The notes beneath the pieces were generated by a model. It ran no database searches and was not told where the DNA came from. It worked only from the letters and a program-made list of their open reading frames with translations. From Streptomyces marianii (GTDB lineage: Bacteria; Actinomycetota; Actinomycetes; Streptomycetales; Streptomycetaceae): a stretch of 64,000 nt of DNA. The translations under genes and the position numbers were made by a program. Positions 1 to 64,000 of the stretch are shown here, piece by piece. Positions within the stretch are counted from its first letter, which is position 1, and each line of letters opens with the position of its first letter. The stretch covers positions 2,266,501 through 2,330,500 of the forward strand of contig NZ_VAWE01000001.1 in assembly GCF_005795905.1 (NCBI RefSeq), given 5' to 3'.

Positions 1-971
1 ACCCGGCCAGTCAGGTCGTGGTCGAGCAGCGGTTACGCCTGCACGCGTTCCGACTGATCGGCTCTCGCCCCTTGGATTCATTCCGCCCGGAACACATCCG
101 GGGCTTGGTGAGCGCGCTGGAGAGCGACCCGGCCGTGAGTGGCGGCTATGCGAAAAACATCTACGGCGACGTACGGGCGGTACTCAGTGCGGCGGTTGAC
201 GATGGGTTGCTGCCCCGCAATCCGTGCTCCGCGAAGTCCGTCCGCCCGCCGGCCGCCGAGCAACGCCGTGTTGTGCCGTGGCTGCCTGCCCAGGTTCAGG
301 CGGTGCGTGCGGCACTCCCCCAGCGCTACCGGCCCATGGCGGACGTGGGCGCCGGGTGCGGGCTCCGTCAGGGCGAGATCGTGGGACTGGCGGAGGATGC
401 GCTCGACTTCGACGGCGGCATCATCCGGGTCGTCCGGCAGGTGAAGCTGATCCGGGGCAAGGCCGTGTTCGCTCCTCCGAAGTGCAACAAGGAGCGGGAC
501 GTACCATTGCCGCCGTCGGTTGCCGAGGCTCTGCGGGCCCACATGGACGCCTTCAAGCCGGTGGAGATCACCTTGCCCTGGCGCAAGCCGGACGGCCCGA
601 AGGTGTCTGCTCGCCTTCTGTTCACAAACACCGCGAGCGGTCTCGTCTGGCGCAGCAACTTCAACATCCAGGAGTGGAAACCCGCTCTCGCGGAGGCTGG
701 CCTGATCGCGGAAGCCGGTGATGACGGCAAGTACCCGTCGGCTCGCGAGCACGGCATGCACGCGCTGAGGCACTTCTACGCCTCGGTACTGCTGGACGCC
801 GGGGAGAGCATCAAGGCCGTGAGCGAGTACCTGGGGCACGCCGACCCCGGGCTGACGCTGCGGGTGTACGCGCACCTGATGCCGTCGAGCCAGGAGCGTA
901 CGAGGAAGGCCGTGGATCGGGTGCTCCTCCCGGCCCCGCGCGAGCCTGACGGCCCAGAGACGGCCCAGTGA
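1..971 (+). CDS. Tyrosine site-specific recombinase (integrase), 5' truncated by the window edge
   Basis: The C-terminal catalytic part of a phage/ICE-type integrase is visible. The frame is open to the first base of the window (a GTG occurs at 18), so the real N-terminus with the arm-binding domain is very probably outside. Numbering from that GTG, the catalytic set is present: Arg117 in GLRQGEIVGL, His248 and Arg251 in the HALRH box, His274 in YLGH and the nucleophile Tyr284 in LRVYAHL. It would integrate or excise an element lying to the left, and it ends in DGPETAQ just before a strong terminator. No tRNA-type attachment site is recognisable downstream. A second DGPDTAQ-like tail is encoded about 200 bases further on. 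Family assignment is certain; the element it serves is unknown. Confidence 0.9.
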   Translation, partial: PASQVVVEQRLRLHAFRLIGSRPLDSFRPEHIRGLVSALESDPAVSGGYAKNIYGDVRAVLSAAVDDGLLPRNPCSAKSVRPPAAEQRRVVPWLPAQVQAVRAALPQRYRPMADVGAGCGLRQGEIVGLAEDALDFDGGIIRVVRQVKLIRGKAVFAPPKCNKERDVPLPPSVAEALRAHMDAFKPVEITLPWRKPDGPKVSARLLFTNTASGLVWRSNFNIQEWKPALAEAGLIAEAGDDGKYPSAREHGMHALRHFYASVLLDAGESIKAVSEYLGHADPGLTLRVYAHLMPSSQERTRKAVDRVLLPAPREPDGPETAQ

Positions 972-981
972 CCCGCACCAG

Positions 982-1016
982 GCCCCCTATCCGCGCCAAA
1001 CGCGCTGGTAGGGGGC
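982..1016 (+). terminator. Rho-independent-type hairpin after the integrase gene
   Basis: Perfect 8-bp arms GCCCCCTA (982-989) and TAGGGGGC (1009-1016), with an inner CGCG/CGCG pairing, lie 10 bases after the integrase stop codon. Confidence 0.7.
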
Positions 1017-1205
1017 TTATCGCTGCCCGCTGACCGCCAGTTCTCCGGGCTTAGGCATGGCCGTACCAGTGTCGCAGATCGAATCGTGTGACCTGCGGCG
1101 GTAGCTCGCTACGACTGTCGTCAGTGGTCACCACCGGTCGCTGCCGAGCAGCCTCGGACGGCCCAGATACTGCCCAGCGGGGGGAACTCGCCGCCTACCA
1201 GCCAC

Positions 1206-1955
1206 TCATCGAGCCGGACCTTGACCTGGTGGTTGTGGGCGGCGTCCCCCCGCGGGGTCGGCATCCTGGGCGAGGTGGCGCAGGGCGCGCATCACCGTGT
1301 CCGCCTCCTCGCCGTGCAATTCCCGGCTGGGTCCCTCGAGGGCGGCACCCCGGGCGGCGATGTCACGCAGGGCCCGCAGCGCGGTGTCCGCCTCCCCGAC
1401 CTGCAGTCGCCGGCTGGGCACCGCTGCCTGGAGATCGCTCCCCATGGCAACGGAGATCGCTTCCCGGGCCGGGAGGAACGCGACCGGGGCCGAGTACGCG
1501 GCCAGGTCGTTCACTCGGACCAGGCGCAGCTCGCCGGGTTCCGTCTCGGAGCCGGACAGGACCACTTCGGTGTTCTCGACACGGCCCCGGGCGACCCAGT
1601 AAGGGCTGCTGCCGTTCCGCCAGAGTTCGAACGTCACCGGTTTCCCCTCTGCGGTGATGGTGATGGGTTCGGAGGCCGGCAGGCCGTCAGGAAGTCCCTC
1701 AACGGGGTGGCAGTAGTCCTCCAAGGCGTCCTCCAGGGCCTCGCCGGCCTTTGCGCTGCCGGAGGAGGCGCTGAAGACCATGACGTGCTCGACCTGTGGG
1801 TCACAGGACGCCGAGCCGAACCACAGGCACACATGAATGTCGCCGGTGACTTGGTTGCCGCCGCCACCCATGAACTGCCGTGATTCCGGCCAGTCGGCAT
1901 CAACTGCGACGGCCCTGAAGCCATCTGCCGAATCAGGGGTGCCTTGATCGTTCAC
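1206..1955 (-). CDS. Hypothetical protein with a C-terminal 29-residue tandem repeat
   Basis: A 249-residue protein of unknown function. I chose the GTG at 1955 because AAGGAGAT (1959-1966, minus strand) sits just upstream; an ATG 11 codons further up has no such site. The middle part has alternating hydrophobic segments (for example DIHVCLWFGSAS, EHVMVFSASSG, VTFELWRNGSSPYW) that look like a soluble beta-rich domain. There is no signal peptide or membrane helix. The C-terminus contains two related copies of a segment around GEADTALRALRDIAARGAAL / GEEADTVMRALRHLAQDA; the underlying DNA repeats with a period of 87 bases. It lies between an integrase and an IS, so it may be cargo of a mobile element. 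I do not recognise the family. Confidence 0.6.
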   Translation of the reverse strand: MNDQGTPDSADGFRAVAVDADWPESRQFMGGGGNQVTGDIHVCLWFGSASCDPQVEHVMVFSASSGSAKAGEALEDALEDYCHPVEGLPDGLPASEPITITAEGKPVTFELWRNGSSPYWVARGRVENTEVVLSGSETEPGELRLVRVNDLAAYSAPVAFLPAREAISVAMGSDLQAAVPSRRLQVGEADTALRALRDIAARGAALEGPSRELHGEEADTVMRALRHLAQDADPAGGRRPQPPGQGPAR

Positions 1956-2632
1956 GGGATCTCCTTGTGCTCGTCCGTGATCAGGCATCGTGCCATCACG
2001 TGACCGGGGCCGACGGGCTGGGCCCGGGCTGGTCGGTGCACCACCACTCTCACGGGACCGGTCTCACCGGGTTCTGACAGCGGAGCGCATGGGGCGCCTC
2101 ATTGGGACAGTGCTTGCGCCCTCGACACCCGCTCCGGGAGCGAGAGGTGGGGCGGCTTGGGGCCTGACCTGGGCACGCCGGCCTCGGCTGACATGGGTGC
2201 GGAGCACGGTCGGCGACCGCAGTTCCGCGTGGCTCCCCGCGCCATCTGGGGTTGCGTCCTCGGAGCCGGCCCCGCGCTCGCAACAGATGCAAGCCAAAAC
2301 CGCCGCCGTGGACTCCTGAGGAGATCTTCACTGCGTCGGGCTCCTCCACCGTGGGAGCGCACGATGGGCGGTAGCCGCGCATCGTGCGCATTGCCGCCCC
2401 AGCGACGGCCCAGCAAAGATCGGCAACGGGCCCGGACCGACCACAGGCGCCGGGCGGGGATGCTGAGGACCGCCGACGGCCGCTGGGCGGGGGCCAGCCC
2501 CCGTGACGCCGTTCGCAGCATGCAGGCGGCATGGCGGCGGTCACGACCGCCGTGGTCGTGACCACGGTGATGAGACCGGCCAGCCCCCTCCCCCGGCCCG
2601 TACGGATCCGGGCGCCGGTGGCCCGGTCGGCG
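1956..2632. other. Gene-poor stretch, no supported gene
   Basis: Several open frames cross this 677-base stretch on both strands, but all are Arg/Pro/Ala-rich, lack ribosome-binding sites and show no family signature. I see no RNA gene or clear transposon remnant. It probably holds the promoter of the gene ending at 1206 plus decayed accessory DNA. Confidence 0.4.
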
Positions 2633-3163
2633 TCAGCTGAGCGGCGGCAGCGCGTCGTACACCGCGGCGAGGTCGGCGGGGATGTCCGTGCCGTCGTCGA
2701 CGGAGGTGCGGCCGTCGTGGACCAGCACCCGGGTGAGCCCGTCCATGACCGGCGGCCCGGTGGGCCGGGTCGGCAGCCGGGAGAAGTCGACCTCGTCGAG
2801 GGCTGTCCGCAGTTCGGCGAGGGCCGCCGGGGCCATCCGCCCGGGGCGGTTCTCCTTCCCCGGTGCGACCAGGAGGTACGTACCGTCGTCGTACACGACG
2901 ATCGAACGGTGCCGCCCGTCGATACCGCCGCTCTCGGTGAGGGTGACGAGCGCGGACGCCCGGTCGGGCGTCGTCGCGGACGGGGTGGTGGCGGGCGCGC
3001 CGCTGGTCGCCGGGGGCACGGGAGCACTCGGCGCGGGCTGCTCCGGGCGGGCCGGGGCGGCCGTCCCGTCCGGACGGGAGTCGGCCCCGTCGTCCACTCC
3101 CCCGCACCCGGTGACGCACACGAGTACGAGCAGCAGAGCCGCTCCGCCGGACTTCCTCCTCAT
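2633..3163 (-). CDS. Putative lipoprotein
   Basis: A 176-residue secreted lipoprotein. The start at 3163 gives a classical signal peptide: MRRKSGG, a hydrophobic stretch ALLLVLVCV and a lipobox VTGC, so the mature protein would be lipidated on Cys near residue 20 and anchored outside the cytoplasmic membrane. A Pro/Ala/Thr-rich linker (about residues 25-65) precedes a small globular domain with the segments RHRSIVVYDDGTYLLV and LAELRTALDEVDFSRL. That layout is common in unannotated streptomycete lipoproteins. Function unknown. Upstream in-frame starts at 3274 would bury the signal peptide and are rejected. The IS30 element lies 140 bases upstream of its start. Confidence 0.75.
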   Translation of the reverse strand: MRRKSGGAALLLVLVCVTGCGGVDDGADSRPDGTAAPARPEQPAPSAPVPPATSGAPATTPSATTPDRASALVTLTESGGIDGRHRSIVVYDDGTYLLVAPGKENRPGRMAPAALAELRTALDEVDFSRLPTRPTGPPVMDGLTRVLVHDGRTSVDDGTDIPADLAAVYDALPPLS

Positions 3164-3303
3164 GTCCCCATCCTCGCCGCCCGGGCTCCCGCGTCCCGGG
3201 CCCAGCATGCAGGCTCCGGGGCCCGCTGGACAGACCGCGGAACGGACAGGGGCTCGCGGCGCCGGCCCGGACACGGCGGAAGGGCCCGCCCCCCTGGCTT
3301 AGG

Positions 3304-3324
3304 TTCTAGTGGTCGTCGCAACAC
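3304..3324 (+). repeat. IS30 left terminal inverted repeat
   Basis: The 21-bp end starting TTCTAGTGGTCGTCGCAACA matches the right end in inverse orientation with one mismatch (T/C at the seventh base). Confidence 0.85.
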
Positions 3325-3342
3325 CCCAGCTCAAGGGGTGCG

Positions 3343-4566
3343 ATGGACTTCGAGATCCGCAAGGTGCGGACCGCGCAGGGGCCTGTGAAGCTGCGCCGGG
3401 AGCGGGAGGCATACTCCCGGCTCGTGCAGCAGGGATACAGCAACACGGAAGCCTGCCGGATCGTCGGTGTTGACCGGCGAACCGGCAACAAGTGGCGTAA
3501 CGGCCGCAGCGCCGACCGTCGGCAGAAGGCGGCACCACCGATTTCCGCGGTGGCGCCGCCTTCCGGCACGTCCAGGTACCTGCGCGAGGAGGAGCGGATC
3601 CACATCGCCGACCGGTTGCGGGAGAAGGCCACGGTGCGGGCGATCGCCGCGGAGCTGGGCCGCAGCCCGTCCACGGTCAGCCGGGAGATCCGCCGCAACC
3701 GAACGGACGGCGCACGCGGCCGGTGGCACTACCGCCCTCACGCAGCCCAGGCCCGCGCCGATGCACGCCGGCCCCGCCCCAAGAGCCGCAAGATCAGCGA
3801 GAACCCCGAGCTTCGGGCCGCTGTCCAGGCAATGCTGGACGAGAAGTGGAGCCCGGAGCAGATATGCCACGCTCTGCGGGCACAGTTCCCCGACCGGCCG
3901 GAGATGCACGTGGTCCACGAGACCGTCTACCAGGCCCTCTACGTCCAGGGCAGAGGCCAGCTGCGGCGCGAGCTCGCAGGCGCCCTGCGCTCCGGGCGGG
4001 CCCGCCGCAGGCCGCAGAGGCAGGCGAACTGCCGCCAGCCGCGTTTCACCACCCCGATGGTCATGATCAGCGAACGGCCCGCTGAGATCGAGGACCGGGC
4101 CGTGCCCGGTCACTGGGAGGGCGACCTGATCATCGGCAAGGACGGCAAGTCCGCGATCGGCACCCTGGTCGAACGCGCCACCCGCTACGTCATGCTCCTG
4201 CACCTGCCCGGCGACCACGGCGCCGAGAGCGTCCTGACCTCCCTGACATCCACCGTCCAGACCCTGCCCGCCCACCTGAAGCGGTCCCTGACCTGGGACC
4301 AGGGCAGTGAGATGGCCCGGCACGGCGAGTTCACCCTCGCCACCGACATCCCGGTCTACTTCTGCGACCCCGCCAGCCCCTGGCAGCGCGGCTCGAACGA
4401 GAACACCAACGGCCTGCTGCGGCAGTACTTCCCCAAGGGCACCGACCTGTCGGTCCACACCCCCGCGCACCTGGCCGCCGTCGCCGACCAGCTCAACCGC
4501 CGCCCACGCAAAACACTCGGCTGGGAAACCCCAGCCGAGCGCCTGCATAAACTGCTCACGGCCTGA
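3343..4566 (+). CDS. IS30-family transposase
   Basis: A 407-residue DDE transposase that cuts and joins the ends of the surrounding IS. An N-terminal HTH region is visible at about residues 20-50 (GYSNTEACRIVGVDRRTGNKW), followed by the IS30-type HTH (VRAIAAELGRSPSTVSREIRRN). The integrase-like core has the acidic triad: Asp in GHWEGDLIIGK, Asp in TWDQGSEM and Glu in SPWQRGSNENTNGLLRQYF; this last motif is the IS30 signature. Length is normal and there is no frameshift, so the enzyme is probably functional. Translation starts 19 bases inside the left inverted repeat's inner edge. Confidence 0.95.
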   Translation: MDFEIRKVRTAQGPVKLRREREAYSRLVQQGYSNTEACRIVGVDRRTGNKWRNGRSADRRQKAAPPISAVAPPSGTSRYLREEERIHIADRLREKATVRAIAAELGRSPSTVSREIRRNRTDGARGRWHYRPHAAQARADARRPRPKSRKISENPELRAAVQAMLDEKWSPEQICHALRAQFPDRPEMHVVHETVYQALYVQGRGQLRRELAGALRSGRARRRPQRQANCRQPRFTTPMVMISERPAEIEDRAVPGHWEGDLIIGKDGKSAIGTLVERATRYVMLLHLPGDHGAESVLTSLTSTVQTLPAHLKRSLTWDQGSEMARHGEFTLATDIPVYFCDPASPWQRGSNENTNGLLRQYFPKGTDLSVHTPAHLAAVADQLNRRPRKTLGWETPAERLHKLLTA

Positions 4567-4579
4567 TCAACACAACCAC

Positions 4580-4600
4580 GTGTTGCGACGACCGCTAGAA
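4580..4600 (-). repeat. IS30 right terminal inverted repeat
   Basis: GTGTTGCGACGACC followed by GCTAGAA, the inverse of the left end with one mismatch. Confidence 0.85.
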
Positions 4601-4672
4601 ACCGCCTGGAAACCGCCGGGACGACGAGCCCTTCCGACCGGAACTCCCCGGACTCCCGACCGGGACCCCGGG

Positions 4673-5785
4673 TCAGCCGGCGCCGACGAACACAACGAAC
4701 AGCAGCCACACCACCGGCGCCGTGGGCAGCAGCGAGTCCAGCCGGTCCATGATGCCCCCATGGCCCGGCAGCAGCGTTCCCATGTCCTTGATGCCGAGGT
4801 CACGCTTGATCATCGACTCGCCGAGGTCGCCCAGCGTCGCGCTGACCGCGACCGCGAGGCCGAGGATCAGGCCCTGCCACCAGGTGCCGCCGTCGATCAG
4901 CAGCGGCACGCAGAGGGCGCCCGCCGCCATGCCGAACGCCACGGCCCCGAACAGGCCCTCGCGGGTCTTCCCGGGGCTGATGCGCGGCGCGAGCTTGTGC
5001 TTGCCGAAGCGCCAGCCGATCGCGTACGCGCCGGTGTCGCTCACGACCGTGAGCAGGAGGAACGTGAAGACCCGCTGCGGGCCGTCCTCCGCGGTCAGCA
5101 TCATCGCGACGAACGTGGCGAGGAACGGGACGTAGAACGCGGCGAAGAGCCCGGCCGTCACGTCCTTGAGGTAGCCCTCGGGCGGCTCGGTCATCCGCCA
5201 GACCAGCACCGCCAGGGCGGTGAAGGCGGTGGCGACCCAGGCGCCCTCGGCACCCCGTACGTAGCCGGCCACGACCATCGCCGCTCCGCCCACCGCCAGC
5301 GGCACCAGGGGCGCCTTGATGCCCTTGCGTTCCTGGAGGCGGGAGGTGAGCTCCCACAGGCCGACGACCACGGCGACGGCGATCACGCCGACGAACACGG
5401 CCTTGACGACGAACAGTGCCGCGACGATCACCGCACCGAGCCCGACGCCGACCCCTATGGCAGCACGAAGATCGCGGCCTGCGCGCTTCTTCTGCGGCGG
5501 CTGCGGCTCCGACGGCTGGGAGGCCGCAGACGGCGGAGGGGTGGGCATGGGCTCCTGCGGCATCTCGTCGCGGACCGGGGGGCCACTCAGCCGAGCGGCC
5601 CCCCGGTCACGGTCGTCGCGGTCTGCGGCGTCTCTACCTGCGTCGGGATCGTCCGGCACGATGGGCATGGGCCGAGTCTGCTGGGCGTCAAGCTCATCGT
5701 ATGCGGGACCCGCCGGGGCAGCCCCCTGGTGGGGCGGGCCCCAGTAGCCGGCACTCGTCGGGGCCCCCCAGGAAGAGTCGTTCAT
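4673..5785 (-). CDS. cdsA: Phosphatidate cytidylyltransferase (CDP-diglyceride synthase)
   Basis: Makes CDP-diacylglycerol from phosphatidic acid and CTP, the precursor of membrane phospholipids. The 370-residue protein has a polar, Pro-rich cytoplasmic N-terminus of about 105 residues, which is common in streptomycetes, then about eight membrane helices. It ends in the CdsA signature SMIKRDLGIKDMGTLLPGHG followed by GIMDRLD. Its ATG overlaps the frr stop codon (TGATG), so the two genes should be translationally coupled. It is the last gene of the rpsB-tsf-pyrH-frr-cdsA series, and an IS30 copy sits 73 bases beyond its stop. Confidence 0.97.
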   Translation of the reverse strand: MNDSSWGAPTSAGYWGPPHQGAAPAGPAYDELDAQQTRPMPIVPDDPDAGRDAADRDDRDRGAARLSGPPVRDEMPQEPMPTPPPSAASQPSEPQPPQKKRAGRDLRAAIGVGVGLGAVIVAALFVVKAVFVGVIAVAVVVGLWELTSRLQERKGIKAPLVPLAVGGAAMVVAGYVRGAEGAWVATAFTALAVLVWRMTEPPEGYLKDVTAGLFAAFYVPFLATFVAMMLTAEDGPQRVFTFLLLTVVSDTGAYAIGWRFGKHKLAPRISPGKTREGLFGAVAFGMAAGALCVPLLIDGGTWWQGLILGLAVAVSATLGDLGESMIKRDLGIKDMGTLLPGHGGIMDRLDSLLPTAPVVWLLFVVFVGAG

Positions 5786-6342
5786 CAGACCTCGAGCAGC
5801 TCGGCTTCCTTGTGCTTGAGCAACTCGTCCACCTGCGCGACGTACTTCGCGGTGGTGTCATCGAGCTCCTTCTCCGCACGACGGCCCTCGTCCTCGCCGA
5901 CCTCGCCGTCCTTGATCAGCTTGTCGATGGCCTCCTTGGCCTTGCGGCGCACGGAGCGGATCGAGATCCGGGAGTCCTCGGCCTTGCCCTTGGCGACCTT
6001 GATGAACTCGCGGCGGCGCTCCTCGGTGAGCTCCGGGAACACCACCCGGATGATGTTTCCGTCGTTGCTGGGGTTGACGCCGAGGTCGGAGTCGCGGATC
6101 GCCTGCTCGATGTTGCGCAGCGCGCTCTTGTCGAACGGGGTCACCACGGCCATGCGCGGCTCCGGCACCGAGAACGAGGCGAGCTGGTTGATCGGCGTCA
6201 GCGCACCGTAGTAGTCGGCCACGATCTTGTTGAACATCGCCGGGTGCGCACGCCCGGTGCGGATCGCGGCGAAGTCCTCCTTGGCGACCACGACGGCCTT
6301 CTCCATCTTCTCCTCGGCCTCGAGGAGGGTCTCTTCGATCAC
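5785..6342 (-). CDS. frr: Ribosome recycling factor
   Basis: Splits post-termination ribosomes together with EF-G. The 185-residue product has the family's normal length and hallmark regions ([24 protein letters not shown]-like [14 protein letters not shown], and the C-terminal helix [14 protein letters not shown]). Two GTG codons lie in tandem at 6345 and 6342; I chose the second because it leaves six bases to AGGAG and gives the usual start [13 protein letters not shown]. The stop overlaps the cdsA start. Confidence 0.96.
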
Positions 6343-6526
6343 CACTTGCTCCTGCGTGTCTTGGTAGTACCGGCGAGTACGAGCGGCGACCCGGTACGCG
6401 ACCCGTGGTGCGGGTCCGCGGACCGGTCCGTGTCACGCGTACGAGACCGGCGAACTTGGCGGCGCGTCCTCCCTGCACGGTGTCCGACCGGCAGGGCTTT
6501 GTCCATCCCGGGGCGGTGCCCCCGGG

Positions 6527-7309
6527 TCAGGCCCGGGTGCCCTGGTCGCTCACGAGCGTGCCGATCTTCTCACCCCGGACGGCCCGCGCGATATTGCCCG
6601 CGGCGAGCAGTTCGAAGACGAGGATCGGCAGCGCGTTGTCGCGGCAGAGGGTGATGGCGGTGGCGTCGGCGACCTTGAGGTCCCGGGCGAGTACCTCGCC
6701 GTACTCCAGCGCGTCGAACTTCACCGCGTCCGGGTTGGTCTTGGGGTCGGAGTCGTAGACGCCGTCGACACCGTTCTTGCCCATGAGCAGGGCCTCGGCG
6801 TCGATCTCCAGGGCACGCTGGGCCGCGGTGGTGTCGGTGGAGAAGTAGGGCATGCCCATACCGGCGCCGAAGATCACGACGCGCCCCTTCTCGAGGTGGC
6901 GCACCGCCCTCAGCGGGATGTAGGGCTCCGCGACCTGGCCCATGGTGATTGCGGTCTGGACGCGGGAGTCGATCCCCTCCTTCTCCAGGAAGTCCTGGAG
7001 GGCGAGGCAGTTCATGACCGTGCCGAGCATGCCCATGTAGTCGGAGCGCGCCCGGTCCATGCCGCGCACCTGGAGCTCGGCTCCGCGGAAGAAGTTGCCA
7101 CCGCCGATGACCACCGCGATCTGTGCGCCGTCACGGACGACCGCGGCGATCTCCCGCGCGATGGCGTGTACGACGTCGGGGTCGACGCCCAGGCCGGTAC
7201 CGCCGGAGAACGCTTCCCCGGACAGCTTCAGCATGAAGCGGCCGGCTTTCGTGCCGGTGTGGTCGCTCTTGTCGTCGGCAGCCGGATTGGCGTCCGCGCC
7301 CTTGTTCAT
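6527..7309 (-). CDS. pyrH: UMP kinase
   Basis: Phosphorylates UMP to UDP in pyrimidine synthesis; an amino-acid-kinase-fold hexamer in bacteria. The 260-residue protein shows [10 protein letters not shown] (phosphate-binding loop), [29 protein letters not shown] and the Gly-rich [20 protein letters not shown], all diagnostic. A hydrophilic N-terminal extension of about 20 residues ([19 protein letters not shown]) is typical of streptomycetes. The start at 7309 is supported by GAGGAGAT immediately upstream; an ATG six codons earlier overlaps that site. Confidence 0.97.
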
Positions 7310-7467
7310 GGAGATCTCCTCGTGCACATACGAAGAAGGCCATTGCCTGTGGGTGCTGGTGTCCCTGTGGCAATGACCTCCTCGTCAGATCTGCGGTCGT
7401 CCGGCGTTCACGCGGCCGACGACTGCTGGAAGACCCTATCGGGCTCCCGTGTCGATCGCGTACCGGC

Positions 7468-8304
7468 TCAGATGCCGACCTTGATGCGCGCGAAGCGCTT
7501 CAGGGCGACACCGGCCTCGTCCAGGATCTGCTGGACGGACTTCTTGTTGTCCAGCGCGTACGGCTGGCCCAGGAGGGTGGCGTCCTTGAAGAAGCCGTTG
7601 AGGCGACCCTCGACGATCTTCGGCAGGGCGGCCTCGGGCTTGCCCTCGGCGCGGGTGGTCTCCTCGGCGACGCGGCGCTCGGACTCGACGACCTCGGCCG
7701 GAACGTCCTCGCGGGACAGGTACTTCGGCGCGAAGGCGGCGATGTGCTGGGCGACGCCCTTGGCTACCTCGGCGTTCGCCTTGTCGAGCTCGACGAGGAC
7801 ACCGATCTGCGGAGGCAGGTCGGGCATCGTGCGGTGCATGTACGCGGCCACGTAGGCACCGGAGAACTGGGCGAAGCGGTCCAGGACGATCTTCTCGCCG
7901 AGGTTGGCGTTGGCCTCGTCGACGTACGCCTGCACGGTCTTGCCGGGCTCGATCTCGGAGGCGAGCAGGGCCTCGATGTCGGCCGGGGCGGTGGCGGCGA
8001 CATGGGCGGCGAGGGCGCCCGCGACGGCCTGGAACTTGTCGCCCTTGGCGACGAAGTCCGTCTCGCACTTCAGCTCGACGATGACACCGGAGGTGTTGTC
8101 GTCGGCGATGAGGGAGACGACGGCGCCGTTCTCGGCGGAGCGGCCCTCGCGCTTGGCGACGCCCTTCTGGCCCTTGATGCGCAGGGCCTCGACGGCCTTG
8201 TCGACGTTGCCGTCGGCCTCGTCGAGCGCCTTCTTGCAGTCCATCATGCCCGCGCCGGTGAGCTCGCGGAGCTTCTTAACGTCAGCGGCGGTGTAGTTCG
8301 CCAT
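7468..8304 (-). CDS. tsf: Translation elongation factor Ts
   Basis: Nucleotide-exchange factor for EF-Tu. The 278-residue protein has the N-terminal UBA-like domain with [21 protein letters not shown], the KCETDFVAK motif and the C-terminal dimerisation part. It follows rpsB in the same direction. A hairpin between the two genes (8359-8385) could reduce tsf relative to rpsB. Upstream in-frame starts are rejected because [12 protein letters not shown] is the conserved N-terminus. Confidence 0.97.
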
Positions 8305-8358
8305 GTCTGTGAATCTCTCTGAAGTCGAAGAGCTGAGGTCGAACGATCTACGGGCCGA

Positions 8359-8385
8359 CGGCGGGGGCTTCATGGGCCCCCGCCG
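8359..8385 (-). terminator. rpsB-tsf intergenic hairpin (attenuator candidate)
   Basis: Perfect 10-bp arms CGGCGGGGGC (8359-8368) and GCCCCCGCCG (8376-8385) around a 7-base loop, between rpsB and tsf. There is no T-run in the direction of transcription, which suits partial read-through rather than full termination. Confidence 0.6.
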
Positions 8386-8406
8386 CCGGCTACCGGAACC
8401 TGGGTG

Positions 8407-9303
8407 TCAGGCCTTGTCGGCGTCCGCGGCCGGAGCCTCGGCGGCGTCCTCGGCCGGCTTCTCGGCCTCGGCGGCGTCCTCGGCCGGCTTCTCGGCCTCG
8501 GCGGCCGGGGTCTCGTCGGCCTTCTTCTCACCCTCGAGCAGGTCGCGCTCCCACTCGGCCAGCGGCTCGCCGGCGGCCTTGTCGCCCGGCTTCGAGTCAC
8601 CGGTCGCGACGCCGGAACGGGCGATGAGGCCCTCGGCGACGGCGTCGGCGATCACGCGGGTGAGCAGGGTGACGGAGCGGATCGCGTCGTCGTTGCCCGG
8701 GATCTTGTAGTCGACCTCGTCCGGGTCGCAGTTGGTGTCGAGGATCGCGACGACCGGGATGTGGAGCTTGCGCGCCTCACCGACGGCGATGTGCTCCTTC
8801 TTGGTGTCGACGATCCAGACGGCGCTCGGCACCTTCTGCATCTCGCGGATGCCACCGAGGGTCTTCTCCAGCTTGGCCTTCTCGCGGGAGAGGACCAGGA
8901 GCTCCTTCTTGGTGAGACCGGAGGCGGCCACGTCCTCGAAGTCGATCGCCTCGAGCTCCTTCAGACGCTGAAGGCGCTTGTAGACGGTGGAGAAGTTGGT
9001 GAGCATGCCGCCGAGCCAGCGCTGGTTGACGTAGGGCATGCCGACGCGGGTCGCCTGCTCGGCGATGGCCTCCTGCGCCTGCTTCTTCGTGCCGACGAAC
9101 ATGATGGAGCCGCCGTGAGCGACGGTCTCCTTGACGAACTCGTAGGCGCGGTCGATGTATGACAGCGACTGGAGCAGGTCGATGATGTAGATGCCGTTGC
9201 GCTCGGTGAAGATGAAGCGCTTCATCTTCGGGTTCCAGCGACGGGTCTGGTGACCGAAGTGGACGCCGCTCTCCAGCAGCTCCCGCATCGTGACGACGGC
9301 CAT
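8407..9303 (-). CDS. rpsB: 30S ribosomal protein S2
   Basis: Structural protein of the small subunit. The 298-residue product starts [20 protein letters not shown] and contains the S2 landmarks [29 protein letters not shown] and [17 protein letters not shown] lies upstream of the ATG at 9303. The C-terminal 50 residues are an Ala/Glu/Lys/Pro-rich tail typical of actinobacteria; here it carries an exact duplication of [10 protein letters not shown] encoded by two tandem 30-bp units at 8441-8500. Confidence 0.97.
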
Positions 9304-9563
9304 GGCCGTATCTCCTTGGGTTTTCTCGGTTGTGTCCTGACGCCCCGACGCGCCGTGCCGCAAGGGACCGAGAGGCGCGGCCACCGACCGAGGATGAGGT
9401 GGTGGCGGGGCGTGCGAAGTCGACCCGGGTGACCCGGATCGCCAGAAGAAGTGTACGGGACCGCCGAGGTGCCGGGTGACGACGATGTCCACAACGGGCC
9501 GGCCGTCCACAGATCCGGACCATGATCAGCGCGGAGGCGGCCGGCTGGGGGACCGTCGGCGTC

Positions 9564-10985
9564 ATGAATCGCGGACGACGAGTCGTGACGACGGCGCTGG
9601 CAGCGGTGCTGCTGGTGGCGCTGGCCCCGGTGGCGGCCCGGGCGGCGGTCTGGCCGGTGGGCCCGCCCCGCCCCGCGGTGGTACGGGGCTGGGAACCGCC
9701 GCCCTCCCCGTACGGGCGGGGCCACCGCGGGGTGGACCTGGCGGCTCCCCCCGGCACCGAGGTGCGCGCCGCCGCGCCGGGGCGGGTGTCCTTCGCGGGA
9801 CCCGTGGCGGGACGCGGTGTGCTGTCGATCGAGCTGACGGGGACGGGCGACTTCCCGCTGCGCACGACATACGAGCCGGTGCGACCCCTGGTCCCACCGG
9901 GCGCCGTGGTGGCCGAGGGGCAGGTCGTGGCGGTGGTGGCGGCGGGTTCCTCGCACTGTCCGGGCGGGTGTCTGCACTGGGGGCTCCGGCAGGGCGAGGT
10001 GTACCTCGATCCGCTCTCCCTCCTGCCCGCGTCTGCCTTGCGACGGGGCCCGTCCCGACTGCTCCCGGTCTTCGGAGTGCCCCTGCCGCCGAGGGCTCCG
10101 GGGGTGGCCGCACCGGGGCTCGCCGAGGCGTCGGCGGCACCGTCCCGGGCCGGTGCGGACACGGTCATGGCCCTGGTACTGACAGTGGTGGCGTTCTTCT
10201 CGCACCGTGCGCTTCGCCTTGGGCGCCGGTCTGATCGGCGGGGCGGGGACGTGGGGCACGGCCCCGGAGAGGGGGTAGGGGTCGCAGCCGGGCCGGGGTG
10301 GCGCCGACGCTGCGGAGCCGGGCGGAGGCCCGGAGCACGGCGCAGGCGGGCGGAGGCACCTGTGGTTTCCGGGGCCGAGGTTCAGGGCGGTGCCGTACCG
10401 GACGGCGCAGGCGCCTCGGGGACGCCGATACGGGACCGGGCGGGAGCGCCGTGGAGGTGGGGGCGCGGGTGCCGGGGGCGCGGGGGTGGCCGGCGCGCAC
10501 CGGTCCGGGGCCGACGGTCGCGAGGCCGGTTCAGGACCCGCCGAGGGCGTGTTTCGGAAGTAGCGTCGTCCGCCCCTGCCCAGACGGGGCCTTCGAAACA
10601 CGGCCCAGCTGTATTGCCCTGTGAGGTCGGCGACCTCCGGGGAGGCTTTGTCCCCGTGGCGCATTCGGAACAGTCCGGGCCGCACCGGGCGGCTCACCTG
10701 TCGAATGGGCCGTCCCAGCCCCGGCGGAAAGGGCGAGGCGCGCCCGGGGGCGGGGACGAGGATCCCGGCGGAACCGAGTCAGAGGTCCCCGAGTCCCGGA
10801 ATTCCCGCTGGGCTCGAAGCTCCCGGAGGGCACGGAGATCCCAGGAGGCTCGGAGGTGCCGGAGGTGCCAGGAGGCACGGAGGTGCCGGAGGCCTCGGGT
10901 GATGAGATGCGCGACAGGCCCGGGCCGGCAGTGCCCGGCGAGCACGGGCCCGAACCGACCAGAGCGCGGTCGGGCCGAACTCTGA
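9564..10985 (+). CDS. Secreted M23-family (LytM-type) metallopeptidase; C-terminal half doubtful
   Basis: The N-terminal half is a convincing murein endopeptidase. A signal peptide (MNRGRRVVTTALAAVLLVAL, cleavage near ARA-AVW) is followed by the M23 zinc motifs GHRGVDLAAPPGTEV (HxxxD) and CLHWGLRQG, then a possible membrane helix ALVLTVVAFF near residue 205. From about position 10200 to the stop the frame runs on for some 260 Arg/Gly/Pro-rich residues with no domain. It also crosses a 55-base hairpin repeat at 10548-10602. Part of this tail is probably a loss of the original stop or a frameshift and may not be genuine protein. It is transcribed divergently from rpsB. The start at 9564 is preferred because it gives the signal peptide. 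Confidence 0.7.
   Translation: MNRGRRVVTTALAAVLLVALAPVAARAAVWPVGPPRPAVVRGWEPPPSPYGRGHRGVDLAAPPGTEVRAAAPGRVSFAGPVAGRGVLSIELTGTGDFPLRTTYEPVRPLVPPGAVVAEGQVVAVVAAGSSHCPGGCLHWGLRQGEVYLDPLSLLPASALRRGPSRLLPVFGVPLPPRAPGVAAPGLAEASAAPSRAGADTVMALVLTVVAFFSHRALRLGRRSDRRGGDVGHGPGEGVGVAAGPGWRRRCGAGRRPGARRRRAEAPVVSGAEVQGGAVPDGAGASGTPIRDRAGAPWRWGRGCRGRGGGRRAPVRGRRSRGRFRTRRGRVSEVASSAPAQTGPSKHGPAVLPCEVGDLRGGFVPVAHSEQSGPHRAAHLSNGPSQPRRKGRGAPGGGDEDPGGTESEVPESRNSRWARSSRRARRSQEARRCRRCQEARRCRRPRVMRCATGPGRQCPASTGPNRPERGRAEL
10548..10602. repeat. Long imperfect hairpin, possible interspersed repeat
   Basis: Arms CGTGTTTCGGAAG (10548-10560) and CTTCGAAACACG (10591-10602) differ by one base insertion. An inner GCCCC/GGGGC stem (10572-10590) sits between them. 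The structure looks like an intergenic repeat or terminator yet lies inside the open M23 frame. Confidence 0.5.
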
Positions 10986-11026
10986 CGAGGGCCCGAACCG
11001 ATCCGAGCAGGGTCCGGAGCGGGGGC

Positions 11027-11611
11027 TCAGTCCCCCAGCACCCCGTGGAGCGCCATCGAGACCGCGGCCTCGGCGATGGAGGAGGGGTCCTCGGCTGCGC
11101 CCAGCTCGATACGGCGCACCGCCGCGTCCACGACCCCCTGGAGGAGCATGGCCGCCAGGCGGGGCTGCCGGTGTCCCAGGTCCCCGAGCGCCTCCACGAT
11201 CATGGCGATCAGCCCACCGTGCGCGGCGCGGATCTTCTCCCGGGCGCCGTCGTCCAGCTCGCTCGCCGAGATCGCGACGACCGCCCGGTGGCGCCGGTCG
11301 CCGACGAGTTCCAGCTGACGGCGCACATACGCCTCGACCTTGCCCTCGGGCGTGTCCGAGGCCGCCATGGCGGCCTCGACCTCCGCCGCCCAGACCGGGA
11401 AGTCGACAGCACACAGCTCTTCGACCACCGCGGCGCGGGAGCGGAAGTACTCGTACACGGAGGACCTGGCCAGGCCCGTGCGCTCGGCGAGGGCGGGGAA
11501 GGTCAGCGACTCCGTCCCGCCTTCGGACAGCAGGGAACGCGCGGCGTCCAGCAGGGCGGCACGCTGCATGGTCCGGTGCTCGGCCACGGAGGCCGCTCGA
11601 ATCCTTGGCAC
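11027..11611 (-). CDS. TetR-family transcriptional regulator
   Basis: A 194-residue repressor-type protein. The N-terminal TetR DNA-binding domain is clear: ALLDAARSLLSEGGTESLTF, LAERTGLARSSVYEYFRSR (recognition helix) and AVVEEL. The C-terminal all-helical part would bind an unknown ligand and form the dimer. Start GTG at 11611. The gene lies between the M23 peptidase and whiG, a conserved streptomycete position; its targets cannot be read from sequence. Confidence 0.93.
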   Translation of the reverse strand: MPRIRAASVAEHRTMQRAALLDAARSLLSEGGTESLTFPALAERTGLARSSVYEYFRSRAAVVEELCAVDFPVWAAEVEAAMAASDTPEGKVEAYVRRQLELVGDRRHRAVVAISASELDDGAREKIRAAHGGLIAMIVEALGDLGHRQPRLAAMLLQGVVDAAVRRIELGAAEDPSSIAEAAVSMALHGVLGD

Positions 11612-11708
11612 GGGACCACTTTACGGCGACGGCGGCGCGCACGGGCGGACAGTGACGGTTCGGCACCGCGGCCTGCCCGCTTCCCCGGGCCGCCCCGACC
11701 CGTGGGGC

Positions 11709-12545
11709 TCATCGGGCGACATCCGCCAGCTTCGCCCTGAGCTGCAGCACGGACTTGGTGTGGATCTGGCTGACCCGGCTCTCGGTGACGCCCAGGACGT
11801 TGCCGATCTCGGCCAGGGTCAGGCCCTCGTAGTAGTAGAGAGTGACGACGGTCTTCTCCCGGTCGGGAAGCGTGTTGATCGCGCGGGCGAGGAGGCGCCG
11901 CAGCTCGCGGTCCTCGGCCACCTCGACCGGGTCGTCGGCGGCGGTGTCCTCCAGGGTGTCCATGAGGCTGAGCCGGTCGCCGCCCTCACCCCCGACGTGG
12001 AGAAGTTCCTCCAGGGCGACGACGTTCGCCAGCGACAACTGGCTGAAGACGGAATGAAGGTCCTCGAGCGAGATACCCATCTCCGCGGCGACCTCACTCT
12101 CGGAGGGGGTGCGCCGCAGTTGCGCCTCCAGCGTGGCGTACGCCCGCTCGACGTTGCGGGCCTTCTGCCGCACCGAGCGCGGGATCCAGTCCAGCGCCCT
12201 CAACTCGTCGATCATGGCGCCCCGGATGCGGGTGATCGCATACGTCTCGAACTTGATCGAGCGCTCGATGTCGAACTTCTCGATCGCGTCGATGAGTCCG
12301 AAGACGCCGGAGGAGACGAAGTCGGCCTGCTCGACGTTGGACGGCAGTCCGACGCTCACCCGGCCCGCGACGTACTTCACCAACGGCGAGTAGTGCAGGA
12401 TCAGCTGCTCCCGCAACCGGTCGTCGCCGGTGGCCTTGTACGACCGCCACAGCTCTTCGAGCGACGAGGGCGCGGGCGGCCGCACGGAACCACGGGCAGC
12501 GGGGGGAACTGCCGCGTGGTCAGACCCGGAGGTGTGCTGGGGCAT
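11709..12545 (-). CDS. whiG: RNA polymerase sigma factor WhiG (FliA/sigma-28 type)
   Basis: Sigma factor that starts spore formation in aerial hyphae; in Streptomyces it is held inactive by an anti-sigma. The 278-residue protein has region 2 ([56 protein letters not shown]), region 3 ([16 protein letters not shown]) and region 4.2 with the helix-turn-helix [20 protein letters not shown]. Such a match to WhiG, next to dprA, comM and rpsB, leaves little doubt. It is intact and upstream of the prophage-induced break in this strand's gene order. Confidence 0.97.
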
Positions 12546-12800
12546 GCGTTGCCTTTGAGCCGTTCTGCTGTGGGGCGTGTCGGGACGGGTTGTCTTGGCC
12601 GGTGGCTGGGCTGTGAACCTGGCGAGCGTAGCGTGACTGGGGGATTGCGGTGCGCGAACGGCGGCGGATCGCGCTTCGGTGGGTGTGTACCGTCGGCCAC
12701 ATCTTCGAACGAGGGCCGGAGCAACGGGCGCCGGGCCTCGCGGTCCCGCTGAAGTGCCGCCGGGGCCATCAGGCTCACCCTTTCACCCGAATGCCCCGGA

Positions 12801-13967
12801 TCAAGCACCGCCTCGCCGGGCGTTCGAGCCCGTTGTCGCGGCTGCGGCCAACTGCCAGCGGTCCCCGCGGCGTTCGACGAAGCCCAGGGAGTGCAGCTCG
12901 TACAGCCTCGCGAGGGCGTCGTCGGGCGTGGTCCCGGCCCGCTCGGCGACGTTCCGGCCGTCGAGGGCGCCGTTGGCCGGGAGGGCCTCCAGGACCCGTG
13001 CACAGCCGGGCCCGAGCAGATCCCGCGGGAGGACAGGACCGCGGCGCGCGGGGGCGAGATCGCCGATGTCGCCGACCAGTTCGACCACTTCGTCGGCGTC
13101 GGTGACCAGCACCGCACCGGTGCGCAGCAGTTCGTGCACCCCTGCGGAGAGTCCGCTCGTCACCGGGCCGGGAACGCCCATGGTGAACCGGCCGAGGCGC
13201 TCCGCGGCACGTGCCGTGGCGAGTGAACCGCTCCGGTACTCGGCCTCCACGACGACCGTGCCCCGGGACAGGGCGGCGATGACCCGGTTCCGCAGCACGA
13301 ACCTGCTGCGGGTGGGGTGGGCTCCTGGCGGCAACTCCGCCACCACCAAGCCCTGTTCGACCACACGGCGGAGCAACTCGGCATGGCCGCTGGGATAGAC
13401 GGCGTCCACCCCGCAGGCCAGTACCGCGACCGTCGCGCCCTCCGCGGACAGTGCGCCTCGGTGGGCTGCGGCGTCGATCCCGTAGGCGGCGCCGGAGACG
13501 ACGACCCAGCCGCGCTCGGCGAGACCCGAGGCGACACGCCCCGAAACGTGGGCCCCGTACGGGGTGCACGCTCTCGCACCCACCACGGCCACCGAGCGCA
13601 GGGCCCACATCCGCAGGTCGGGGCGGCCCCGCACCCAGAGCCCGACCGGCCTTGCGTCTCCGAGGTCGTCCAGTTGCCCCGGCCACTCCTGATCCCCCGG
13701 ACACAGGAAGCGCCCGCCCAGTTCGGCCACCCGCTCGAGATCGCACTCCGGACGTGCCGCCGCGGCCCGCATCCGGTAGCCCCCGATCCGCCGCTTCCCC
13801 GCACCTGGAAGGGCGCCCTCATCCAGGGCGGGCGCCGTGAGGCGGGCCAGCAGCTCCACCGGGCCGTGCCGGCGCAGCCATCTCCCCGCGTGTTCATCAC
13901 CCGGTTCGACGACCCTCGTCAACGCGGCACGCGCCCTGCGCTCCTCCTCGCCGACGCCGGCGGTCAC
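12801..13967 (-). CDS. dprA: DNA-processing protein A (DprA/Smf)
   Basis: Loads RecA on incoming single-stranded DNA. The 388-residue protein has the Rossmann-fold core with SVAVVGARACTPYG, VVSGAAYGIDAAAHRGAL, AVLACGVDAVYPSGHAEL and the basic SRFVLRNRVIAALSRG, then a winged-helix C-terminal part (DGRNVAERAGTTPDDALARL). I place the start at GTG 13967, which has GAGGGGAG upstream and follows the comM stop by 58 bases; the long upstream frame overlaps comM and is rejected. Because the prophage lies in comM, dprA is separated from the yraN-side promoter by 42 kb and must be read from inside the prophage or from a local promoter. Confidence 0.93.
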   Translation of the reverse strand: MTAGVGEEERRARAALTRVVEPGDEHAGRWLRRHGPVELLARLTAPALDEGALPGAGKRRIGGYRMRAAAARPECDLERVAELGGRFLCPGDQEWPGQLDDLGDARPVGLWVRGRPDLRMWALRSVAVVGARACTPYGAHVSGRVASGLAERGWVVVSGAAYGIDAAAHRGALSAEGATVAVLACGVDAVYPSGHAELLRRVVEQGLVVAELPPGAHPTRSRFVLRNRVIAALSRGTVVVEAEYRSGSLATARAAERLGRFTMGVPGPVTSGLSAGVHELLRTGAVLVTDADEVVELVGDIGDLAPARRGPVLPRDLLGPGCARVLEALPANGALDGRNVAERAGTTPDDALARLYELHSLGFVERRGDRWQLAAAATTGSNARRGGA

Positions 13968-14025
13968 GACCCGGCTCCCCTCACCGCGCCCGGGCACCGG
14001 TCCGGGCCGTGCCCACGCACGGGGC

Positions 14026-15414
14026 TCACCGCTCGGCTCCGATCCCCGCCGGGACACCCCGTGCGATGCCCGTGCGCAGTTGGAGTGCCAGGTCCACGTC
14101 CCGGGTGCCGGGCCGGTCGCGGCCCGCGAGATCGGCGATCGTCCAGGCGACCCGGAGCACACGGTCCATGCCCCGCGCGGTGAGCAGTCCCCGCTCCATG
14201 TCCCGCTCGGCCGCGGCGAGCGCGCCGGGAGCGGTGTGCCAGCGGGTACGCAGCTCATGCCCGGGAACCTCGCTGTTCGCGCGCCACGGGGTCCCATCCA
14301 GCCGGGCGGACGCTCTGTCCCGTGCCTCGCCGACCCGGGCCGCGACGACCGCGGACGGCTCTCCCCGGCCGCCCCTGCCCAGCAGGTCGGCCCGGTTGAC
14401 CGGCTCCACCTCGACTCGCAGGTCGACCCGGTCGAGCAGGGGTCCCGAGAGCCGCGCCTGGTACCGCCGGATCAGCGAGGCGGGGCAGTCGCATCCCGCG
14501 CCGTGCAGGGTGTGGCGGCCGCACGGGCAGGGGTTGGCAGCCAGAACCATGAGGAACCGGGCGGGCAGCCGGAGCACCCCCGCGCTCCTCGCGACGACCA
14601 CATGACCCGATTCAAGGGGCTGGCGAAGGGCGTCGAGCGCCTTGGCGGAGAACTCCGGGGCCTCGTCCAGGAACAGGACGCCCCGGTGCGCCAGGGACAC
14701 GGCGCCGGGTCTCGGCATGCCCTGACCACCGCCCACGAGGGACTGCATCGTCGCCGAATGGTGCGGAGCGCAGTAGGGCGGCATGCGCACCAGGGGCTCG
14801 CCGGGCGGGAGGATGCCCGCGACCGAATGGACGGCGGTGACCTCGAGGGACTCCCTGCGGGTGAGCGGCGGGAGCACGGACGCGAGCCGCTCCGCCAGCA
14901 TCGTCTTCCCCGCGCCCGGAGGGCCCTGGAGCAGCAGGTGGTGCCCCCCGGCCGCGGCGACCTCGACGGCGGTTCGCGCCCCGTGCTGCCCGGCCACGTC
15001 GGCCAGGTCCGGAAGGGAGCCCTCGCCCTGCCCCGGACCGGCGGCGAGCCCCGTGCCCACGCCGGCACCGGGGACCGTGAGTCCGGCGAGCATGGCGTCG
15101 GGCCGGCCGTCACCGTCCGGCTGCTCCTCCGGCACCGGCTCGTCGTTCAGCACCGCGATGAGCTGACGCAGGCTGCGCACCCCGAGGACCGAGACGCCCG
15201 GGACGAGCGAGGCCTCTCCCGCGGTCCGCTCGGGTACGACGACCTGCCGGTACCCTGCCTCCGCCGCGGCGAGCACCGCGGGAAGGACGCCCCGCACGGG
15301 GCGCACCCTCCCGTCGAGACCCAACTCGCCGAGGAGTACGAGATCCGCGATGGCCCTGGGATCGACCCGCTCGGCGGCGCCGAGGACGGCGCAGGCGACG
15401 GCGAGATCGAAGCC
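14026..15414 (-). pseudogene. comM: comM/yifB (Mg-chelatase-like AAA ATPase), 3' part, split by the prophage
   Basis: This piece encodes residues 80-541 of ComM/YifB, a branch-migration type AAA+ helicase. Visible are the Lon-like N-terminal part from FDLAVACAVLGAAERVDP, Walker A GPPGAGKTMLAERL, Walker B GVLFLDEAPEFSAKALDALR, sensor regions and the Cys cluster PCPCGRHTLHGAGCDCP. It has lost its start: reading upstream across attL meets a stop codon after a few codons. The first internal start is at 15324, so a 432-residue protein is conceivable but would miss the conserved N-terminus. Joined to the fragment at 57555-57799 it forms a complete uninterrupted frame. Confidence 0.95.
15404..15414. 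other. attL core (left attachment site)
   Basis: AGATCGAAGCC here matches AGGTCGAAGCC at 57552-57562 with one difference. To the left the sequence is comM; to the right it is phage. The inverted half-element AAAGACAG (15420-15427) pairs with CTGTCTTT at 57530-57537 in the reconstructed attP. Confidence 0.9.
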
Positions 15415-15461
15415 TAATGAAAGACAGGTCTAACGCAGCAGCTCAGAGGGTTGCCAGGGGG

Positions 15462-15917
15462 TCAGCAGGGCTCGTCGAGGTCAGCGTCACCAGTCCCCCG
15501 CGTGATCCAGATTTCATTGCGGACCATCTTGGTGAGGATCCACGTCATCTCGGCCTCAAGACGCGGACTGGCGTGCCCCTCACAGATGAGCCAGACATGC
15601 CCCGATGGCCGTTCGATCGATAGGAGCAGGCTGCCGGCAGGAAAGGTGCCGACGGGCGCGAGTTGCCAGCCAGCTTGGAGGATGCGGCGGGGGTGGACGC
15701 GATTCTCGGGCGTGTCGGGCAGTCGGTACCACTGCCCCGTCGCCATCCTGGATGCCTGCTGGGCGGTGAAGTCGTCGAGGATCTGCTGGCTGGCGTGTCC
15801 TGGTTCGATGATGACGTGGATGCCGCCGTCAGGGCCTGGTCGGATGTCGGCGATGCGGCCGATGGGCAGTTCGCCTGGCTCGGCGAACCTGAAGAGGACT
15901 TCGATGACCTTGTACAT
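15462..15917 (-). CDS. Hypothetical protein at the prophage left end
   Basis: A 151-residue soluble protein of unknown function starting MYKVIEVLFRFAEPGELPIG. The start at 15917 has GGAGGAG upstream; a longer in-frame start at 15986 is rejected. It contains a segment HVIIEPGHASQQILDDFTAQQASRM and a second half rich in Trp and hydrophobic strands. It lies downstream of the repressor on the same strand and is the last gene before attL, so it is probably expressed in the lysogen. Candidate lysogenic-conversion or exclusion gene by position only. Confidence 0.75.
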   Translation of the reverse strand: MYKVIEVLFRFAEPGELPIGRIADIRPGPDGGIHVIIEPGHASQQILDDFTAQQASRMATGQWYRLPDTPENRVHPRRILQAGWQLAPVGTFPAGSLLLSIERPSGHVWLICEGHASPRLEAEMTWILTKMVRNEIWITRGTGDADLDEPC

Positions 15918-16085
15918 GATGCTCCTCCCCGCCCCGGCGCATCCTAATCCGCACGCCAGTTCGAACCGGCATGTGGCCGGAGCCATTGCTTCCGCCCCCC
16001 AGGCGGAGAACCATCATGCACGGGATCTTCGCACTTTCAACAGACCAAAACCGAAAGTTACAAGCCGTCAGCTTTCGGTCGAAGT

Positions 16086-16505
16086 TCAGCCCCGCTGGAA
16101 CCTCTCCACCAGCTCCAACACCTTGCGCTGATCTTCGGGCGACAGGTCATTGAAGCCGGGGACCGTCGCCCGAACTTTTCGATCACGGCTGTACACCGAA
16201 TCCATGCCGAAGAACTGCGCAGCGGCAGCGTCCTGAACCCTATGAAGCGGCACCCTCAGGCCCGCAGCCAGTGCCCGCAGCTCGGGGATTCGTGGCGGCT
16301 TGACCCGCTCGCCGGCCAAAAGGTTACCGAGAGTGCTTCGCGTCCAGAGAGGCCCAGCCTCTGGCTCCTTCGCGTCGATGCACGCCGCCGCGAGTGCGCG
16401 GACACTGATCCCGAGCTCGGCAGTGCGGTCCCGCACGAGGTCGGCAAGGTCCGTTCTCTCCTCGGACGAGTCGGTGGGGGGTGGCGTCTCGTCGATCATC
16501 AGCAT
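16086..16505 (-). CDS. Putative phage repressor, XRE/Cro-CI type
   Basis: A 139-residue DNA-binding protein. A helix-turn-helix is seen in the first half (LADLVRDRTAELGISVRALAAAC, then RSTLGNLLAGERVKPPRIPELRALA), followed by a short acidic C-terminal tail FNDLSPEDQRKVLELVERFQ that may serve dimerisation. There is no protease domain of the LexA/CI kind. It is transcribed leftward, divergent from the early operon, across an intergenic region with several dyad operators. That position and domain make it the likely immunity repressor. Confidence 0.8.
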   Translation of the reverse strand: MLMIDETPPPTDSSEERTDLADLVRDRTAELGISVRALAAACIDAKEPEAGPLWTRSTLGNLLAGERVKPPRIPELRALAAGLRVPLHRVQDAAAAQFFGMDSVYSRDRKVRATVPGFNDLSPEDQRKVLELVERFQRG

Positions 16506-16612
16506 GTTCCCGTCTCCAGGTCGCTATGGGCTGCCCGATGTCCATGTGACCACTGATACGCGAGCGGGATAGTCCCTGCTCAGCACATCCGCGCGACTCA
16601 CTTACTGGCCAC

Positions 16613-16749
16613 AGTGTCCAGGTTCTTAGGCAAGCCTGGCCACCCCACCCCGGGACTTTGACCAAATCCGCACGAACAATGTGCCCAGAAATCTGGACAC
16701 TCCGACCAACTTTCTGGCACGCTGTGAGTGTCCAAATTTTTGGTCACTC
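16613..16749. promoter_or_regulatory. Immunity operator/promoter region with repeated dyads
   Basis: Two 20-bp dyads of the form GTGNCCARA-NN-TYTGGNCAC are present: GTGCCCAGAAATCTGGACAC (16681-16700) and GTGTCCAAATTTTTGGTCAC (16728-16747). A weaker one lies between them (16702-16720, ACCAACTTTCTGGCAC) and a half site AGTGTCCAGG is at 16613-16622. A -35-like TTGACC is at 16658-16663. Two dyads start 47 bases apart, nearly on the same DNA face. They lie between the repressor gene and the first early gene, where repressor and Cro would compete. Confidence 0.7.
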
Positions 16750-16768
16750 CAGCTCTTGAGGTCGCCCT

Positions 16769-17062
16769 ATGCACCTTGCACAGCGATACCGCCTGGTCAG
16801 CCCCACCCTGCTCCGCACCCTCATGGAACGGACCGGCGCCGGCTCCAGAGTCTCCGGCCGCGAACTCGCCACCCGAGTGGGCGTCTCCCACGGCCTGATT
16901 ACCAACCTGCTCAACGGCATCACCAAGACCACCCGCGCGGAGGTCGCGCAGGGAATCTGCCGCGTCATCGGCGTCGACCTGCTGATCCTGTGGGCCCCCA
17001 CAGGGCGTTCCGTCCCGGCTGATGACATCGACAACCAGCCAACGACTGTGGTGCTGGCGTGA
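16769..17062 (+). CDS. Small HTH DNA-binding protein (Cro-like), first early gene
   Basis: A 97-residue protein with a clear XRE-type helix-turn-helix: SGRELATRVGVSHGLITNLLNGITKTTRAEVAQGICRVIGVDL. GAGG lies eight bases before the ATG. As the first rightward gene facing the repressor it could act as Cro or as an early activator. The alternative is an excisionase-like accessory factor; the context favours Cro. Confidence 0.85.
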   Translation: MHLAQRYRLVSPTLLRTLMERTGAGSRVSGRELATRVGVSHGLITNLLNGITKTTRAEVAQGICRVIGVDLLILWAPTGRSVPADDIDNQPTTVVLA

Positions 17063-17247
17063 GCGCCCCCGAGCCGTTCGATGCCGACGCTGCCAGGCGC
17101 CGATTCGGACAGGGCGCAATCGAGGCGCTCCGTCGGCTTGTAGACGCCGCGCCCCCGCTCTGCCCCGAACAGCGCGCACATCTGCGGGCCGTGTTCGAGT
17201 CCGCTCGACCGAGTCCCTCCGCATCAGCGCCTCGTCGAGCTGCATAG
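17059..17247 (+). CDS. Small hypothetical protein
   Basis: A 62-residue protein whose GTG overlaps the previous stop (GTGA). One amphipathic region FGQGAIEALRRLVDAAP and LCPEQRAHLRAVFESAR; the tail is Ser/Ala/Pro-rich. Function unknown; translational coupling to the HTH gene suggests it is real. Confidence 0.65.
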   Translation: MSAPEPFDADAARRRFGQGAIEALRRLVDAAPPLCPEQRAHLRAVFESARPSPSASAPRRAA

Positions 17248-17326
17248 CCCATGAATCGGGGCCGCCCGGACGGCCAGGTCCGAGGGCCCCTCAGCTCACC
17301 CCACCACACAAGAAATGAGGCTCACC

Positions 17327-17716
17327 GTGAACACCAAGCCTACCGACCTTCCAGGTCGCACCGGGTTCACCGGTCACCGCGACATCCCGTTCGCCACCCG
17401 CTATGTGATGCGGGAGAAGAACGAGGCCCGCGTTGAGATCGACGCAAACGAGCACTGGCTGCCCACCCCGAACATGCAGGCCCGCCACGACGGCGTGCGG
17501 ATCCTCACCACAAACATCGAGGACCTCGGCCGCTGGCTGGAGGCCCACGGCGGCGAGATCACGACCAGCGAGGCCGGTGACGGCATCCAGGTGTGGACCC
17601 TGCGCACGGCCACCGACGTGTGGCCGGACGGGTCGCGGGTGCCGGTGCTGGTGTCAGTGCTGGTGCCGGACGACTTCCCGATGATGCCGGAGATCCGCGC
17701 GGCGGTGGCGGCATGA
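17327..17716 (+). CDS. Hypothetical early protein
   Basis: A 129-residue soluble protein. I chose GTG 17327 because GAGG (17317-17320) is well placed for it; an ATG at 17315 overlaps that site. Contains RYVMREKNEARVEIDANEHWLP and a beta-rich second half (VWTLRTATDVWPDGSRVPVLVS). Stop overlaps the next start (ATGA). No family recognised. Confidence 0.75.
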   Translation: MNTKPTDLPGRTGFTGHRDIPFATRYVMREKNEARVEIDANEHWLPTPNMQARHDGVRILTTNIEDLGRWLEAHGGEITTSEAGDGIQVWTLRTATDVWPDGSRVPVLVSVLVPDDFPMMPEIRAAVAA

Positions 17717-18717
17717 ACACGAAGCGCGTGAACGCCGCGGCGGATGTCATCCACGCCGCGATGCAGCAGGGGCAGACGCTGCCCGCGACGATCGCCGAGG
17801 TGCTGGAGTTGGCGTGCCTGCTCCAGTCGCCTGAGACAGCGAACGAAATGGAGCGACTGCGGTCGCTGACGAACGCGCAGCCCGCCCATCTCACCGAGGC
17901 GCAGCTCGACGCGCTGAGCGAAGCGGGCAACCGGGCGCTCAACGATCACTACCACACCGACCTGTGCCACTGCGGGGACTGGCCGGCCAGCTGCGCGAGC
18001 AGCGGCGACTACTTCATGGGCACGTGGGACACGGGAGCGTTTCACATCAGTCTCGGTGCGGTGCTCGGTCTGTGGGAGTCGATGCGGGCTGATGCAGCTG
18101 CTGCCGAGTTGGCGCGGCTGCGTGAGGAGCGGGACGCTTTCCGGGCGCAGCGGAACGCGGTCTTCGCTACGAACGATGAGTTGCTGGCCCGCGTAGAGCG
18201 GGTCGGGCTGGAGCGTCTTCAGACGCAGAGCGAGTTCTTCAAGGTCGCCCGGGATGCGGACCGGCTGCGGGCCCGTGTGGCCGAGTTGGAGGCTGCCGCT
18301 GGTGACGGACACACGCGGCCCGTGGATGAGGACCCGGTGCCGGTCCGGCTGACGCCGCTGGCCACGGAGGTCCTGGCGGAGTTGGCGGAGTACGGGGTGC
18401 GGAGCGCTGGTCCGTTGGCGGAGGCGGTCGCTGAGATGGGTGCGCTGCCGGTGCCGGTGGGTGACCCGATCCCGTACGAGCTGACAGACAAGGCCACCGC
18501 CCCGCTGTCCGGGGTGACGAACTGCCTCGCCTGCGGCGAGGGCCTGGACGACGAGAACATCACCGACTTCTGCTCGGCTCGCTGCGAGTCGATCGGGCGT
18601 CTGCGCGGCCTGCTGTCCCGTCAGCGGCGTGCGTGGGAGGACCCGCACGAGTCGCCGCTGGCGCGCGGCCCGCACCCGGTCCCGCACGACCTGCCGGAGA
18701 CGGAGGCGCGGCCGTGA
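17713..18717 (+). CDS. Hypothetical protein with coiled coil and Cys cluster
   Basis: A 334-residue protein. It has an N-terminal helical part, a Cys/His cluster LCHCGDWPASC at about residues 90-100, a heptad-rich coiled coil (AAAELARLREERDAFRAQRN to about 200) and a C-terminal zinc-ribbon-like pair CLACGEGLDDENITDFCSARC. Long early proteins with this kind of layout are common in actinophages but their role is unknown. ATGA overlaps on the upstream side and GTGA on the downstream side place it firmly in the early operon. Confidence 0.8.
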   Translation: MNTKRVNAAADVIHAAMQQGQTLPATIAEVLELACLLQSPETANEMERLRSLTNAQPAHLTEAQLDALSEAGNRALNDHYHTDLCHCGDWPASCASSGDYFMGTWDTGAFHISLGAVLGLWESMRADAAAAELARLREERDAFRAQRNAVFATNDELLARVERVGLERLQTQSEFFKVARDADRLRARVAELEAAAGDGHTRPVDEDPVPVRLTPLATEVLAELAEYGVRSAGPLAEAVAEMGALPVPVGDPIPYELTDKATAPLSGVTNCLACGEGLDDENITDFCSARCESIGRLRGLLSRQRRAWEDPHESPLARGPHPVPHDLPETEARP

Positions 18718-18803
18718 CCGTCATTGCCTGGCTTCTGCTCTTCGCGGCTGTTGCTGCCGCTTTCCTCGCCCTTCAGATCCTGCTTGGAGGCACCCATGTC
18801 TGA
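18714..18803 (+). CDS. 29-residue single-pass membrane microprotein
   Basis: GTG at 18714 overlaps the previous stop (GTGA). The product VTVIAWLLLFAAVAAAFLAL plus QILLGGTHV is essentially one transmembrane helix. Its last codons contain the ribosome-binding site GGAGG and the ATG of the next gene. It may be a real microprotein or mainly a coupling leader. Too short for ordinary gene finders. Confidence 0.5.
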   Translation: MTVIAWLLLFAAVAAAFLALQILLGGTHV

Positions 18804-19152
18804 CCGTATCGACGGGCCAACCCCGTTCTACCTGCGCCCCATCCCGGGCGGTGCGCGCCTGGAGATGGACGGGCTGCGCCGCCAGGTCGTGGAGGACGTC
18901 CTCTCTCTCCTCCTCGACACCGACGACGTGTCGTTCTGGGACCGCCTCACCGAGTTGGCGAACCCGGAGGAGGGTGCGACGCCGGACGACATGCGGCTCC
19001 CGTACGAGGAGCTGGTGTCGGACCTCGCCGAGCGCTGTTCGTACCGGGTGCCGATCTACGGCCGGGAGCGGCTGATCGAGTTGTCGCGTCGGTTGCGGGA
19101 GATCGCGGCGCCGAAGTCGCTGCCGGGGCAGCAGGGCCGGAGGGCGTCATGA
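18796..19152 (+). CDS. Hypothetical early protein
   Basis: A 118-residue soluble protein starting MSDRIDGPTPFYLRPIPGGA; GGAGG is seven bases upstream of the ATG. Mainly helical and acidic (RRQVVEDVLSLLLDTDDVSFWDRLTEL, RERLIELSRRLREIAAPK). Overlaps both neighbours. No family recognised. Confidence 0.75.
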   Translation: MSDRIDGPTPFYLRPIPGGARLEMDGLRRQVVEDVLSLLLDTDDVSFWDRLTELANPEEGATPDDMRLPYEELVSDLAERCSYRVPIYGRERLIELSRRLREIAAPKSLPGQQGRRAS

Positions 19153-19781
19153 GCGACCTGACGACCACCCGCACGTTCGCCCGCGAGCTGCTCCAGACCC
19201 TAAACGGCGAGCCGCAGCCCGAGTGGCGCGCCTGCTTCAGCACCGACGGCAGCGAGGAGCCCACCGGCATCGCCCCGGTGTGCCCCGACGAGGACCACGA
19301 GCGCGCCGACGGCAGTGTCTACGGCTGTTGCCCGCTCCCGGTCATCGAGTGCGACTCGTACCCGATGGCGGCGTATCTGGCGGCGCTGTTGAACGCGGAC
19401 CGGCAGGAGAAGGACACCCGCAAGGGCGAGTCCACTCCACAGCCTCTCGGCACGTGCGGCCGCGCTCTGTCGACGGGCAAGCCGTGCCCCGAACACCCCA
19501 CGCCGCAGCCGCCCGCGCTGACTGTGTACCGCGCCTCCCACGACTCCATCGTGATGGGCCTCTACACCACCGCCACCGAAGCCCGCGCCCACTGCGTAGC
19601 TGAGGAACGGCACTCATGGGCGAAACACGAGACCCCCCTCTTCGACTGGATCGAGGACGAAGAGGACGGCGTCGCCGAGCTGGTCACCGTGGACAAGGGC
19701 GGCGAGACCGAGTCCGAGACGGGCTACGTCGTCACGGCCATTGAGGTCGCCTCCACGTACGACGAGGAGGCCGACGAGTGA
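19149..19781 (+). CDS. Hypothetical early protein
   Basis: A 210-residue acidic protein. The first half has spaced cysteines (WRACFSTDG, APVCPDEDHERADGSVYGCC), and the middle CGRALSTGKPCPEHPTPQP resembles a short zinc knuckle often seen in streptomycete phage proteins. The C-terminus is very acidic (FDWIEDEEDGVAELVTVD). Start and stop overlap the neighbours. Function unknown. Confidence 0.75.
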   Translation: MSDLTTTRTFARELLQTLNGEPQPEWRACFSTDGSEEPTGIAPVCPDEDHERADGSVYGCCPLPVIECDSYPMAAYLAALLNADRQEKDTRKGESTPQPLGTCGRALSTGKPCPEHPTPQPPALTVYRASHDSIVMGLYTTATEARAHCVAEERHSWAKHETPLFDWIEDEEDGVAELVTVDKGGETESETGYVVTAIEVASTYDEEADE

Positions 19782-20818
19782 CGACAGCCGCGCAGGCCGG
19801 GGCTAGCACCGCCCCGGCCGCCGGCCGCCGGGTCACCCCCACCGGCCGGCTCATCCTCCCCGCCACCGCCGACCGAGACGCGTGGCTCACCGCCCGCCGC
19901 TCCGGCATCGGCTCCTCCAACGTCCCCGCGATCCTCGGGCTTGTCGAGAAAAAGCCGCCGTTGACCGTCTACTACGACAAGACCGGCCACGACGTGGACG
20001 ACGCAGGCGAGCCCGCCTACTGGGGCAACGTCAACGAAGAGCCCGTGGCCCGCACCTGGGCCATGCGGAACCGGTCCGTGATCCGCCGCATCGGGCTCGT
20101 CGCCCACGTCGACCACCCGCACTGGATGACCACCCTGGACCGGCGCGTCACCGAGTGCCCGCTCTCCGAGGACGAGCAGGCGCCGTGCGCCCTGGAGGTC
20201 AAGACCCGCTCCGCGTTCAAGAGCGCGCAGTGGCACTCCGGAGCCCCCGACGACGTCACCGCCCAAGTGCTGTGGCAGATCATCGTCAACGGCTACGAGC
20301 ACATGCACTACGCCGTGCTGATCGGCGGCAACGAATACCACCAGGGCACCATCCGCGCCGACCAGTACACCGACGTCATGGCGGACATCACGACCGCCGT
20401 GGACCGGTTCTGGTTCGAGCACGTGCAGGCGCAGGTACCGCCGGAGCCGACCGGCGACGGCGACGCGCTGACGAGCCTGTTCCGCCGCCTGCACCCGACC
20501 CGGTCGGGGACGGTGGACATCGCCCGGCATGACGACGCCCTCGACGCGCTCGCCGACTACAACCGGCACCAGCGCGCGGAGTCGGCCGCGAAGAAGGCCA
20601 AGAGCGCCGCGAAAGCCCGCATGATCGCCGCTCTCGACGGCGCGCAAGAGGCGCAGATCGCTGGTGAGCGCGCGTACTCGCTGGAGCCGTCGAACGCCGC
20701 CCCGCGCGTGGATCTGGAGCTCCTCGCCGAACGCTGGCCCGCCGCCTACGAGGCGTGCGTGAAGGCCAACCCGACCGAACGAATCGCCATCGCGGCGCAG
20801 TACAAGGGGGATTTCTAA
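19778..20818 (+). CDS. YqaJ/lambda-exonuclease-type recombinase nuclease
   Basis: A 346-residue exonuclease that would resect double-stranded ends for phage recombination together with the neighbouring ERF protein. The PD-(D/E)XK family marks are RSGIGSSNVPAILG near residue 40, the glutamate in NEEPVARTW, and the core ALEVKTRSAFKSAQW with Glu-x-Lys. A helical C-terminal region (YNRHQRAESAAKKAKSAAKA) follows. GTG start overlaps the preceding stop. The annealing-protein partner directly downstream confirms the role. Confidence 0.88.
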   Translation: MTTAAQAGASTAPAAGRRVTPTGRLILPATADRDAWLTARRSGIGSSNVPAILGLVEKKPPLTVYYDKTGHDVDDAGEPAYWGNVNEEPVARTWAMRNRSVIRRIGLVAHVDHPHWMTTLDRRVTECPLSEDEQAPCALEVKTRSAFKSAQWHSGAPDDVTAQVLWQIIVNGYEHMHYAVLIGGNEYHQGTIRADQYTDVMADITTAVDRFWFEHVQAQVPPEPTGDGDALTSLFRRLHPTRSGTVDIARHDDALDALADYNRHQRAESAAKKAKSAAKARMIAALDGAQEAQIAGERAYSLEPSNAAPRVDLELLAERWPAAYEACVKANPTERIAIAAQYKGDF

Positions 20819-20819
20819 C

Positions 20820-21596
20820 ATGGGCCTGCGCGAGAACGCCGCAGCCGCGGCCGGCCGCACCCTGACGGAAGGGGAGCAGGCCGCCGATGAGACGGCGCCC
20901 GAGCAGTTCGCCCCGGCGCCGGACCCGATGGCTGACTACGAGCCCGGCGACGACGACCCGGAGATGGTCCCGGTCCACGTCGCGTGGCTGCGGGTCCGCC
21001 GGGAGATTCGGGCGATCGCCAAGGGCGAGCTCTACAACCAGTCCGGCACCCGCTTCAACTTCCGCGGCGTCGACACGGTCGTGAACGTGTTCGGCCCGGT
21101 GACGCTGAAGCACGGCGTGCACGTGATGCCGACCGAGGTCACCGCCACCTACGGCGAGAAGACCACCAAGAACGGCGGCAAAATGCGGGAGTGCTCCGTC
21201 CTCGTCACCTGGACGATCATGGGGCCCAAGGGTGACACGCTCACCCTCCAGACGATGGGCGAGGCCCTCGACACCGCCGACAAGAGCACCACCAAGGCGC
21301 AGTCCGTCGCCCTACGGACGCTGCTCCTCTCCTTCGGCCTGACGCCGACGCACGACACGGACCCGGACGCCGACCGGCACGAGCGCGGCGCTGACCCGAT
21401 CCGGCCGGCCGTTTCGTACGTGGACGAGGTGTGCGACCCGCGCACCAGCGCCGGGCGTCTGCGGCAGATCCACCACGAGTTGAAAACCACGCGCCAGCTC
21501 GGTGCGCTGGTCACCAACGAGGTCGGCGAAGAGGAGCCGATCGGGGACCTGGTCGTCCGTCTCGGCAAGGAGCGCGCTGCCGGGGGTGGCCAGTGA
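20820..21596 (+). CDS. ERF-family single-strand annealing protein
   Basis: A 258-residue recombinase that anneals complementary single strands, partner of the exonuclease. After an acidic N-terminus, the ERF core reads VAWLRVRREIRAIAKGELYN, then FNFRGVDTVVNVFGPVTLKHGV, VTWTIMGPKGDTL and ADKSTTKAQSVALRTLLLSFGL, the latter the family's most conserved stretch. The AAGGGGG site lies inside the 3' end of the nuclease gene. Confidence 0.9.
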   Translation: MGLRENAAAAAGRTLTEGEQAADETAPEQFAPAPDPMADYEPGDDDPEMVPVHVAWLRVRREIRAIAKGELYNQSGTRFNFRGVDTVVNVFGPVTLKHGVHVMPTEVTATYGEKTTKNGGKMRECSVLVTWTIMGPKGDTLTLQTMGEALDTADKSTTKAQSVALRTLLLSFGLTPTHDTDPDADRHERGADPIRPAVSYVDEVCDPRTSAGRLRQIHHELKTTRQLGALVTNEVGEEEPIGDLVVRLGKERAAGGGQ

Positions 21597-22345
21597 GCGC
21601 CTTCCTCACCGTCCGCCGCATCGGCTGGGACACCGAGACCACCGCTCCCGACCCGACCGAGGCCCGCATCGTCACCGCGGCCCTCGTCGCCCGGGGCGGG
21701 GCAAGCCCGGACAACGCCCAGGCGTGGCTGATCAACCCCGGCGTCCCGATCCCGCCCGAGACCACCGAGATCCACGGCATCGACGACGCCCGCGCCCAGT
21801 CCGAAGGCCAGGACCCGAAGACCGCGCTCGAAGAGATCGCCACGACCATGGCCCATGCCATCGCCTACGGCATCCCACTCGTCGCGTTCAACACCTCGTA
21901 CGACTGGTCGGTCCTGCACTACGAGCTGACCCGCCACGGCCTGGCCACCATGTACGACCGCGTCGGCCCCGGCCCGCTGCCGCTCGTCGACCCGCACGTC
22001 ATCGACAAGCAGTGCGACAAGTACGTCAAGGGCACCGGCATGCGGAAGCTCCAGCCCACCGCCGAACGGTACGGCGTCGAGTTCACCGACTGGCACACCG
22101 CCGAGGCCGACGCGCTCGCCGCGCTGCTGATCGCCGAGGCCCAGTTCGCCCGGTACCCGCAGCTCCAGGCGTACGGGCCGCAGCAGTTGTTCGCCGCGCA
22201 GCGCGCGTGGCGCGCCGAGCAACAGGCTGGCCTCCAGCAGTGGTTCCGCACCAAGGCCACCCCGGAGCAGGGCGGCGACCCGAACAAGGTCATCGACGGG
22301 TCGTGGCCCCTCATCCCACCGCAGCAGAACGGAGGAGCCTCATGA
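21593..22345 (+). CDS. DnaQ-like 3'-5' exonuclease (DEDDh)
   Basis: A 250-residue exonuclease. The DEDD residues are visible: GWDTETTAPDP (Asp-x-Glu), FNTSYDWSVLHYEL (Asp) and DWHTAEADALAALL (His and Asp). The GTG start overlaps the ERF gene stop. As no phage polymerase is encoded, the enzyme probably acts in recombination or end processing rather than as a built-in proofreader. Confidence 0.88.
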   Translation: MSAFLTVRRIGWDTETTAPDPTEARIVTAALVARGGASPDNAQAWLINPGVPIPPETTEIHGIDDARAQSEGQDPKTALEEIATTMAHAIAYGIPLVAFNTSYDWSVLHYELTRHGLATMYDRVGPGPLPLVDPHVIDKQCDKYVKGTGMRKLQPTAERYGVEFTDWHTAEADALAALLIAEAQFARYPQLQAYGPQQLFAAQRAWRAEQQAGLQQWFRTKATPEQGGDPNKVIDGSWPLIPPQQNGGAS

Positions 22346-22734
22346 GCTGGCTCACCGAGATCGTGTTCCGTTCCCGGACGTCCCGCGAGGCCGAGCTCCT
22401 CGCCCGTATCGACCACTACCGGGGCCGTGCTGAGGAGGCTGAGGGGACCGCGCGTGCTGCGGTCGGCAACCAGCGGCGCATGGCCACAGACCTCGACGCG
22501 CGTGAGCGTGCCCTAGAGCAGGCGCACCGCATCATCGGCGACCTGCGCGCACAGCTCACCGCCCGGCCGGCCGAGCCCGCCACCGTGACGGCGCTCTGCG
22601 AGGAGCTCGCCGCGCAGAAGCGGGTGAACCAGCGGCTGGCGGATCAGTTGCTGGACGCGGTCGGTCACAACGCTCAGGAGCTCACGCCGACTCAGCGTCG
22701 CACCCTCGGCCTCCCCATCGGAGGTGTGAAGTGA
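22342..22734 (+). CDS. Hypothetical coiled-coil protein
   Basis: A 130-residue, almost wholly helical protein (SREAELLARIDHYRGRAEEA and RMATDLDARERALEQAHRII) with a C-terminal ELTPTQRRTLGL. GGAGGAG precedes the ATG, which overlaps the exonuclease stop. Function unknown; coiled coils in this place could be accessory to the recombination proteins. Confidence 0.75.
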   Translation: MSWLTEIVFRSRTSREAELLARIDHYRGRAEEAEGTARAAVGNQRRMATDLDARERALEQAHRIIGDLRAQLTARPAEPATVTALCEELAAQKRVNQRLADQLLDAVGHNAQELTPTQRRTLGLPIGGVK

Positions 22735-22985
22735 CGCTCACCGAAGCGGAGTTGGACCGGCTCATCAAGGACATCGGCCTCAAGAAGCCCCGCGGCGGCA
22801 GCCAGCGCAAGCCGATCGCGCACGGCACCTACAAGGGCGCTCGCCAGCACCGCTACCGTGAAGAGCCCCTGTGCGAGCCGTGCCGCATCGCGGAGAACGC
22901 CTATCAGAACGAGCGGTACGCGGCACGCCGCGGCTACCTCACCGAGGAGCAGTGGCAGGCCCGCCAGGCAGGGGGGTCCCTGTGA
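22731..22985 (+). CDS. Small hypothetical protein with a CxxC pair
   Basis: An 84-residue basic protein. The central part IAHGTYKGARQHRYREEPLC then EPCRIAENAYQ suggests a small zinc-binding DNA-associated fold of a kind that is frequent in actinophages. Its start and stop overlap the neighbours. Confidence 0.75.
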   Translation: MTLTEAELDRLIKDIGLKKPRGGSQRKPIAHGTYKGARQHRYREEPLCEPCRIAENAYQNERYAARRGYLTEEQWQARQAGGSL

Positions 22986-23551
22986 CGCAGCTCGCCCTCG
23001 ACACCCCCGCGCCCGGGCTGACCCCCCGCCCCCTCGTGGTCGGCCTGGACCTCTCCCTCACCTCCACCGGCGTCGCGGGCGAAGGCTGGACCGACCGCAT
23101 CCGCACCAAACTCCGCGGAGACGAACGGCTCCGCCACCTCGTCGGCGCCGTCGCCCCGTTCGTCAAGGCCGCCGATCTGGTCGTGATGGAGGGACCGTCG
23201 TACGGACACGCGGCCCTCGCCGGGCACGAGGACCTCGCCGGGCTCCGCGTCCTGGTCCGCCAGTTCTGCTACCGGCAGTCCATCCCGTACGCCGTCATCC
23301 CGCCCTCCACGCTGAAGCTGTACGCCACCGGCTATGGCAAGGCGAGCAAGGGCGAGGTACGGTCCGCGGTCGCCGACCTATACGGCGTCTACACCGAGGG
23401 CGCCGCCCGCTACGACGAGGCAGACGCGTACGTGGCGATGGCCGCCGGGATGGCGTGGCTCGGGTACCCGCTCGCCGCGGTCCCGGAGCGGAACGGGAAG
23501 GCCCTCGCGGGTTGCGCGTGGCCGACGACGCCCGTGGCGGTGGCCCGATGA
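22982..23551 (+). CDS. RuvC-like Holliday junction resolvase
   Basis: A 189-residue RNase-H-fold endonuclease. The acidic active site is visible: Asp in VVGLDLSLTSTGVA near residue 22, Glu in LVVMEGPSYG near 66, and the terminal pair in ARYDEADAYVAMAAG. It would resolve or debranch phage DNA before packaging. The GTG overlaps the previous stop (GTGA). Confidence 0.9.
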   Translation: MTQLALDTPAPGLTPRPLVVGLDLSLTSTGVAGEGWTDRIRTKLRGDERLRHLVGAVAPFVKAADLVVMEGPSYGHAALAGHEDLAGLRVLVRQFCYRQSIPYAVIPPSTLKLYATGYGKASKGEVRSAVADLYGVYTEGAARYDEADAYVAMAAGMAWLGYPLAAVPERNGKALAGCAWPTTPVAVAR

Positions 23552-23802
23552 TCCTGCCGCTCGTCCCCGCCTGGCACGACGACGCGCTCTGCGCCCAGAC
23601 CGACCCTGACGCGTTCTTCCCCGAGGTCGGCAGCACGTCCGCCACCGCGAAAAGCGTGTGTACGGGGTGCCCCGTCCGCCGCGAATGCCTGGAACACGCC
23701 ATCGAGCACGGCGGGAACGTCGGCGTCTGGGGCGGGACAACCCCCAACCAACGCAGGGCCATCCGGCGGGCCCGGGACGAACGCAGAGAGCTCGCCGCAT
23801 GA
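23548..23802 (+). CDS. WhiB-like (Wbl) iron-sulfur regulator, phage-encoded
   Basis: An 84-residue Wbl protein. Four cysteines needed for a [4Fe-4S] cluster are spaced in the family way (DALCAQTDPDAFFP, SVCTGCPVRREC), followed by the GVWGG turn and a basic tail NQRRAIRRARDERREL that would contact DNA. Wbl proteins control sporulation and stress genes with the housekeeping sigma factor, and some actinophages carry a copy known to interfere with host WhiB function. This is a short, complete version in the early operon, directly after the RuvC-like gene (ATGA overlap). Confidence 0.92.
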   Translation: MILPLVPAWHDDALCAQTDPDAFFPEVGSTSATAKSVCTGCPVRRECLEHAIEHGGNVGVWGGTTPNQRRAIRRARDERRELAA

Positions 23803-24062
23803 CCCCGGCAGTGGAGATCACCGGCGCCCTGTTCATCGACGGCGGCGACGGCCACGAGATCCGCAAGGGCGACCGGGCCGGCCAGATCGTCTACCGACGC
23901 GAGCCGCGGGCCCGGTTCGAGTGCCTCCGCTGCCGCACCACCGAGGGCCCCGTGTCCGGGCCCGACGACGTACGCGAGTTCGTCGCCAACGTCCGCGCCG
24001 ACCACCAGACCCGCTGCCACCCCGCACCGACCGAGCACCACCAACCCAGAAAGGCCGCATGA
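23799..24062 (+). CDS. Hypothetical protein with zinc-ribbon-like features
   Basis: An 87-residue protein with FECLRCRTTEGPVSGPDDV and a later Cys/His (DHQTRCHPAPTEHH), suggesting a single bound zinc. Start overlaps the Wbl stop. Function unknown. Confidence 0.7.
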   Translation: MTPAVEITGALFIDGGDGHEIRKGDRAGQIVYRREPRARFECLRCRTTEGPVSGPDDVREFVANVRADHQTRCHPAPTEHHQPRKAA

Positions 24063-24442
24063 TGCCCCGACTCCCCAAGGACCAGATCCCCGAGGTCAAG
24101 CTGGACGGCTTCGGAGGCGCCATCGAAGAGTCGCTCACCCGCAACCAGCGCCGCGAACTGTTCGAGAACCCCGACAGCACCGTCATGGTCATCGCCGAAC
24201 TCACCGCAAAGCAGTACACCGGCAACGCCACCAGCGAAGACAAGAAGCCCTCCGTGAAGGTCCGCGTCACCTTCGCCGAAGCCGCCCGCGGCGCCGAGAT
24301 GGAGAACGTCCTCCGCGACGTCCAGCAGCGCATGTACAAGGCCCGCACCAGCGAGGGCACGTTCGATGAAGTCGGCCACGAGACGGCCGGCTCGGTGCTG
24401 CGGCACGGCGTCGGGCTCCACCTCGGCTCGGACGTGGACTGA
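24059..24442 (+). CDS. Hypothetical early protein
   Basis: A 127-residue protein lying just upstream of the helicase module. Features include NQRRELFENPDSTVMVIAEL and VKVRVTFAEAARGAEMENVL, a mixed alpha/beta pattern without Cys. Two consecutive ATG codons (24059, 24062) could serve as start. Function unknown. Confidence 0.75.
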   Translation: MMPRLPKDQIPEVKLDGFGGAIEESLTRNQRRELFENPDSTVMVIAELTAKQYTGNATSEDKKPSVKVRVTFAEAARGAEMENVLRDVQQRMYKARTSEGTFDEVGHETAGSVLRHGVGLHLGSDVD

Positions 24443-24744
24443 TGACCCGGTCTCGCACGACGGGCGCCGCCGACTCCCGGTGCCCGTCGTGCGGGGCCGC
24501 CGTCCACCGGCAGTGGGTCGGCCGGGTCGCAGCTCTCCGCGTCACCGCGGACCTCACGCCCCTGACCCCCGAGCAGCAGCAGGCCGTGCGCACCCCCAAC
24601 CGCCTCATCTGGTGCCTCCGCCAGGGCGGCCCGCACGTCCCGCCGCAACTCCGCTCCATCAGCCACTTCCACCCGGCCGACTGCCCACACCCGCACGTCA
24701 CCGACCACCAGTGCCCGCCCGCCGAGCCCACCACTCTCTTCTGA
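24442..24744 (+). CDS. Hypothetical zinc-ribbon protein
   Basis: A 100-residue protein that begins with a CPSCGAAVHRQW zinc-ribbon motif and ends in a His/Cys-rich tail (HFHPADCPHPHVTDHQCPP). TGATG coupling to the previous gene. Function unknown; directly precedes the replicative helicase. Confidence 0.7.
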   Translation: MTRSRTTGAADSRCPSCGAAVHRQWVGRVAALRVTADLTPLTPEQQQAVRTPNRLIWCLRQGGPHVPPQLRSISHFHPADCPHPHVTDHQCPPAEPTTLF

Positions 24745-24755
24745 GGAGCCGCCCC

Positions 24756-26564
24756 GTGGAGAACGTCCGCCACCTGGAACCCCGCAACGAGGCGGACCCG
24801 CACGGCCCCGAGTACCTGGACGCCGAGCGGTACATCCTCGGTGACTGCATGTACGACGGCCGGAACGTCGACACCCTCCGCGCCGCAGGCTTCCAGCGCC
24901 ATGACTTCTCCCAGCCTGCCCACGAACTCATCTGGGACGTGCTGTGCGCCCTCCACGACAAGGGCGAGCCCACCGGCGCCACCGCCGTCGTCATCGCCCT
25001 CGACAAGCGCAAGGAACTCCAGCGCGCCGGCACCGCAAACTACGTCTCCCACCTCTCCAACTTCATCAGCGGAGATCCCACCTACTACGCCCTGGAGGTC
25101 CGCAAGCGCGCCGAGCTTCGCGCCGAGGCCGACCTCGGGCGCCGCCTCGTCCAGCAGGCCACCGCCCCCGACGCCGAACCCGGCGCGGCCGTCACCTTCA
25201 TTGACGACTATCTCCAGCGGCAGAAGGAACGCGCCGCCGGCCGCTCCGGCGACCCCGCAGACGCACTCCTCGCCGAACTTCTCGACGCCAGCGCCCTGGA
25301 CAACATGCCCACGCTGGAACCCCTCGTCGGCGACCTGCTGCACCTCGACACCCTCGCCCGGATCATCGGCCCCTCCGGGCACATGAAGTCGTTCGTCACC
25401 ATCGACCTCGCCGGGCACGTCGGCACCGGCATGCGCTGGCACGGCCACTACGTCCGTCAGGGCACCGTCGTCTACCTCGTCGCCGAGGGCGCCCGCGGCA
25501 TCCGCCAACGCGTCCGCGCGTGGGAGAACCACTACGGCGTGAAGATGGACAACGTCCTCTTCCTGCCCCGCCCCGTGCAGGCCCGCGGCGCAGAGTGGGA
25601 CGTCCTGATCGAGGCCATGCGGCGCCTCGGCCCGCAGCTCATCGTCATCGACACACAGGCCCGCGTCTCGGTCGGCGTGGAGGAGAACTCCAACACCGAA
25701 CTCGGCATCGTCATCGAGCGCATGGACGACCTCCGCCGCGCCACCGAAGCGTGCGTCCTCCTGATCCATCACACCGGCCACGTGGGCGAGCACGGCCGCG
25801 GCGCGTCGGCCGCGAAGGGCGCCCTCCAGTCCGAGATGCACGTGTCGAAGAAGGGCGACAACGCCCGGAACATCGTCGTCACGATGAAGGTCGGCAAGCA
25901 GAAGGACAGCGAGGAAGGCGCCGACCTCCAGTTCGGGTTGAAGGTCGTCACCCTCGACGGCGAGTACAAGCCCGACGGCCGGCCCGTGACGTCCGTGGTG
26001 CTGGAGTCCCTCGACCTGCGCGGCCCGGCCGAACCGGTCAAGGGCACCCCCGAGTGGCTCGTCACCGTCCTCGACAAGGCCGACATTCCCATGCGCTGGG
26101 GCAGCCCCCGCGTCATCAAGTGGTGCTCCGAGTACGGCATCCAAATGCGCAAGGACAAGATCGAAGAGGCGGTCCGTCAGCGCAAGCGCCGGGACTCCCT
26201 CGATGAGGCCCAGGAGGCCCCCGAAGACCTCCCCCCGAACCTCCCCCGCGATCTTGAACGCGAAACTCCCCCGGATCTTGGGGGGACCTCGGGGGAGTTT
26301 GAACAAAACCGCAGGTCAAACATCCCCCCAAACCCGGGGGGAGGTCGGGGGGATGGCCCATCAAAACCTCCCTCCCCCCGCTCCCCCTCTAGGGAGGGGG
26401 GAGGTGTGGGGGAGGACGAGAAAACCACCACCCCCGACACCCCTCTCTGCACCATCTGCACCCAGCCCATGAACACCGACTGGGCCAACCGCGGCTACGA
26501 CACCCACATCGGCTGCGACCCCCACACCGGCAGCCACCCAGACACCGGACACGGCGCCGCCTGA
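24756..26564 (+). CDS. Replicative helicase, RepA-like/DnaB N-terminal fusion
   Basis: A 602-residue protein. Residues 15-130 look like a DnaB N-terminal domain (EYLDAERYILGDCM, FSQPAHELIWDVLCALHDKG). Then comes a RecA-fold ATPase with Walker A GPSGHMKS (about 205-212) and Walker B QLIVIDT (about 294-300), plus the helicase-like VLLIHHTGHVG. A Pro/Gly-rich linker follows (about 487-555, encoded by long C and G runs). A C-terminal CxxC zinc motif CTICTQPMNTDW ends the protein. GTG 24756 is supported by GAGGAG. It would load at or open the phage origin; no primase domain is evident. The start excludes a long spurious upstream frame. Confidence 0.87.
   Translation: MENVRHLEPRNEADPHGPEYLDAERYILGDCMYDGRNVDTLRAAGFQRHDFSQPAHELIWDVLCALHDKGEPTGATAVVIALDKRKELQRAGTANYVSHLSNFISGDPTYYALEVRKRAELRAEADLGRRLVQQATAPDAEPGAAVTFIDDYLQRQKERAAGRSGDPADALLAELLDASALDNMPTLEPLVGDLLHLDTLARIIGPSGHMKSFVTIDLAGHVGTGMRWHGHYVRQGTVVYLVAEGARGIRQRVRAWENHYGVKMDNVLFLPRPVQARGAEWDVLIEAMRRLGPQLIVIDTQARVSVGVEENSNTELGIVIERMDDLRRATEACVLLIHHTGHVGEHGRGASAAKGALQSEMHVSKKGDNARNIVVTMKVGKQKDSEEGADLQFGLKVVTLDGEYKPDGRPVTSVVLESLDLRGPAEPVKGTPEWLVTVLDKADIPMRWGSPRVIKWCSEYGIQMRKDKIEEAVRQRKRRDSLDEAQEAPEDLPPNLPRDLERETPPDLGGTSGEFEQNRRSNIPPNPGGGRGDGPSKPPSPRSPSREGGGVGEDEKTTTPDTPLCTICTQPMNTDWANRGYDTHIGCDPHTGSHPDTGHGAA
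26221..26420. other. C/G-run tract inside the helicase gene, replication origin candidate
   Basis: Runs of 5-6 C or G alternate over about 200 bases. They include the near-repeats CTCCCCCGCGATCTTGAA and CTCCCCCGGATCTTGG, the inverted pair GGGGGAGTTTGA / TCAAACATCCCCC and a CCTCCCTCCCCCC / GGGAGGGGGGAGG stem. The encoded peptide is low-complexity, so the constraint seems to be on the DNA. Confidence 0.4.
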
Positions 26565-26629
26565 CCGGCCGCTGATCCGGTTCCCGCCCGCCCCGCGCAT
26601 AGCGCGCGCGTACACGTACGGAGACCCCG

Positions 26630-27289
26630 ATGTACCCGACCCTGTTCACCGCCCCCGGCCTCAAGCGCTTCGCCGAGGCCGTCGACACCGAGCGGCAAGC
26701 CCAGTTGGCCAAGTGGGGCGACCAGAAGCACCGCGACGGCACCTGCGCGGAGTACTACGTCGGCATGGCCGACCAGGCCCGCAACGACGTCGAACACGCC
26801 GCTGAGTCCCTCAACGGCCCCCGCTGGTCCCTGATCCTGCTGGAGGAGGTCTACGAGGCACTCGCCGAGACCGACCCGGCGAAGCTGCGCGCGGAGCTGA
26901 TCCAGGTCGCCGCCGTCTGCGCCGCATGGATCCACGACCTCGACACCCGCCCCCACTCGATGATCTGCGCCCACTGCGGCGAGCAGATCCCCACCAGCGA
27001 CGTCGGCTACACGTGGAGCGCCCCGCTCGTACCGCCCGGCACGCCCGAGAACCTCGCCCCCCGCTTCCACATCGACCGCCCCGAGTGCCAGGCCGCGTGC
27101 CACGCCCTGTCCGACGCGGCCCGCGCCGAACGCCTCAACGCCTCGCCCACCGCCGCGCTCCTCGCCACCCCATGCGACGCCTGCCAGCACACCCTCAACT
27201 GGCACCGCAACTACGAGGGGTGCACCGTCCCGCTGTGCTCCTGCGGCCGCTTCCAGTCGCCCGCTGACGAGGGGAGCAGCGCCCCGTGA
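26630..27289 (+). CDS. MazG-like NTP pyrophosphohydrolase fused to a zinc-ribbon region
   Basis: A 219-residue protein. The first 110 residues look like an all-alpha NTP-PPase: KWGDQKHRDGT, LILLEEVYEALAETDPAKL (EExxE at about 72-76) and RAELIQVAAVCAAWI (the second acidic helix). Such enzymes hydrolyse dNTPs or alarmone-type nucleotides. The C-terminal part carries two Cys pairs (MICAHCGEQI and CDACQHTLNWH with CSCGRF). The fusion is unusual. Identification rests on motif pattern only. Confidence 0.7.
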   Translation: MYPTLFTAPGLKRFAEAVDTERQAQLAKWGDQKHRDGTCAEYYVGMADQARNDVEHAAESLNGPRWSLILLEEVYEALAETDPAKLRAELIQVAAVCAAWIHDLDTRPHSMICAHCGEQIPTSDVGYTWSAPLVPPGTPENLAPRFHIDRPECQAACHALSDAARAERLNASPTAALLATPCDACQHTLNWHRNYEGCTVPLCSCGRFQSPADEGSSAP

Positions 27290-27384
27290 CGTTCCTCCTC
27301 GCCCTCGCCTACATCGCCCTCGTCACCATCACCACCGGCATCCCCCTCGCCCACTGGGCCGACCAACCCTGGAGAAACCGATGA
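27286..27384 (+). CDS. 32-residue membrane microprotein
   Basis: GTG at 27286 overlaps the previous stop and the TGA overlaps the next ATG. The product is one hydrophobic helix (FLLALAYIALVTITTGIPLA) followed by HWADQPWRNR. Both overlaps make translation plausible. Confidence 0.5.
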   Translation: MTFLLALAYIALVTITTGIPLAHWADQPWRNR

Positions 27385-27728
27385 GCGACGTCACCCTCCG
27401 CGCCGCCGGCCTCATCTACCCCGGGCTACTGCTCTTCGCCGTCGCCGTCCTCGTCGTGCAGCTCGTCGCCGAGGGCCGCCGCCAGCGCCGCACTGCCGCG
27501 CGCCTGGCCGAGCGCGCCGCGCGCCCGCACTCCGTGAACGCTGGCACCGCGCAGCAGGACGCTGCCGCGCTCACCCTCCAGGCCATCCGGGAGCAGTGCG
27601 AGGACTGGGCGCGGCCCACCACTGCCGTCACGTACACCAGCCGCGTACGGGACAACGCCGTCGCCGGGGCCGCGGGCCTTCTCCTCGACCTGATCCACCG
27701 CCACGACAGGGAGCAGCGCCGTGCCTGA
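27381..27728 (+). CDS. Hypothetical membrane protein
   Basis: A 115-residue protein with one N-terminal membrane helix (LIYPGLLLFAVAVLVVQLVA), a positively charged stretch RRQRRTAARLAERAA and a soluble helical C-terminus. Overlaps both neighbours, forming a small membrane pair with the preceding microprotein. Confidence 0.7.
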   Translation: MSDVTLRAAGLIYPGLLLFAVAVLVVQLVAEGRRQRRTAARLAERAARPHSVNAGTAQQDAAALTLQAIREQCEDWARPTTAVTYTSRVRDNAVAGAAGLLLDLIHRHDREQRRA

Positions 27729-28083
27729 CCTCGGACCCATCGGAGCCGCCCGCCGCGCCGCCGCCGAACGCGAACAGCGCGCCGCCGACACATGCCGCCC
27801 CGTAGAGGTCGACGGCGAGACCATCCGCGTACGCGGTGCGCAGGAAATGACCGACGAGGACCGAGCCGCGTTCGCTGAGGTGGTCCGCGCAGCGAAGCGC
27901 AAGTACGCGGCCGAGCACCCGCCCCGCCACACCGTCGACACGATCACCAGCGACGCACTCGACGCCCTGTACGCCGAACGCGACCGGCTCCGCGCCGAGC
28001 TCGACCGGCTGTATCGGAGCCGTGACTCTGCCGACGCCCTTCGCTACGCCTTCCCCGCCATCGATGAGCCCAAGGAGACGTGA
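27721..28083 (+). CDS. Hypothetical protein
   Basis: A 120-residue charged, helical protein; the C-terminal half ALDALYAERDRLRAELDRLY is a short coiled coil. Starts with GTG inside the previous gene. Function unknown. Confidence 0.7.
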   Translation: MPDLGPIGAARRAAAEREQRAADTCRPVEVDGETIRVRGAQEMTDEDRAAFAEVVRAAKRKYAAEHPPRHTVDTITSDALDALYAERDRLRAELDRLYRSRDSADALRYAFPAIDEPKET

Positions 28084-28086
28084 CCC

Positions 28087-28506
28087 ATGGACAAGCTTCG
28101 GCCGCGCTTCGTGCTGAGCCGACCGCACGGCTCAGCACGACACAGGGCGCTGGAGAGAGGCGAGACCGTGCGAGAGCGCACCATGGGCATGGTTGCGATC
28201 TACACGCCAGTTCGCGTCAAACCCCGCTACTGGACAAGTCAGACGCTCTTGGGGTCCGTCATCCACATCGCGACCGGCCGAGGGCTCCTCACGCAGGGGA
28301 CCGTGGCGACCCACGGGCAGATCGATGTTGAGCCCTACTGCAATGGCCATCTTGAGTGGCCCCGCGCGCTCTCTTCGCCTGCGGACTATCCAGAACGGCG
28401 CTTGTGTCAGCTGTGCCTGGACAAGGCACACGCCTCGGAGTCGCCCGAGCTCTCCCCCGCGCTGTTGCCGCTCCGCACGATCACCGTGCACATCACCACG
28501 ACCTGA
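28087..28506 (+). CDS. Hypothetical protein
   Basis: A 139-residue protein with VAIYTPVRVKPRYW, PYCNGHLEWPRALSSPADYP and a CQLCLDKAH motif, suggestive of a small zinc-binding domain. Codon use is less GC-biased than its neighbours. Function unknown. Confidence 0.6.
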   Translation: MDKLRPRFVLSRPHGSARHRALERGETVRERTMGMVAIYTPVRVKPRYWTSQTLLGSVIHIATGRGLLTQGTVATHGQIDVEPYCNGHLEWPRALSSPADYPERRLCQLCLDKAHASESPELSPALLPLRTITVHITTT

Positions 28507-28595
28507 CATGCGCGAGGGGCGCACCTCATGTCTTCCCGGACCAGGCGCGCCCCCTGGTGCGATCACCGTACCGCCCCAGCCCCACGGAGCACACG

Positions 28596-29348
28596 ATGAC
28601 CACCACCGCCACGCACCTCCGCACCATCGCCACCCTGTGGACCGACCTCCGCGACGCCCTCGCCACACCCACCACCCCCGCCGGCTTCGGCATCGGCCTC
28701 CGCGGCTACCTCGCCACGCTCGAGGAGCACGACCTCGAGGAAGCTCGAGCACTGCGCGCGCTCGAGCGTGACCCCGCACAGATCGGCCAACGCCCCGTCC
28801 CCATCAACCTCCACATCCACGACACCCTCCACGCCGTCGAAGCCGCCCTCATCGACACCGCCGACCGCATCGCCCGCGACAACCAGCGCACACCCGTCCA
28901 ACCGCTACGACCGCACAGCGGCTTCTACGCCACCGCGAAGGAGGCCCGCATCGCAGCCGAGGACCGCGCCCGCCGCGCCCGCCTCGCCGCCGCCGACGCG
29001 ATCCACCCCCAACGCTGGCGCTTCACCGGCCGCCGCACCGGCCCATACGCCGCACTGTGGCTGTGCGCACGCGTCCACGGCATCACCTGGCCCGGGCGGG
29101 CGCTCACCGAGCAGCAGCACCAGCACGTGGCGTCCGTCGCCGCCGGGGCGCTCCTCCGCATGGAGACGGCGCTCGACCTCGCCGACCAGCGCCGCGAACT
29201 GACCGCGCAGCACCCGTGCCAGTGTGGGGGCACGATCGAGGTGTACGGCGGGGCCGGCGCCGCCCCGGTCGCACGGTGCAAGGGGTGCGGGGCGCTGTGG
29301 ACGGAGCGCGGGATCATCGCGTCGCGGGGTGCGGTCGCGGCAGCCTGA
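28596..29348 (+). CDS. Hypothetical protein with C-terminal zinc ribbon
   Basis: A 250-residue protein: an N-terminal helical domain (ATHLRTIATLWTDLRDALATP), a basic middle and a C-terminal zinc ribbon (HPCQCGGTIEVYGG and ARCKGCGALWTERGIIASRG). The last motif resembles those in DNA-binding phage proteins. It is the last gene before a bidirectional terminator and so closes the early operon. Confidence 0.75.
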   Translation: MTTTATHLRTIATLWTDLRDALATPTTPAGFGIGLRGYLATLEEHDLEEARALRALERDPAQIGQRPVPINLHIHDTLHAVEAALIDTADRIARDNQRTPVQPLRPHSGFYATAKEARIAAEDRARRARLAAADAIHPQRWRFTGRRTGPYAALWLCARVHGITWPGRALTEQQHQHVASVAAGALLRMETALDLADQRRELTAQHPCQCGGTIEVYGGAGAAPVARCKGCGALWTERGIIASRGAVAAA

Positions 29349-29357
29349 GACGTGACG

Positions 29358-29388
29358 GAGCCCCCGGGCCGGGATGGTCCGGGGGCTC
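29358..29388. terminator. Bidirectional terminator between convergent genes
   Basis: Perfect arms GAGCCCCCGG (29358-29367) and CCGGGGGCTC (29379-29388) lie between the end of the early operon and the leftward small HTH gene. Confidence 0.8.
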
Positions 29389-29400
29389 TGCTGTGCGCGG

Positions 29401-29625
29401 CTACTCGTCGGCGGCCGGGGGCGTCTCGTCGGCGCGCTGCATGATCTGCCGGATCTGCTCCCGGGACCACCCGGTACGCCGCGCCGCTTCTGCCTGTACG
29501 CCCCGTTCGTCTGTGGACCGGAGTAGGGCGACCACTTCCGCCGTGAGTTCGGCGCGCGCCTTGCCTAGTGCTGCCTCGGCACGCCGGTAGCGCTTCGCGG
29601 CTGCGTCAAGAGCGGTGGTGTCCAT
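29401..29625 (-). CDS. Small HTH protein, only leftward gene in the early-late middle
   Basis: A 74-residue protein: a helical N-terminus (ALDAAAKRYRRAEAALGKAR) and a helix-turn-helix (AEAARRTGWSREQIRQIMQRA). ATG at 29625. It lies on the opposite strand to the flanking operons and divergent from the 59-residue gene at 29752, across a region with four GGCCAA-type repeats that it may bind. Confidence 0.75.
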   Translation of the reverse strand: MDTTALDAAAKRYRRAEAALGKARAELTAEVVALLRSTDERGVQAEAARRTGWSREQIRQIMQRADETPPAADE

Positions 29626-29645
29626 TCGGACATGATGCCACGCGA

Positions 29646-29699
29646 TCAGCCAACCCGATAGGCCAACCCACTTGACAATGGCCAAGCGCATTGGCCAAG
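29646..29699. promoter_or_regulatory. Repeat-containing divergent promoter region
   Basis: Four spaced copies of a (G/A)GCCAA motif occur at 29648, 29661, 29680 and 29692, with a perfect -35 hexamer TTGACA at 29672-29677. The region separates the small HTH gene from a divergent gene. No clear -10 could be assigned. Confidence 0.5.
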
Positions 29700-29751
29700 C
29701 TGGTTGACGAAGCGGGAGACATCGAGACGGAACACGGCAGAGGGAGCGGAA

Positions 29752-29931
29752 ATGACGAGTGCGCAGGCAGTCCGCTTGCAGAAGCAGGGATACCGGATCA
29801 CGGTGCAGGCCGCATGGCACAAGAAGTGCCCGGAGGTCACGCACTCGCCCCGCGGAAAGGGGGACGTGTTCGCCTGGGTGACCGAGTCCGGCAAGCGCTA
29901 CCGCCTGTCCCAGCTCAATACCTGGAACTGA
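29752..29931 (+). CDS. Small hypothetical basic protein
   Basis: A 59-residue protein starting MTSAQAVRLQKQGYRITVQA; GGGAG precedes the ATG. Contains KCPEVTHSPRGKGDVFAWV. It is flanked by its own terminators and is divergent from the HTH gene, so it forms an isolated control unit. Confidence 0.65.
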   Translation: MTSAQAVRLQKQGYRITVQAAWHKKCPEVTHSPRGKGDVFAWVTESGKRYRLSQLNTWN

Positions 29932-29946
29932 TCAACCCTGCACCGC

Positions 29947-30047
29947 AGCCCCGCCCGGATCTCGGGTCGGGGCTTGCGGCAGTAGAAGACAGCAGGACTG
30001 CACCAAACGGCCCCGGCCGGCGCTACGAACGCCACATGGCCGGGGCC
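29947..30047 (+). terminator. Two tandem terminators
   Basis: First hairpin: AGCCCCG (29947-29953) with CGGGGCT (29968-29974). Second: GGCCCCGGCC (30009-30018) with GGCCGGGGCC (30038-30047), both perfect. They insulate the 59-residue gene from the next operon. Confidence 0.75.
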
Positions 30048-30084
30048 AGGCCTACCCCGAAGCGATCGAAAGAGCAGGCCCGAC

Positions 30085-30399
30085 ATGGAGCGTACCGACC
30101 GCCCCGACCTCGACGCATTACTCGCGCGCATCCTCACCGAGCCCACCCGCGCCGCCCGACTCCTCACCGAGACCGCGCAGCAGCTCGAACACGAGTGGCC
30201 GCACCTCGCCATCACCGAGCAGCAACTCAACGCCGCCGGCCGCGAAGCAACCCGCACCGTCCTCGACGGCCTGCCGAAGGTCGTCGCCGACGAGGCCAAC
30301 GAGCGCGCCCGGGCCGTCTGCCCGCGGGCACAGTTCCACGGCGGCGAGACGGCCGGCGAGTACGCGCTCCGCCTCCGCGACGCAGCGAAGGCCCTGTGA
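30085..30399 (+). CDS. Hypothetical protein
   Basis: A 104-residue helical protein (LDALLARILTEPTRAARLLT and VVADEANERARAVCPRAQFH). First gene after a double terminator. Function unknown. Confidence 0.7.
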   Translation: MERTDRPDLDALLARILTEPTRAARLLTETAQQLEHEWPHLAITEQQLNAAGREATRTVLDGLPKVVADEANERARAVCPRAQFHGGETAGEYALRLRDAAKAL

Positions 30400-30551
30400 T
30401 GGCGCCCGAGCACGACGCCCCCGAGCAGCGCACCCAGGTCACGCAGCCGCAGCCGAACCGCATCCTCGCCGAACCGGCCACGCCGCAGAACTGCGCCGCC
30501 GACTACGAGGACGCCGCCGACGTCCGCGCCCGCCTCGCACAGGGCCGCTGA
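30399..30551 (+). CDS. Small hypothetical protein
   Basis: A 50-residue polar, Pro/Gln-rich protein coupled to the previous gene by TGATG and followed by a strong terminator. Function unknown. Confidence 0.55.
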   Translation: MAPEHDAPEQRTQVTQPQPNRILAEPATPQNCAADYEDAADVRARLAQGR

Positions 30552-30562
30552 CACCACCAGCC

Positions 30563-30597
30563 GGCCGGGCCCCGACCACTCCCCCCGGGGCCCGGCC
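30563..30597 (+). terminator. Terminator with 12-bp perfect stem
   Basis: GGCCGGGCCCCG (30563-30574) and CGGGGCCCGGCC (30586-30597), followed by CCCTCTTCG. Confidence 0.8.
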
Positions 30598-30621
30598 CCC
30601 TCTTCGCTCCCGGAGGAGCAC

Positions 30622-31479
30622 GTGAAGACCCGCACCGTCTACGAAACCCGCCTCGTGCCCCACACCGTGGGCGGCCGCACCCGCCTCGTCCCCGACGAGG
30701 TCGCCATCGAGCTCCCCGCGCCCCCGCGCGACTGGGACCGCACCGTCCTCACCGGCGTGACCGCCGTCGCCGTCCTCGTCCTCACCGCGTGCGTGGTGTG
30801 GTCCACCGCGTCCGTCGGCGGGCTCCTCTCCCGCGTCGTCATCGAGCCCGCCGCGTACGGCGCAGCGATCGTGTTCGACCTCGCGTGGATCGCATGCATG
30901 GCCGTCGAATGGCTCGCCCGCTACGACCCCGACCGCGCCCGACTCCCCCGCGCCGCCGGCCACGTCGCCCTCCTCGTCGCCATGCTCGCCGTCGGCGCGC
31001 ACGGCTGGATCGCCGGCTACCCGGAAATCGGGATCGTCGGCGCCGCCGTGTCCGGGCTCGCGAAGGGCCTGTGGACCGTCGTCCTCCGCCACCAGACGCC
31101 GCCCCTGGACGCACGCACCCGCGAGTTCCTCCGCCAGGAACTCGCCGAAGCGGGCGCGTCGCTCGCGCTCATCCCGGTACAGCGTCAGGTCCTGCGCGCC
31201 CGCGGGCTCGTGGCCGCCGAGCAGGCCGCGCTGCCCGCCGGTCCGGACACTCCGGACGCCGATCCGGACCAGTCCGGACAGGACACGGACCGTCCGGACC
31301 AGTCCGACGAGCAGCCCCCCGGCCCGCCCATGACCATCAAGGACGCAGTCCGGACCGCCGTGGACTCCGGCCTCACCGAACCGGATCGCGTCCTCGCCTA
31401 CGTCCGCAAGCGGGCCGACGCCAACGCCCGCCCGGACACCGTGGACCGGTACATCCGCCTCGCCCGGATGGCCGGCTGA
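30622..31479 (+). CDS. Multi-pass membrane protein with C-terminal winged-helix-like tail
   Basis: A 285-residue protein. After a soluble start of about 38 residues there are about four membrane helices (VLTGVTAVAVLVLTACVVW, AAIVFDLAWIACMAVEWLA, AGHVALLVAMLAVGAHGWIA, GIVGAAVSGLAKGLWTVVL). A cytoplasmic part follows, ending in an HTH-like segment MTIKDAVRTAVDSGLTEPDRV and VDRYIRLARMAG. The arrangement resembles the spread (Spd) proteins of streptomycete plasmids more than known phage proteins. Good start with GGAGGAG. Role unknown. Confidence 0.7.
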   Translation: MKTRTVYETRLVPHTVGGRTRLVPDEVAIELPAPPRDWDRTVLTGVTAVAVLVLTACVVWSTASVGGLLSRVVIEPAAYGAAIVFDLAWIACMAVEWLARYDPDRARLPRAAGHVALLVAMLAVGAHGWIAGYPEIGIVGAAVSGLAKGLWTVVLRHQTPPLDARTREFLRQELAEAGASLALIPVQRQVLRARGLVAAEQAALPAGPDTPDADPDQSGQDTDRPDQSDEQPPGPPMTIKDAVRTAVDSGLTEPDRVLAYVRKRADANARPDTVDRYIRLARMAG

Positions 31480-31652
31480 TGGCCGCCCTCGTCGTGATCG
31501 GGCTCGGGATGCTCGCGCTCCTCGCCGGGGCCGCGCTCGTCGCCCTCGCCCCGCCCCTCCAGCGCGCCGCCTACGTCCTCCCCGCGGTGCGCACCGTCGC
31601 CGTCCTCACCGCCGCCATCGCCTACGTCGCAGCCCTCTGGAGCCACCCATGA
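31479..31652 (+). CDS. Small two-helix membrane protein
   Basis: A 57-residue protein with two hydrophobic helices (ALVVIGLGMLALLAGAALVA and TVAVLTAAIAYVAALW). TGATG and ATGA coupling to both neighbours. Confidence 0.65.
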   Translation: MAALVVIGLGMLALLAGAALVALAPPLQRAAYVLPAVRTVAVLTAAIAYVAALWSHP

Positions 31653-32149
31653 CCCCCACCCTCGGAGCCGTCCTCGTCGGCATGGCCCTCCTCGTCTGGG
31701 AGGTCTGGGTCTGGTTCCCCAGCATCAAGGCCCTCCAGACCAACGCCGTCAACTACCTCGCCGGCCTGCTCCCGTTCCTCGCCTGCTGGTGCGTCGGCGC
31801 CCTCACCGTGATGGTCGTCGGCGGCATCGTCGGATGGATCGGCGACACCGCCCTGTGGGGCCTCGGAACGTTCGGGGACGGCCTGCTCGTGTACGGCGTC
31901 GGCGCGCAGACCGGCACCGCACCCGGCAGCACCAGCGCCCCCCTCACCGAGGGCGGCCTGTTCATGACCGTGCTGGTCCTGGTCGCGTTCCTCGCCCGCC
32001 GGAAGCGCGGCGCGACCGGCTCGAAGTGGCGCGGCTGGCTGTCCGGGATCGGCCTCGGGCTGTCCGCCGGCGTCGCCCGGTACGCGGCCGTGCCGCTCGC
32101 ATCCTCGGTGAACGTCGCCGGGGCGTGGATCACGGGAGCGTGGACGTGA
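31649..32149 (+). CDS. Multi-pass membrane protein
   Basis: A 166-residue protein with about four predicted helices (AVLVGMALLVWEVWVWFP, LPFLACWCVGALTVMVVGGI, FMTVLVLVAFLA and the C-terminal region). Belongs to the same coupled membrane cluster. Function unknown. Confidence 0.7.
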   Translation: MTPTLGAVLVGMALLVWEVWVWFPSIKALQTNAVNYLAGLLPFLACWCVGALTVMVVGGIVGWIGDTALWGLGTFGDGLLVYGVGAQTGTAPGSTSAPLTEGGLFMTVLVLVAFLARRKRGATGSKWRGWLSGIGLGLSAGVARYAAVPLASSVNVAGAWITGAWT

Positions 32150-32751
32150 GCGCCGACGCGCCCGCGGGGGAGGAGCAGGGGAGCCGCCTTGCGGGCGGTT
32201 GCGTCGCTGTCGTCCTCGTCGGCGGCTCGCTGTTCACCCTGGTGCAGGCCGTGCCCGAGTCGGCGTACGTCCTCATCGGCGCCGCCGGCACGGTCGGCGT
32301 ACAGCGCGCCCGCGCGTGGAATGCCCGCCGCCGGGAGCCGGCTGCCGAGGAGGAGCAGCCGGAGCCCGTCGACATCGTCGCGACGCTCCACGAGGCCGCC
32401 GACCCGGGCCGGTCCGTACTCCTGACGCAGATCCAGAAGGTGGCCGGGCTCCCCAACACCCGGGCTGTGCGGGCCCTCCTCGGCGAGGCAGGCATCCGCA
32501 CTCGCGGCGTCCGTACGCCCGCGGGAAACGGCCCGGGCGTGCACCACGAGGACATCCCGCCGCCCCTCTCCCCCGAGTCGGACACCCCTTCCGAGGGTTG
32601 TTTGTGCAGCTCAGGCGCCAACGCCAACACCAACAACGAGTCCGGAGAGGGGGCCCGAGAGGGGTTGCGTGTAGAGCTCATCGGCCAGGCCGGGGCTCGG
32701 ATCATCGACCCGAACGAGGCGCGCCGCCGGCACGAGGTGCGCGCCCGCTGA
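32146..32751 (+). CDS. Membrane-anchored protein with winged-helix-like domain
   Basis: A 201-residue protein: two N-terminal membrane helices (GGCVAVVLVGGSLFTLVQAV, SAYVLIGAAGTVGV), then a soluble domain that reads as a winged helix (SVLLTQIQKVAGLPNTRAVR and LLGEAGIRTRGVRTPAG). The pattern recalls FtsK-gamma or replication-partition DNA readers. GTG start overlaps the previous stop. Function unknown. Confidence 0.65.
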   Translation: MSADAPAGEEQGSRLAGGCVAVVLVGGSLFTLVQAVPESAYVLIGAAGTVGVQRARAWNARRREPAAEEEQPEPVDIVATLHEAADPGRSVLLTQIQKVAGLPNTRAVRALLGEAGIRTRGVRTPAGNGPGVHHEDIPPPLSPESDTPSEGCLCSSGANANTNNESGEGAREGLRVELIGQAGARIIDPNEARRRHEVRAR

Positions 32752-32754
32752 ACC

Positions 32755-32795
32755 CCGGGGCGGCCGACCAGCTGCCAGGCGAGCGACCGCCCCGG
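32755..32795 (+). terminator. Terminator closing the membrane-protein operon
   Basis: Perfect 9-bp arms CCGGGGCGG (32755-32763) and CCGCCCCGG (32787-32795). Confidence 0.7.
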
Positions 32796-32830
32796 TCCCC
32801 ATCCCGAACAACGAGACAGGACCGCCCATC

Positions 32831-32968
32831 ATGACACTGAAGAAGACGATGCCCGCCGCCCCGCAGACCCGCCCCGACCCGAAGCACGAGACGACGTACA
32901 GCGCGAGCAGGGGCGGCCACTACCCGACCGGCCAGAAGCCGGTGCCCGGCGCCCCGAAGAACCGCTGA
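32831..32968 (+). CDS. 45-residue basic microprotein
   Basis: MTLKKTMPAAPQTRPDPKHE is followed by TTYSASRGGHYPTGQKPVPG and APKNR. A polar, disordered small protein between a terminator and the terminase region. Very small proteins of this type precede terminases in several actinophages; role unknown. Confidence 0.55.
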   Translation: MTLKKTMPAAPQTRPDPKHETTYSASRGGHYPTGQKPVPGAPKNR

Positions 32969-33266
32969 ACGAGGGGTTCCGCTAGAGCGGGGCCCGGCGT
33001 AGCGTCATTGATCCGAGGGGCAGCCTGGGCCCATGCGCGGGTGGTACCCGCGTCCGGAGCACCGGTCGGGCTGCCCTCCGGGGCTGCGGCCCTCCCACTT
33101 CAGGCCGCCCGGCCCCTGCCGCCTCCACCCGGCAGGGGCTTCACTACGCCCGTAGTTGCATCCCGCGTGATCGTGCCCCATCATGGGCGGCAGATCCGGC
33201 GTGCCCGGATACAGCCACTCAGGCCCCGCCCCACGCGGGGCCTTTTGCGTGCCCGGAGGTGACCAC
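32969..33266. other. Intergenic region before the terminase genes, cos/pac candidate
   Basis: About 300 bases without a gene, between the early/middle genes and the small terminase. It holds a perfect hairpin GCCCCTGCCG (33112-33121) / CGGCAGGGGC (33130-33139), the terminator at 33222-33246 and a GC-rich non-coding segment. Packaging sites usually lie here, but no cos overhang can be read from an integrated copy. Confidence 0.45.
33222..33246 (+). terminator. Terminator upstream of the late operon
   Basis: GGCCCCGC (33222-33229) and GCGGGGCC (33235-33242) followed by TTTT. Confidence 0.8.
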
Positions 33267-33821
33267 GTGGGCGGCAACCAGCACACCAACCCGGTCACCG
33301 ACGAGACCCGCGCCGACATCCGCCGCCTCCACGCCGAAGGGTGCGGCCGTAACGAGATCGCTCGCCGACTCGTACGGAGCCCGCGCACGATCAGCGTGGA
33401 AGCCGCCGCCATGGGCCTCACGTTCGACCGCACGGCGACCGAGGAGGCCACCCGCGCCCGGGTCGCCGACCTTGCCGACAAGCGCTCCATCCTCGCCGAG
33501 GCGCTCACCGACGATGCGCTGAGACTCACCGCGCAGCAGTGGCTCCCCGCGAAGGTGTTCAACATCGGCGGCAAGGACAACACGTACACCGAAGAGGACG
33601 TCCCGGAGCCACCGGCGCTCGACAAAAAGAACCTGATGTCAGCGGCCGGTATCGCGATCGAGAAGTCCCTCCGGCTCGTGCCGCTCCAGGACGACGGCGG
33701 GCACGAGGCCGCCCGGTCCATGGTCGGTCAGCTCATGACCGGACTGGCGGCCGTCTACCGGGAGCAGCAGGACACCGAGCAGGCGCCACCCGATGACGAG
33801 GGGGACGGTGATGCTCCGTGA
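33267..33821 (+). CDS. terS: Terminase small subunit
   Basis: A 184-residue DNA-recognition subunit of the packaging motor. The N-terminal helix-turn-helix reads TRADIRRLHAEGCGRNEIAR then RLVRSPRTISVEAAAMGL, followed by a helical oligomerisation part. I chose GTG 33267 because GGAGG lies seven bases upstream; earlier in-frame ATG codons overlap the terminator. It overlaps the large subunit gene by a few bases. Confidence 0.85.
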   Translation: MGGNQHTNPVTDETRADIRRLHAEGCGRNEIARRLVRSPRTISVEAAAMGLTFDRTATEEATRARVADLADKRSILAEALTDDALRLTAQQWLPAKVFNIGGKDNTYTEEDVPEPPALDKKNLMSAAGIAIEKSLRLVPLQDDGGHEAARSMVGQLMTGLAAVYREQQDTEQAPPDDEGDGDAP

Positions 33822-35106
33822 CGTGCCCCTCCCCCTGTCAGGCCGGCAGGTAGCGAGCATCGTTGAGGCGCAGGACGCGCCGATCGCCCTCTGGTCCGGG
33901 GCCGTATCGTCCGGCAAGACGATCGCGTCTCTGATCGCGTTCCTGATCCGACTGACGCTCGCCCCCGACCACGGCCTCATCGTCATCGTGGGCAGGACGT
34001 TGCAGACCATCGAGCGGAACATCCTCGACCCGCTCCAGTCCACCCACCTGTTCGGGCCCCTCGCGCGCCACGTCAAGCACACCAACGGCTCCACCACCGC
34101 CGTGATCCTCGGGCGCACCGTGCACCTGATCGGCGCGAGCGACGCCCGCGCGGAGGGCCGGATCCGCGGCGCTACGATCGCCCTCGCCTACGTGGACGAG
34201 GCCACCCTCGTGCCGCATGCGTTCTGGATGATGCTGCTCTCGCGTCTGCGTGTGGGCAGCGAGTCGCGGCTCCTCGCGACGACCAACCCCGACGGGCCGT
34301 TCCATTGGCTCCGGAAGGAGTTCATCCTCCGCGGCGCGGAGGTCGGGCTGACGAACTGGCACTTCACCCTGGACGACAATCCCAGCTTGGACCCGGGGTT
34401 CGTCCGCCGGCTGAAAGCCCAGTACATCGGCCTGTGGTACCGGCGGTTCATCCTCGGTGAGTGGTGCCTCGCGTCGGGCGCGGTGTACGACATGTTCGAT
34501 GAGGCCCGCAACGTCGTGGACCTCATGCCCTACATGCGGCGATGGACGGCCGTGGGCGTGGACTATGGCACGGTCAATCCGTTCTCCGCGGTGCTCATCG
34601 GGCACGGCGAGGACGACCACCTGTACGCCGTGTCGGAGTACCGGCACGACTCGGTGGCCGCGCACCGGCAGTTGACCGACGCGGAGTACAGCCTGAACGT
34701 CCGGCGGTGGCTCGCGGACGTACGCCGCCCTGGGGAGCAGGGCGCAGCGCGCGGCGTACGCCCAGAATGGATCTTCGTGGACCCGTCGGCCGCGTCGTTC
34801 ATGAACCAACTGTGGACCGAACGCGTCCCCGGGATCGCGCCCGCGATCAATGACGTCATCGACGGCATCCGGTCCGTCGGGGTCGCCCTCGGCTCGGGGC
34901 TGCTCCGCATCCACCGCTCCTGCGAGGGCCTGCTTGGGGAGCTCCCCGGCTACGCGTGGGACGAGAAAGCCGCCGAGCGCGGCGAGGACAAGCCCTTGAA
35001 GGTGGACGACCACAGTGCGGACGCCCTGCGCTACGCGCTCCACTCCACGGCGCACGAGTGGCGCCCCCTGATCGACTACGAGGAGGTGTCCGGTGCCGCT
35101 GCCTGA
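33811..35106 (+). CDS. terL: Terminase large subunit (ATPase and nuclease)
   Basis: The DNA packaging motor, 431 residues. ATPase part: Walker A GAVSSGKT (30-37), Walker B IALAYVDEA (about 124-131) and the coupling motif ATTNPDGPFHWL. Nuclease part: GVDYGTVNPFSAVL, WIFVDPSAASF and DDHSADALRYALH, the three acidic clusters of the RNase-H fold. Most like PBSX-type terminases. Start ATG 33811 with GAGGGGG upstream. Confidence 0.95.
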   Translation: MLRDVPLPLSGRQVASIVEAQDAPIALWSGAVSSGKTIASLIAFLIRLTLAPDHGLIVIVGRTLQTIERNILDPLQSTHLFGPLARHVKHTNGSTTAVILGRTVHLIGASDARAEGRIRGATIALAYVDEATLVPHAFWMMLLSRLRVGSESRLLATTNPDGPFHWLRKEFILRGAEVGLTNWHFTLDDNPSLDPGFVRRLKAQYIGLWYRRFILGEWCLASGAVYDMFDEARNVVDLMPYMRRWTAVGVDYGTVNPFSAVLIGHGEDDHLYAVSEYRHDSVAAHRQLTDAEYSLNVRRWLADVRRPGEQGAARGVRPEWIFVDPSAASFMNQLWTERVPGIAPAINDVIDGIRSVGVALGSGLLRIHRSCEGLLGELPGYAWDEKAAERGEDKPLKVDDHSADALRYALHSTAHEWRPLIDYEEVSGAAA

Positions 35107-36655
35107 GAACAACACGGCATGGCCGCCGCCCCAGTACGCCGCGGAGCTCCAGGACATGCGCATCGATGACGCTTGGTACTCCGGCGACCGCACCAAGCTG
35201 CGCACCGTCTACGCCCTCCAGGGCTACGACCACGCCGCCGCGTCCAACGGCATCCGTGACGACCGCGGCCGGCCGTGGCGGTTCTGGGAGCGGCCCCGCC
35301 CGGTCGGTGCGCGGGACGGCCGGCTCCATGTGCCGCTCGCGGAGGACATTGCCGCCACGTCCGCGGCGCTCCTCTTCAGCGAGCCGCCGACGTTCACGTT
35401 CGAGTTGACCGAGACGCAGGACCGGTGGCAGGAGATCGCCGACGAGAGCGGGTTGAACAACATCCTCCGCGAGGCTGCGGAGGTGTCCGCCGCGCTCGGT
35501 GGCGTGTGCCTGCGTACGACGTGGAACAAGGACCTCGCGAAGCGGCCCCTGCCGACCGCCGTGCACGCTGACGGGGTGCTCCCCGAGTATCAGTTCGGGG
35601 TGCTCACGGGGATCACCCTGTGGCGGGAGGTGGCCCGCAACGGCGGCACCGTGCTGCGGCACCTGGAGCGCCACGAACCCGGCGTCGTCCTCCACGGCCT
35701 GTATGAGGGCACCCTCGACAACCTCGGCCAGCGCGTGCCGCTCACCGAGGACACCACGACGGAGCCGATCGCCGCCGAGCTCGACGCGGACGGGCCCGGC
35801 GACACGATCACCACCGGGGTGAAGGGCCTCGCCTGCGTCTACATCCCGAACATCCGCCCCAACCGGAAGCACCGGGGCAGCATGCTGGGACGTTCCGACT
35901 GGCAGTCCGACGGCATCCGCGACCACTTCATGTCCCTCGATGAGGTCTACACGTCGTGGATGCGGGACATCCGCCTCGCGAAGTCCCGGATCATCGCCCC
36001 GGAGCAGTTCCTGACCGACCTCGGGCCCGGGAAGGGCGCCCACTTCGATGACGACCAGGACGTGTGGACGGGCATCAAGGCCCCACCGACCGGCGGCGAG
36101 GGCCTGACCCTCAACCAGTTCACGATCCGCGTGGACGAGCACGAGCGGTCGTGGAACGCGCTCACCCGGCAGGCCGTCCAGGCGGCCGGCTACAGCGCTC
36201 AGTCCTTCGGGCTCGGGGACACCACCGCGGTCACGGCGACCGAGGTGGTCGCCCGGGAGCGCAAGAGCATGATCCTGCGGGACCAGAAGAGCGGCTATTG
36301 GCTGCCGGAGTTGGGGGCGTTCGCGGAGGCCATGCTCCAGATGGACACCGTGCTCGGGTTCTCGCGGGTGACGGTGGAGCGGCCGCGGATCCAGTTCGGT
36401 GACTCGGTGTCGGAGGACCCGAAGAGCGTCGCGGAGACGATCTCGCTGCTCGCTCAGGCGCAGGCCATCAGCACGGAGGCGAAGGTCCGCATGCGGAACC
36501 CCGAGCTGGACGACACCGCGGTCCGCGAGGAGACCGACCGGATCCTGAAGGAGACCGGGCAGATGGTCAACGACCCGACCGAGACCGGGGCCGAAGGGCC
36601 CGGCGCGCCCGGCTTCGGCCGCAAGGCAGGCGGGGAGCAGCCGAAGGGGGCGTGA
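35093..36655 (+). CDS. Portal protein
   Basis: A 520-residue protein of the SPP1-gp6-like portal family, forming the ring through which DNA enters the head. Recognisable parts are the N-terminal NGIRDDRGRPWRFWERPRPV, LAEDIAATSAALLFSEPPTF, the crown region and TTAVTATEVVARERKSMILR followed by DQKSGYWL in the C-terminal half. GTG start overlaps terL. Position after terminase and before the MuF-like gene is standard. Confidence 0.93.
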   Translation: MPLPENNTAWPPPQYAAELQDMRIDDAWYSGDRTKLRTVYALQGYDHAAASNGIRDDRGRPWRFWERPRPVGARDGRLHVPLAEDIAATSAALLFSEPPTFTFELTETQDRWQEIADESGLNNILREAAEVSAALGGVCLRTTWNKDLAKRPLPTAVHADGVLPEYQFGVLTGITLWREVARNGGTVLRHLERHEPGVVLHGLYEGTLDNLGQRVPLTEDTTTEPIAAELDADGPGDTITTGVKGLACVYIPNIRPNRKHRGSMLGRSDWQSDGIRDHFMSLDEVYTSWMRDIRLAKSRIIAPEQFLTDLGPGKGAHFDDDQDVWTGIKAPPTGGEGLTLNQFTIRVDEHERSWNALTRQAVQAAGYSAQSFGLGDTTAVTATEVVARERKSMILRDQKSGYWLPELGAFAEAMLQMDTVLGFSRVTVERPRIQFGDSVSEDPKSVAETISLLAQAQAISTEAKVRMRNPELDDTAVREETDRILKETGQMVNDPTETGAEGPGAPGFGRKAGGEQPKGA

Positions 36656-36658
36656 CCG

Positions 36659-37801
36659 ATGCCGGTGTCCCCCGCGATGGCGGAAGACCTCGCAACGGAG
36701 GTGCGGCGCCTCTACGAGGACACTGAGCGGGCGCTCCTCGAACGCCTCGCCGCGGCGCTGGAGGCCGACATCGAGTCGCCGCGGTGGGCGGAGCTCAAGC
36801 TCGCCGCGGTCGGCAACCTCCGCACCGCCGTGGAGGCCGTCGCCGACGCGCTCCAGCGCGACTCGGACGGGGCCGTGCGGCGCGCCCTGATCGAGGCGTA
36901 CAACCGGGGCCGTCAGGCCGCCGCAGCGGAGCTCGGGGCCCTGGACATCGGCCGCGCTCTCGTCGCCCGGGACACCCTGCCGAACGCGCCCGCCGTGGAC
37001 CGGCTGGCCGCGTCCATGGCGGAAGACACCCGCCCGCTGTACGTGCGCATCACCCGGGCCGTGGTCGACACCTATCGGCGGATCGTCGCGAACGCCTCCG
37101 GCGGGGTGCTCCTCGGTGCGAACACCCGCAGACAGGCCGCGCAGCGCGCGTTGGACCAGTTCGCGAACCAGGGGATCACGGGGTTTGTGGATCGGGCGGG
37201 CCGGTCGTGGGACATGGCGAGCTATGCGGAGATGGCCGTCCGGTCCGTCACCGCCCGCGCCGCCGTAGAGGGCCACATCGACGCCCTCGGGGAGATCGGC
37301 GTCGGGCTCGTCATCGTCTCCGATGCGCCGCTGGAATGCCCCCTGTGCCGGCCGTGGGAGGGCGAGACGCTGACCCTGTCCGGACAGTCCGGACCGCACA
37401 CCGTGCGCGCGGAGCACGCCACCGAGAACGTCGGTCGGATCCGCCGACGGCCGCGGATCATCCCCGTGCACGTCGCCGGCAGCCTCACGGAGGCCCGCGC
37501 GGCTGGCCTGTTCCACCCGAACTGCCGCCACTCCCTCGCGGCGTACCTGCCCGGGGTGACGACGCGGCCGTCGCACCATCCCACCCCGGGGACGACGTAC
37601 GAGGACACTCAGCGGCAACGCGAGATCGAGCGCCACATCAGGCGGTGGAAGCGTCGCGCCGCAGCGTCCGTGGACGACAACGCGCGGCGGTCGGCGAACG
37701 CGAAGGTCCGGGCGTGGCAAGCCGCCATGCGCGAGCACATCGACGCACGCGAGCACCTGCGCCGCAAGCCGCAGAGGGAGCAAATCGACGCCGCACGCTG
37801 A
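36659..37801 (+). CDS. MuF-like minor capsid protein
   Basis: A 380-residue head protein. A helical N-terminal part precedes the conserved minor-capsid/MuF-like region: APLECPLCRPWEGETLTL, IPVHVAGSLTEARAAGLFHP and NCRHSLAAYLPGVTT, with conserved Cys and His. Such proteins are packed in the head and sometimes injected. A basic C-terminal tail (REIERHIRRWKRRAAASVDD) follows. Gene order after portal supports this. Confidence 0.88.
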   Translation: MPVSPAMAEDLATEVRRLYEDTERALLERLAAALEADIESPRWAELKLAAVGNLRTAVEAVADALQRDSDGAVRRALIEAYNRGRQAAAAELGALDIGRALVARDTLPNAPAVDRLAASMAEDTRPLYVRITRAVVDTYRRIVANASGGVLLGANTRRQAAQRALDQFANQGITGFVDRAGRSWDMASYAEMAVRSVTARAAVEGHIDALGEIGVGLVIVSDAPLECPLCRPWEGETLTLSGQSGPHTVRAEHATENVGRIRRRPRIIPVHVAGSLTEARAAGLFHPNCRHSLAAYLPGVTTRPSHHPTPGTTYEDTQRQREIERHIRRWKRRAAASVDDNARRSANAKVRAWQAAMREHIDAREHLRRKPQREQIDAAR

Positions 37802-37817
37802 CCCGAGGGGAGACAGC

Positions 37818-38885
37818 ATGGGACGGGCGTTCGTCGCCAAACTCGCCCGGCAAGGAGCGCGCGATCCGCAGGCCCTCGCGGCATGGATCGGCCGCCGGAA
37901 GCTGGGCAAGGCTGCATTCCAGCGGATCGCCAAGCAGGGCCGGGACGACGCCGAGGAGCAGCGCGAGTTCATGGGCCGCATACGGCCCGGCGGGCGCCTC
38001 TCCCGGGACCTGACCGGCTTCTCCGACACCGAACTAGGGCGCGCCCTCAGCGAGCTGAACCCCGAGGAAGCGCAGCGCGTAGCGGGCGAGATGGACCGCC
38101 GCGACACCGCCGCCCGCCTGCCCGGCGCCCGGCCCGACCTGATCGGCCTGTCCGATGCCGAGCTGGGCCGCCGAGTCGGCACGGCCACGAGGCCGGAGCT
38201 CGCCGCCATCGCCGATGAGGCAGACCGGCGGCAGAAGGTCGGCGAAGTGTTCCCCGGAGGCAGCCTCGCCGAGGACCTGTCAGGGGTGGACGAGAACACC
38301 CTCGGATGGTCCCTGGCCTACGCGCGGCCCGACGAGGCCGAACGGATCGCCGCGGAGATGGACCGCCGACACCCGCCCGCACCCCTCCCGCAAGCATCCG
38401 GCGCGGGCACCATGGACGGGCAGCTCGCCGACCGGGCCGCGATCGATGAGCTGTTGGGTTCCAGCCCGGACGGATGGGCGCACCTCGCCGACGACCGTCC
38501 GGACCCGCGCGAGGGCATGTCGTCAACGGAACGATGGCTCGCCGACCGGGAGCAGGAGCAGGAGTCGGCGCGGAGTGCGTACTCGCGCGCGCGGGTGCAG
38601 GAGATGTACCGCGAGCACGTGTACGCCCAGTACATGGCCGCCGAGGACGAGCTCCGCGGCGTGCTGCTGTCCCGCGACGCGGACCGGCAGGGCATCGACC
38701 CCATGTCGCTCTTCACGGGCCCGTCACACGTCGCCTACGCCCGCGCATCGGAGGAGCTCAAGCGCTGGTGGCAGGCGAACCCGCGCACTACGCTCACCGA
38801 GTATCAGGAGCAAGTGACCGGGCAGCGCACCGCGGCCGGCGACACGGCCCGCAAGTCGCGCGGCGACCAGCAGAACCGACTGTGA
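37818..38885 (+). CDS. Head-region protein with three internal repeats
   Basis: A 355-residue protein of unknown function in the head gene block. Three related units at about residues 57-95, 101-138 and 145-184 share the pattern LPGG-x-L-x-x-DLTGFSDxELGRAL and PEEAQRVAxEMDRR. A charged helical C-terminus (RWLADREQEQESARSAYSRA) and a tail with LTEYQEQVTGQRTAA follow. Being between MuF-like and scaffold genes, it may be an internal virion protein. No family recognised. Confidence 0.7.
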   Translation: MGRAFVAKLARQGARDPQALAAWIGRRKLGKAAFQRIAKQGRDDAEEQREFMGRIRPGGRLSRDLTGFSDTELGRALSELNPEEAQRVAGEMDRRDTAARLPGARPDLIGLSDAELGRRVGTATRPELAAIADEADRRQKVGEVFPGGSLAEDLSGVDENTLGWSLAYARPDEAERIAAEMDRRHPPAPLPQASGAGTMDGQLADRAAIDELLGSSPDGWAHLADDRPDPREGMSSTERWLADREQEQESARSAYSRARVQEMYREHVYAQYMAAEDELRGVLLSRDADRQGIDPMSLFTGPSHVAYARASEELKRWWQANPRTTLTEYQEQVTGQRTAAGDTARKSRGDQQNRL

Positions 38886-38898
38886 GCAGGGGGCCAAG

Positions 38899-39057
38899 AT
38901 GGGACCGGGTGAGCAGGTGGTGAGGGCGCTCAACGAGGGAGCCGAGGCCGGGCGCCGCGGCGACCGACCGAACGCGTGCCCCTACCCGTCTGGCGACCTC
39001 CGCCGCTCCGCATGGCTGCGCGGCTACGCGAAGAACCGGCCGCTCCCGGGCGAGTAG
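38899..39057 (+). CDS. RMF-like microprotein (ribosome modulation factor fold)
   Basis: A 52-residue protein with the RMF-like pattern: NEGAEAGRRGDRPNACPYPS, then RRSAWLRGYAKNR. In RMF the corresponding basic residues pack into the 30S subunit and cause ribosome hibernation. Phage relatives of this fold are seen in many actinophages but their role is not known. It lies between the internal-repeat protein and a terminator, ahead of the capsid genes. Motif-based identification. Confidence 0.65.
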   Translation: MGPGEQVVRALNEGAEAGRRGDRPNACPYPSGDLRRSAWLRGYAKNRPLPGE

Positions 39058-39079
39058 ACCTCCAACCGCTTCACCCCTT

Positions 39080-39105
39080 GGGCCCGCCATCGTGCGGGCC
39101 CTTTT
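39080..39105 (+). terminator. Terminator ahead of the scaffold-capsid genes
   Basis: GGGCCCGC (39080-39087) and GCGGGCCC (39094-39101) followed by TTTT. It sits inside the late block, so it must be partly read through or antiterminated, or a promoter follows. Confidence 0.75.
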
Positions 39106-39156
39106 GCATGCCCACCGCCCGCCAGGAGCGGGCCTCCACTGCCCCAGGAGGGCACC

Positions 39157-39957
39157 ATGCACCGCAGCACCCTCGCCCGCACACGCCTGGACGGCGCAGG
39201 ATGGGCACACCCCTACGGACACGGCCCTTTCTCCCCGATCGTCTACGCCGACGGAGGGGACGGCGCAGGCTCCGGATCCGGCAGCGGAGGCGCCGGTGAC
39301 GGATCCGGCGGGAACGGCGCCGGCCAGGGCGGACAGGGATCCGGACAGCCCGGATCGCAGTCCGGACAGGGCGGATCCGTCACGGACCCGTGGGCCGGAT
39401 ACCAGTGGGACGGCAAGGTCGACTCCCTCCCGGAACCGGTCGCCAAGGCCATCCGCGACGCACGCGCGGAGGCCGGCAAGGAGCGCACGACCGCGAAGGC
39501 CAACTCCGCGGCCGAGGCCCGCAACGAGCTCCTCGGCACGATCAGCAAGGCCCTCGGGCTGGAGGCCGGTGACAAGCCGCCGACCGCGGAGCAGTTGACG
39601 CAGCAGCTCACCGAGTCGCACGGGAAGCTGACCGCCGCGGAGGAGCGGGCCGCGTCCGCGACCCTCGAACTCCACGTCTACAAGACCGCAGCGCGGCTCG
39701 GGGCGAACGCTGACGCACTCCTCGACTCCCGCGCGTTCTGCGACACGATCGACAACATCGACCCCTCGGACATGACGCCCGAGGCGTTCAACACCGCGGT
39801 AGAGCAGGCCATCAACGAGGCCCTCGGCCGCAATCCTCAGCTCCGCGTTGGCCAGGCGCCGCGGCGGGGCGGGGGCGAGTTCCCCGGCGGGCCCGGGACC
39901 ACAGGTCGCCCCACCTCCCTCGGACAAGCCGTTGCCGGCGCGCTGAACGCCGGCTGA
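39157..39957 (+). CDS. Capsid scaffolding protein
   Basis: A 266-residue protein. A Gly/Ser/Gln-rich N-terminus (about residues 33-75) precedes a helical body (VAKAIRDARAEAGKERTTAK, LTQQLTESHGKLTAAEERAA) and a polar C-terminus RVGQAPRRGGGEFPG that would bind the capsid shell. Composition and location directly upstream of the major capsid gene are those of scaffolds. Confidence 0.82.
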   Translation: MHRSTLARTRLDGAGWAHPYGHGPFSPIVYADGGDGAGSGSGSGGAGDGSGGNGAGQGGQGSGQPGSQSGQGGSVTDPWAGYQWDGKVDSLPEPVAKAIRDARAEAGKERTTAKANSAAEARNELLGTISKALGLEAGDKPPTAEQLTQQLTESHGKLTAAEERAASATLELHVYKTAARLGANADALLDSRAFCDTIDNIDPSDMTPEAFNTAVEQAINEALGRNPQLRVGQAPRRGGGEFPGGPGTTGRPTSLGQAVAGALNAG

Positions 39958-39973
39958 CCATCAAGGAGCCCTC

Positions 39974-41038
39974 ATGCCTGTGACTCTGGCTCAGGCCCAG
40001 CTCAACACGGCGGTCGACGTCGACTATGCCGTGATCGACAACCTGCGCCGCTACAGCTGGCTGCTCGACCGGATCGTCTTCGATGACACCGTGACCCCGG
40101 GCACCGGCGGCGGCACCCTCACCTACGGCTACACGCGGCTGAAGACCGTGCGCACCGCGGCGTTCCGCGCGTACAACACCGAGTACAGCCCCAGCGAGGC
40201 GGAGCGCGAGCGGGTCACCGTCGAGCTCCACCCGCACGGTGGCGCGTTCAACGTGGACCGTGTCCTGTCCCGGCTCGGCCCGGGCACGTCGAACGAGATC
40301 ACGTTCCAGATGCAGCAGCTGCTCACCGCCACGCAGCAGAAGTGGCAGGAGGAGCTCATCACCGGGGACACCGCCGTCGACAGCAACGGGTTCGACGGAC
40401 TCGACAAGTCCCTGACGGGCACGGCGACGGAGTACGACCCGCTCGACAACGGCACCACCGCCGGATACCTCGACTGGCGGGCGGCGACCGTCATCACCCA
40501 GCCACTGGCCATGGCCGCGCTGGATCAGCTGGACGAGTTCCTGTCCCTGATCACCCCGTCAAAGACCGGCGGCGGCGACGCGGGCGCCCCCGGGGCGCTC
40601 CCGCCCGGGGAGCGGGCGATCCTCGGCAACCGCAAGAGCATCACTCGCATCCGCGCCCTGGCACGGTGGGCCGGGCTGTTCACCGCCGACAAGGACTCCC
40701 TTGGCCGACGGATCGAACGCTACGGGGACTGGGCCCTCGTGGACATCGGCGACGGGCAGGCCGGCGCCAACCCGATCATTCCGATCTACTCGGAGGACGC
40801 GGACGAGGGCGGCGGCGGCAGCACCATCACGGGCCTGACGGACATCTACGCCGTCACGTTCGGTCTGGACGCTCTCCACGGCGCGTCGGTGGCGGGTATC
40901 CCGCTGGTCCAGACGTGGATGCCCGACTTCATGCACGCGGGCGCGGTCAAGTCCGGCGAGATCGAGATGGGCCCGTCCGCGATGGTGCTGAAGAACACCA
41001 AGGCGTGCGGCGTGCTGCGGAAGGTCAAGGTGCAGTGA
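39974..41038 (+). CDS. Major capsid protein
   Basis: A 354-residue HK97-fold-type coat protein. N-terminal part VDVDYAVIDNLRRYSWLLDR, a spine-helix region (RLGPGTSNEITFQMQQLLTA), ERAILGNRKSITRIRALARW and the closing MVLKNTKACGVLRKVKVQ. Length and position between scaffold and connector genes fit. The fold is inferred from position and pattern. Confidence 0.88.
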   Translation: MPVTLAQAQLNTAVDVDYAVIDNLRRYSWLLDRIVFDDTVTPGTGGGTLTYGYTRLKTVRTAAFRAYNTEYSPSEAERERVTVELHPHGGAFNVDRVLSRLGPGTSNEITFQMQQLLTATQQKWQEELITGDTAVDSNGFDGLDKSLTGTATEYDPLDNGTTAGYLDWRAATVITQPLAMAALDQLDEFLSLITPSKTGGGDAGAPGALPPGERAILGNRKSITRIRALARWAGLFTADKDSLGRRIERYGDWALVDIGDGQAGANPIIPIYSEDADEGGGGSTITGLTDIYAVTFGLDALHGASVAGIPLVQTWMPDFMHAGAVKSGEIEMGPSAMVLKNTKACGVLRKVKVQ

Positions 41039-41040
41039 CC

Positions 41041-41418
41041 ATGGCTGAGATCCAAGTGACCGCTCCGCAGCCCGTGACCGCCGACATCGCCGGAGTGTCC
41101 TTCCGGAAGGGTGAGGCGACCGCCGACAGCGTCCGCGACCGGCGGGCGCTGTCCTACTTCCGCCGCCACGGCTACACCGTAGAGACCGTCCGGCCGGAGC
41201 CGAAGACCAAGGCGAAGGCCAAGGCGGACCCGAAGCCGCCGCAGGACCCGAACGGCTCGTTCGACCCATCCGGGCATGACGTGCCCGAGGTCCTCGCTTA
41301 CCTCGACTCGCTGAGCGAGGACGAGGCCGGCCAGGCGGAGCGGGAGCGTGTCCTCGCCGCCGAGGCCGAGGGCAAGAACCGCAAGACGATCACAGAGAAG
41401 GGCGGTGCGTCGTCGTGA
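41041..41418 (+). CDS. Small structural/decoration protein candidate
   Basis: A 125-residue protein: an N-terminal beta segment (VTADIAGVSFRKGEATA), a Lys/Pro-rich linker (EPKTKAKAKADPKPPQD) and a short C-terminal LEM/HeH-like helix pair (DVPEVLAYLDSLSEDEAGQA). Immediately follows the capsid gene. Head decoration or DNA-associated function is possible. Confidence 0.7.
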   Translation: MAEIQVTAPQPVTADIAGVSFRKGEATADSVRDRRALSYFRRHGYTVETVRPEPKTKAKAKADPKPPQDPNGSFDPSGHDVPEVLAYLDSLSEDEAGQAERERVLAAEAEGKNRKTITEKGGASS

Positions 41419-42002
41419 CGCAGCTCGGCCGATACACCGGCAACGTGCGGGACGAACTCTCGTACGCCTCGGACCACTACCGGCAGGCGTCGGCGGGCGG
41501 TTCGACCGCGACCCGCTCGAACATGCGCCGCCTCGACGCGGTCGCCGACACCGGGGCGCTGACCACGCAGGTCATGACCAGCGTGGCGCTGTACCTCCGG
41601 AAGGGCGACGTCGTCACCAACCTGACGTTCCGGTCCGGGGCGACCGCAGCCGGCACGCCCACGAACTACTGGTTCGCGCTCTACTCCTCCGCATCGACTC
41701 CGGCGCTGCTGGCGCAGACCGCGGACCAGCTCACGGCAGCGTGGGCGGCGACCACGAACAAGACACTGGCGCTGTCCTCCCCGGTCACGATCACCGAGGA
41801 TGGCGTGTACTGGGCAGCGGTGATGGTGAAGGCCACCACCCCGCCCAGCCTGGTCGGCGTCTCCACGACCGCCTCCGCCGGGATCATCAGCGGGGAGAAG
41901 CCGCTCGCGCAGACGTCGGGCAGCTCGCTGACGACGACCGCTCCGGCGACCATCGCGAGCCCGACGACCGTGGCCACCGTGCCGCTGGTCGTCGCGACGT
42001 GA
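41415..42002 (+). CDS. Virion protein, beta-sandwich type
   Basis: A 195-residue Thr/Ala/Ser-rich beta protein (VALYLRKGDVVTNLTFRSGA, PTNYWFALYSSAS, VYWAAVMVKATT). It resembles surface-exposed decoration or receptor-binding domains. Not placed in a named family. Overlaps the previous gene (GTGA). Confidence 0.7.
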   Translation: MTQLGRYTGNVRDELSYASDHYRQASAGGSTATRSNMRRLDAVADTGALTTQVMTSVALYLRKGDVVTNLTFRSGATAAGTPTNYWFALYSSASTPALLAQTADQLTAAWAATTNKTLALSSPVTITEDGVYWAAVMVKATTPPSLVGVSTTASAGIISGEKPLAQTSGSSLTTTAPATIASPTTVATVPLVVAT

Positions 42003-42012
42003 GGGGGCGGCT

Positions 42013-42522
42013 GTGGGACTCGTCTCCTCTCTGTCGGTGGCCGCTACGGCGGACCTGACGAGCGCGCTGGACCTGGCGACCGGCACGGTGCCGCTCCAGG
42101 TCCGGCACGCCGTCAACCTCTCCTCCGGCACCGGCGCCGGGCAGGCCGACAAGGTGTTCTCCGACCGGCGCACCCTCGCCGCGTCGGCGACGGAGGATCT
42201 CGACCTCGCGGGCGTCCTGCTGGACGCCTTCGGGGCCGCGATTACCTTCGCCCGCATCAAGGGCCTGATCATCAAGGCCGCCGTCGGGAACACGAACAAC
42301 GTCGTCGTCGGCGCCGCAGCCACGAACACGTGGGCCACGCTCCTCGGAGCCACCCACACGATCACGCTGCGCCCCGGCGCCGCCCTGTGCGTCATGGCCG
42401 ACGCCACGGACGCCACCGGCTACGCCGTGACCGCCGGCTCCGGTGACCTGCTGAAGGTCGCCAACTCGGGTGCCGGCACGTCGGTGACGTACGACATCGT
42501 CCTCATCGGCGCGAGCGCGTAA
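42013..42522 (+). CDS. Virion protein, beta-rich
   Basis: A 169-residue protein beginning VGLVSSLSVAATADLTSALD. It contains LIIKAAVGNTNNVVVGAAAT and HTITLRPGAALCVMADATD, a pattern shared with head-decoration or tail-surface proteins of actinophages. Function by context only. Confidence 0.7.
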   Translation: MGLVSSLSVAATADLTSALDLATGTVPLQVRHAVNLSSGTGAGQADKVFSDRRTLAASATEDLDLAGVLLDAFGAAITFARIKGLIIKAAVGNTNNVVVGAAATNTWATLLGATHTITLRPGAALCVMADATDATGYAVTAGSGDLLKVANSGAGTSVTYDIVLIGASA

Positions 42523-42536
42523 GGGGGTGCTGCCTG

Positions 42537-42941
42537 GTGGGCAGGGTCTACGCCACCACAGAGCAGTACGAGGCGTTCACCGGGCAGCCCGCCCCCGCGA
42601 ACATCGCCCGGCTACTCGCCCGGGCTTCGCGGCTCGTGGATCGGGAGATGATCGCCGCGATCTACGACACGGACTCGGCCGGGTTCCCGTCCGACACGGA
42701 CGTCCGGGACGCGTTCCGGGACGCGGTGTCGGCGCAGGCGGGCGAGTGGGCGAAGCGGGACGCGGCGGCCGCCGGGGACAGTGACGACCCGACGGCCAGC
42801 CCGTGGACGTCGGTCAGCGCCGGGGGGCTGTCGTTCTCGCGGCAGTCCGCGCCGGTGGCGACCGCCGACGACACCGACCTGACCCCGGAGGCGAGGGAGA
42901 TCCTCGAATCCCTCGCGCTGGAGGGGGTGATCCTGTCGTGA
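42537..42941 (+). CDS. Head-tail connector (adaptor) protein
   Basis: A 134-residue protein. The pattern YATTEQYEAFTGQPAPANIA, ARLLARASRLVDREMIAAIY and a C-terminal LTPEAREILESLALEGV is typical of the gp6/gp15-type adaptors that dock under the portal. Followed by stopper and tail-completion genes in the usual order. Confidence 0.8.
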   Translation: MGRVYATTEQYEAFTGQPAPANIARLLARASRLVDREMIAAIYDTDSAGFPSDTDVRDAFRDAVSAQAGEWAKRDAAAAGDSDDPTASPWTSVSAGGLSFSRQSAPVATADDTDLTPEAREILESLALEGVILS

Positions 42942-43252
42942 CCCTCCCGGGGTTCCTGCGGCAGCACACGGTCACGGTGGAGCCGCTCCTCGGCACCAGC
43001 CCCACGGGCACCGTGTACGGGGCGCCGGTGGAGGTCCGCGGACTGCTGCGGCAGTCCACGCGCCTGGTACGGAACCCGGCGGGCGAAGAGGTCACGTCCT
43101 CCAGCACGTTCTACGCGCCGCTGGACACGGTGGCGCCGGCCCGCTCACGGGTGACCCTGCCCGGCGGCCGGACCACCACCGTGATCGCGTCGGTGCCGCA
43201 GGACGGCGGGAAACTTCCCGTCCCGTCGCATCTGGAGGTGCAGCTCCAGTGA
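42938..43252 (+). CDS. Head-tail stopper-like protein
   Basis: A 104-residue beta-rich protein (HTVTVEPLLGTSPTGTVYGA, TTTVIASVPQDGGKLPVPSH). GTG start overlaps the adaptor stop. Identity inferred from size and position. Confidence 0.7.
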   Translation: MTLPGFLRQHTVTVEPLLGTSPTGTVYGAPVEVRGLLRQSTRLVRNPAGEEVTSSSTFYAPLDTVAPARSRVTLPGGRTTTVIASVPQDGGKLPVPSHLEVQLQ

Positions 43253-43599
43253 CGCAGTACGCGCGCATGTCGTGGACGGGGCAGCGTCTGTGGACCGGCC
43301 GGGGCCGGCGCGCGGCGTCGAAGGGGCTTCAGAAGGCGTTGGAGCACACCCTCGGGGTCGCGAACCGGCTGGTGCCGTTGGAGGAGGGCACCCTCGAACG
43401 CTCCGGCCGGGTGAACGTGGACGGCCTGAACGGGGCGATCTCGTACGACGCAGTGTACGCCGTCCGTCAGCACGAAGAGCTGACGTGGCGACACCTGCCG
43501 GGCCGCCAGGCGAAGTACCTGGAGCAGCCCATGAACACGGAGCGGGACACCATGCTCCGCCTGATGCACGTCTCGCTGCGGGACTGGCTCCGCGGCTGA
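43249..43599 (+). CDS. HK97 gp10-type tail-completion/head-tail joining protein
   Basis: A 116-residue protein with LQKALEHTLGVANRLVPLEE followed by GTLERSGRV and YAVRQHEELTWRHLPGRQAK. The phrase 'VP...EGTLERSG...YA..QHE' is characteristic of gp10-type minor capsid/tail completion proteins. Confidence 0.82.
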   Translation: MTQYARMSWTGQRLWTGRGRRAASKGLQKALEHTLGVANRLVPLEEGTLERSGRVNVDGLNGAISYDAVYAVRQHEELTWRHLPGRQAKYLEQPMNTERDTMLRLMHVSLRDWLRG

Positions 43600-43608
43600 C
43601 CCAGGGGG

Positions 43609-44052
43609 GTGACCGTGGCTCACACGCGCGCCCTCCTCGAAGGGCTGGCGGGGCTCCTCGCGGACGCGGGGCTCGGGGTGTACCGACCGAACCCCGGAGA
43701 GGTCTACGCGGCCGATGAGACGGCACTCGGGTTCGGCGCCATGCCGGACAGCCCGGACCGGGTGATCTGGCTCAACACCTACCCGGTGGAAGACACCGAC
43801 CAGCCGGACGCGATCACGGGCGTCCAGTTCCGCATCCGCGTCGGACCGGATCCGCTCGAAGCGGGCGACATCGCCGACGCCGTGTTCGCCCAGCTCCACA
43901 ACCGGCAGGCCCTCACCTTCGGCTCCCTGCGCGTGGGCCTGATCTGGCGCCAGTCGCAAGCCCTGATGGGGCAGGACGCGACCGGCCGCGAGGAGCTCAC
44001 CGCCAACTACTACGCCCGGACCGTCAGGCCGGCGCCGTACCTGAACGACTAG
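43609..44052 (+). CDS. Tail terminator-like protein
   Basis: A 147-residue protein (LEGLAGLLADAGLGVYRPNP, VIWLNTYPVEDTDQPDAITG, FRIRVGPDPLEAGDIADAVF). Size, fold pattern and place just upstream of the tail tube match tail terminators, which cap the tail tube. Confidence 0.78.
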   Translation: MTVAHTRALLEGLAGLLADAGLGVYRPNPGEVYAADETALGFGAMPDSPDRVIWLNTYPVEDTDQPDAITGVQFRIRVGPDPLEAGDIADAVFAQLHNRQALTFGSLRVGLIWRQSQALMGQDATGREELTANYYARTVRPAPYLND

Positions 44053-44064
44053 GAGGACCGCGTC

Positions 44065-44535
44065 ATGTCGACGCCGACCGAGACCGCGCTGGCCCGCCGC
44101 TGGCGGATGGACGTCAACATGGGCGCGTCCGGCTCCCCGGACTGGCAACTGTGCCCGGCGATCACCGAGTTCCAGTGGACCGCCGACCCGAACCACGAAG
44201 ACGACACCACGTACGACTCCGACGGGTGGAAGACCAACGTCAAGACGGCGCAGGAGTGGGAGGTCGAAGCGACGTTCAACCGCAAGGCGTCGCCGGACTC
44301 CACGACCTACAGCCCGGTGCACGAGAAGCTGCGCGCGGCGTTCCTCGCCTACGGGGAGGACTCTCGTGTCGGGATCCGCTTCTACGACCGCAACGGCCTG
44401 CCGGAGGCGTACTCGGGTGACGTCCTCGTGGCGTGGGAGCCGCAGGGCGGCGAGTACACCGACTTGGACCAGGTGCAGGTGACGCTCACCGGCACGGGTC
44501 CGCTCACGTCGATCACGAACCCGGTGACGCCCTGA
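44065..44535 (+). CDS. Major tail (tube) protein
   Basis: A 156-residue protein with WRMDVNMGASGSPDWQLCPA, ITEFQWTADPNHEDDTTYDS and DQVQVTLTGTGPLTSITNP, the arrangement of siphovirus tail-tube subunits. Next come the chaperone genes and the tape measure. Confidence 0.88.
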   Translation: MSTPTETALARRWRMDVNMGASGSPDWQLCPAITEFQWTADPNHEDDTTYDSDGWKTNVKTAQEWEVEATFNRKASPDSTTYSPVHEKLRAAFLAYGEDSRVGIRFYDRNGLPEAYSGDVLVAWEPQGGEYTDLDQVQVTLTGTGPLTSITNPVTP

Positions 44536-45032
44536 TGGCCGGTTTCAAGGTCCTGGACGAGTTCCTCGGAGACTCCCTCGACCTGCCCGTCCGGTGCAAC
44601 GACGGCGAGATCCGCACCTTCCACATCCCCGCCCCCTCCGCCGAGGACGGGCTCCGCGTGGAGGCCCTGATGGAGCTCGGGATCCGCATGGCCGCGGAGG
44701 GCGCCGACCCGGACACCGAGGTCCTGGACGACGCTCAGGAACTGGACCTGTACCGGACCGTTCTCGGGCCCGCCTACGACGACGCGATCAAGTTCCTCAA
44801 CTCCGCGCGGTTCAAGGTCCTCGCGCTGACCGCGATGCTGTGGATCACGCAGGGCCTCGACGCCGCCGAAGCCTGCTGGAACGCGGGCGGCGTCCCTTCT
44901 CAGGCAGCCCCGAACCGGGAGCAGCGCCGCGCCTCATCCCGTGCGGCGAAATCGACCCGGTCACGGGGCTCGCAGAGTGGTACGAGTACCCCGCCGGCTA
45001 CAAGCCGCGCCCGAAAGGCCGCACAGACCTGA
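44535..45032 (+). CDS. Tail assembly chaperone G
   Basis: A 165-residue protein (LDEFLGDSLDLPVRCNDGEI, FNSARF-like DDAIKFLNSARFKVLALTAM, LWITQGLDAAEACW). The last 40 residues in this frame are Ser/Arg-rich and may represent the unshifted product. Together with the -1 frame downstream it is the classical G / G-T pair between tube and tape measure genes. Confidence 0.85.
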   Translation: MAGFKVLDEFLGDSLDLPVRCNDGEIRTFHIPAPSAEDGLRVEALMELGIRMAAEGADPDTEVLDDAQELDLYRTVLGPAYDDAIKFLNSARFKVLALTAMLWITQGLDAAEACWNAGGVPSQAAPNREQRRASSRAAKSTRSRGSQSGTSTPPATSRARKAAQT

Positions 45033-45244
45033 CGTGGGGGCTCCTCCTCGATGAGTGGGCGCTCATCGAGGCGGACCTCCACGAGGTGTACGGCGTCGAC
45101 CTGTCTACGCCGGGCCTGCTCCAGACGCGGTCGTGGCGGTGGTTGCGGATCCGCATTCTCGGGTTGCTCTCCACGGAGTGCCGTCTGTCGCGGCACTTCG
45201 CACCCCCTGAACCGAAGCAACCGAAGCGGAAGGGGGGCCGGTAG
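44535..45244 (+). CDS. Tail assembly chaperone G-T, by -1 ribosomal frameshift (site not fixed)
   Basis: The -1 frame is open from 44594 to the stop at 45242-45244. It encodes a T domain with EIDPVTGLAEWYEYPAGYKP, TWGLLLDEWALIEADLHEVY and RTRSW-like TRSWRWLRIRILGLLSTE. It has no start of its own in a sensible place, so it is expected as a C-terminal extension of G. The slip should occur roughly between 44870 and 44940. I find no canonical X-XXY-YYZ heptamer there; GTCCCTTC and GCCCCGAAC are the nearest C-rich sites. The T stop overlaps the tape measure start. Confidence 0.75.
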
Positions 45245-47511
45245 TGGCGCTCAACATCGGCGACCTGTACGCCACCATCCGCGCGGACGACCGGGGATTC
45301 CGGAGCGGCCTGAACGAGGCGCAGCTCCGGCTCGCCGGGTTCACGCGCATGGCAGACGGCCGACTCCGCGACATGCACGGCCGGTTCGTATCACAGTCGG
45401 ACGCCATGGCCCGCACGATCGGCGCCCGCTTCGCCGCCGCGGCGCGGACGGCCGGGCAAGCGCTCCTCACGGCGGGGCAGGCGGCGGCGAAGTTCGGGGC
45501 GGCGCTCGGGGTGGGCGTGCCCGCGGCGACGGCGATGCTGACCGCGCTCGGGGGTCTTGCTGCGGGGGCGGTCGCCGCGGGGGTGGCGTTCGGGGCGTTC
45601 AAGGCCGCCGCACAGCCGCAGCTCGAATCGGTCACGGAGGCGACGGAGGCCGCCGAAGCTGCCGAAGAGGCCCACGAAAAAGTCCTCCTCAAGAAGCAGC
45701 TCGCCGCGAAGCTCGCAGCCAAGGGCGGCGACAAGTACAAGCAGGCGCTCAGGGACGTGGAGTCGGCGCAGCGGGCCGCTACGGAGGCCGACGCGGCGGC
45801 GAAGACGGCGATGGAGGGGCTGCCTCCGGCGACGCAGCAGACGGCGAAGGCGTTCGCGGGTCTGAAGAGCGACTACGAGTCGTGGTCCGACAGTCTCGCG
45901 TCTACGACGATGCCGGTGTTCACCAAGGGCATTGGGGTCCTGCGGGATCTGCTGCCGCAGCTCACCCCGTTCGTGAAGGCCGCAGCCAGCGCGTTCTCCG
46001 ACCTGCTCGACCGGATCGCCGTGGGGGTGAAGTCGGCCCGCTTCAAGGAGTGGGCGGCGGACATGTCCGCGGCGGCCGGCCCGGCGCTGCGGAACTTCCT
46101 GACCGCGATCGGGAACTTCGCGCGCGGGTTCGGCTCCCTGATGCAAGCCTTCCTGCCGCAGTCGGCGGCCGTCACCGGCGGACTCGTGTCCATGTCGGCG
46201 GCGTTCGCGGACTGGGCCGGGTCGCTGAAGGGCTCGGAAGGGTTCGCCGAGTTCGTCGCGCTCGCACGCGAGGGCGGGTCGACGCTCGGGCTCCTCGGCT
46301 CCGCTGCGGTGGATCTGCTGGTGGCACTGGCGCCGCTGATCGGCACCACGGCGGTGATCGCGAAGGCCCTCGCGCAGGTCATCAACAACACCCCGACGCC
46401 CGTACTGACCGCGCTGGCCACGGTGATTGCGAGCGTCGCCATCGGCATGAAGTTGTACGCCGCGGGCGCGGCGGTGGTGGCCGTGGCGAACCGGGTCATC
46501 GCCTCGTCGGCGTGGACGGCGGTGGCCGGGTGGATGCGGATGATGGCCGTCGGGCTGATGACGTACGTGCGGATCGGCGCGGCTGCGGTCGCGTCGGCGG
46601 CGACGACGGCGGCGGCGTGGGTCGGTTCTGCGCTGGTGTCGATCGGTACGTGGGTGGCGGCCGTGGTGCGGGCTGCGGTCATGGCGGTGGGGCAGTTCGC
46701 GCTCATGGCCGCGCGGGCGGTTGTGTGGGCGGCGACGATGGCCGCTCAGTGGCTGATCGCGATGGGCCCGATCGGCTGGATCATCGCTGCGGTGATCGGC
46801 CTGACGGCGCTGATCGTCGCCAACTGGGACAAGATCAAGGAGTGGACCGGTAAGGCGTGGGACTGGGTCTGGTCGAAGATCCGGGGCGTCGGCCAGATGA
46901 TCGTGAACTTCATCGCGAACATCCCCCTGGTCCGGTTCTTCATCCAACACTGGGACCGCATCAAGTCCGGCGTGGTCAGCCGCACCATGGGCCTGCTCTC
47001 CTACATCCGCAGCCTCCCCGGCAAGATCATATCCGGGCTCGGGAACCTCGGCTCGCTGCTGGTCGACAAGGGCAAGGACGTCATCCGCGGCCTGTGGAAC
47101 GGCATCAAGAGCATGGGCGGCTGGCTGAAGTCAGCCCTGATCGGATTCGCGAAGAGCATGATCCCAGGCCCGATCGCGTCCGCACTCGGCATCAGCAGCC
47201 CCTCCAAGCTCATGGCTCGCGAGGTCGGCCGCTGGATCCCGCCCGGTATCGCGATGGGCGCCGAGAAGAACGCAGGCGTGCTGGACCGCACCATGGCCAA
47301 CCTCGTCACTCCGCCTCGCGTCGGGGCGATGGCGGGCGGGGCTTCGCTCGGCGCGGGCATGACGGGCGGCGGCCGGGCCGCACGACAACAGGTCATCGTC
47401 ATCCGCGGCGACGGCAGCGCGCGGGCTGACTTCATCCTCGGTGAGCTCGCGCACGCCGTGAACAAGCGCGGCGGGGACGTACAGCTGGCCGTGACCGGCC
47501 GAAGGGGGTAA
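45244..47511 (+). CDS. Tape measure protein
   Basis: A 755-residue protein that sets tail length. N-terminal IGDLYATIRADDRGFRSGLN, coiled-coil stretches (TEATEAAEAAEEAHEKVLLK), several long hydrophobic segments (LALIGTTAVIAKALAQVI-like and GPIGWIIAAVIGLTALIVAN), the WDKIKEWTGKAWDWVW motif and GISSPSKLMAREVGRWIPPG near the C-terminus. All are hallmarks of actinophage tape measures. The length would suit a tail of roughly 110 nm, at the usual 0.15 nm per residue. Confidence 0.95.
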   Translation: MALNIGDLYATIRADDRGFRSGLNEAQLRLAGFTRMADGRLRDMHGRFVSQSDAMARTIGARFAAAARTAGQALLTAGQAAAKFGAALGVGVPAATAMLTALGGLAAGAVAAGVAFGAFKAAAQPQLESVTEATEAAEAAEEAHEKVLLKKQLAAKLAAKGGDKYKQALRDVESAQRAATEADAAAKTAMEGLPPATQQTAKAFAGLKSDYESWSDSLASTTMPVFTKGIGVLRDLLPQLTPFVKAAASAFSDLLDRIAVGVKSARFKEWAADMSAAAGPALRNFLTAIGNFARGFGSLMQAFLPQSAAVTGGLVSMSAAFADWAGSLKGSEGFAEFVALAREGGSTLGLLGSAAVDLLVALAPLIGTTAVIAKALAQVINNTPTPVLTALATVIASVAIGMKLYAAGAAVVAVANRVIASSAWTAVAGWMRMMAVGLMTYVRIGAAAVASAATTAAAWVGSALVSIGTWVAAVVRAAVMAVGQFALMAARAVVWAATMAAQWLIAMGPIGWIIAAVIGLTALIVANWDKIKEWTGKAWDWVWSKIRGVGQMIVNFIANIPLVRFFIQHWDRIKSGVVSRTMGLLSYIRSLPGKIISGLGNLGSLLVDKGKDVIRGLWNGIKSMGGWLKSALIGFAKSMIPGPIASALGISSPSKLMAREVGRWIPPGIAMGAEKNAGVLDRTMANLVTPPRVGAMAGGASLGAGMTGGGRAARQQVIVIRGDGSARADFILGELAHAVNKRGGDVQLAVTGRRG

Positions 47512-47514
47512 CCG

Positions 47515-50500
47515 GTGGCGATTCCTGACAGCCCGCTCGGGACGCGGGTGGAGCTCCAGATCGGCGGCACGATGGAGAACGTCACCGCTGACGCTCTCAC
47601 CCGCGACCCGATCACCATCAGCCGCGGCCGCCGTGACGGGAACTCCCGGTGCGACGTGTCGCGGGCGACGGCGTCGTTCAAGAACCGCGACGGGAAGTAC
47701 AGCCCGCGGAACCCGCGCGGGCCGTGGTACGGGCAGTTCGGCCGCAACACGGAGATGCGGGTATCGGTGCAGGGCCCGGAGTCCTACCTCGCGCTGACCG
47801 GCGCCGTCGCGGACATCGCCTCCACCCCGGACACCGGAGCGCTGGACATCACCGGCGACATTGAAGTCCGGGTGGAGGCCACGGCCGATTGGTGGGCCTC
47901 GACGCCTCAGGTGCTGATCGGGAAATGGGGTACGGACGGAAACCGTAGCTGGATGATGCGCGTTTTCAACGGGCAGTTGGGGTGGTTCCACACCCCGGAC
48001 GGCACCGCCGCCAGCCAGCGGTTCGCGACGTGGGTCCTGCCCGGCCTGCCTCGCCGTGCTGCTCTGCGGGTCACCGTGGACGTCGACAACGGGTCGGGGG
48101 GCTGGTCGCCGTCGCTGTACTGGGCGGAGAGCCTCGACGGGCCGTGGACGCTCGTCGCCGCCCTCGTCGGGTCCGCGCCGACCACCTCGATCTACAACAG
48201 CACCGCGCCGCTGTCGCTGGCGCCGGAGGACCCGACGACGACCCCGCCGCGGGTGCCGCTGCGGGGCCGCGTGCACCGGGCGGAGGTCCGCTCCGGGATC
48301 GGCGGCACGGTCGTCGCTAACCCGGACTTCCGCAGCAAGGCCGAGGGCACCACCAGCTTCGCCGACGGCGCGGGCCGCACCTGGACCACGGCTGGCGCGG
48401 CGGAGGTGTCCGACCGGGAGTACCGGATGGTGGGCGAGGTCCCCACGTGGGAACCGAAGTGGGGCCCGAGCGGCCGGGACGTGTGGACGCCCGTGGAGGC
48501 GTCCGGCATTCAGCGCCGGTTGGGGCAGGGGCAGAAGCCGCTCGCGAGCACGCTGCGCCGCCGGGTGCCGGCGGGCGGGCCGCTCGCGTACTGGCCGATG
48601 GAGGAGGGCCGGGACGCCACGCAGGCGTACAGCGCCGTCCCCGACGTCCCCGCGCTGACCGTGTCCGGGTTCGACTTCGAGGGAGACGACTCCCTCGGCG
48701 GCTCCGCAGCGCTCCCGAAACTGCGTAACCCGGCGCAGATGCGGGGCTCGGTGCCGCGGAGCAGCGCAGCCGGCTGGCACGCCGAAATGGTGTACTTCCT
48801 GCCGACGATGCCCGCCTCCCAGACCGAGATCCTGCGGGTGGACGTGGCCGGGTCCACGATGAGCACGGCCGTCGTCTACGCCTCCACCGCGGGCATCCGC
48901 ATCGAAGCCCGCAACGGCGGAGACGTCCTCGCGTTCTTCCTGCACACCAACCCGGGCGCGATCGCTGATTTCGCCGGGGTGTGGAACCGGCTGCAGCTGT
49001 ACGTCAGCGACGCCGGGGGCGGACAAACCAACGTATGCGCGCGGTGGCTGGACACCAGCGCCGGGGGCGGGAGCTGGACGTCGGCGACGCTCATCACCGG
49101 CGCGCGGGGTGCGGCGGTCGGCGTCGCCGGGACGTGGGGCGCGGCGACGGAGGGCATGGCCATCGGGCATCTGGCCGTGTTCGACGTGGGGGGCTCGGGC
49201 CTCACCCCGGGGGTGTCGATCTACGGCGGCGCGGACGATGGTTTCGCCGGGGAGTTCGCCCTGGACCGCCTGAACCGGCTGTCCAACGAGGAGTCCGCGA
49301 CCATCGATCTGACGTGGGTCGACGGCGACCCGGCGAGCCCGAGCGAGGCCATGGGCCCGCAGCGCCCGGTGGAGCTGCTGGATCTGCTGTACCAGTGCGC
49401 GGAGACCGACGGCGGGATCCTGTACGAGCGGCGAGACCGGATCGGCATGGCCTACCGGGACCGCACCAGCCTCTACAACCAGGCCGCGGTGCTCGCCCTG
49501 GACTACGCGGCGGGGGAGGTCGCGCCGCCGCTGGAGCCGGTGGAGGACGACCAGGACCTCCGCAACGACATCACCCGCACTCGCGAGGGCGGGAGCTCGG
49601 CGCGGGTGGTGCTGGAGTCCGGGCCGTTGTCGGTGCAGCCGCCTCCGGCCGGTGTCGGCGTGTACGACGATGCCCAGTCTCGTTCGCTGGCGCTGGACTC
49701 ACAGGCTATTCAGATCGCCGGGTGGGATCTGCACGTGGGCACGTGGGACGAGGCCCGCTATCGGGCGGTGACGGTGCGCCTGCACAAGGCCCCGCATCTG
49801 ATCCCGGACGTGTTGGCGCTGGACATCGGCGACAAGCTCGTGATCGAGAATCCGCCGGAGTGGCTGCCGCCCGGGCCGATCGAGCTCATCGTCCAGGGCA
49901 CGACGGAGACGTTGGGGCTGCGGACGTGGACCATCACGTTCCTGTGCACCCCGGCCGGCCCGTGGAACGTCGCGGTCCTTGAAGACCCGGTGTTGGGGCG
50001 ACTGGACACGGACGGGTCGGAGCTGACGGCGGCCGTCAGCTCGTCAGACACGGTGTGGACGGTGCTGGCGACAGATGGGCCGACGTGGACCCGGGATCCG
50101 GCCGAAACGCCGTTCGCCGTCGTGGCCGGAGGTGAACTGGTCACGGTCACCGCGATCACCGGCGCGGCGGAGGACGACTTCAGCGCGGCCCAGACCGACT
50201 CGTGGGGCACCGCGGATGTGGGCGGTGCCTGGGGGCTTGGCGGGGGCACGGTGCCTGGGGATTATGACGTGGTCTCGGGGCGGGGCACGCACACCCTCGG
50301 CAGCGTCAACGTCAGCCGCAGGTCGTTCCTCACGCAGACGGTCACCGACACGGACGCACAGGTCGATATGCAGACGTCGGCTCTGGCGACCGGGGCGGGG
50401 ATCACGGGCAGCATCGTGACCCGCTACCTCGATTCGGACAATCTGTATGCGGCCCGGTTGGCGTTCAACACGGATCAGACGATCACGCTCAGTCTGCGGA

Positions 50501-50877
50501 AGCGGGTGGGCGGGACGGAGACCCAGTTGACCGCGGTCACGGTCCCGCTGACACACGCCGCGAACACCGATGTGCGGCTGCGTTTCCGGGTGTTCGGGTC
50601 GCTTCTCCAAGCGAAGGCATGGGCACCGTCGGCGCCGGAGCCTGCGTCCTGGCAGGCCACGGCAACGGATACGGACATTTCCACGTCGGCGCTGATCGGC
50701 CTGCGGTCGATCCTGATCAGCGGAAACGCCAACAGCAGTCCCCTGGTCCGTTACGACAATTTCGTACTGCTCAACCCCACCAGGTGGACGGTGACCCGCT
50801 CCGTCACCGGGGTCTTCAAATCTCATGCCAGCGGAACCCCTGTGTCCCTGGCTCAGCCGATGCGCCTCGCACTCTGA
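47515..50877 (+). CDS. Large minor tail protein with carbohydrate-binding-like domains
   Basis: A 1120-residue tail-tip protein. The N-terminal part (ALTRDPITISRGRRDGNSRC, ATASFKNRDGKYSPRNPRGP) is of the kind seen in baseplate-hub proteins of actinophages. Two or three beta-sandwich modules follow that look like LamG/concanavalin-type binding domains (around residues 95-250, 400-560 and 930-1090, with W-x-F and GxWN motifs). Between them lies a phage-tail structural part (LDRLNRLSNEESATIDLTWV). Likely receptor-binding and host-range determinant. Confidence 0.85.
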   Translation: MAIPDSPLGTRVELQIGGTMENVTADALTRDPITISRGRRDGNSRCDVSRATASFKNRDGKYSPRNPRGPWYGQFGRNTEMRVSVQGPESYLALTGAVADIASTPDTGALDITGDIEVRVEATADWWASTPQVLIGKWGTDGNRSWMMRVFNGQLGWFHTPDGTAASQRFATWVLPGLPRRAALRVTVDVDNGSGGWSPSLYWAESLDGPWTLVAALVGSAPTTSIYNSTAPLSLAPEDPTTTPPRVPLRGRVHRAEVRSGIGGTVVANPDFRSKAEGTTSFADGAGRTWTTAGAAEVSDREYRMVGEVPTWEPKWGPSGRDVWTPVEASGIQRRLGQGQKPLASTLRRRVPAGGPLAYWPMEEGRDATQAYSAVPDVPALTVSGFDFEGDDSLGGSAALPKLRNPAQMRGSVPRSSAAGWHAEMVYFLPTMPASQTEILRVDVAGSTMSTAVVYASTAGIRIEARNGGDVLAFFLHTNPGAIADFAGVWNRLQLYVSDAGGGQTNVCARWLDTSAGGGSWTSATLITGARGAAVGVAGTWGAATEGMAIGHLAVFDVGGSGLTPGVSIYGGADDGFAGEFALDRLNRLSNEESATIDLTWVDGDPASPSEAMGPQRPVELLDLLYQCAETDGGILYERRDRIGMAYRDRTSLYNQAAVLALDYAAGEVAPPLEPVEDDQDLRNDITRTREGGSSARVVLESGPLSVQPPPAGVGVYDDAQSRSLALDSQAIQIAGWDLHVGTWDEARYRAVTVRLHKAPHLIPDVLALDIGDKLVIENPPEWLPPGPIELIVQGTTETLGLRTWTITFLCTPAGPWNVAVLEDPVLGRLDTDGSELTAAVSSSDTVWTVLATDGPTWTRDPAETPFAVVAGGELVTVTAITGAAEDDFSAAQTDSWGTADVGGAWGLGGGTVPGDYDVVSGRGTHTLGSVNVSRRSFLTQTVTDTDAQVDMQTSALATGAGITGSIVTRYLDSDNLYAARLAFNTDQTITLSLRKRVGGTETQLTAVTVPLTHAANTDVRLRFRVFGSLLQAKAWAPSAPEPASWQATATDTDISTSALIGLRSILISGNANSSPLVRYDNFVLLNPTRWTVTRSVTGVFKSHASGTPVSLAQPMRLAL

Positions 50878-50889
50878 GAGGGGGACGCC

Positions 50890-51339
50890 GTGCCGTTCTA
50901 CGCAGGGCAGACCGTGACCGCAGGGCAGATGGACCGTGTCCAGCCCACGCCATACGAAGGGGCAGCCAGTGGCGCGCTGACGTCGACGACCACCACCTAT
51001 GCAGACATCCCCGGGGCCACCGTGACGCTGACGACGAAGGCCGCGAACGCCACCTACGTCGCGGAGGCGACGCTCGACGCGAACGTAGTCGGCACGAGCC
51101 CGACCATCCTCATGGTGGGCCGGCTGATGGTGGACGGAGTGGCCGATACCGGCTTGGCCATCAAGGGGATGGTGGTCGCGGACCGGGCCACGATCTCCGG
51201 CCGCTGGAAAGGCACCCTCGCGGCTGCGGGCAGCCACACGCTGAAGCTTCAGGGGGCGCTCACGTCTGCGCTCGGCTCCGGCGGGGTGTGGCAGCAGACA
51301 GACACGAAGCTTCAAGTGACGATCACGGAGGTTGTGTAA
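50890..51339 (+). CDS. Minor tail protein
   Basis: A 149-residue beta-rich protein starting VPFYAGQTVTAGQMDRVQPT, a start shared by many tail-associated proteins of streptomycete phages. ADRATISGRWKGTLAAAGSH lies in the second half. Likely peripheral fibre. Confidence 0.75.
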   Translation: MPFYAGQTVTAGQMDRVQPTPYEGAASGALTSTTTTYADIPGATVTLTTKAANATYVAEATLDANVVGTSPTILMVGRLMVDGVADTGLAIKGMVVADRATISGRWKGTLAAAGSHTLKLQGALTSALGSGGVWQQTDTKLQVTITEVV

Positions 51340-51609
51340 ATGACGCTGGTCATGCCGCGCGTGGAGTCGACGGTGTACGACGGCACGAACGGCCAGGCGC
51401 TGGCCTCGGAGTGGCTGGAGGACGCCACCCTGGTCAGCGACGACAGCGAGACGCTCGTCATCGACACCTCCGGCTGGCCGGACCCCGTCCGCCGGGAGAT
51501 CCCCCGCGGCTGGTACGTCCTGCGGCACTACGGGCGGATCTTCAAGGAGGCTCTGCCGCCGGAGGAGTACGCCGTGCGGTGGGCTGAGGTCCCGGACCCT
51601 GCGCCCTGA
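51340..51609 (+). CDS. Small tail-associated protein
   Basis: An 89-residue protein (SDDSETLVIDTSGWPDPVRR, GWYVLRHYGRIFKEALPPEE). It starts directly after the previous stop, between tail fibre and lysis genes. Function unknown. Confidence 0.7.
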   Translation: MTLVMPRVESTVYDGTNGQALASEWLEDATLVSDDSETLVIDTSGWPDPVRREIPRGWYVLRHYGRIFKEALPPEEYAVRWAEVPDPAP

Positions 51610-51630
51610 CCCTGCCCGCCTTCCCCTCTC

Positions 51631-51660
51631 GCCCCGCGCCGACCCGGCCGGGGCCTTTCT
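51631..51660 (+). terminator. Weak terminator before the lysis genes
   Basis: GCCCCG (51631-51636) and CGGGGC (51649-51654) followed by CTTTCT. Confidence 0.55.
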
Positions 51661-51679
51661 CATGTCTGGAGGCCCCACG

Positions 51680-52789
51680 ATGGCCAACCCGATGCCAGCG
51701 CAGACGCTGGCGGACATCCTGCGCGACGAGGGCCTGACCGTGGTCGAGGTCGGCACCTGGCGCACCCACAACCGCAACCACAAGGGCCCGTGGGGGCCCG
51801 TGCACGGGGTGATGATCCACCACACCGTGACGTCCGGAACGCAGCGGACCGTCGACATCTGCCGCACCGGCTACAGCGGCCTGCCCGGTCCGCTGTGCCA
51901 CGGCGTCATCGCGAAGGACGGCACGGTCTACCTGGTCGGCTACGGCCGGGCGAACCACGCCGGTTCCGGCGACGGCGACGTCCTGCGCGCCGTCATCGCC
52001 GAGACCCCGGCACTGCCGGCCGACAACGAGGCGAACACCGACGGGAACCGGCACTTCTACGGCTTCGAGTGCGAGAACCTCGGCGACGGCAAGGACCCCT
52101 GGCCGGACGTCCAGCTGGAGGCGATCGAGCGAGCGTCAGCCGCGATTTGCCGCTGGCACCGGTGGGGCCCGAGGAGCGTGATCGGGCACCTGGAGTGGCA
52201 GCCGGGCAAGGTCGACCCGCGGGGCTTCGCCATGGACGACGTGCGGGACCGGATCGCTGACCGGCTCGCCGTAGACCCGGAGCCCGAGCAGCCGCCGAAG
52301 ACACCCCCGGTGCAGGGTGGCTCGTACACGGTGGAGAAGGGCGACACCCTCTCCGCGATCGGCCGGAAGCTGGATGTGCCGTGGGCGGACATCGCGACGG
52401 CCAACAGCATCAAGGCCCCGTACACGATCCGCCCGGGGCAGAAGCTGAAGATCCCCAGCAAGACGACCGCGAAGCCGCCCGCCGCGCCGAAGCCCCCGCC
52501 GCGGCCGGTGGTGGACCTGTCGCGGCTCGTCGCCGCCGCGAAGGCCGACCCGCCGAAGCGCGGCACCCCGGTCAGCTACTACGGCGTGAAGACCGTGGAA
52601 CAGGCCCTCGTTAAGGAGGGGCTCCTCGGCCCGAGCCTCGCTGACGGGCACTTCGGCACCGCCACCCGCACCGCGTACGCCTCGTGGCAGCGCCGGTGCG
52701 GCTACTCCGGCAAGGACGCCGACGGCATCCCCGGAGCCACGTCCCTGAAGAAGCTGGCCGCCCGACGCGGCTTCACTGTCACCGCCTGA
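51680..52789 (+). CDS. Endolysin: N-acetylmuramoyl-L-alanine amidase with LysM and C-terminal PG-binding part
   Basis: A 369-residue lysin that cleaves the amide bond between glycan and peptide in the cell wall. Amidase_2 core: HGVMIHHTVTSGTQRTVDIC (zinc His near 47/48), PLCHGVIAKDGTVYLVGYGR and VIGHLEWQPGKVDPRGFAM (second zinc His and the acidic residues). A LysM module follows at about 212-255 (SYTVEKGDTLSAIGRKLDVP). A Pro/Lys linker leads to a C-terminal peptidoglycan-binding-like part (VEQALVKEGLLGPSLADGHF). GGAGG is upstream of ATG 51680. No signal peptide, so it relies on holin. Confidence 0.95.
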   Translation: MANPMPAQTLADILRDEGLTVVEVGTWRTHNRNHKGPWGPVHGVMIHHTVTSGTQRTVDICRTGYSGLPGPLCHGVIAKDGTVYLVGYGRANHAGSGDGDVLRAVIAETPALPADNEANTDGNRHFYGFECENLGDGKDPWPDVQLEAIERASAAICRWHRWGPRSVIGHLEWQPGKVDPRGFAMDDVRDRIADRLAVDPEPEQPPKTPPVQGGSYTVEKGDTLSAIGRKLDVPWADIATANSIKAPYTIRPGQKLKIPSKTTAKPPAAPKPPPRPVVDLSRLVAAAKADPPKRGTPVSYYGVKTVEQALVKEGLLGPSLADGHFGTATRTAYASWQRRCGYSGKDADGIPGATSLKKLAARRGFTVTA

Positions 52790-52801
52790 TCGGAGTCACT
52801 C

Positions 52802-53158
52802 ATGAATCTGCTCGCATCCATCCTCCGCACGGTGGTGCCGCTTGTCGTCGGCTGGGTCGTCACCGTTACCGGCGCGATCGGCATCGAGGTGGATTCCACG
52901 GCGGTCGCCGGGGGCGTCACAGCCGCCGTGACCGCCGTCTATTACCTGCTGCTCCGGCTCACCGAGCAGGCCGCCGAGCGCCTCCAGTGGGAGCCACTGC
53001 GGCTCGTGGCTGGTGTGCTGCTCGGCTGGGCCCGGCCGCCGAAGTACAAGCAGCCGCCGCCGGCCGGCACTGTGCAGGTGCACCTCGACGCGGAGGCTTT
53101 TGGCCAGGATCTGCACGAGATCATTCGGCGGAACATCCGCCTTGGTGGTAGCCGGTGA
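52802..53158 (+). CDS. Holin
   Basis: A 118-residue membrane protein with two hydrophobic helices (LRTVVPLVVGWVVTVTGAIG and AVAGGVTAAVTAVYYLLLRL) and a polar, Pro-rich C-terminus with DAEAFGQDLHEIIRRNIRLG. Follows the endolysin by 12 bases. Topology and place fit a holin. Confidence 0.83.
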   Translation: MNLLASILRTVVPLVVGWVVTVTGAIGIEVDSTAVAGGVTAAVTAVYYLLLRLTEQAAERLQWEPLRLVAGVLLGWARPPKYKQPPPAGTVQVHLDAEAFGQDLHEIIRRNIRLGGSR

Positions 53159-53409
53159 CGCCGCCGGAGACGACGCAGATCGCGTTGGAGCTGGCCGAAC
53201 TGCGCCGGACGATGGAGGTGGGGTTTGCCGAGCAGCGTGGGCAGCTCGCGCTCCTCGTGCAGCGCGGTGACCAGACGGATCAGAAGCTCGCCGACCACGA
53301 GGCGCGCCTGGACAGCCTGGAGAAGGCCCGTTGGCCACTACCGTCGCTTGCTGCTCTGGTGAGTCTCAGCGCACTCGGGGCCACCCTGTACCAGCTCGCT
53401 GCCCGCTGA
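53155..53409 (+). CDS. Holin-accessory protein (XhlA/spanin-like)
   Basis: An 84-residue protein with a heptad-rich helical N-terminus (LELAELRRTMEVGFAEQRGQ, QTDQKLADHEARLDSLEKAR) and a C-terminal membrane helix LPSLAALVSLSALGATLYQL. The layout is that of XhlA-type second lysis proteins. GTGA overlap with the holin. Confidence 0.75.
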   Translation: MTPPETTQIALELAELRRTMEVGFAEQRGQLALLVQRGDQTDQKLADHEARLDSLEKARWPLPSLAALVSLSALGATLYQLAAR

Positions 53410-53418
53410 AACAACCTT

Positions 53419-53453
53419 GCCCCCTGTCTGGTCCTCCGGGACCGGGCAGGGGC
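53419..53453 (+). terminator. Strong terminator ending the late operon
   Basis: A stem-loop with arms GCCCC...GGTCC and GGACC...GGGGC (53419-53453), with one or two bulges, followed by GCTTTCG. Confidence 0.75.
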
Positions 53454-53583
53454 GCTTTCGTCATGCCCTTTTGCGCGCAACCAGCGGCTCGGCTGCCGGA
53501 CTCAGCAATCCCCCGCAATCGACCACCGAGCGCCGCGCGGCCGTCGCATGCTGGAGCCCTCATCAGCCACGACGGAGGACGAT

Positions 53584-53784
53584 ATGACGCTTCGCTTCAT
53601 CGGCACCACGTCCGAGCACGGCAACTGCCCCACCCTGTACGAGGTCGAGGAGACCGGGGACATCGTCGTCCAGGGCGACGAGGTGGACGCCGAGCACCGC
53701 GCCCAGTTGCGGGACCTCGGCGTATTGGAGACCGCCGTCGTCATCCCGCGCGAGCTGCTCACCCGCTTCGCCCCCAAGGAGTAA
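53584..53784 (+). CDS. Small acidic protein of a regulatory cassette
   Basis: A 66-residue acidic protein (MTLRFIGTTSEHGNCPTLYE, DGEVVVQGDE-like ETGDIVVQGDEVDAEHRAQL). Closely similar small proteins are found in many copies in streptomycete chromosomes next to XRE-type regulators. It lies two bases before the DUF6879-like gene and starts the cassette after the late terminator. Confidence 0.75.
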   Translation: MTLRFIGTTSEHGNCPTLYEVEETGDIVVQGDEVDAEHRAQLRDLGVLETAVVIPRELLTRFAPKE

Positions 53785-53786
53785 CC

Positions 53787-54320
53787 GTGCCCCTGGTCCC
53801 CTTTGAGGAGATCACCCACCTGTTCGGCCAGTTCGAGCACACCGCGTTCCGGCTGGAGACCCGCCGCGGCTACGCATCCGATCGGCAGGGCGCACGGTTC
53901 CAGGCGTTCATGCGCGGGATCGATCCGCAGCCGGAGCCCGAGCACCCGTGGAACGTGAACGTGCGGGAGAAGGCGGCGTCCGGTGCCCGCTTCTCCCGGG
54001 TGCGGATCATTGACGAGCCGCCCACGGATGGGCAGCGGTTCCTCATGGCGACCGCGGCCGGCAACGTCCAAGCGGGCGAGGACATCCGTGTCCTGACCCG
54101 AACGGACGCGGAGCGGCTGTCCCTGCCGGACTGGGACTTCTGGCTGTTCGACTCCCGCACCCTGGTCCGCATGCACATCGACGCCACCGACACGACTATC
54201 GGCGTCGAGCTGGTCGACGACCCGGCGCAGGTGCTCGCCGCCTGCCGTGCCCGTGACGCCGCCTGGCCCATGGCGGCCCCTACTGCTGAGGTCTGGGCAC
54301 AGGTACGTTCGTCCGTGTGA
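53787..54320 (+). CDS. DUF6879-like protein
   Basis: A 177-residue protein with the pattern EEITHLFGQFEHTAFRLETR then RGYASDRQ, KAASGARFSRVRIIDEPPTD and LSLPDWDFWLFDSRTLVRMH. It matches the family that stands beside XRE/DUF5753 regulators in streptomycetes. Biochemical function unknown. GTG start; its stop overlaps the XRE gene start (GTGA), so the two proteins probably act together. Confidence 0.82.
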   Translation: MPLVPFEEITHLFGQFEHTAFRLETRRGYASDRQGARFQAFMRGIDPQPEPEHPWNVNVREKAASGARFSRVRIIDEPPTDGQRFLMATAAGNVQAGEDIRVLTRTDAERLSLPDWDFWLFDSRTLVRMHIDATDTTIGVELVDDPAQVLAACRARDAAWPMAAPTAEVWAQVRSSV

Positions 54321-55159
54321 CCACGGACTACCAGACCGCACGGGTCGCCCTCGGTGCGCGGCTGCGCGAGCTGCGCACCGAGGCGGGCCTGAACGGGAAA
54401 GCCTTCGCCGAACGGCTCGGCTGGCAGCCGTCGAAGGTGTCCCGGCTCGAGCATGGCAAGCAAACCGCAACGGAGTCCGACCTCGAGGACTGGGCCTCCG
54501 CCGCGGGCGCGCTCGAGCACGCCGACGATTTGAAGAGCCGACTTCGGGGACTCGAGTCGCAGCAACGCTCGTGGCGCCGGCAGCTCGCTGCCGGCCACCG
54601 GCCGGTGCAGGATCGGTATGTGGTGGAGTACCGGCGCACCGCGACCGCCCGCGGCTACGAGGCCACCGTCATCCCGGGCCTGTTCCAGACGCCCGACTAC
54701 GCCCGTCAATTGCTGCTCCAGAACGCCGACTTGATGAGCTCCCCGCGCGACACCGACGAGGCCGTTGGCGCCCGTATGCGCCGTCAAGAGGTGCTGTACG
54801 AGACGGGGAAGCTGTTTCGAGTGCTGGTGTGGGAGGGTGCCCTCCATGCGCTGATCTGCCCGCGGGACGTCATGGCCGGCCAACTGGACCGGCTCGTCGG
54901 TCTCATCGGCATGAGCACCGTAGAGCTCGGGATCGTTCCGCTCGGGGCGCCCCTCGCGCTGACCCCGAAGCACGGTTTCTGGATCTTCGATGAGGGGCGC
55001 GTCGTCGTGGAGACCATCAACACCGAGCTCCAGTACGACTCGGCTGACGACGTCGCCCTGTACGGCCGAGTGTGGGACCGGCTCGCCGCAACCGCGGCGT
55101 ACGGGCCGAAGGCGCACCGCTTGATTGCCCGGGCACGCGCACAACTGTCACCTGCGTGA
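54317..55159 (+). CDS. XRE-family regulator with DUF5753-type C-terminal domain (WhiJ-like)
   Basis: A 280-residue DNA-binding protein. HTH at residues about 15-50 (RLRELRTEAGLNGKAFAERL, GWQPSKVSRLEHGKQTATES), then the DUF5753 domain (YEATVIPGLFQTPDYARQLL, VGARMRRQEVLYETGKLFRV, GIVPLGAPLALTPKHGFWIF). Paralogues such as WhiJ control development in Streptomyces and are usually paired with small DUF397- or DUF6879-type partners. Here the cassette is prophage cargo between the lysis and integrase genes. Confidence 0.9.
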   Translation: MTTDYQTARVALGARLRELRTEAGLNGKAFAERLGWQPSKVSRLEHGKQTATESDLEDWASAAGALEHADDLKSRLRGLESQQRSWRRQLAAGHRPVQDRYVVEYRRTATARGYEATVIPGLFQTPDYARQLLLQNADLMSSPRDTDEAVGARMRRQEVLYETGKLFRVLVWEGALHALICPRDVMAGQLDRLVGLIGMSTVELGIVPLGAPLALTPKHGFWIFDEGRVVVETINTELQYDSADDVALYGRVWDRLAATAAYGPKAHRLIARARAQLSPA

Positions 55160-55246
55160 GCAACCAGCGACAAGCCGCCCTGAGCCTCGCGCAATCCCGC
55201 GCAATCGGCGCGACCTGTCCAGGCCCCGGTTCCTACGGTCCTGGTC

Positions 55247-55438
55247 ATGGAGACGGGAATCCAGCCCCCCGCGGGCACATCTGACGGCCAAGGCTGGTGC
55301 CACTGGCACGACGGCCCTTCGGGCACGGCTCGCCTGGTGGACGCCCACGAGCGGCAGTCCGGGCCGCCGGTCGCACTGTACGCCTGCGCCCCGTGCCGCG
55401 AACAGCGCGGCCTCCCTGTGCGGTTGGAGGCATCGTGA
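55247..55438 (+). CDS. Small Cys/His protein
   Basis: A 63-residue protein with WCHWHDGPSGTARLV and LYACAPCREQRGLPVRLEAS, likely a single-zinc fold. Such proteins accompany WhiJ-like cassettes. Coupled to the next gene by a GTGA overlap. Confidence 0.65.
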   Translation: METGIQPPAGTSDGQGWCHWHDGPSGTARLVDAHERQSGPPVALYACAPCREQRGLPVRLEAS

Positions 55439-55605
55439 AGTCGGCCCCGTTCACCACGCCAGGCCGCACGGTCATCCCCTGCTACTGCTGGATTCGGGAG
55501 CCTGGCACGCCGAATCGGTGCACCGAGGACCCGGGGCACGATGGCGACCACCGCGACTGGGCCTCTGGCCGGACGTGGCCGAACCGCGGACCGGAGCCGC
55601 AGTGA
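55435..55605 (+). CDS. Small hypothetical protein
   Basis: A 56-residue protein with PCYCWIREPGTPNRCTEDPG followed by HDGDHRDW, a Cys/His-rich pattern. Function unknown. Confidence 0.6.
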   Translation: MKSAPFTTPGRTVIPCYCWIREPGTPNRCTEDPGHDGDHRDWASGRTWPNRGPEPQ

Positions 55606-55814
55606 CCGCGGCTAACGTCGCGTACCTGCCGACCGCGCTGCCCTGCCGGGAGAGGCCGGTACCGACCGCGCAGGCCCTCAGCTGGGAGCAGTACGCCGGC
55701 CGCGCGTGCTGCTCCTGCGGAAAGCGGCTCACGACCGGCGCCGTGCACCGCGGTGTCGCCCGCGGCCGCCAGGGTGTGCACGTCCTGGACGTCGAGGTGT
55801 GGTCCTGCCCATGA
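55602..55814 (+). CDS. Small zinc-ribbon protein
   Basis: A 70-residue protein with ALSWEQYAGRACCSCGKRLT and a distal VEVWSCP cysteine. GTGA overlap upstream. Candidate accessory factor of the neighbouring integrase by position only. Confidence 0.6.
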   Translation: MTAANVAYLPTALPCRERPVPTAQALSWEQYAGRACCSCGKRLTTGAVHRGVARGRQGVHVLDVEVWSCP

Positions 55815-55892
55815 ACCCGCCGTGCCCGGTCAGTGCCCCGGGTACGGCGAAGCGGGTCGTCCGATGGCGTGCACGACAGGGCGCCCGCTGCC

Positions 55893-55938
55893 GGCCCCGG
55901 CCAGTCTTCCCCCGTCCCTATGGAGGCTGGCCGGGGCC
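55893..55938 (+). terminator. Terminator of the right-end cassette, 12-bp perfect stem
   Basis: GGCCCCGGCCAG (55893-55904) and CTGGCCGGGGCC (55927-55938), followed by TCTCTT. Confidence 0.8.
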
Positions 55939-56063
55939 TCTCTTCCAGCCCGGTGCGACGGACGAGCGACCCTGGCACGTAGAGCAGATGGAGGGCCGCT
56001 CGCCCACCCCGTGTACGGCCCTCGCGGAACCACCTCCCCCAGGCGGACTGTGAGGTGCCCGCG

Positions 56064-56087
56064 ACGCCCCCGCTTCGGCGGGGGCGT
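56064..56087. terminator. Bidirectional UUCG-loop terminator
   Basis: ACGCCCCCGC (56064-56073), TTCG loop, GCGGGGGCGT (56078-56087). It lies 13 bases beyond the integrase stop codon and serves the leftward integrase gene. Confidence 0.85.
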
Positions 56088-56100
56088 TGCTGCGTTCCCG

Positions 56101-57507
56101 CTACTTCCAGTCGATTCGCACCGCGTCCGGATCCCAGTAGCCGCCTCCCGGGATCCGCCCCTTCCGAGCAGGGAGCACGGTCACCGTCATCAGGTAGGCG
56201 ATCACGGCCCGCTTCCGGGACAGATCAAGCCCTTTCCAGGCCGCTTCCGGATCCTCAGCTCCCACCAGGCCCACTACTGGATTCACCTTCACCGCGTGAG
56301 ACATCGTCTTTTCCGCCGACTCCAGGCGCGCCCTGGCCGCCGCAGAGGCAACCGTCCATGAGCGCATGTCCAGCTCGCCCCGGCCCAGCCCTTTCGCGAG
56401 TTCATCGAGCGTGGCCCTTGCCTCCCGCAACTCGGCCTGAGCTGCCCGCACATCCACCGGGTCCTCGCGCTCCGCCAACAGGTCCAAGGCGTCCGGCCGG
56501 GACAGACGCTCCAGAATGGCCAGTTGGACCCAGTCGTCCAGCAGGTCACGTCTGCGTGTGATGTGCCTCCCGGTGCGGCACCGGTAGGCAGGCCAGTGCT
56601 TCTTTCCGGGTCCGGTGCCCGCAGTCGACGCCCGCACCGTGGCACCGCACATACCGCACAGGTACAGGTTGCTACCGAGGTACTTTCGCTCGTTCCCGGG
56701 CGTGACCCGGCGAGACGGGTCGTCGAGGATCGCTACCAGGCTTCGCCACTTGGGCTCAGGGATCGCTGGATCCCACTCTCCGGGGCCGACCTCTTGGCCG
56801 CGGTGCACGCGGATGCCTGCGTTGCGGGCGCGACGGAGCATGCTGCCCAGCTCCGGCCCTGTCCACTCTGCTCCGGTGCTGGTCGTGATGTCTCTCGCGT
56901 TCCAGCCCGCGGCGATTGATCGCAGGGACGCGCCGGCCAGCACCGCGTCAGCGGCCTCGGCAATCAGGCTGCGCTCGAATTCGTTCGTGGTCACACCGTC
57001 GGCTTCCCAGCCGAACGGGCGACGCCCGCCGAAGTGCTTCCCTTTCTGCGCCATCTGATCCCGGGCTCGTCGCTGCCGCTCCACCATGCGCTCCACCTCG
57101 TAGCGGGCCTGGACCCCGAGCTGGCGAGCGATCATGCGCCCCGTGGCCGTGGAGAGGTCAAGGTGGCCTGCCTTGACCGTGCGAGTGTCGATCCTGCGGG
57201 GCTCGCATACGTCGATGTACTGCTCCAGCTCCGCGGGAGAACGGTGAAGGCGGTCGGTATGCCAGGCCAGGACGATGTCTGCGCGGCCCGCTCGCAGGTC
57301 GTCGAGGAGTTGCCGGTACCCGGGGCGGGGCTTGCCGCTGTAGGCGCTGAGGTCGTTGTCCTCGTGGATGCCGACGACGGTCAGGCCGAGGCTCTCGGCC
57401 AGGGCGGTGCAGTCTTCGAGCTGGCGTTGAATGCCGAGGCCAGCTCCTTCCCGGTCGCGGCTGATGCGGCAGTAGATGAGCGCTCGGGCGCCGTCGGTGG
57501 GTGCCAT
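56101..57507 (-). CDS. int: Large serine recombinase (prophage integrase)
   Basis: A 468-residue integrase that joins attP with the attB inside comM. Catalytic domain: IYCRISRDREGAGLGIQRQL with nucleophile Ser16, then DLRAGRADIVLAWHTDRLHR. The recombinase domain includes FGGRRPFGWEADG and LRSIAAGWNARDITTSTGAE. The zinc-ribbon part has LCGMCGATVRAST and YRCRTGRHITRR. A coiled-coil motif follows (AELREARATLDELAKGLGRG). The gene lies 47 bases from the attR core. It is transcribed leftward in the same direction as yraN-comM, so it may be read from the host promoter in the lysogen. Confidence 0.97.
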   Translation of the reverse strand: MAPTDGARALIYCRISRDREGAGLGIQRQLEDCTALAESLGLTVVGIHEDNDLSAYSGKPRPGYRQLLDDLRAGRADIVLAWHTDRLHRSPAELEQYIDVCEPRRIDTRTVKAGHLDLSTATGRMIARQLGVQARYEVERMVERQRRARDQMAQKGKHFGGRRPFGWEADGVTTNEFERSLIAEAADAVLAGASLRSIAAGWNARDITTSTGAEWTGPELGSMLRRARNAGIRVHRGQEVGPGEWDPAIPEPKWRSLVAILDDPSRRVTPGNERKYLGSNLYLCGMCGATVRASTAGTGPGKKHWPAYRCRTGRHITRRRDLLDDWVQLAILERLSRPDALDLLAEREDPVDVRAAQAELREARATLDELAKGLGRGELDMRSWTVASAAARARLESAEKTMSHAVKVNPVVGLVGAEDPEAAWKGLDLSRKRAVIAYLMTVTVLPARKGRIPGGGYWDPDAVRIDWK

Positions 57508-57529
57508 AGTTCATCCTGGCACGGAAGGA

Positions 57530-57562
57530 CTGTCTTTGGCTCAGGTTCGCTAGGTCGAAGCC
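57530..57562. other. attR with half of the attP palindrome
   Basis: CTGTCTTT (57530-57537) and the core AGGTCGAAGCC (57552-57562). Joining this end to the left phage end gives an attP whose two 25-base arms match at 16 positions in inverted order around the central AG (57552-57553). To the right the sequence is comM. Confidence 0.9.
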
Positions 57563-57799
57563 GCTGCCGCTCTTGGGCACGGAGGCCGGGCTGAGCCCGA
57601 CGGTGAGCTTCTTCTGCGGCCACTCGGCATCGGAGTTGACGACGGCGGCCCGGACCCGGTCCCGGCTCTCCACCAGGCTCTTGTCCGGGAGCCCCACCAG
57701 GGCGAAGGCCGCGACTCCCGGCTCCAGGTCCGCCTGAACCTCCACTACCACGCCCTCGACCCCCACCAGCGCCACCGAGCAGGTGCGCGCGAAACCCAT
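57555..57799 (-). pseudogene. comM: comM/yifB, 5' part, interrupted by the prophage
   Basis: Encodes the first 83 residues of ComM ([59 protein letters not shown]), the Lon-like N-terminal domain. The frame then runs into phage DNA and continues meaninglessly to 57158, overlapping int in another frame. ATG 57799 overlaps the yraN stop codon. Fused with the fragment at 14026-15414 it gives an intact 541-residue protein. Confidence 0.95.
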
Positions 57800-58179
57800 C
57801 AGGCCACCCCCGCCACATGCTCGACCTGGGGCGCGCCCCGCCGGGGCAGCACCACCCCGACGATGTCGATCCGTACCCCGCCCGGGGGCGGTGGTCCCCC
57901 GTGCCGCTGCAGCCAGCAGGCGGCCAGGTGTCTCAGCCGGTCCGCCTTGGCGGATGTGATCGCGGCCATCGGATGCTCGAAGGGCATCCGCCCGTCCGGG
58001 CCGCCCCTGCGGGTCTTCACCTCGCAGACGACCATCGTGTCGCCGTCCCGGGCGACGATGTCGATCTCTCCGGCCCGTCCGCACCGCCAGTTCCTGGCGA
58101 GTACGGCCATCCCGGTGTCCACCAGCAGCCGGGCGGCCAGTTCCTCCCCGTACCGCCCCAGCGCCCTCGTCGCGTTCAT
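57799..58179 (-). CDS. yraN: YraN-family (UPF0102) nuclease-fold protein
   Basis: A 126-residue protein of the restriction-endonuclease-like UPF0102 family. Visible: [20 protein letters not shown], the core [20 protein letters not shown] (Asp and Glu-x-Lys) and [16 protein letters not shown]. Start 58179 gives the conserved [13 protein letters not shown]; the longer frame is spurious. It is the first gene of the disrupted yraN-comM-dprA unit. Confidence 0.92.
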
Positions 58180-58286
58180 CCCGGCACCACCTCCGGCACC
58201 GACTCTGACGCCTGCGGTCCCGGCGAGTGGATCTTGGTGGAGAACCGGCCCGGTGTGGAAAACCTCGCCACCCCTTCGGGTGGAGG

Positions 58287-58595
58287 TCAGCCCTGGGGAA
58301 GCTCCAGATCGCTCTTGTTCAGCTCCTCGATGTTCACGTCCTTGAACGTGAGCACCCGGACCTGCTTGACGAACCTGGCCGGCCGGTACATGTCCCACAC
58401 CCAGGCATCTGCCATGGAGACCTCGAAGAAGACCTCGCCCTGCACCGAATGGACCTGCATCTCGTAGTCATTGGTGAGGTAGAAACGGCGCTCCGTCTCG
58501 ATCACGTATTTGAACAGACCGACGACGTCGCGGTACTCCCGGTAGAGCTTCAGCTCCATCTCGGTCTCGTACTTCTCGAGGTCCTCGGCGCTCAT
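58287..58595 (-). CDS. DUF2469 family protein
   Basis: A 102-residue conserved actinobacterial protein of unknown function ([60 protein letters not shown]). Length and location between the NUDIX gene and yraN are those of the family. The longer in-frame start at 58751 is not supported. Confidence 0.93.
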
Positions 58596-58650
58596 GGCAT
58601 GTTCCCCTTCAGCCGTGCGTCCCCCTATTGTGCGCCAGCCCCCTGTGTCC

Positions 58651-59217
58651 CTAGACGTTTTCCCGGGCCAGGACCACAGGCGCACTCGGAGGCCCCTCAT
58701 CGAGCAGCGTGCGCAGCAGCTCGGCGAGCCTGGTCGGATACACCGTCTCACGTGCCGACGACAGTTCGGCGGAGGTCCACCACCTCAGACCCGCGACACT
58801 GCGCTGCTCCAGCCGGGTCAGGCCGGTCAGGCTGGTCGCCGTCTGCCGGGTACGGGCCAGGTAGTACCACTCGTCCTGGTCCCAGCGCCGTCCGTCGAAC
58901 GGGAAGGAGCACTCCCGCTGCCAGATCACCGGACCCAGCTCGACGTCCGTGATTCCCGTCTCCTCGGCCAGCTCTCGCAGCGCGGCCTCCTCCCGGGACT
59001 CCGTGCCCTCGACCCCGCCGCCCGGTGTGAACCACCAGTCGTCGTCCGGATCGTCCGGCTCGAAGCCGTGCAGCAGCAGGACGCGGTCGTCGGGGTCGAG
59101 CAGGATCACCCGGGAGACCCGGCGCAGGGCGCGCCCGGCCCCCTCCGCGGCCGTCCCCGGCGCCGGACCGCCCGCAGACGTCCCCCGGCCCGATCCGTCC
59201 GACGGCCCCTCAGACAT
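58651..59217 (-). CDS. NUDIX hydrolase
   Basis: A 188-residue pyrophosphohydrolase for an undetermined nucleoside-diphosphate-type substrate. The Nudix box is GGGVEGTESREEAALRELAE then ETG (G-x5-E-x7-REL-x-EE-x-G). Preceded by VSRVILLDPDDRVLLLHGFE and followed by WQRECSFPFDGRRWDQDEWY. An unstructured N-terminal segment of about 28 residues overlaps the end of sipZ by 8 bases. Confidence 0.92.
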   Translation of the reverse strand: MSEGPSDGSGRGTSAGGPAPGTAAEGAGRALRRVSRVILLDPDDRVLLLHGFEPDDPDDDWWFTPGGGVEGTESREEAALRELAEETGITDVELGPVIWQRECSFPFDGRRWDQDEWYYLARTRQTATSLTGLTRLEQRSVAGLRWWTSAELSSARETVYPTRLAELLRTLLDEGPPSAPVVLARENV

Positions 59218-59959
59218 CCGCGGTCGCCCCGCTCCGTCCGACGGGGCGCCTCCGCCGACCCGCGAGCTTCGCGAGCGGTCCGTAGGCGGCCCCGCCCAGG
59301 ATCAGCACGGCGCCGAGCGCCACCGACGCGAGGACCGGCCGGACCGGCCCCGGCTCGGAGATCCCGCCGGGCAGGGCGGCGAAGCTCCGCGGCCGTTCCA
59401 GCATTCCGCCCACCGGCCAGGCGACGGCGTCGAGCCGGGCACTCACCGCCCCGATCGGCACGGTGCCCTCGCCGGCCTCCTGGAGGTGCGAACGCGAGTC
59501 CACGGAGGTCCTGCGCTCGTCACCGAGGAGGAAGAGTTTCCCCTCGGGCACGGACACCGTGAAGCCCAACGGTGACGCGGGCTCATCGCCGCGTAGATAC
59601 GGTTCCTCGACGGCCTTGCCGTTGACGGTCATCCGGCCGTCGGCTTCGCAGCAGGCGACCTTGTCGCCGCCCACCCCGACCACGCGCTTCACCATCGGGA
59701 CGTCGGCCCACACCTTGTCGGTGAAGACGACGATGTCCCCGCGCCGGACCTCCGAGCCGTCGATCCGCTGCGCCAGCACCCGGTCACCCGGCTCCACAGT
59801 CGGTGACATCGAGTCCGTCGGCACCGTGTACGGCTGGTAGAGCAGCGCCCCCCAGACGAAACCGCCGAGGAAGAGCACACAGCCGACGGCCACGGCGAGC
59901 CCCGACAGCACACTGCCGAGGCGGCCGTGGCCGCTGCCCGTACGTCCCGTTCCGCTCAT
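59210..59959 (-). CDS. sipZ: Type I signal peptidase SipZ
   Basis: A 249-residue signal peptidase that removes signal peptides from exported proteins. N-terminal membrane helix (SGLAVAVGCVLFLGGFVWGA), catalytic Ser in PTDSMSPTVEPGDRVL, catalytic Lys in PMVKRVVGVGGD and box E LLGDERRTSVDSR. A second C-terminal membrane helix (PVLASVALGAVLILGGAAYG) is present. Fourth of four tandem sip genes, a streptomycete hallmark. Confidence 0.94.
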   Translation of the reverse strand: MSGTGRTGSGHGRLGSVLSGLAVAVGCVLFLGGFVWGALLYQPYTVPTDSMSPTVEPGDRVLAQRIDGSEVRRGDIVVFTDKVWADVPMVKRVVGVGGDKVACCEADGRMTVNGKAVEEPYLRGDEPASPLGFTVSVPEGKLFLLGDERRTSVDSRSHLQEAGEGTVPIGAVSARLDAVAWPVGGMLERPRSFAALPGGISEPGPVRPVLASVALGAVLILGGAAYGPLAKLAGRRRRPVGRSGATADV

Positions 59960-60010
59960 CGCAGCGCTCCCTGCCTCCCGGGACCGACGATCGCTGGTCC
60001 GAGCGGCACC

Positions 60011-60961
60011 CTACCCGTCGGTTCGCCGGCGGGTCAGCCTCCTCCGGCGGACGAGCACGATCGGCAACGCACCGGCCACCGCGAGTGCGCCCGGCGGGAC
60101 GGTTCCGCCGATCACGGCCGCCGACTTCAGCCCGGGCTGGTCGAAGGTGTCCGGAACCGGCAGCGTGGACCAGCGGTTCAACGGCCAGGCCACCACGACG
60201 GCCCTCCCGACGACGTCCTCGTTGCTGACCGTGCCGTTGTAGGGCAGTTCCTGGTGGTAGCGCGAGTCCAGGGAGTTGTCGCGGTTGTCGCCCATCACCC
60301 AGATCCGGCCCTCGGGCACCCTGATCGGACCGAACGGCTTGTCGTCGCAGGGCGTGCTGCCGGGTCGGATGTACGACGTCTCGTCCAGGGCCTTGCCGTT
60401 GACCATGACCTTGCCTCCCTTCTTGCAGGAGACGGTGTCACCGCCGACCGCGATGACGCGCTTGATCAGGTCCTTCTCCTCCGACGAGGGCATCAGGCCG
60501 ATGAAGCTCAGGAACTGCTGCACCACGTTGGGCTCGGGAGTCTGGGTGTCGTCCAGCCAGCCGCCCGGGTCGTGGAAGACGACGACCTCGCCGCGCTCGG
60601 GCTCGGAGCCGAACCAGGGCGTCAGCTTGTCGACCAGCACCCGGTCACCCCGCTGCAGCGTGTTCATCATCGAGTCCGACGGGATCGAGAACGCCTGCAC
60701 CAGGAACGTCTTGATCAGCAACGCCAGGACCAGCGCGATTCCGACGAGGAGGGGCAGCTCCTTCCAGAAGGACCGCTGCTTCCTCGCTCCGGTACCGGAC
60801 GAGCCGTCGTCGTCCGCCGGGTCACCGTCTCCCGAACCGCCGTCGCCCTGCGGGGGAAGGCCGCCGGAACCGCTGGAACCGGGGGAAGGCTTCACGTACC
60901 GCTCGGGCCGCTCCTCGGGCTCCTCGTGTCCGGATCGTGCGCCCACCGCCAAATCCCCCAC
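60011..60961 (-). CDS. sipY: Type I signal peptidase SipY
   Basis: A 316-residue enzyme. A long polar N-terminus, a membrane helix (LLVGIALVLALLIKTFLVQA), Ser in SIPSDSMMNTLQRGDRVLVD, Lys in DLIKRVIAVGGD and GDNRDNSLDSR in box E, plus a C-terminal helix (SAAVIGGTVPPGALAVAGAL) and a basic tail. The second of two nearby GTG codons (60961) is chosen because GAGGAG stands five bases before it; the first GTG (60967) overlaps that site. The SipX frame overlaps the first 140 bases. Confidence 0.93.
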   Translation of the reverse strand: MGDLAVGARSGHEEPEERPERYVKPSPGSSGSGGLPPQGDGGSGDGDPADDDGSSGTGARKQRSFWKELPLLVGIALVLALLIKTFLVQAFSIPSDSMMNTLQRGDRVLVDKLTPWFGSEPERGEVVVFHDPGGWLDDTQTPEPNVVQQFLSFIGLMPSSEEKDLIKRVIAVGGDTVSCKKGGKVMVNGKALDETSYIRPGSTPCDDKPFGPIRVPEGRIWVMGDNRDNSLDSRYHQELPYNGTVSNEDVVGRAVVVAWPLNRWSTLPVPDTFDQPGLKSAAVIGGTVPPGALAVAGALPIVLVRRRRLTRRRTDG

Positions 60962-61928
60962 ATCCACTCCTCACTCCGCGCAACCGCCCGCGCCCGAGAC
61001 GGCGCAGGCCCACCACTCCCATAACGAGCGGGAGTTCCGCAGGGCTCGGGAGCAGGACCAGTCCTTTATGGTCCTGGGAGGACACACTATGCGACGCTCC
61101 GTGTGCGGTGGCCGTCCCGGCACGCGCATCGGGGACCGAGGCATACGTTCCCCTCTCCTCCAGTTTGCTCCAGTGATCGAACGGCCATGCGATGACCACG
61201 GCGCGCCCGACGACCTCCTCCTCCGAGACGGTGCCGCTGTACTCCTCGTCGAGGTGGAAGCGGGAGTCGGCCGAGTTCGACCGGTGGTCGCCCATCACGA
61301 ACAGCCGGCCCTCGGGGACCTGCACGTCGAACCTCAGTTTCGAGGGGACGTTGTCGGGGTGCAGATACGGCTCGTCCAGCGGGACCCCGTTGACCGTGAC
61401 CTTGCCCTCCCGGTCGCAGCACTTGACCGAGTCACCGCCGACGGCGACGACCCGCTTGATCAGGTCCTGCTCGTCCTCGGACGGCAGCAGGCCGATGAAG
61501 GTCAGCACGTCCTTGGCCTGTTTGACGACGACCGGGTCGTCCCTGCGCGGCGTCTGCTCCTCCTGGAGCCAGCCGCCGGGGTCCCTGAAGACGACGACGT
61601 CGCCGCGCTCGGGCTTGGAGCCGAACCAGGGCGTCAGCTTGTCGACCAGCACCCGGTCGTCGATCCGGATCGTCTGCTCCATCGAACCCGAGGGGATGAC
61701 GAACGCCTGCACCAGGAAGGTCTTGAGGACGAGGGCGATCATCAGCGCCACCGTGATGAGGAGGGGGATCTCCTTGACGGCGGAGCGCTGGCGCCGTCTC
61801 TTCACCTTCTTGGCGAGCCTGCGCCGCTCGGCGCGCCCGGGCAGCGTCCGACCGCCGTCGGTGGGCCGGGTGCCGGTGGGCAGCCGGGTGTCGGACCGGT
61901 GGCTCGCACGCCGCCCGCGGCTACCCAT
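60822..61928 (-). CDS. sipX: Type I signal peptidase SipX, with extended C-terminus
   Basis: A 368-residue enzyme by the open frame. Membrane helix LLITVALMIALVLKTFLVQA, Ser in VIPSGSMEQTIRIDDRVLVD, Lys in DLIKRVVAVGGDSVKC, and GDHRSNSADSR. The family member in S. coelicolor is about 320 residues; here the frame runs about 48 residues further, through an Arg/Gly-rich tail, 140 bases into sipY. Either the usual stop is lost or the true end is earlier. ATG 61928 overlaps the sipW end. Confidence 0.88.
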   Translation of the reverse strand: MGSRGRRASHRSDTRLPTGTRPTDGGRTLPGRAERRRLAKKVKRRRQRSAVKEIPLLITVALMIALVLKTFLVQAFVIPSGSMEQTIRIDDRVLVDKLTPWFGSKPERGDVVVFRDPGGWLQEEQTPRRDDPVVVKQAKDVLTFIGLLPSEDEQDLIKRVVAVGGDSVKCCDREGKVTVNGVPLDEPYLHPDNVPSKLRFDVQVPEGRLFVMGDHRSNSADSRFHLDEEYSGTVSEEEVVGRAVVIAWPFDHWSKLEERGTYASVPDARAGTATAHGASHSVSSQDHKGLVLLPSPAELPLVMGVVGLRRLGRGRLRGVRSGCGGFGGGRTIRTRGARGAARAVREAFPRFQRFRRPSPAGRRRFGRR

Positions 61929-62688
61929 GGGCACCGTCCGGCGCGGTCACGCGGTCGAAGGCGCCCGTCGAAGGCAGCGTGGACCAGCGGCCGAGCGGCC
62001 AGCCGATCCAGTCCGCGCGCCCGACCACCCGGTCGACGGGCACCGCGCCCCCGCCGGGTTCGCCCAAGTGGTCGCGGGAATCACGCGACTTGCTGCGGTG
62101 GTCGCCCATGACCCACAGGGTGCCCCGCGGCACGACGATGTCGAAGGGCACATGGGACGGGGCGTCACCGGCGTACAGATAGCTCTCGTCGACCGGTACG
62201 CCGTTCACCTGGAGCCTTCCCCTCTTGTCGCAGCAGACCACGCGGTCGCCGCCCACGCCCACCACACGTTTGACGAAATCGGTGTCGGACGGTTCCGCGA
62301 GCCCGAGGGAGGCGAGCCCCTCCCGGGCGGCCGCACTGACCGGGTTCTCCTCCACGCCCTCCGGCACGAAGGATCCGGTGCCGTCGAACACGATCACGTC
62401 GCCGCGCCGCGGCTCGGACCCGAAACGGTACGCGAGCTTGTTCACCAGCACGCGGTCGCCGACCTTGAGGGCCGGCTGCATGGAGGTGCTGGGGATCAGG
62501 AACGGCTGCATCACGAAGTGGCTGAGGAGCAGCAGGAACACGGCGCAGACGCCGCCCAGCGCGCCGGCTCGCCGCCAGGGCAACCGCCGGTGAACGCGCA
62601 CGGAGCGCGACCCCTCTCCGGTGCCGGACCCATCGGTCTCGGGGGCGGAAGAGCGGTCGCGCTCCGTGTGCAGTGCTTCGGTGTCCAT
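61921..62688 (-). CDS. sipW: Type I signal peptidase SipW
   Basis: A 255-residue enzyme: membrane helix ALGGVCAVFLLLLSHFVMQP, Ser in LIPSTSMQPALKVGDRVLVN, Lys in DFVKRVVGVGGDRVVCC and VMGDHRSKSRDSRDH. First of the four tandem sip genes, downstream of rplS on the same strand. Confidence 0.94.
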   Translation of the reverse strand: MDTEALHTERDRSSAPETDGSGTGEGSRSVRVHRRLPWRRAGALGGVCAVFLLLLSHFVMQPFLIPSTSMQPALKVGDRVLVNKLAYRFGSEPRRGDVIVFDGTGSFVPEGVEENPVSAAAREGLASLGLAEPSDTDFVKRVVGVGGDRVVCCDKRGRLQVNGVPVDESYLYAGDAPSHVPFDIVVPRGTLWVMGDHRSKSRDSRDHLGEPGGGAVPVDRVVGRADWIGWPLGRWSTLPSTGAFDRVTAPDGAHG

Positions 62689-62760
62689 CGGGGCCAGATG
62701 CTATCCGGCCGCCGTAAGAACCGTATGAGGCCTCAGCTGGGCGCGGGTGTGAGCCGTGGC

Positions 62761-63111
62761 TCAGTTCTCGCGCTTCTCCTTGATCTTCGCGGCCTTGCCG
62801 CGCAGCTCACGCAGGTAGTAGAGCTTGGCGCGGCGGACGTCACCGCGGGTGACGAGCTCGATCTTCTCGAAGATCGGGCTGTGCACCGGGAAGGTGCGCT
62901 CGACGCCGACGGAGAAGGAGACCTTGCGGACCGTGAAGGTCTCGCTGACGCCCGAACCCTGGCGGCGGATGACGACGCCCTTGAACTGCTGGATACGGGA
63001 GCGGTTGCCCTCGATGACGCGAACGTGGACGTTCACGGTGTCACCGGGACGGAAGGCGGGGAGGTCGGTCCGCAGCGAGGCGGCATTGACGGCGTCGAGC
63101 ACGTGCGACAT
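62761..63111 (-). CDS. rplS: 50S ribosomal protein L19
   Basis: A 116-residue large-subunit protein: [60 protein letters not shown] and [20 protein letters not shown]. Start 63111 gives the usual [16 protein letters not shown]; a longer upstream frame is spurious. Confidence 0.97.
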
Positions 63112-63243
63112 GTTTCGTCTGCTTTCTTCGCCGATGCCACAGGTCATCGACGGTATCCGGAGTGATGTTCGAGGAGCCGCCGCGTCGGGGCGGGCGTCGT
63201 GTCCCCCTGTGGCAGGGGCGCACGCCGGACGGACGGCAGCGGC

Positions 63244-64000
63244 CTATTCTTCCACGGCCTGAGGCCTGCGCCAAAATCGCCCGTCGGGCGACGGCGCCCA
63301 GCCCAGGATGGAGAGGATCTCCCGGTCCTTCCTGTCGAACGCGGAAGGGTCGCAGCGCTCGATCAGGTCCGGCCTGTGCAGGGCGGTCCGGCGGAACGCC
63401 TCGTCCCGCCGCCAGCGGGCGATCCTGCCGTGGTGCCCGCTGAGCAGCACGTCCGGGACACCGCGGCCGCGCCAGAGCGGCGGCTTGGTGTAGACGGGCC
63501 CCTCCAGGAGGTCGGCCATGGCGCCGGGCGCGAAGGAGTCGTCGCGGTGCGACTCGGCGTTGCCGAGGACTCCGGGCAGCAGCCGTGCGACGGCCTCCGT
63601 CATGACGAGGACGGCGGCCTCTCCGCCGGCCAGCACGTAATCGCCGATGGAGATCTCGTGAACGGGTATGCGGGTCGCGTACTCGTCGATGACGCGGCGG
63701 TCGATGCCCTCGTACCGGGCCGGGGTGAAGATCAGCCACGGCCGCTCGGACAGCTCGACGGCGAGCTCCTGGGTGAACGGCCGGCCGCTGGGGGTCGGCA
63801 CCACCAGCGCCGGTGCGTGGGCGCCCGCCTCGTAGCCGGAGGCGAGGACCTCGTCCAGCGCGTCGCCCCAGGGCTCGGTCTTCATGACCATGCCCGGTCC
63901 GCCGCCGTACGGCGTGTCGTCGACGGTGCCGTGCCGGTCGTACGTCCAGTCCCGAAGGTCGTGGACGTGGACGCCTAGCTGTCCGCGTGCCCGGGCCTTG
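63244..64000 (-). CDS. trmD: tRNA (guanine-N1)-methyltransferase, 5' end outside the window
   Basis: Methylates G37 of tRNAs to prevent frameshifting. The frame continues to the window edge (KARARGQLGVHVHDLRDWTY precedes the first visible internal ATG), so the N-terminus is cut off. Diagnostic parts are DDTPYGGGPGMVMKTEPWGD, PWLIFTPARYEGIDRRVIDE, ISIGDYVLAGGEAAVLVMTE (the SAM trefoil knot) and GHHGRIARWRRDEAFRRT. Lies 132 bases upstream of rplS, the standard order. Confidence 0.96.
   Translation of the reverse strand, partial: KARARGQLGVHVHDLRDWTYDRHGTVDDTPYGGGPGMVMKTEPWGDALDEVLASGYEAGAHAPALVVPTPSGRPFTQELAVELSERPWLIFTPARYEGIDRRVIDEYATRIPVHEISIGDYVLAGGEAAVLVMTEAVARLLPGVLGNAESHRDDSFAPGAMADLLEGPVYTKPPLWRGRGVPDVLLSGHHGRIARWRRDEAFRRTALHRPDLIERCDPSAFDRKDREILSILGWAPSPDGRFWRRPQAVEE

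Follow-up and report, generated by a model that had tools for sequence, protein, structure and literature searches.

Large serine integrases directed at a gene described as 'magnesium chelatase/ATP-dependent protease' made up 12.4% of the predicted site-specific integrases in the survey of Durrant et al. 2022, and competence genes were enriched among the integrase targets there (PMC10083194). The recombinase class is that of the prophage integrase described here and the target gene family is presumably the same, since ComM/YifB carries the ChlI, Mg_chelatase and AAA+ domains. Tn6022 and Tsy elements also target comM, according to PMC10293859, and in A. baumannii inactivation of comM has been linked to lower transformation (PMC11472951). 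The first-pass annotation knew of no described serine integrase with a comM site; the idea of an undescribed target is not supported as worded and was rejected in that form. Other surveys had already reported that mobile elements favour this gene family, so the principle itself is not new. Literature searches by title and the opening of the abstract, with subscription papers and supplements outside their scope, returned no paper on a comM attB in Streptomyces.

The integrases of the Streptomyces phages phiBT1, TG1, SV1, phiJoe, phiOZJ, phiWTR, R4 and Samy are of the serine class. These phages are named in the main text of PMC12924846, where the integrase attB sites include protein-coding genes, as here, and where the words comM, chelatase and YifB do not occur. 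A prophage that splits a host gene and restores it upon excision is exemplified by phiSa3 in hlb of S. aureus. The recombinase class of phiSa3 differs from that of the comM prophage; moreover, cue-dependent excision is a subject of study for phiSa3, whereas excision of the comM prophage is a prediction from its sequence.

Junctions of the comM prophage

The DNA analysed, referred to as the window, was a 64,000 nt stretch of the Streptomyces marianii genome (GCF_005795905.1, contig NZ_VAWE01000001.1, positions 2,266,501 to 2,330,500, forward strand). A prophage of approximately 42.1 kb occupies 15404..57562, as judged by its junctions, the joined reading frame, a comparison with empty sites and the gene content. 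It is bounded on the + strand by the attL core, AGATCGAAGCC (15404..15414), and the attR core, AGGTCGAAGCC (57552..57562), and splits comM, encoded on the - strand, between the G-F-D and L codons. The 3' part (14026..15414) carries the Mg_chelatase AAA+ and C-terminal domains in an open frame, while the 5' part (57552..57799) encodes the ChlI domain, about residues 1-83, in a frame that continues for approximately 130 codons into prophage DNA. Host yraN (UPF0102, PF02021; 57799..58179, - strand) overlaps the comM start codon, and host dprA (PF02481; 12801..13967, - strand) lies uninterrupted downstream of comM, in agreement with the earlier description.

When the host flanks were joined, a single open ComM frame of 541 residues beginning at 57799 was obtained. 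The coordinates given by the first-pass annotation were correct, and exact restoration of the frame is expected on excision. The single difference between the attL and attR cores was, as it had also proposed, confined to the synonymous third base of the Asp codon. Alignment with the intact comM of relatives, the check that it had suggested, gave a full-length match through the join, with identities over residues 1-541 of 96% (G230), 94% (G034) and 92% (G379 and G273). In the 11 intact relatives whose DNA was compared, comM was uninterrupted at the join; in the S. marianii genome itself, comM was present only as two pieces, residues 1-84 and 78-541.

The repeat, matching at 10 of 11 positions, is not significant by itself, and seven 11-mers within one mismatch of it occur in the window, both att cores included. 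The proof of the junctions came from the empty sites, from repeats in other prophages at the same codons and from intact attP sites in metagenomic phage contigs. Related integrases, 40% to approximately 70% identical, occupy these codons of comM in G078, G248, G281, G041, G465 and G167, and in G152 the gene was cut there at a contig end with no integrase in view. The repeat recurred at the same codons in four other prophages (G078, G248, G041 and G465), and the two ends of the G281 prophage had only CCTG in common. Intact attP sites were present in the IMG/VR metagenomic phage loci L008, L009, L010-L013 and L014, and in L008 each attP arm matched one end of the G248 prophage. An assembly artefact or a chance repeat would be compatible with a repeat so short and imperfect, but several separately assembled genomes were cut at the same comM codons and the attP site occurred in phage contigs, so that this explanation was rejected as hardly conceivable. 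Automatic core detection, applied to four of the five two-ended prophages at site 83 outside the window, recovered the G078 and G248 cores in full and the G465 core in part, and missed the short one of G281; at other comM sites it returned mostly short, chance-like matches.

Gene content and integrase

The earlier description of the prophage as complete is fair by gene content, as there are genes for packaging, head, tail, lysis, replication, recombination, regulators and an integrase, with the terminase, portal, head, connector, tail, tape measure and lysis genes all between the att sites. An HTH repressor-like gene near attL (16086..16505, - strand; phrog_12831) has homologues at the same prophage end in G078, G248 and G465, and a divergent HTH (Cro-like) gene (16769..17062, + strand; PF13560) has homologues in the same three genomes. 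The + strand then encodes a RecE-like exonuclease (19778..20818; phrog_434), an Erf-like single-strand annealing protein (20820..21596; phrog_155), a RuvC-like Holliday junction resolvase (22982..23551; phrog_159, no Pfam match), a WhiB-like regulator (23518..23802; phrog_472) and a primase/helicase (24756..26564; phrog_906 and phrog_19). The structural genes, also on the + strand, specify the terminase large subunit (33808..35106; phrog_2), the portal (35093..36655; phrog_533), two minor head / head morphogenesis proteins (36659..38885; both phrog_12049, the first also PF06152), the major head protein (39980..41038; phrog_212), a head-tail adaptor, connectors, a minor head protein, the major tail protein and a tail assembly chaperone (42537..45032) and the tape measure protein (45244..47511; phrog_305), followed by an endolysin (51680..52789; phrog_880).

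The large serine integrase (468 aa; 56101..57507, - strand), which also has relatives among the integrases mentioned above, has the N-terminal resolvase catalytic domain (PF00239, E 1.2e-28) and the recombinase domain (PF07508, E 1.2e-7, above its cut-off). The Pfam search gave no match to the zinc ribbon PF13408; a CxxC...C...H stretch, which may be the zinc ribbon motif, is visible by eye. The gene has the orientation of comM, and 44 bases separate its start from the attR core, which is 11 bp long with one mismatch to attL. These domains, together with the comM junctions, bear out the earlier proposal of a serine-integrase prophage with comM as attB. The element is very probably a temperate siphovirus-type prophage that integrates by means of its large serine integrase at a fixed site in comM, the conserved G-F-D-L motif of the ChlI domain. 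The junctions, the restorable frame, the reuse of the codons by prophages with related integrases and the natural attP are the parts of this explanation that can be read from the sequence.

At the ends of this prophage and of the G078 prophage, the arms CTGTCTTT and AAAGACAG were seen by eye, 30 bp apart about CT. With the intact attP of L008, L009, L010 and L014, these ends show inverted arms about a non-palindromic dinucleotide common to attB, the identity of which we infer. Given the attP symmetry and the relatives at the same comM codons, the crossover is predicted to occur at the dinucleotide CT on the comM strand, which forms positions 1 and 2 of the Leu83 codon. Here the integrase would join attP to attB; in the resulting lysogen ComM would be inactive because its first 83 residues are severed, and excision, with a putative directionality factor, would give the exact comM back. 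No recombination directionality factor was recognisable among the prophage genes annotated by Pfam or PHROG.

Among the best 30 of 970 named-phage integrase records, the highest ranked were those of phiScoe3 (37.6% identical) and phiCAM (37.5%), which leaves the site without the anchor of a cultured relative; all 970 were less than 60% identical. Integrases 62-67% identical reside in other genes, an NCS1-type permease gene (by eye) for L017 and L019 and another site for L005/L020. Use of comM is consequently not an absolute property of the integrase group, and the comM-site label required 6 changes on the integrase tree. Expression of the integrase from the comM promoter after integration was considered and dropped. 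In several relatives a terminator-like hairpin immediately precedes the att site, and a -10-like element lies ahead of the integrase start, both read by eye. Since comM is present in 391 of the 392 genomes of the genus searched, the integrase, attP and attB might be turned into an orthogonal integration vector.

comM as a landing gene in Streptomyces

The survey covered 509 Streptomyces genomes, the 392 of the first comM search and 117 more of the same genus, in which single strong matches were counted as intact and comM places were inspected in 43 of the first 392 genomes, then in 13 and then in 19 more; of the last 19, 15 whose matches were weaker or double turned out to be full length. comM was interrupted in 35 genomes. 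In 29 of these a single contig carries the two pieces, more than 4 kb apart; in the other 6 (G041, G063, G152, G167, G504 and G523) the pieces lie on separate contigs or one of the junctions is eroded. Contig ends, frameshifts or poor assemblies excluded G050, G087, G116, G119, G224, G276, G309, G331, G375 and G450 from this count, G102 was excluded for want of a comM match, and G082 has a contiguous comM with a long linker. The 37 insertions, comprising seven recombinase/site combinations, have sites that cluster at conserved motifs, among them codons in the ChlI domain, Walker A, Walker B and the sensor-1 region. In G192 and G454 a second insertion lies in an already interrupted comM.

At the Walker B codons, eight Streptomyces genomes have Tsy-like trios, two proteins with tyrosine-recombinase domains and a DUF6262 protein; the one trio run through Pfam (L109) consisted of two Phage_integrase-domain proteins and a DUF6262 protein. 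The trios are likened to Tsy, an operon of YRec, TnsF-like and HTH genes at Walker B of comM, by location and gene sizes. Insertion into comM is common to Tn6022, Tsy and the window element, but the latter is a serine-integrase prophage at the FDL codons of the ChlI domain, not at Walker B. In Streptomyces, mobile elements of unrelated kinds often insert in comM, which extends the reported preference to this genus, to several motifs and to several recombinase groups.

By one criterion, which required the two pieces of the gene on a single contig and an insert of more than 4 kb, comM was interrupted in 16, dprA in 7 and radA in 0 of the same 199 genomes (Fisher p: comM-radA 2e-5, dprA-radA 0.015 and comM-dprA 0.08, genome relatedness being ignored). 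dprA was inspected in 45 and radA in 10 of the 199. The dprA inserts are in G027, G083, G093, G132, G134, G142 and G178; pieces on different contigs (e.g. G041, G050, G076 and G127) and single partial matches (e.g. G008, G063, G118 and G152) were not counted. In the three radA genes that looked split (G171, G180 and G119) the pieces are adjacent, with no insert. The neighbouring dprA is thus added as a target of mobile elements and, with inserts in 7 of the 199 genomes, is not a clean negative control.

The most likely reason for the frequent landing in comM is that codon-level conservation offers a constant target in a gene that the cell can lose. That comM is interrupted merely through its conservation, and draws elements no more strongly than any other gene that is conserved and non-essential, would fit the position of its sites at conserved motifs, the occurrence of integrase relatives at the Walker A codons of a gene that reads, by eye, like a CpaF-type ATPase and the lack of a clear difference between dprA and comM. 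We regard it as unlikely, however, because radA, a conserved recombination ATPase, had no inserts, a comparison made with an E. coli query and with two control genes in all, relatedness ignored. A chromosome-curing hypothesis, in which elements gain from a broken comM and dprA because their removal by recombination with incoming DNA is hindered, is possible although doubtful. It is favoured by the convergence of several distinct recombinase systems on comM, by the interruption of dprA, a neighbour and DNA-uptake recombination gene, where radA had none, by the inserts in both genes in G083 and G142, and by the enrichment of competence genes and the A. baumannii transformation data cited above. 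On the other hand, insertion at conserved motifs is also predicted by target convenience, the adjacency of comM and dprA may produce a regional effect, and the second insertions in G192 and G454 cannot have been selected for inactivating a gene that was already broken. Streptomyces, moreover, is not known to be naturally transformable, though dprA is present, as is a ComEC-type gene (PF03772). The broader proposal, that breakage of ComM and DprA is a convergent strategy by which distinct recombinase groups at the conserved ComM codons (ChlI domain, Walker A, Walker B and sensor-1), and others in dprA, are purged less from the chromosome while lysogens such as this one can return the gene by excision, is improbable. 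The constant-target reading stays the preferred one. The interruptions of comM and dprA permit a clean test of whether loss of ComM or DprA alters recombination or the loss of elements in a genus not known for natural transformation.

Excision as a possible switch

The first-pass annotation suggested that the prophage may switch ComM on by excising. Precedents for a prophage switch in other genes are comK of Listeria and phiSa3 in hlb. Active lysogeny, in which the comM prophage would excise without lysis under some condition, turn ComM back on and then re-integrate, is nevertheless improbable. The frame would be restored exactly and the integrase retains its recombinase domains, but exact restoration is not evidence of a switch because any serine-integrase excision restores its target. 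In all seven integrants where it is visible (window included), the integrase lies directly behind the comM 5' fragment in the comM direction, so that transcription of the comM operon could reach it. The comM 3' pieces are free of stops in 6 of the 6 other integrants checked, but G041 has a second break within its 3' part and a recent integration would look alike. The G167 lysogen, from which attR, the integrase N-terminus and most of the 5' part of comM are missing, also keeps an open 3' part, and the intact halves were therefore rejected as proof of a switch. The halves of the S. marianii gene are undecayed and evolve like intact comM, with a dN/dS of 0.11 to G230 and 10 unique residues in each when G034 was taken as the outgroup.

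Split comM gene and the prophage within it

The host genes on the minus strand follow the order yraN, comM, dprA and a WhiG-like sigma factor gene (named by eye), with comM divided into a 3' part (14026-15414) and a 5' part (57552-57799) separated by about 42.1 kb. The two junctions, the attL core at 15404-15414 and the attR core at 57552-57562, had 10 of 11 bases in common, and the sole mismatch, GAT versus GAC, falls on the third base of an Asp codon and is synonymous. When the host flanks are joined, a single open frame of 541 residues results. The first-pass annotation had predicted this restored frame, the silent core difference and the neighboring dprA, and all three were confirmed. In the lysogen, the frame of the 5' fragment extends about 130 codons into prophage DNA, the 3' fragment has a stop upstream, near 15430, and a search of the genome for ComM found no second copy beyond the two pieces. 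As follows from the sequence, ComM is disrupted in the lysogen.

ComM was present in 391 of the 392 Streptomyces genomes searched. The closest comM genes (G230, 96%; G034, 94%; G379 and G273, 92%) were all uninterrupted. The alignment of the joined flanks with intact comM genes of related Streptomyces, proposed earlier as a check, was run, and the DNA of the 11 intact relatives inspected was continuous across the join position.

A subset of the proteins of the element (15404-57562) was searched, 30 in PHROGs and the integrase plus seven others in Pfam. The matches comprised packaging and head genes (large terminase, portal, minor head proteins, major head protein, connectors), tail and lysis genes (major tail protein, chaperone, tape measure, endolysin), replication and recombination genes (RecE-like exonuclease, Erf-like annealing protein, RuvC-like resolvase, primase/helicase), regulators (repressor-like and Cro-like HTH genes, a WhiB-like regulator) and the integrase, a gene content that bears out the initial description of a complete prophage. 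At the DNA level, 33000-55600 resembled named phages only in patches (24 records), the largest of which, an endolysin stretch, amounted to 3% of the query. We read the prophage as an unremarkable temperate phage whose landing site is well chosen. Outside it, near the left edge of the window (336-4566), the ORF at 336-971 resembles a tyrosine recombinase by eye and that at 3343-4566 a transposase, perhaps another mobile element.

Integrase and attachment site

The integrase (56101-57507, minus strand) has 468 residues with resolvase and recombinase domains (Pfam). Among the best-ranked matches the nearest named phage integrase was 37.6% identical, and a 99% identical protein occurs in Streptomyces sp. 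HNM0645. Relatives at E values of 1e-80 or better were found in 13 of 392 Streptomyces genomes, this one included. A related integrase lay directly behind the first comM residues in six other genomes (G078, G248, G281, G041, G465 and, eroded, G167). In G152 the break in comM falls at these same codons, at the ends of contigs, and no integrase was visible. This site, the G-F-D-L codons ending at Leu83, was occupied in 8 of 509 genomes, and the integrase had the orientation of comM in each of the seven genomes where it could be seen.

We infer that crossover would occur at CT, which forms positions 1 and 2 of the Leu83 codon within the ChlI domain's conserved G-F-D-L motif, because three observations converge there. 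The phage arms here and in G078, CTGTCTTT and AAAGACAG, read by eye, are 30 bp apart with CT at the centre; uninterrupted attP sites of the type GGGTTCGACCTAGCGAACCC, likewise centred on CT, were found in phage contigs from metagenomes (L008, L009, L014 and L010-L013, the last four probably a single phage), of which L008 matched both ends of the G248 prophage; and the G281 junctions, with only CCTG in common, retained the CT. By eye, a terminator-like hairpin directly precedes the att site at the left phage end, in the integrase direction, in several relatives (L006, L008-L010, L095, L129 and L160).

The comM users were dispersed across a tree of 28 integrases, and the comM-user label required six changes, about the shuffle level. 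When comM users and phages with the matching attP type were given a single label in a tree of 25 integrases, six changes were required versus a shuffled mean of 8.7, with 27 of 500 shuffles as low. The G281 integrase, 40% identical to the one studied here, was on a long branch. Two integrases (L017, L019) that were 62-67% identical lay inside a gene resembling, by eye, an NCS1-family permease, and another relative occupied a different site, so target specificity has shifted within the group. Relatives that were 45-47% identical (L022, L023, L025, L028) were seen at the Walker A codons of an ATPase gene that by eye looks CpaF/TadA-type.

Open comM frames and the proposed switch

The first-pass annotation also raised the possibility that excision switches ComM on. 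The split comM has a dN/dS of 0.11 against G230, like intact gene pairs, and the residues unique to this comM and to that of G230 numbered, in this order, 10/10 with G034 as the outgroup and 11/8, 7/9 and 8/10 with three further outgroups. The comM 3' pieces were free of stops in six of six genomes (G078, G248, G281, G465, G152, G167). However, G167 is a decayed lysogen (L162), in which a deletion joins comM residues 1-26 to integrase residue ~116, with loss of attR and the integrase N-terminus, and probably freezes the prophage in comM. Since its frame is nevertheless open, open comM frames fit recent integration as well as a switch. In G041, the comM 3' part had a second break. Although the genome has dprA and a PF03772 (ComEC-type) gene, natural transformation is, to our knowledge, not established in Streptomyces, and "switching competence" therefore reaches beyond the evidence.

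comM insertions across Streptomyces

Genomes with a split comM were traced and the junction sequences fetched. This identified 37 insertions, distributed over 35 of the 509 genomes; those with both junctions on one contig measured ~4.6 to 77 kb. Serine recombinases were found at codon 83 (8 genomes, G152 by position only), Walker A codons 244-248 (4) and Walker B codon ~329 (6). Codon ~329 was also occupied by Tsy-like trios of ~396, 870 and 195 residues in 8 genomes (L106, L109, L110, L117, L118, L122, L126, L170), and a tyrosine recombinase was inserted just before Walker A, at codon ~235 (2). Tyrosine-recombinase operons lay at codon ~54 (4 genomes, G504 by position only) and, with weak similarity to these, at codon ~370 (5, G523 by position only); they encode one integrase-like and two large proteins, the latter without a Pfam match in L099 (L098-L100, L111, L123, L164-L167). 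Two separate inserts were present in comM of G192, at Walker A and Walker B (L104/L105), and of G454, at codons ~54 and ~370 (L165-L167).

Both the target preference and the mechanism were already known. Competence genes are reported as enriched among integrase targets, and a "magnesium chelatase/ATP-dependent protease" gene as the target of 12.4% of predicted site-specific integrases (Durrant et al., PMC10083194); judged by its domains, this gene would be ComM/YifB; Tn6022 and Tsy insert in comM close to Walker B (PMC10293859); and many elements interrupt comM in A. baumannii, with a link to lower transformation (PMC11472951). The suggestion that the integrase target was undescribed is thus not supported as stated. 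Within the literature searched, what is new is this phage together with its integrase and att pair, and a map of the individual comM insertion sites in Streptomyces.

The control genes were dprA and radA (E. coli query), and inserts larger than 4 kb with both gene pieces on one contig were counted in the same 199 genomes for each gene. Interruptions numbered 16 for comM, 7 for dprA and 0 for radA (Fisher p, with relatedness of the genomes ignored: comM versus radA, 2e-5; dprA versus radA, 0.015; comM versus dprA, 0.08); without the size and contig rule, comM was interrupted in 20 of 199. comM is consequently not clearly set apart from dprA, which is a target too, in agreement with the reported competence-gene enrichment. 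The dprA inserts (G027, G083, G093, G132, G134, G142, G178) were 4.9 to 21 kb, near residues 90, 160, 232 and 265, and both genes carried inserts in G083 and G142. In two genomes radA appeared broken without an insert, as two adjacent pieces in G171 and with a 0.3 kb gap and the middle part missing in G180.
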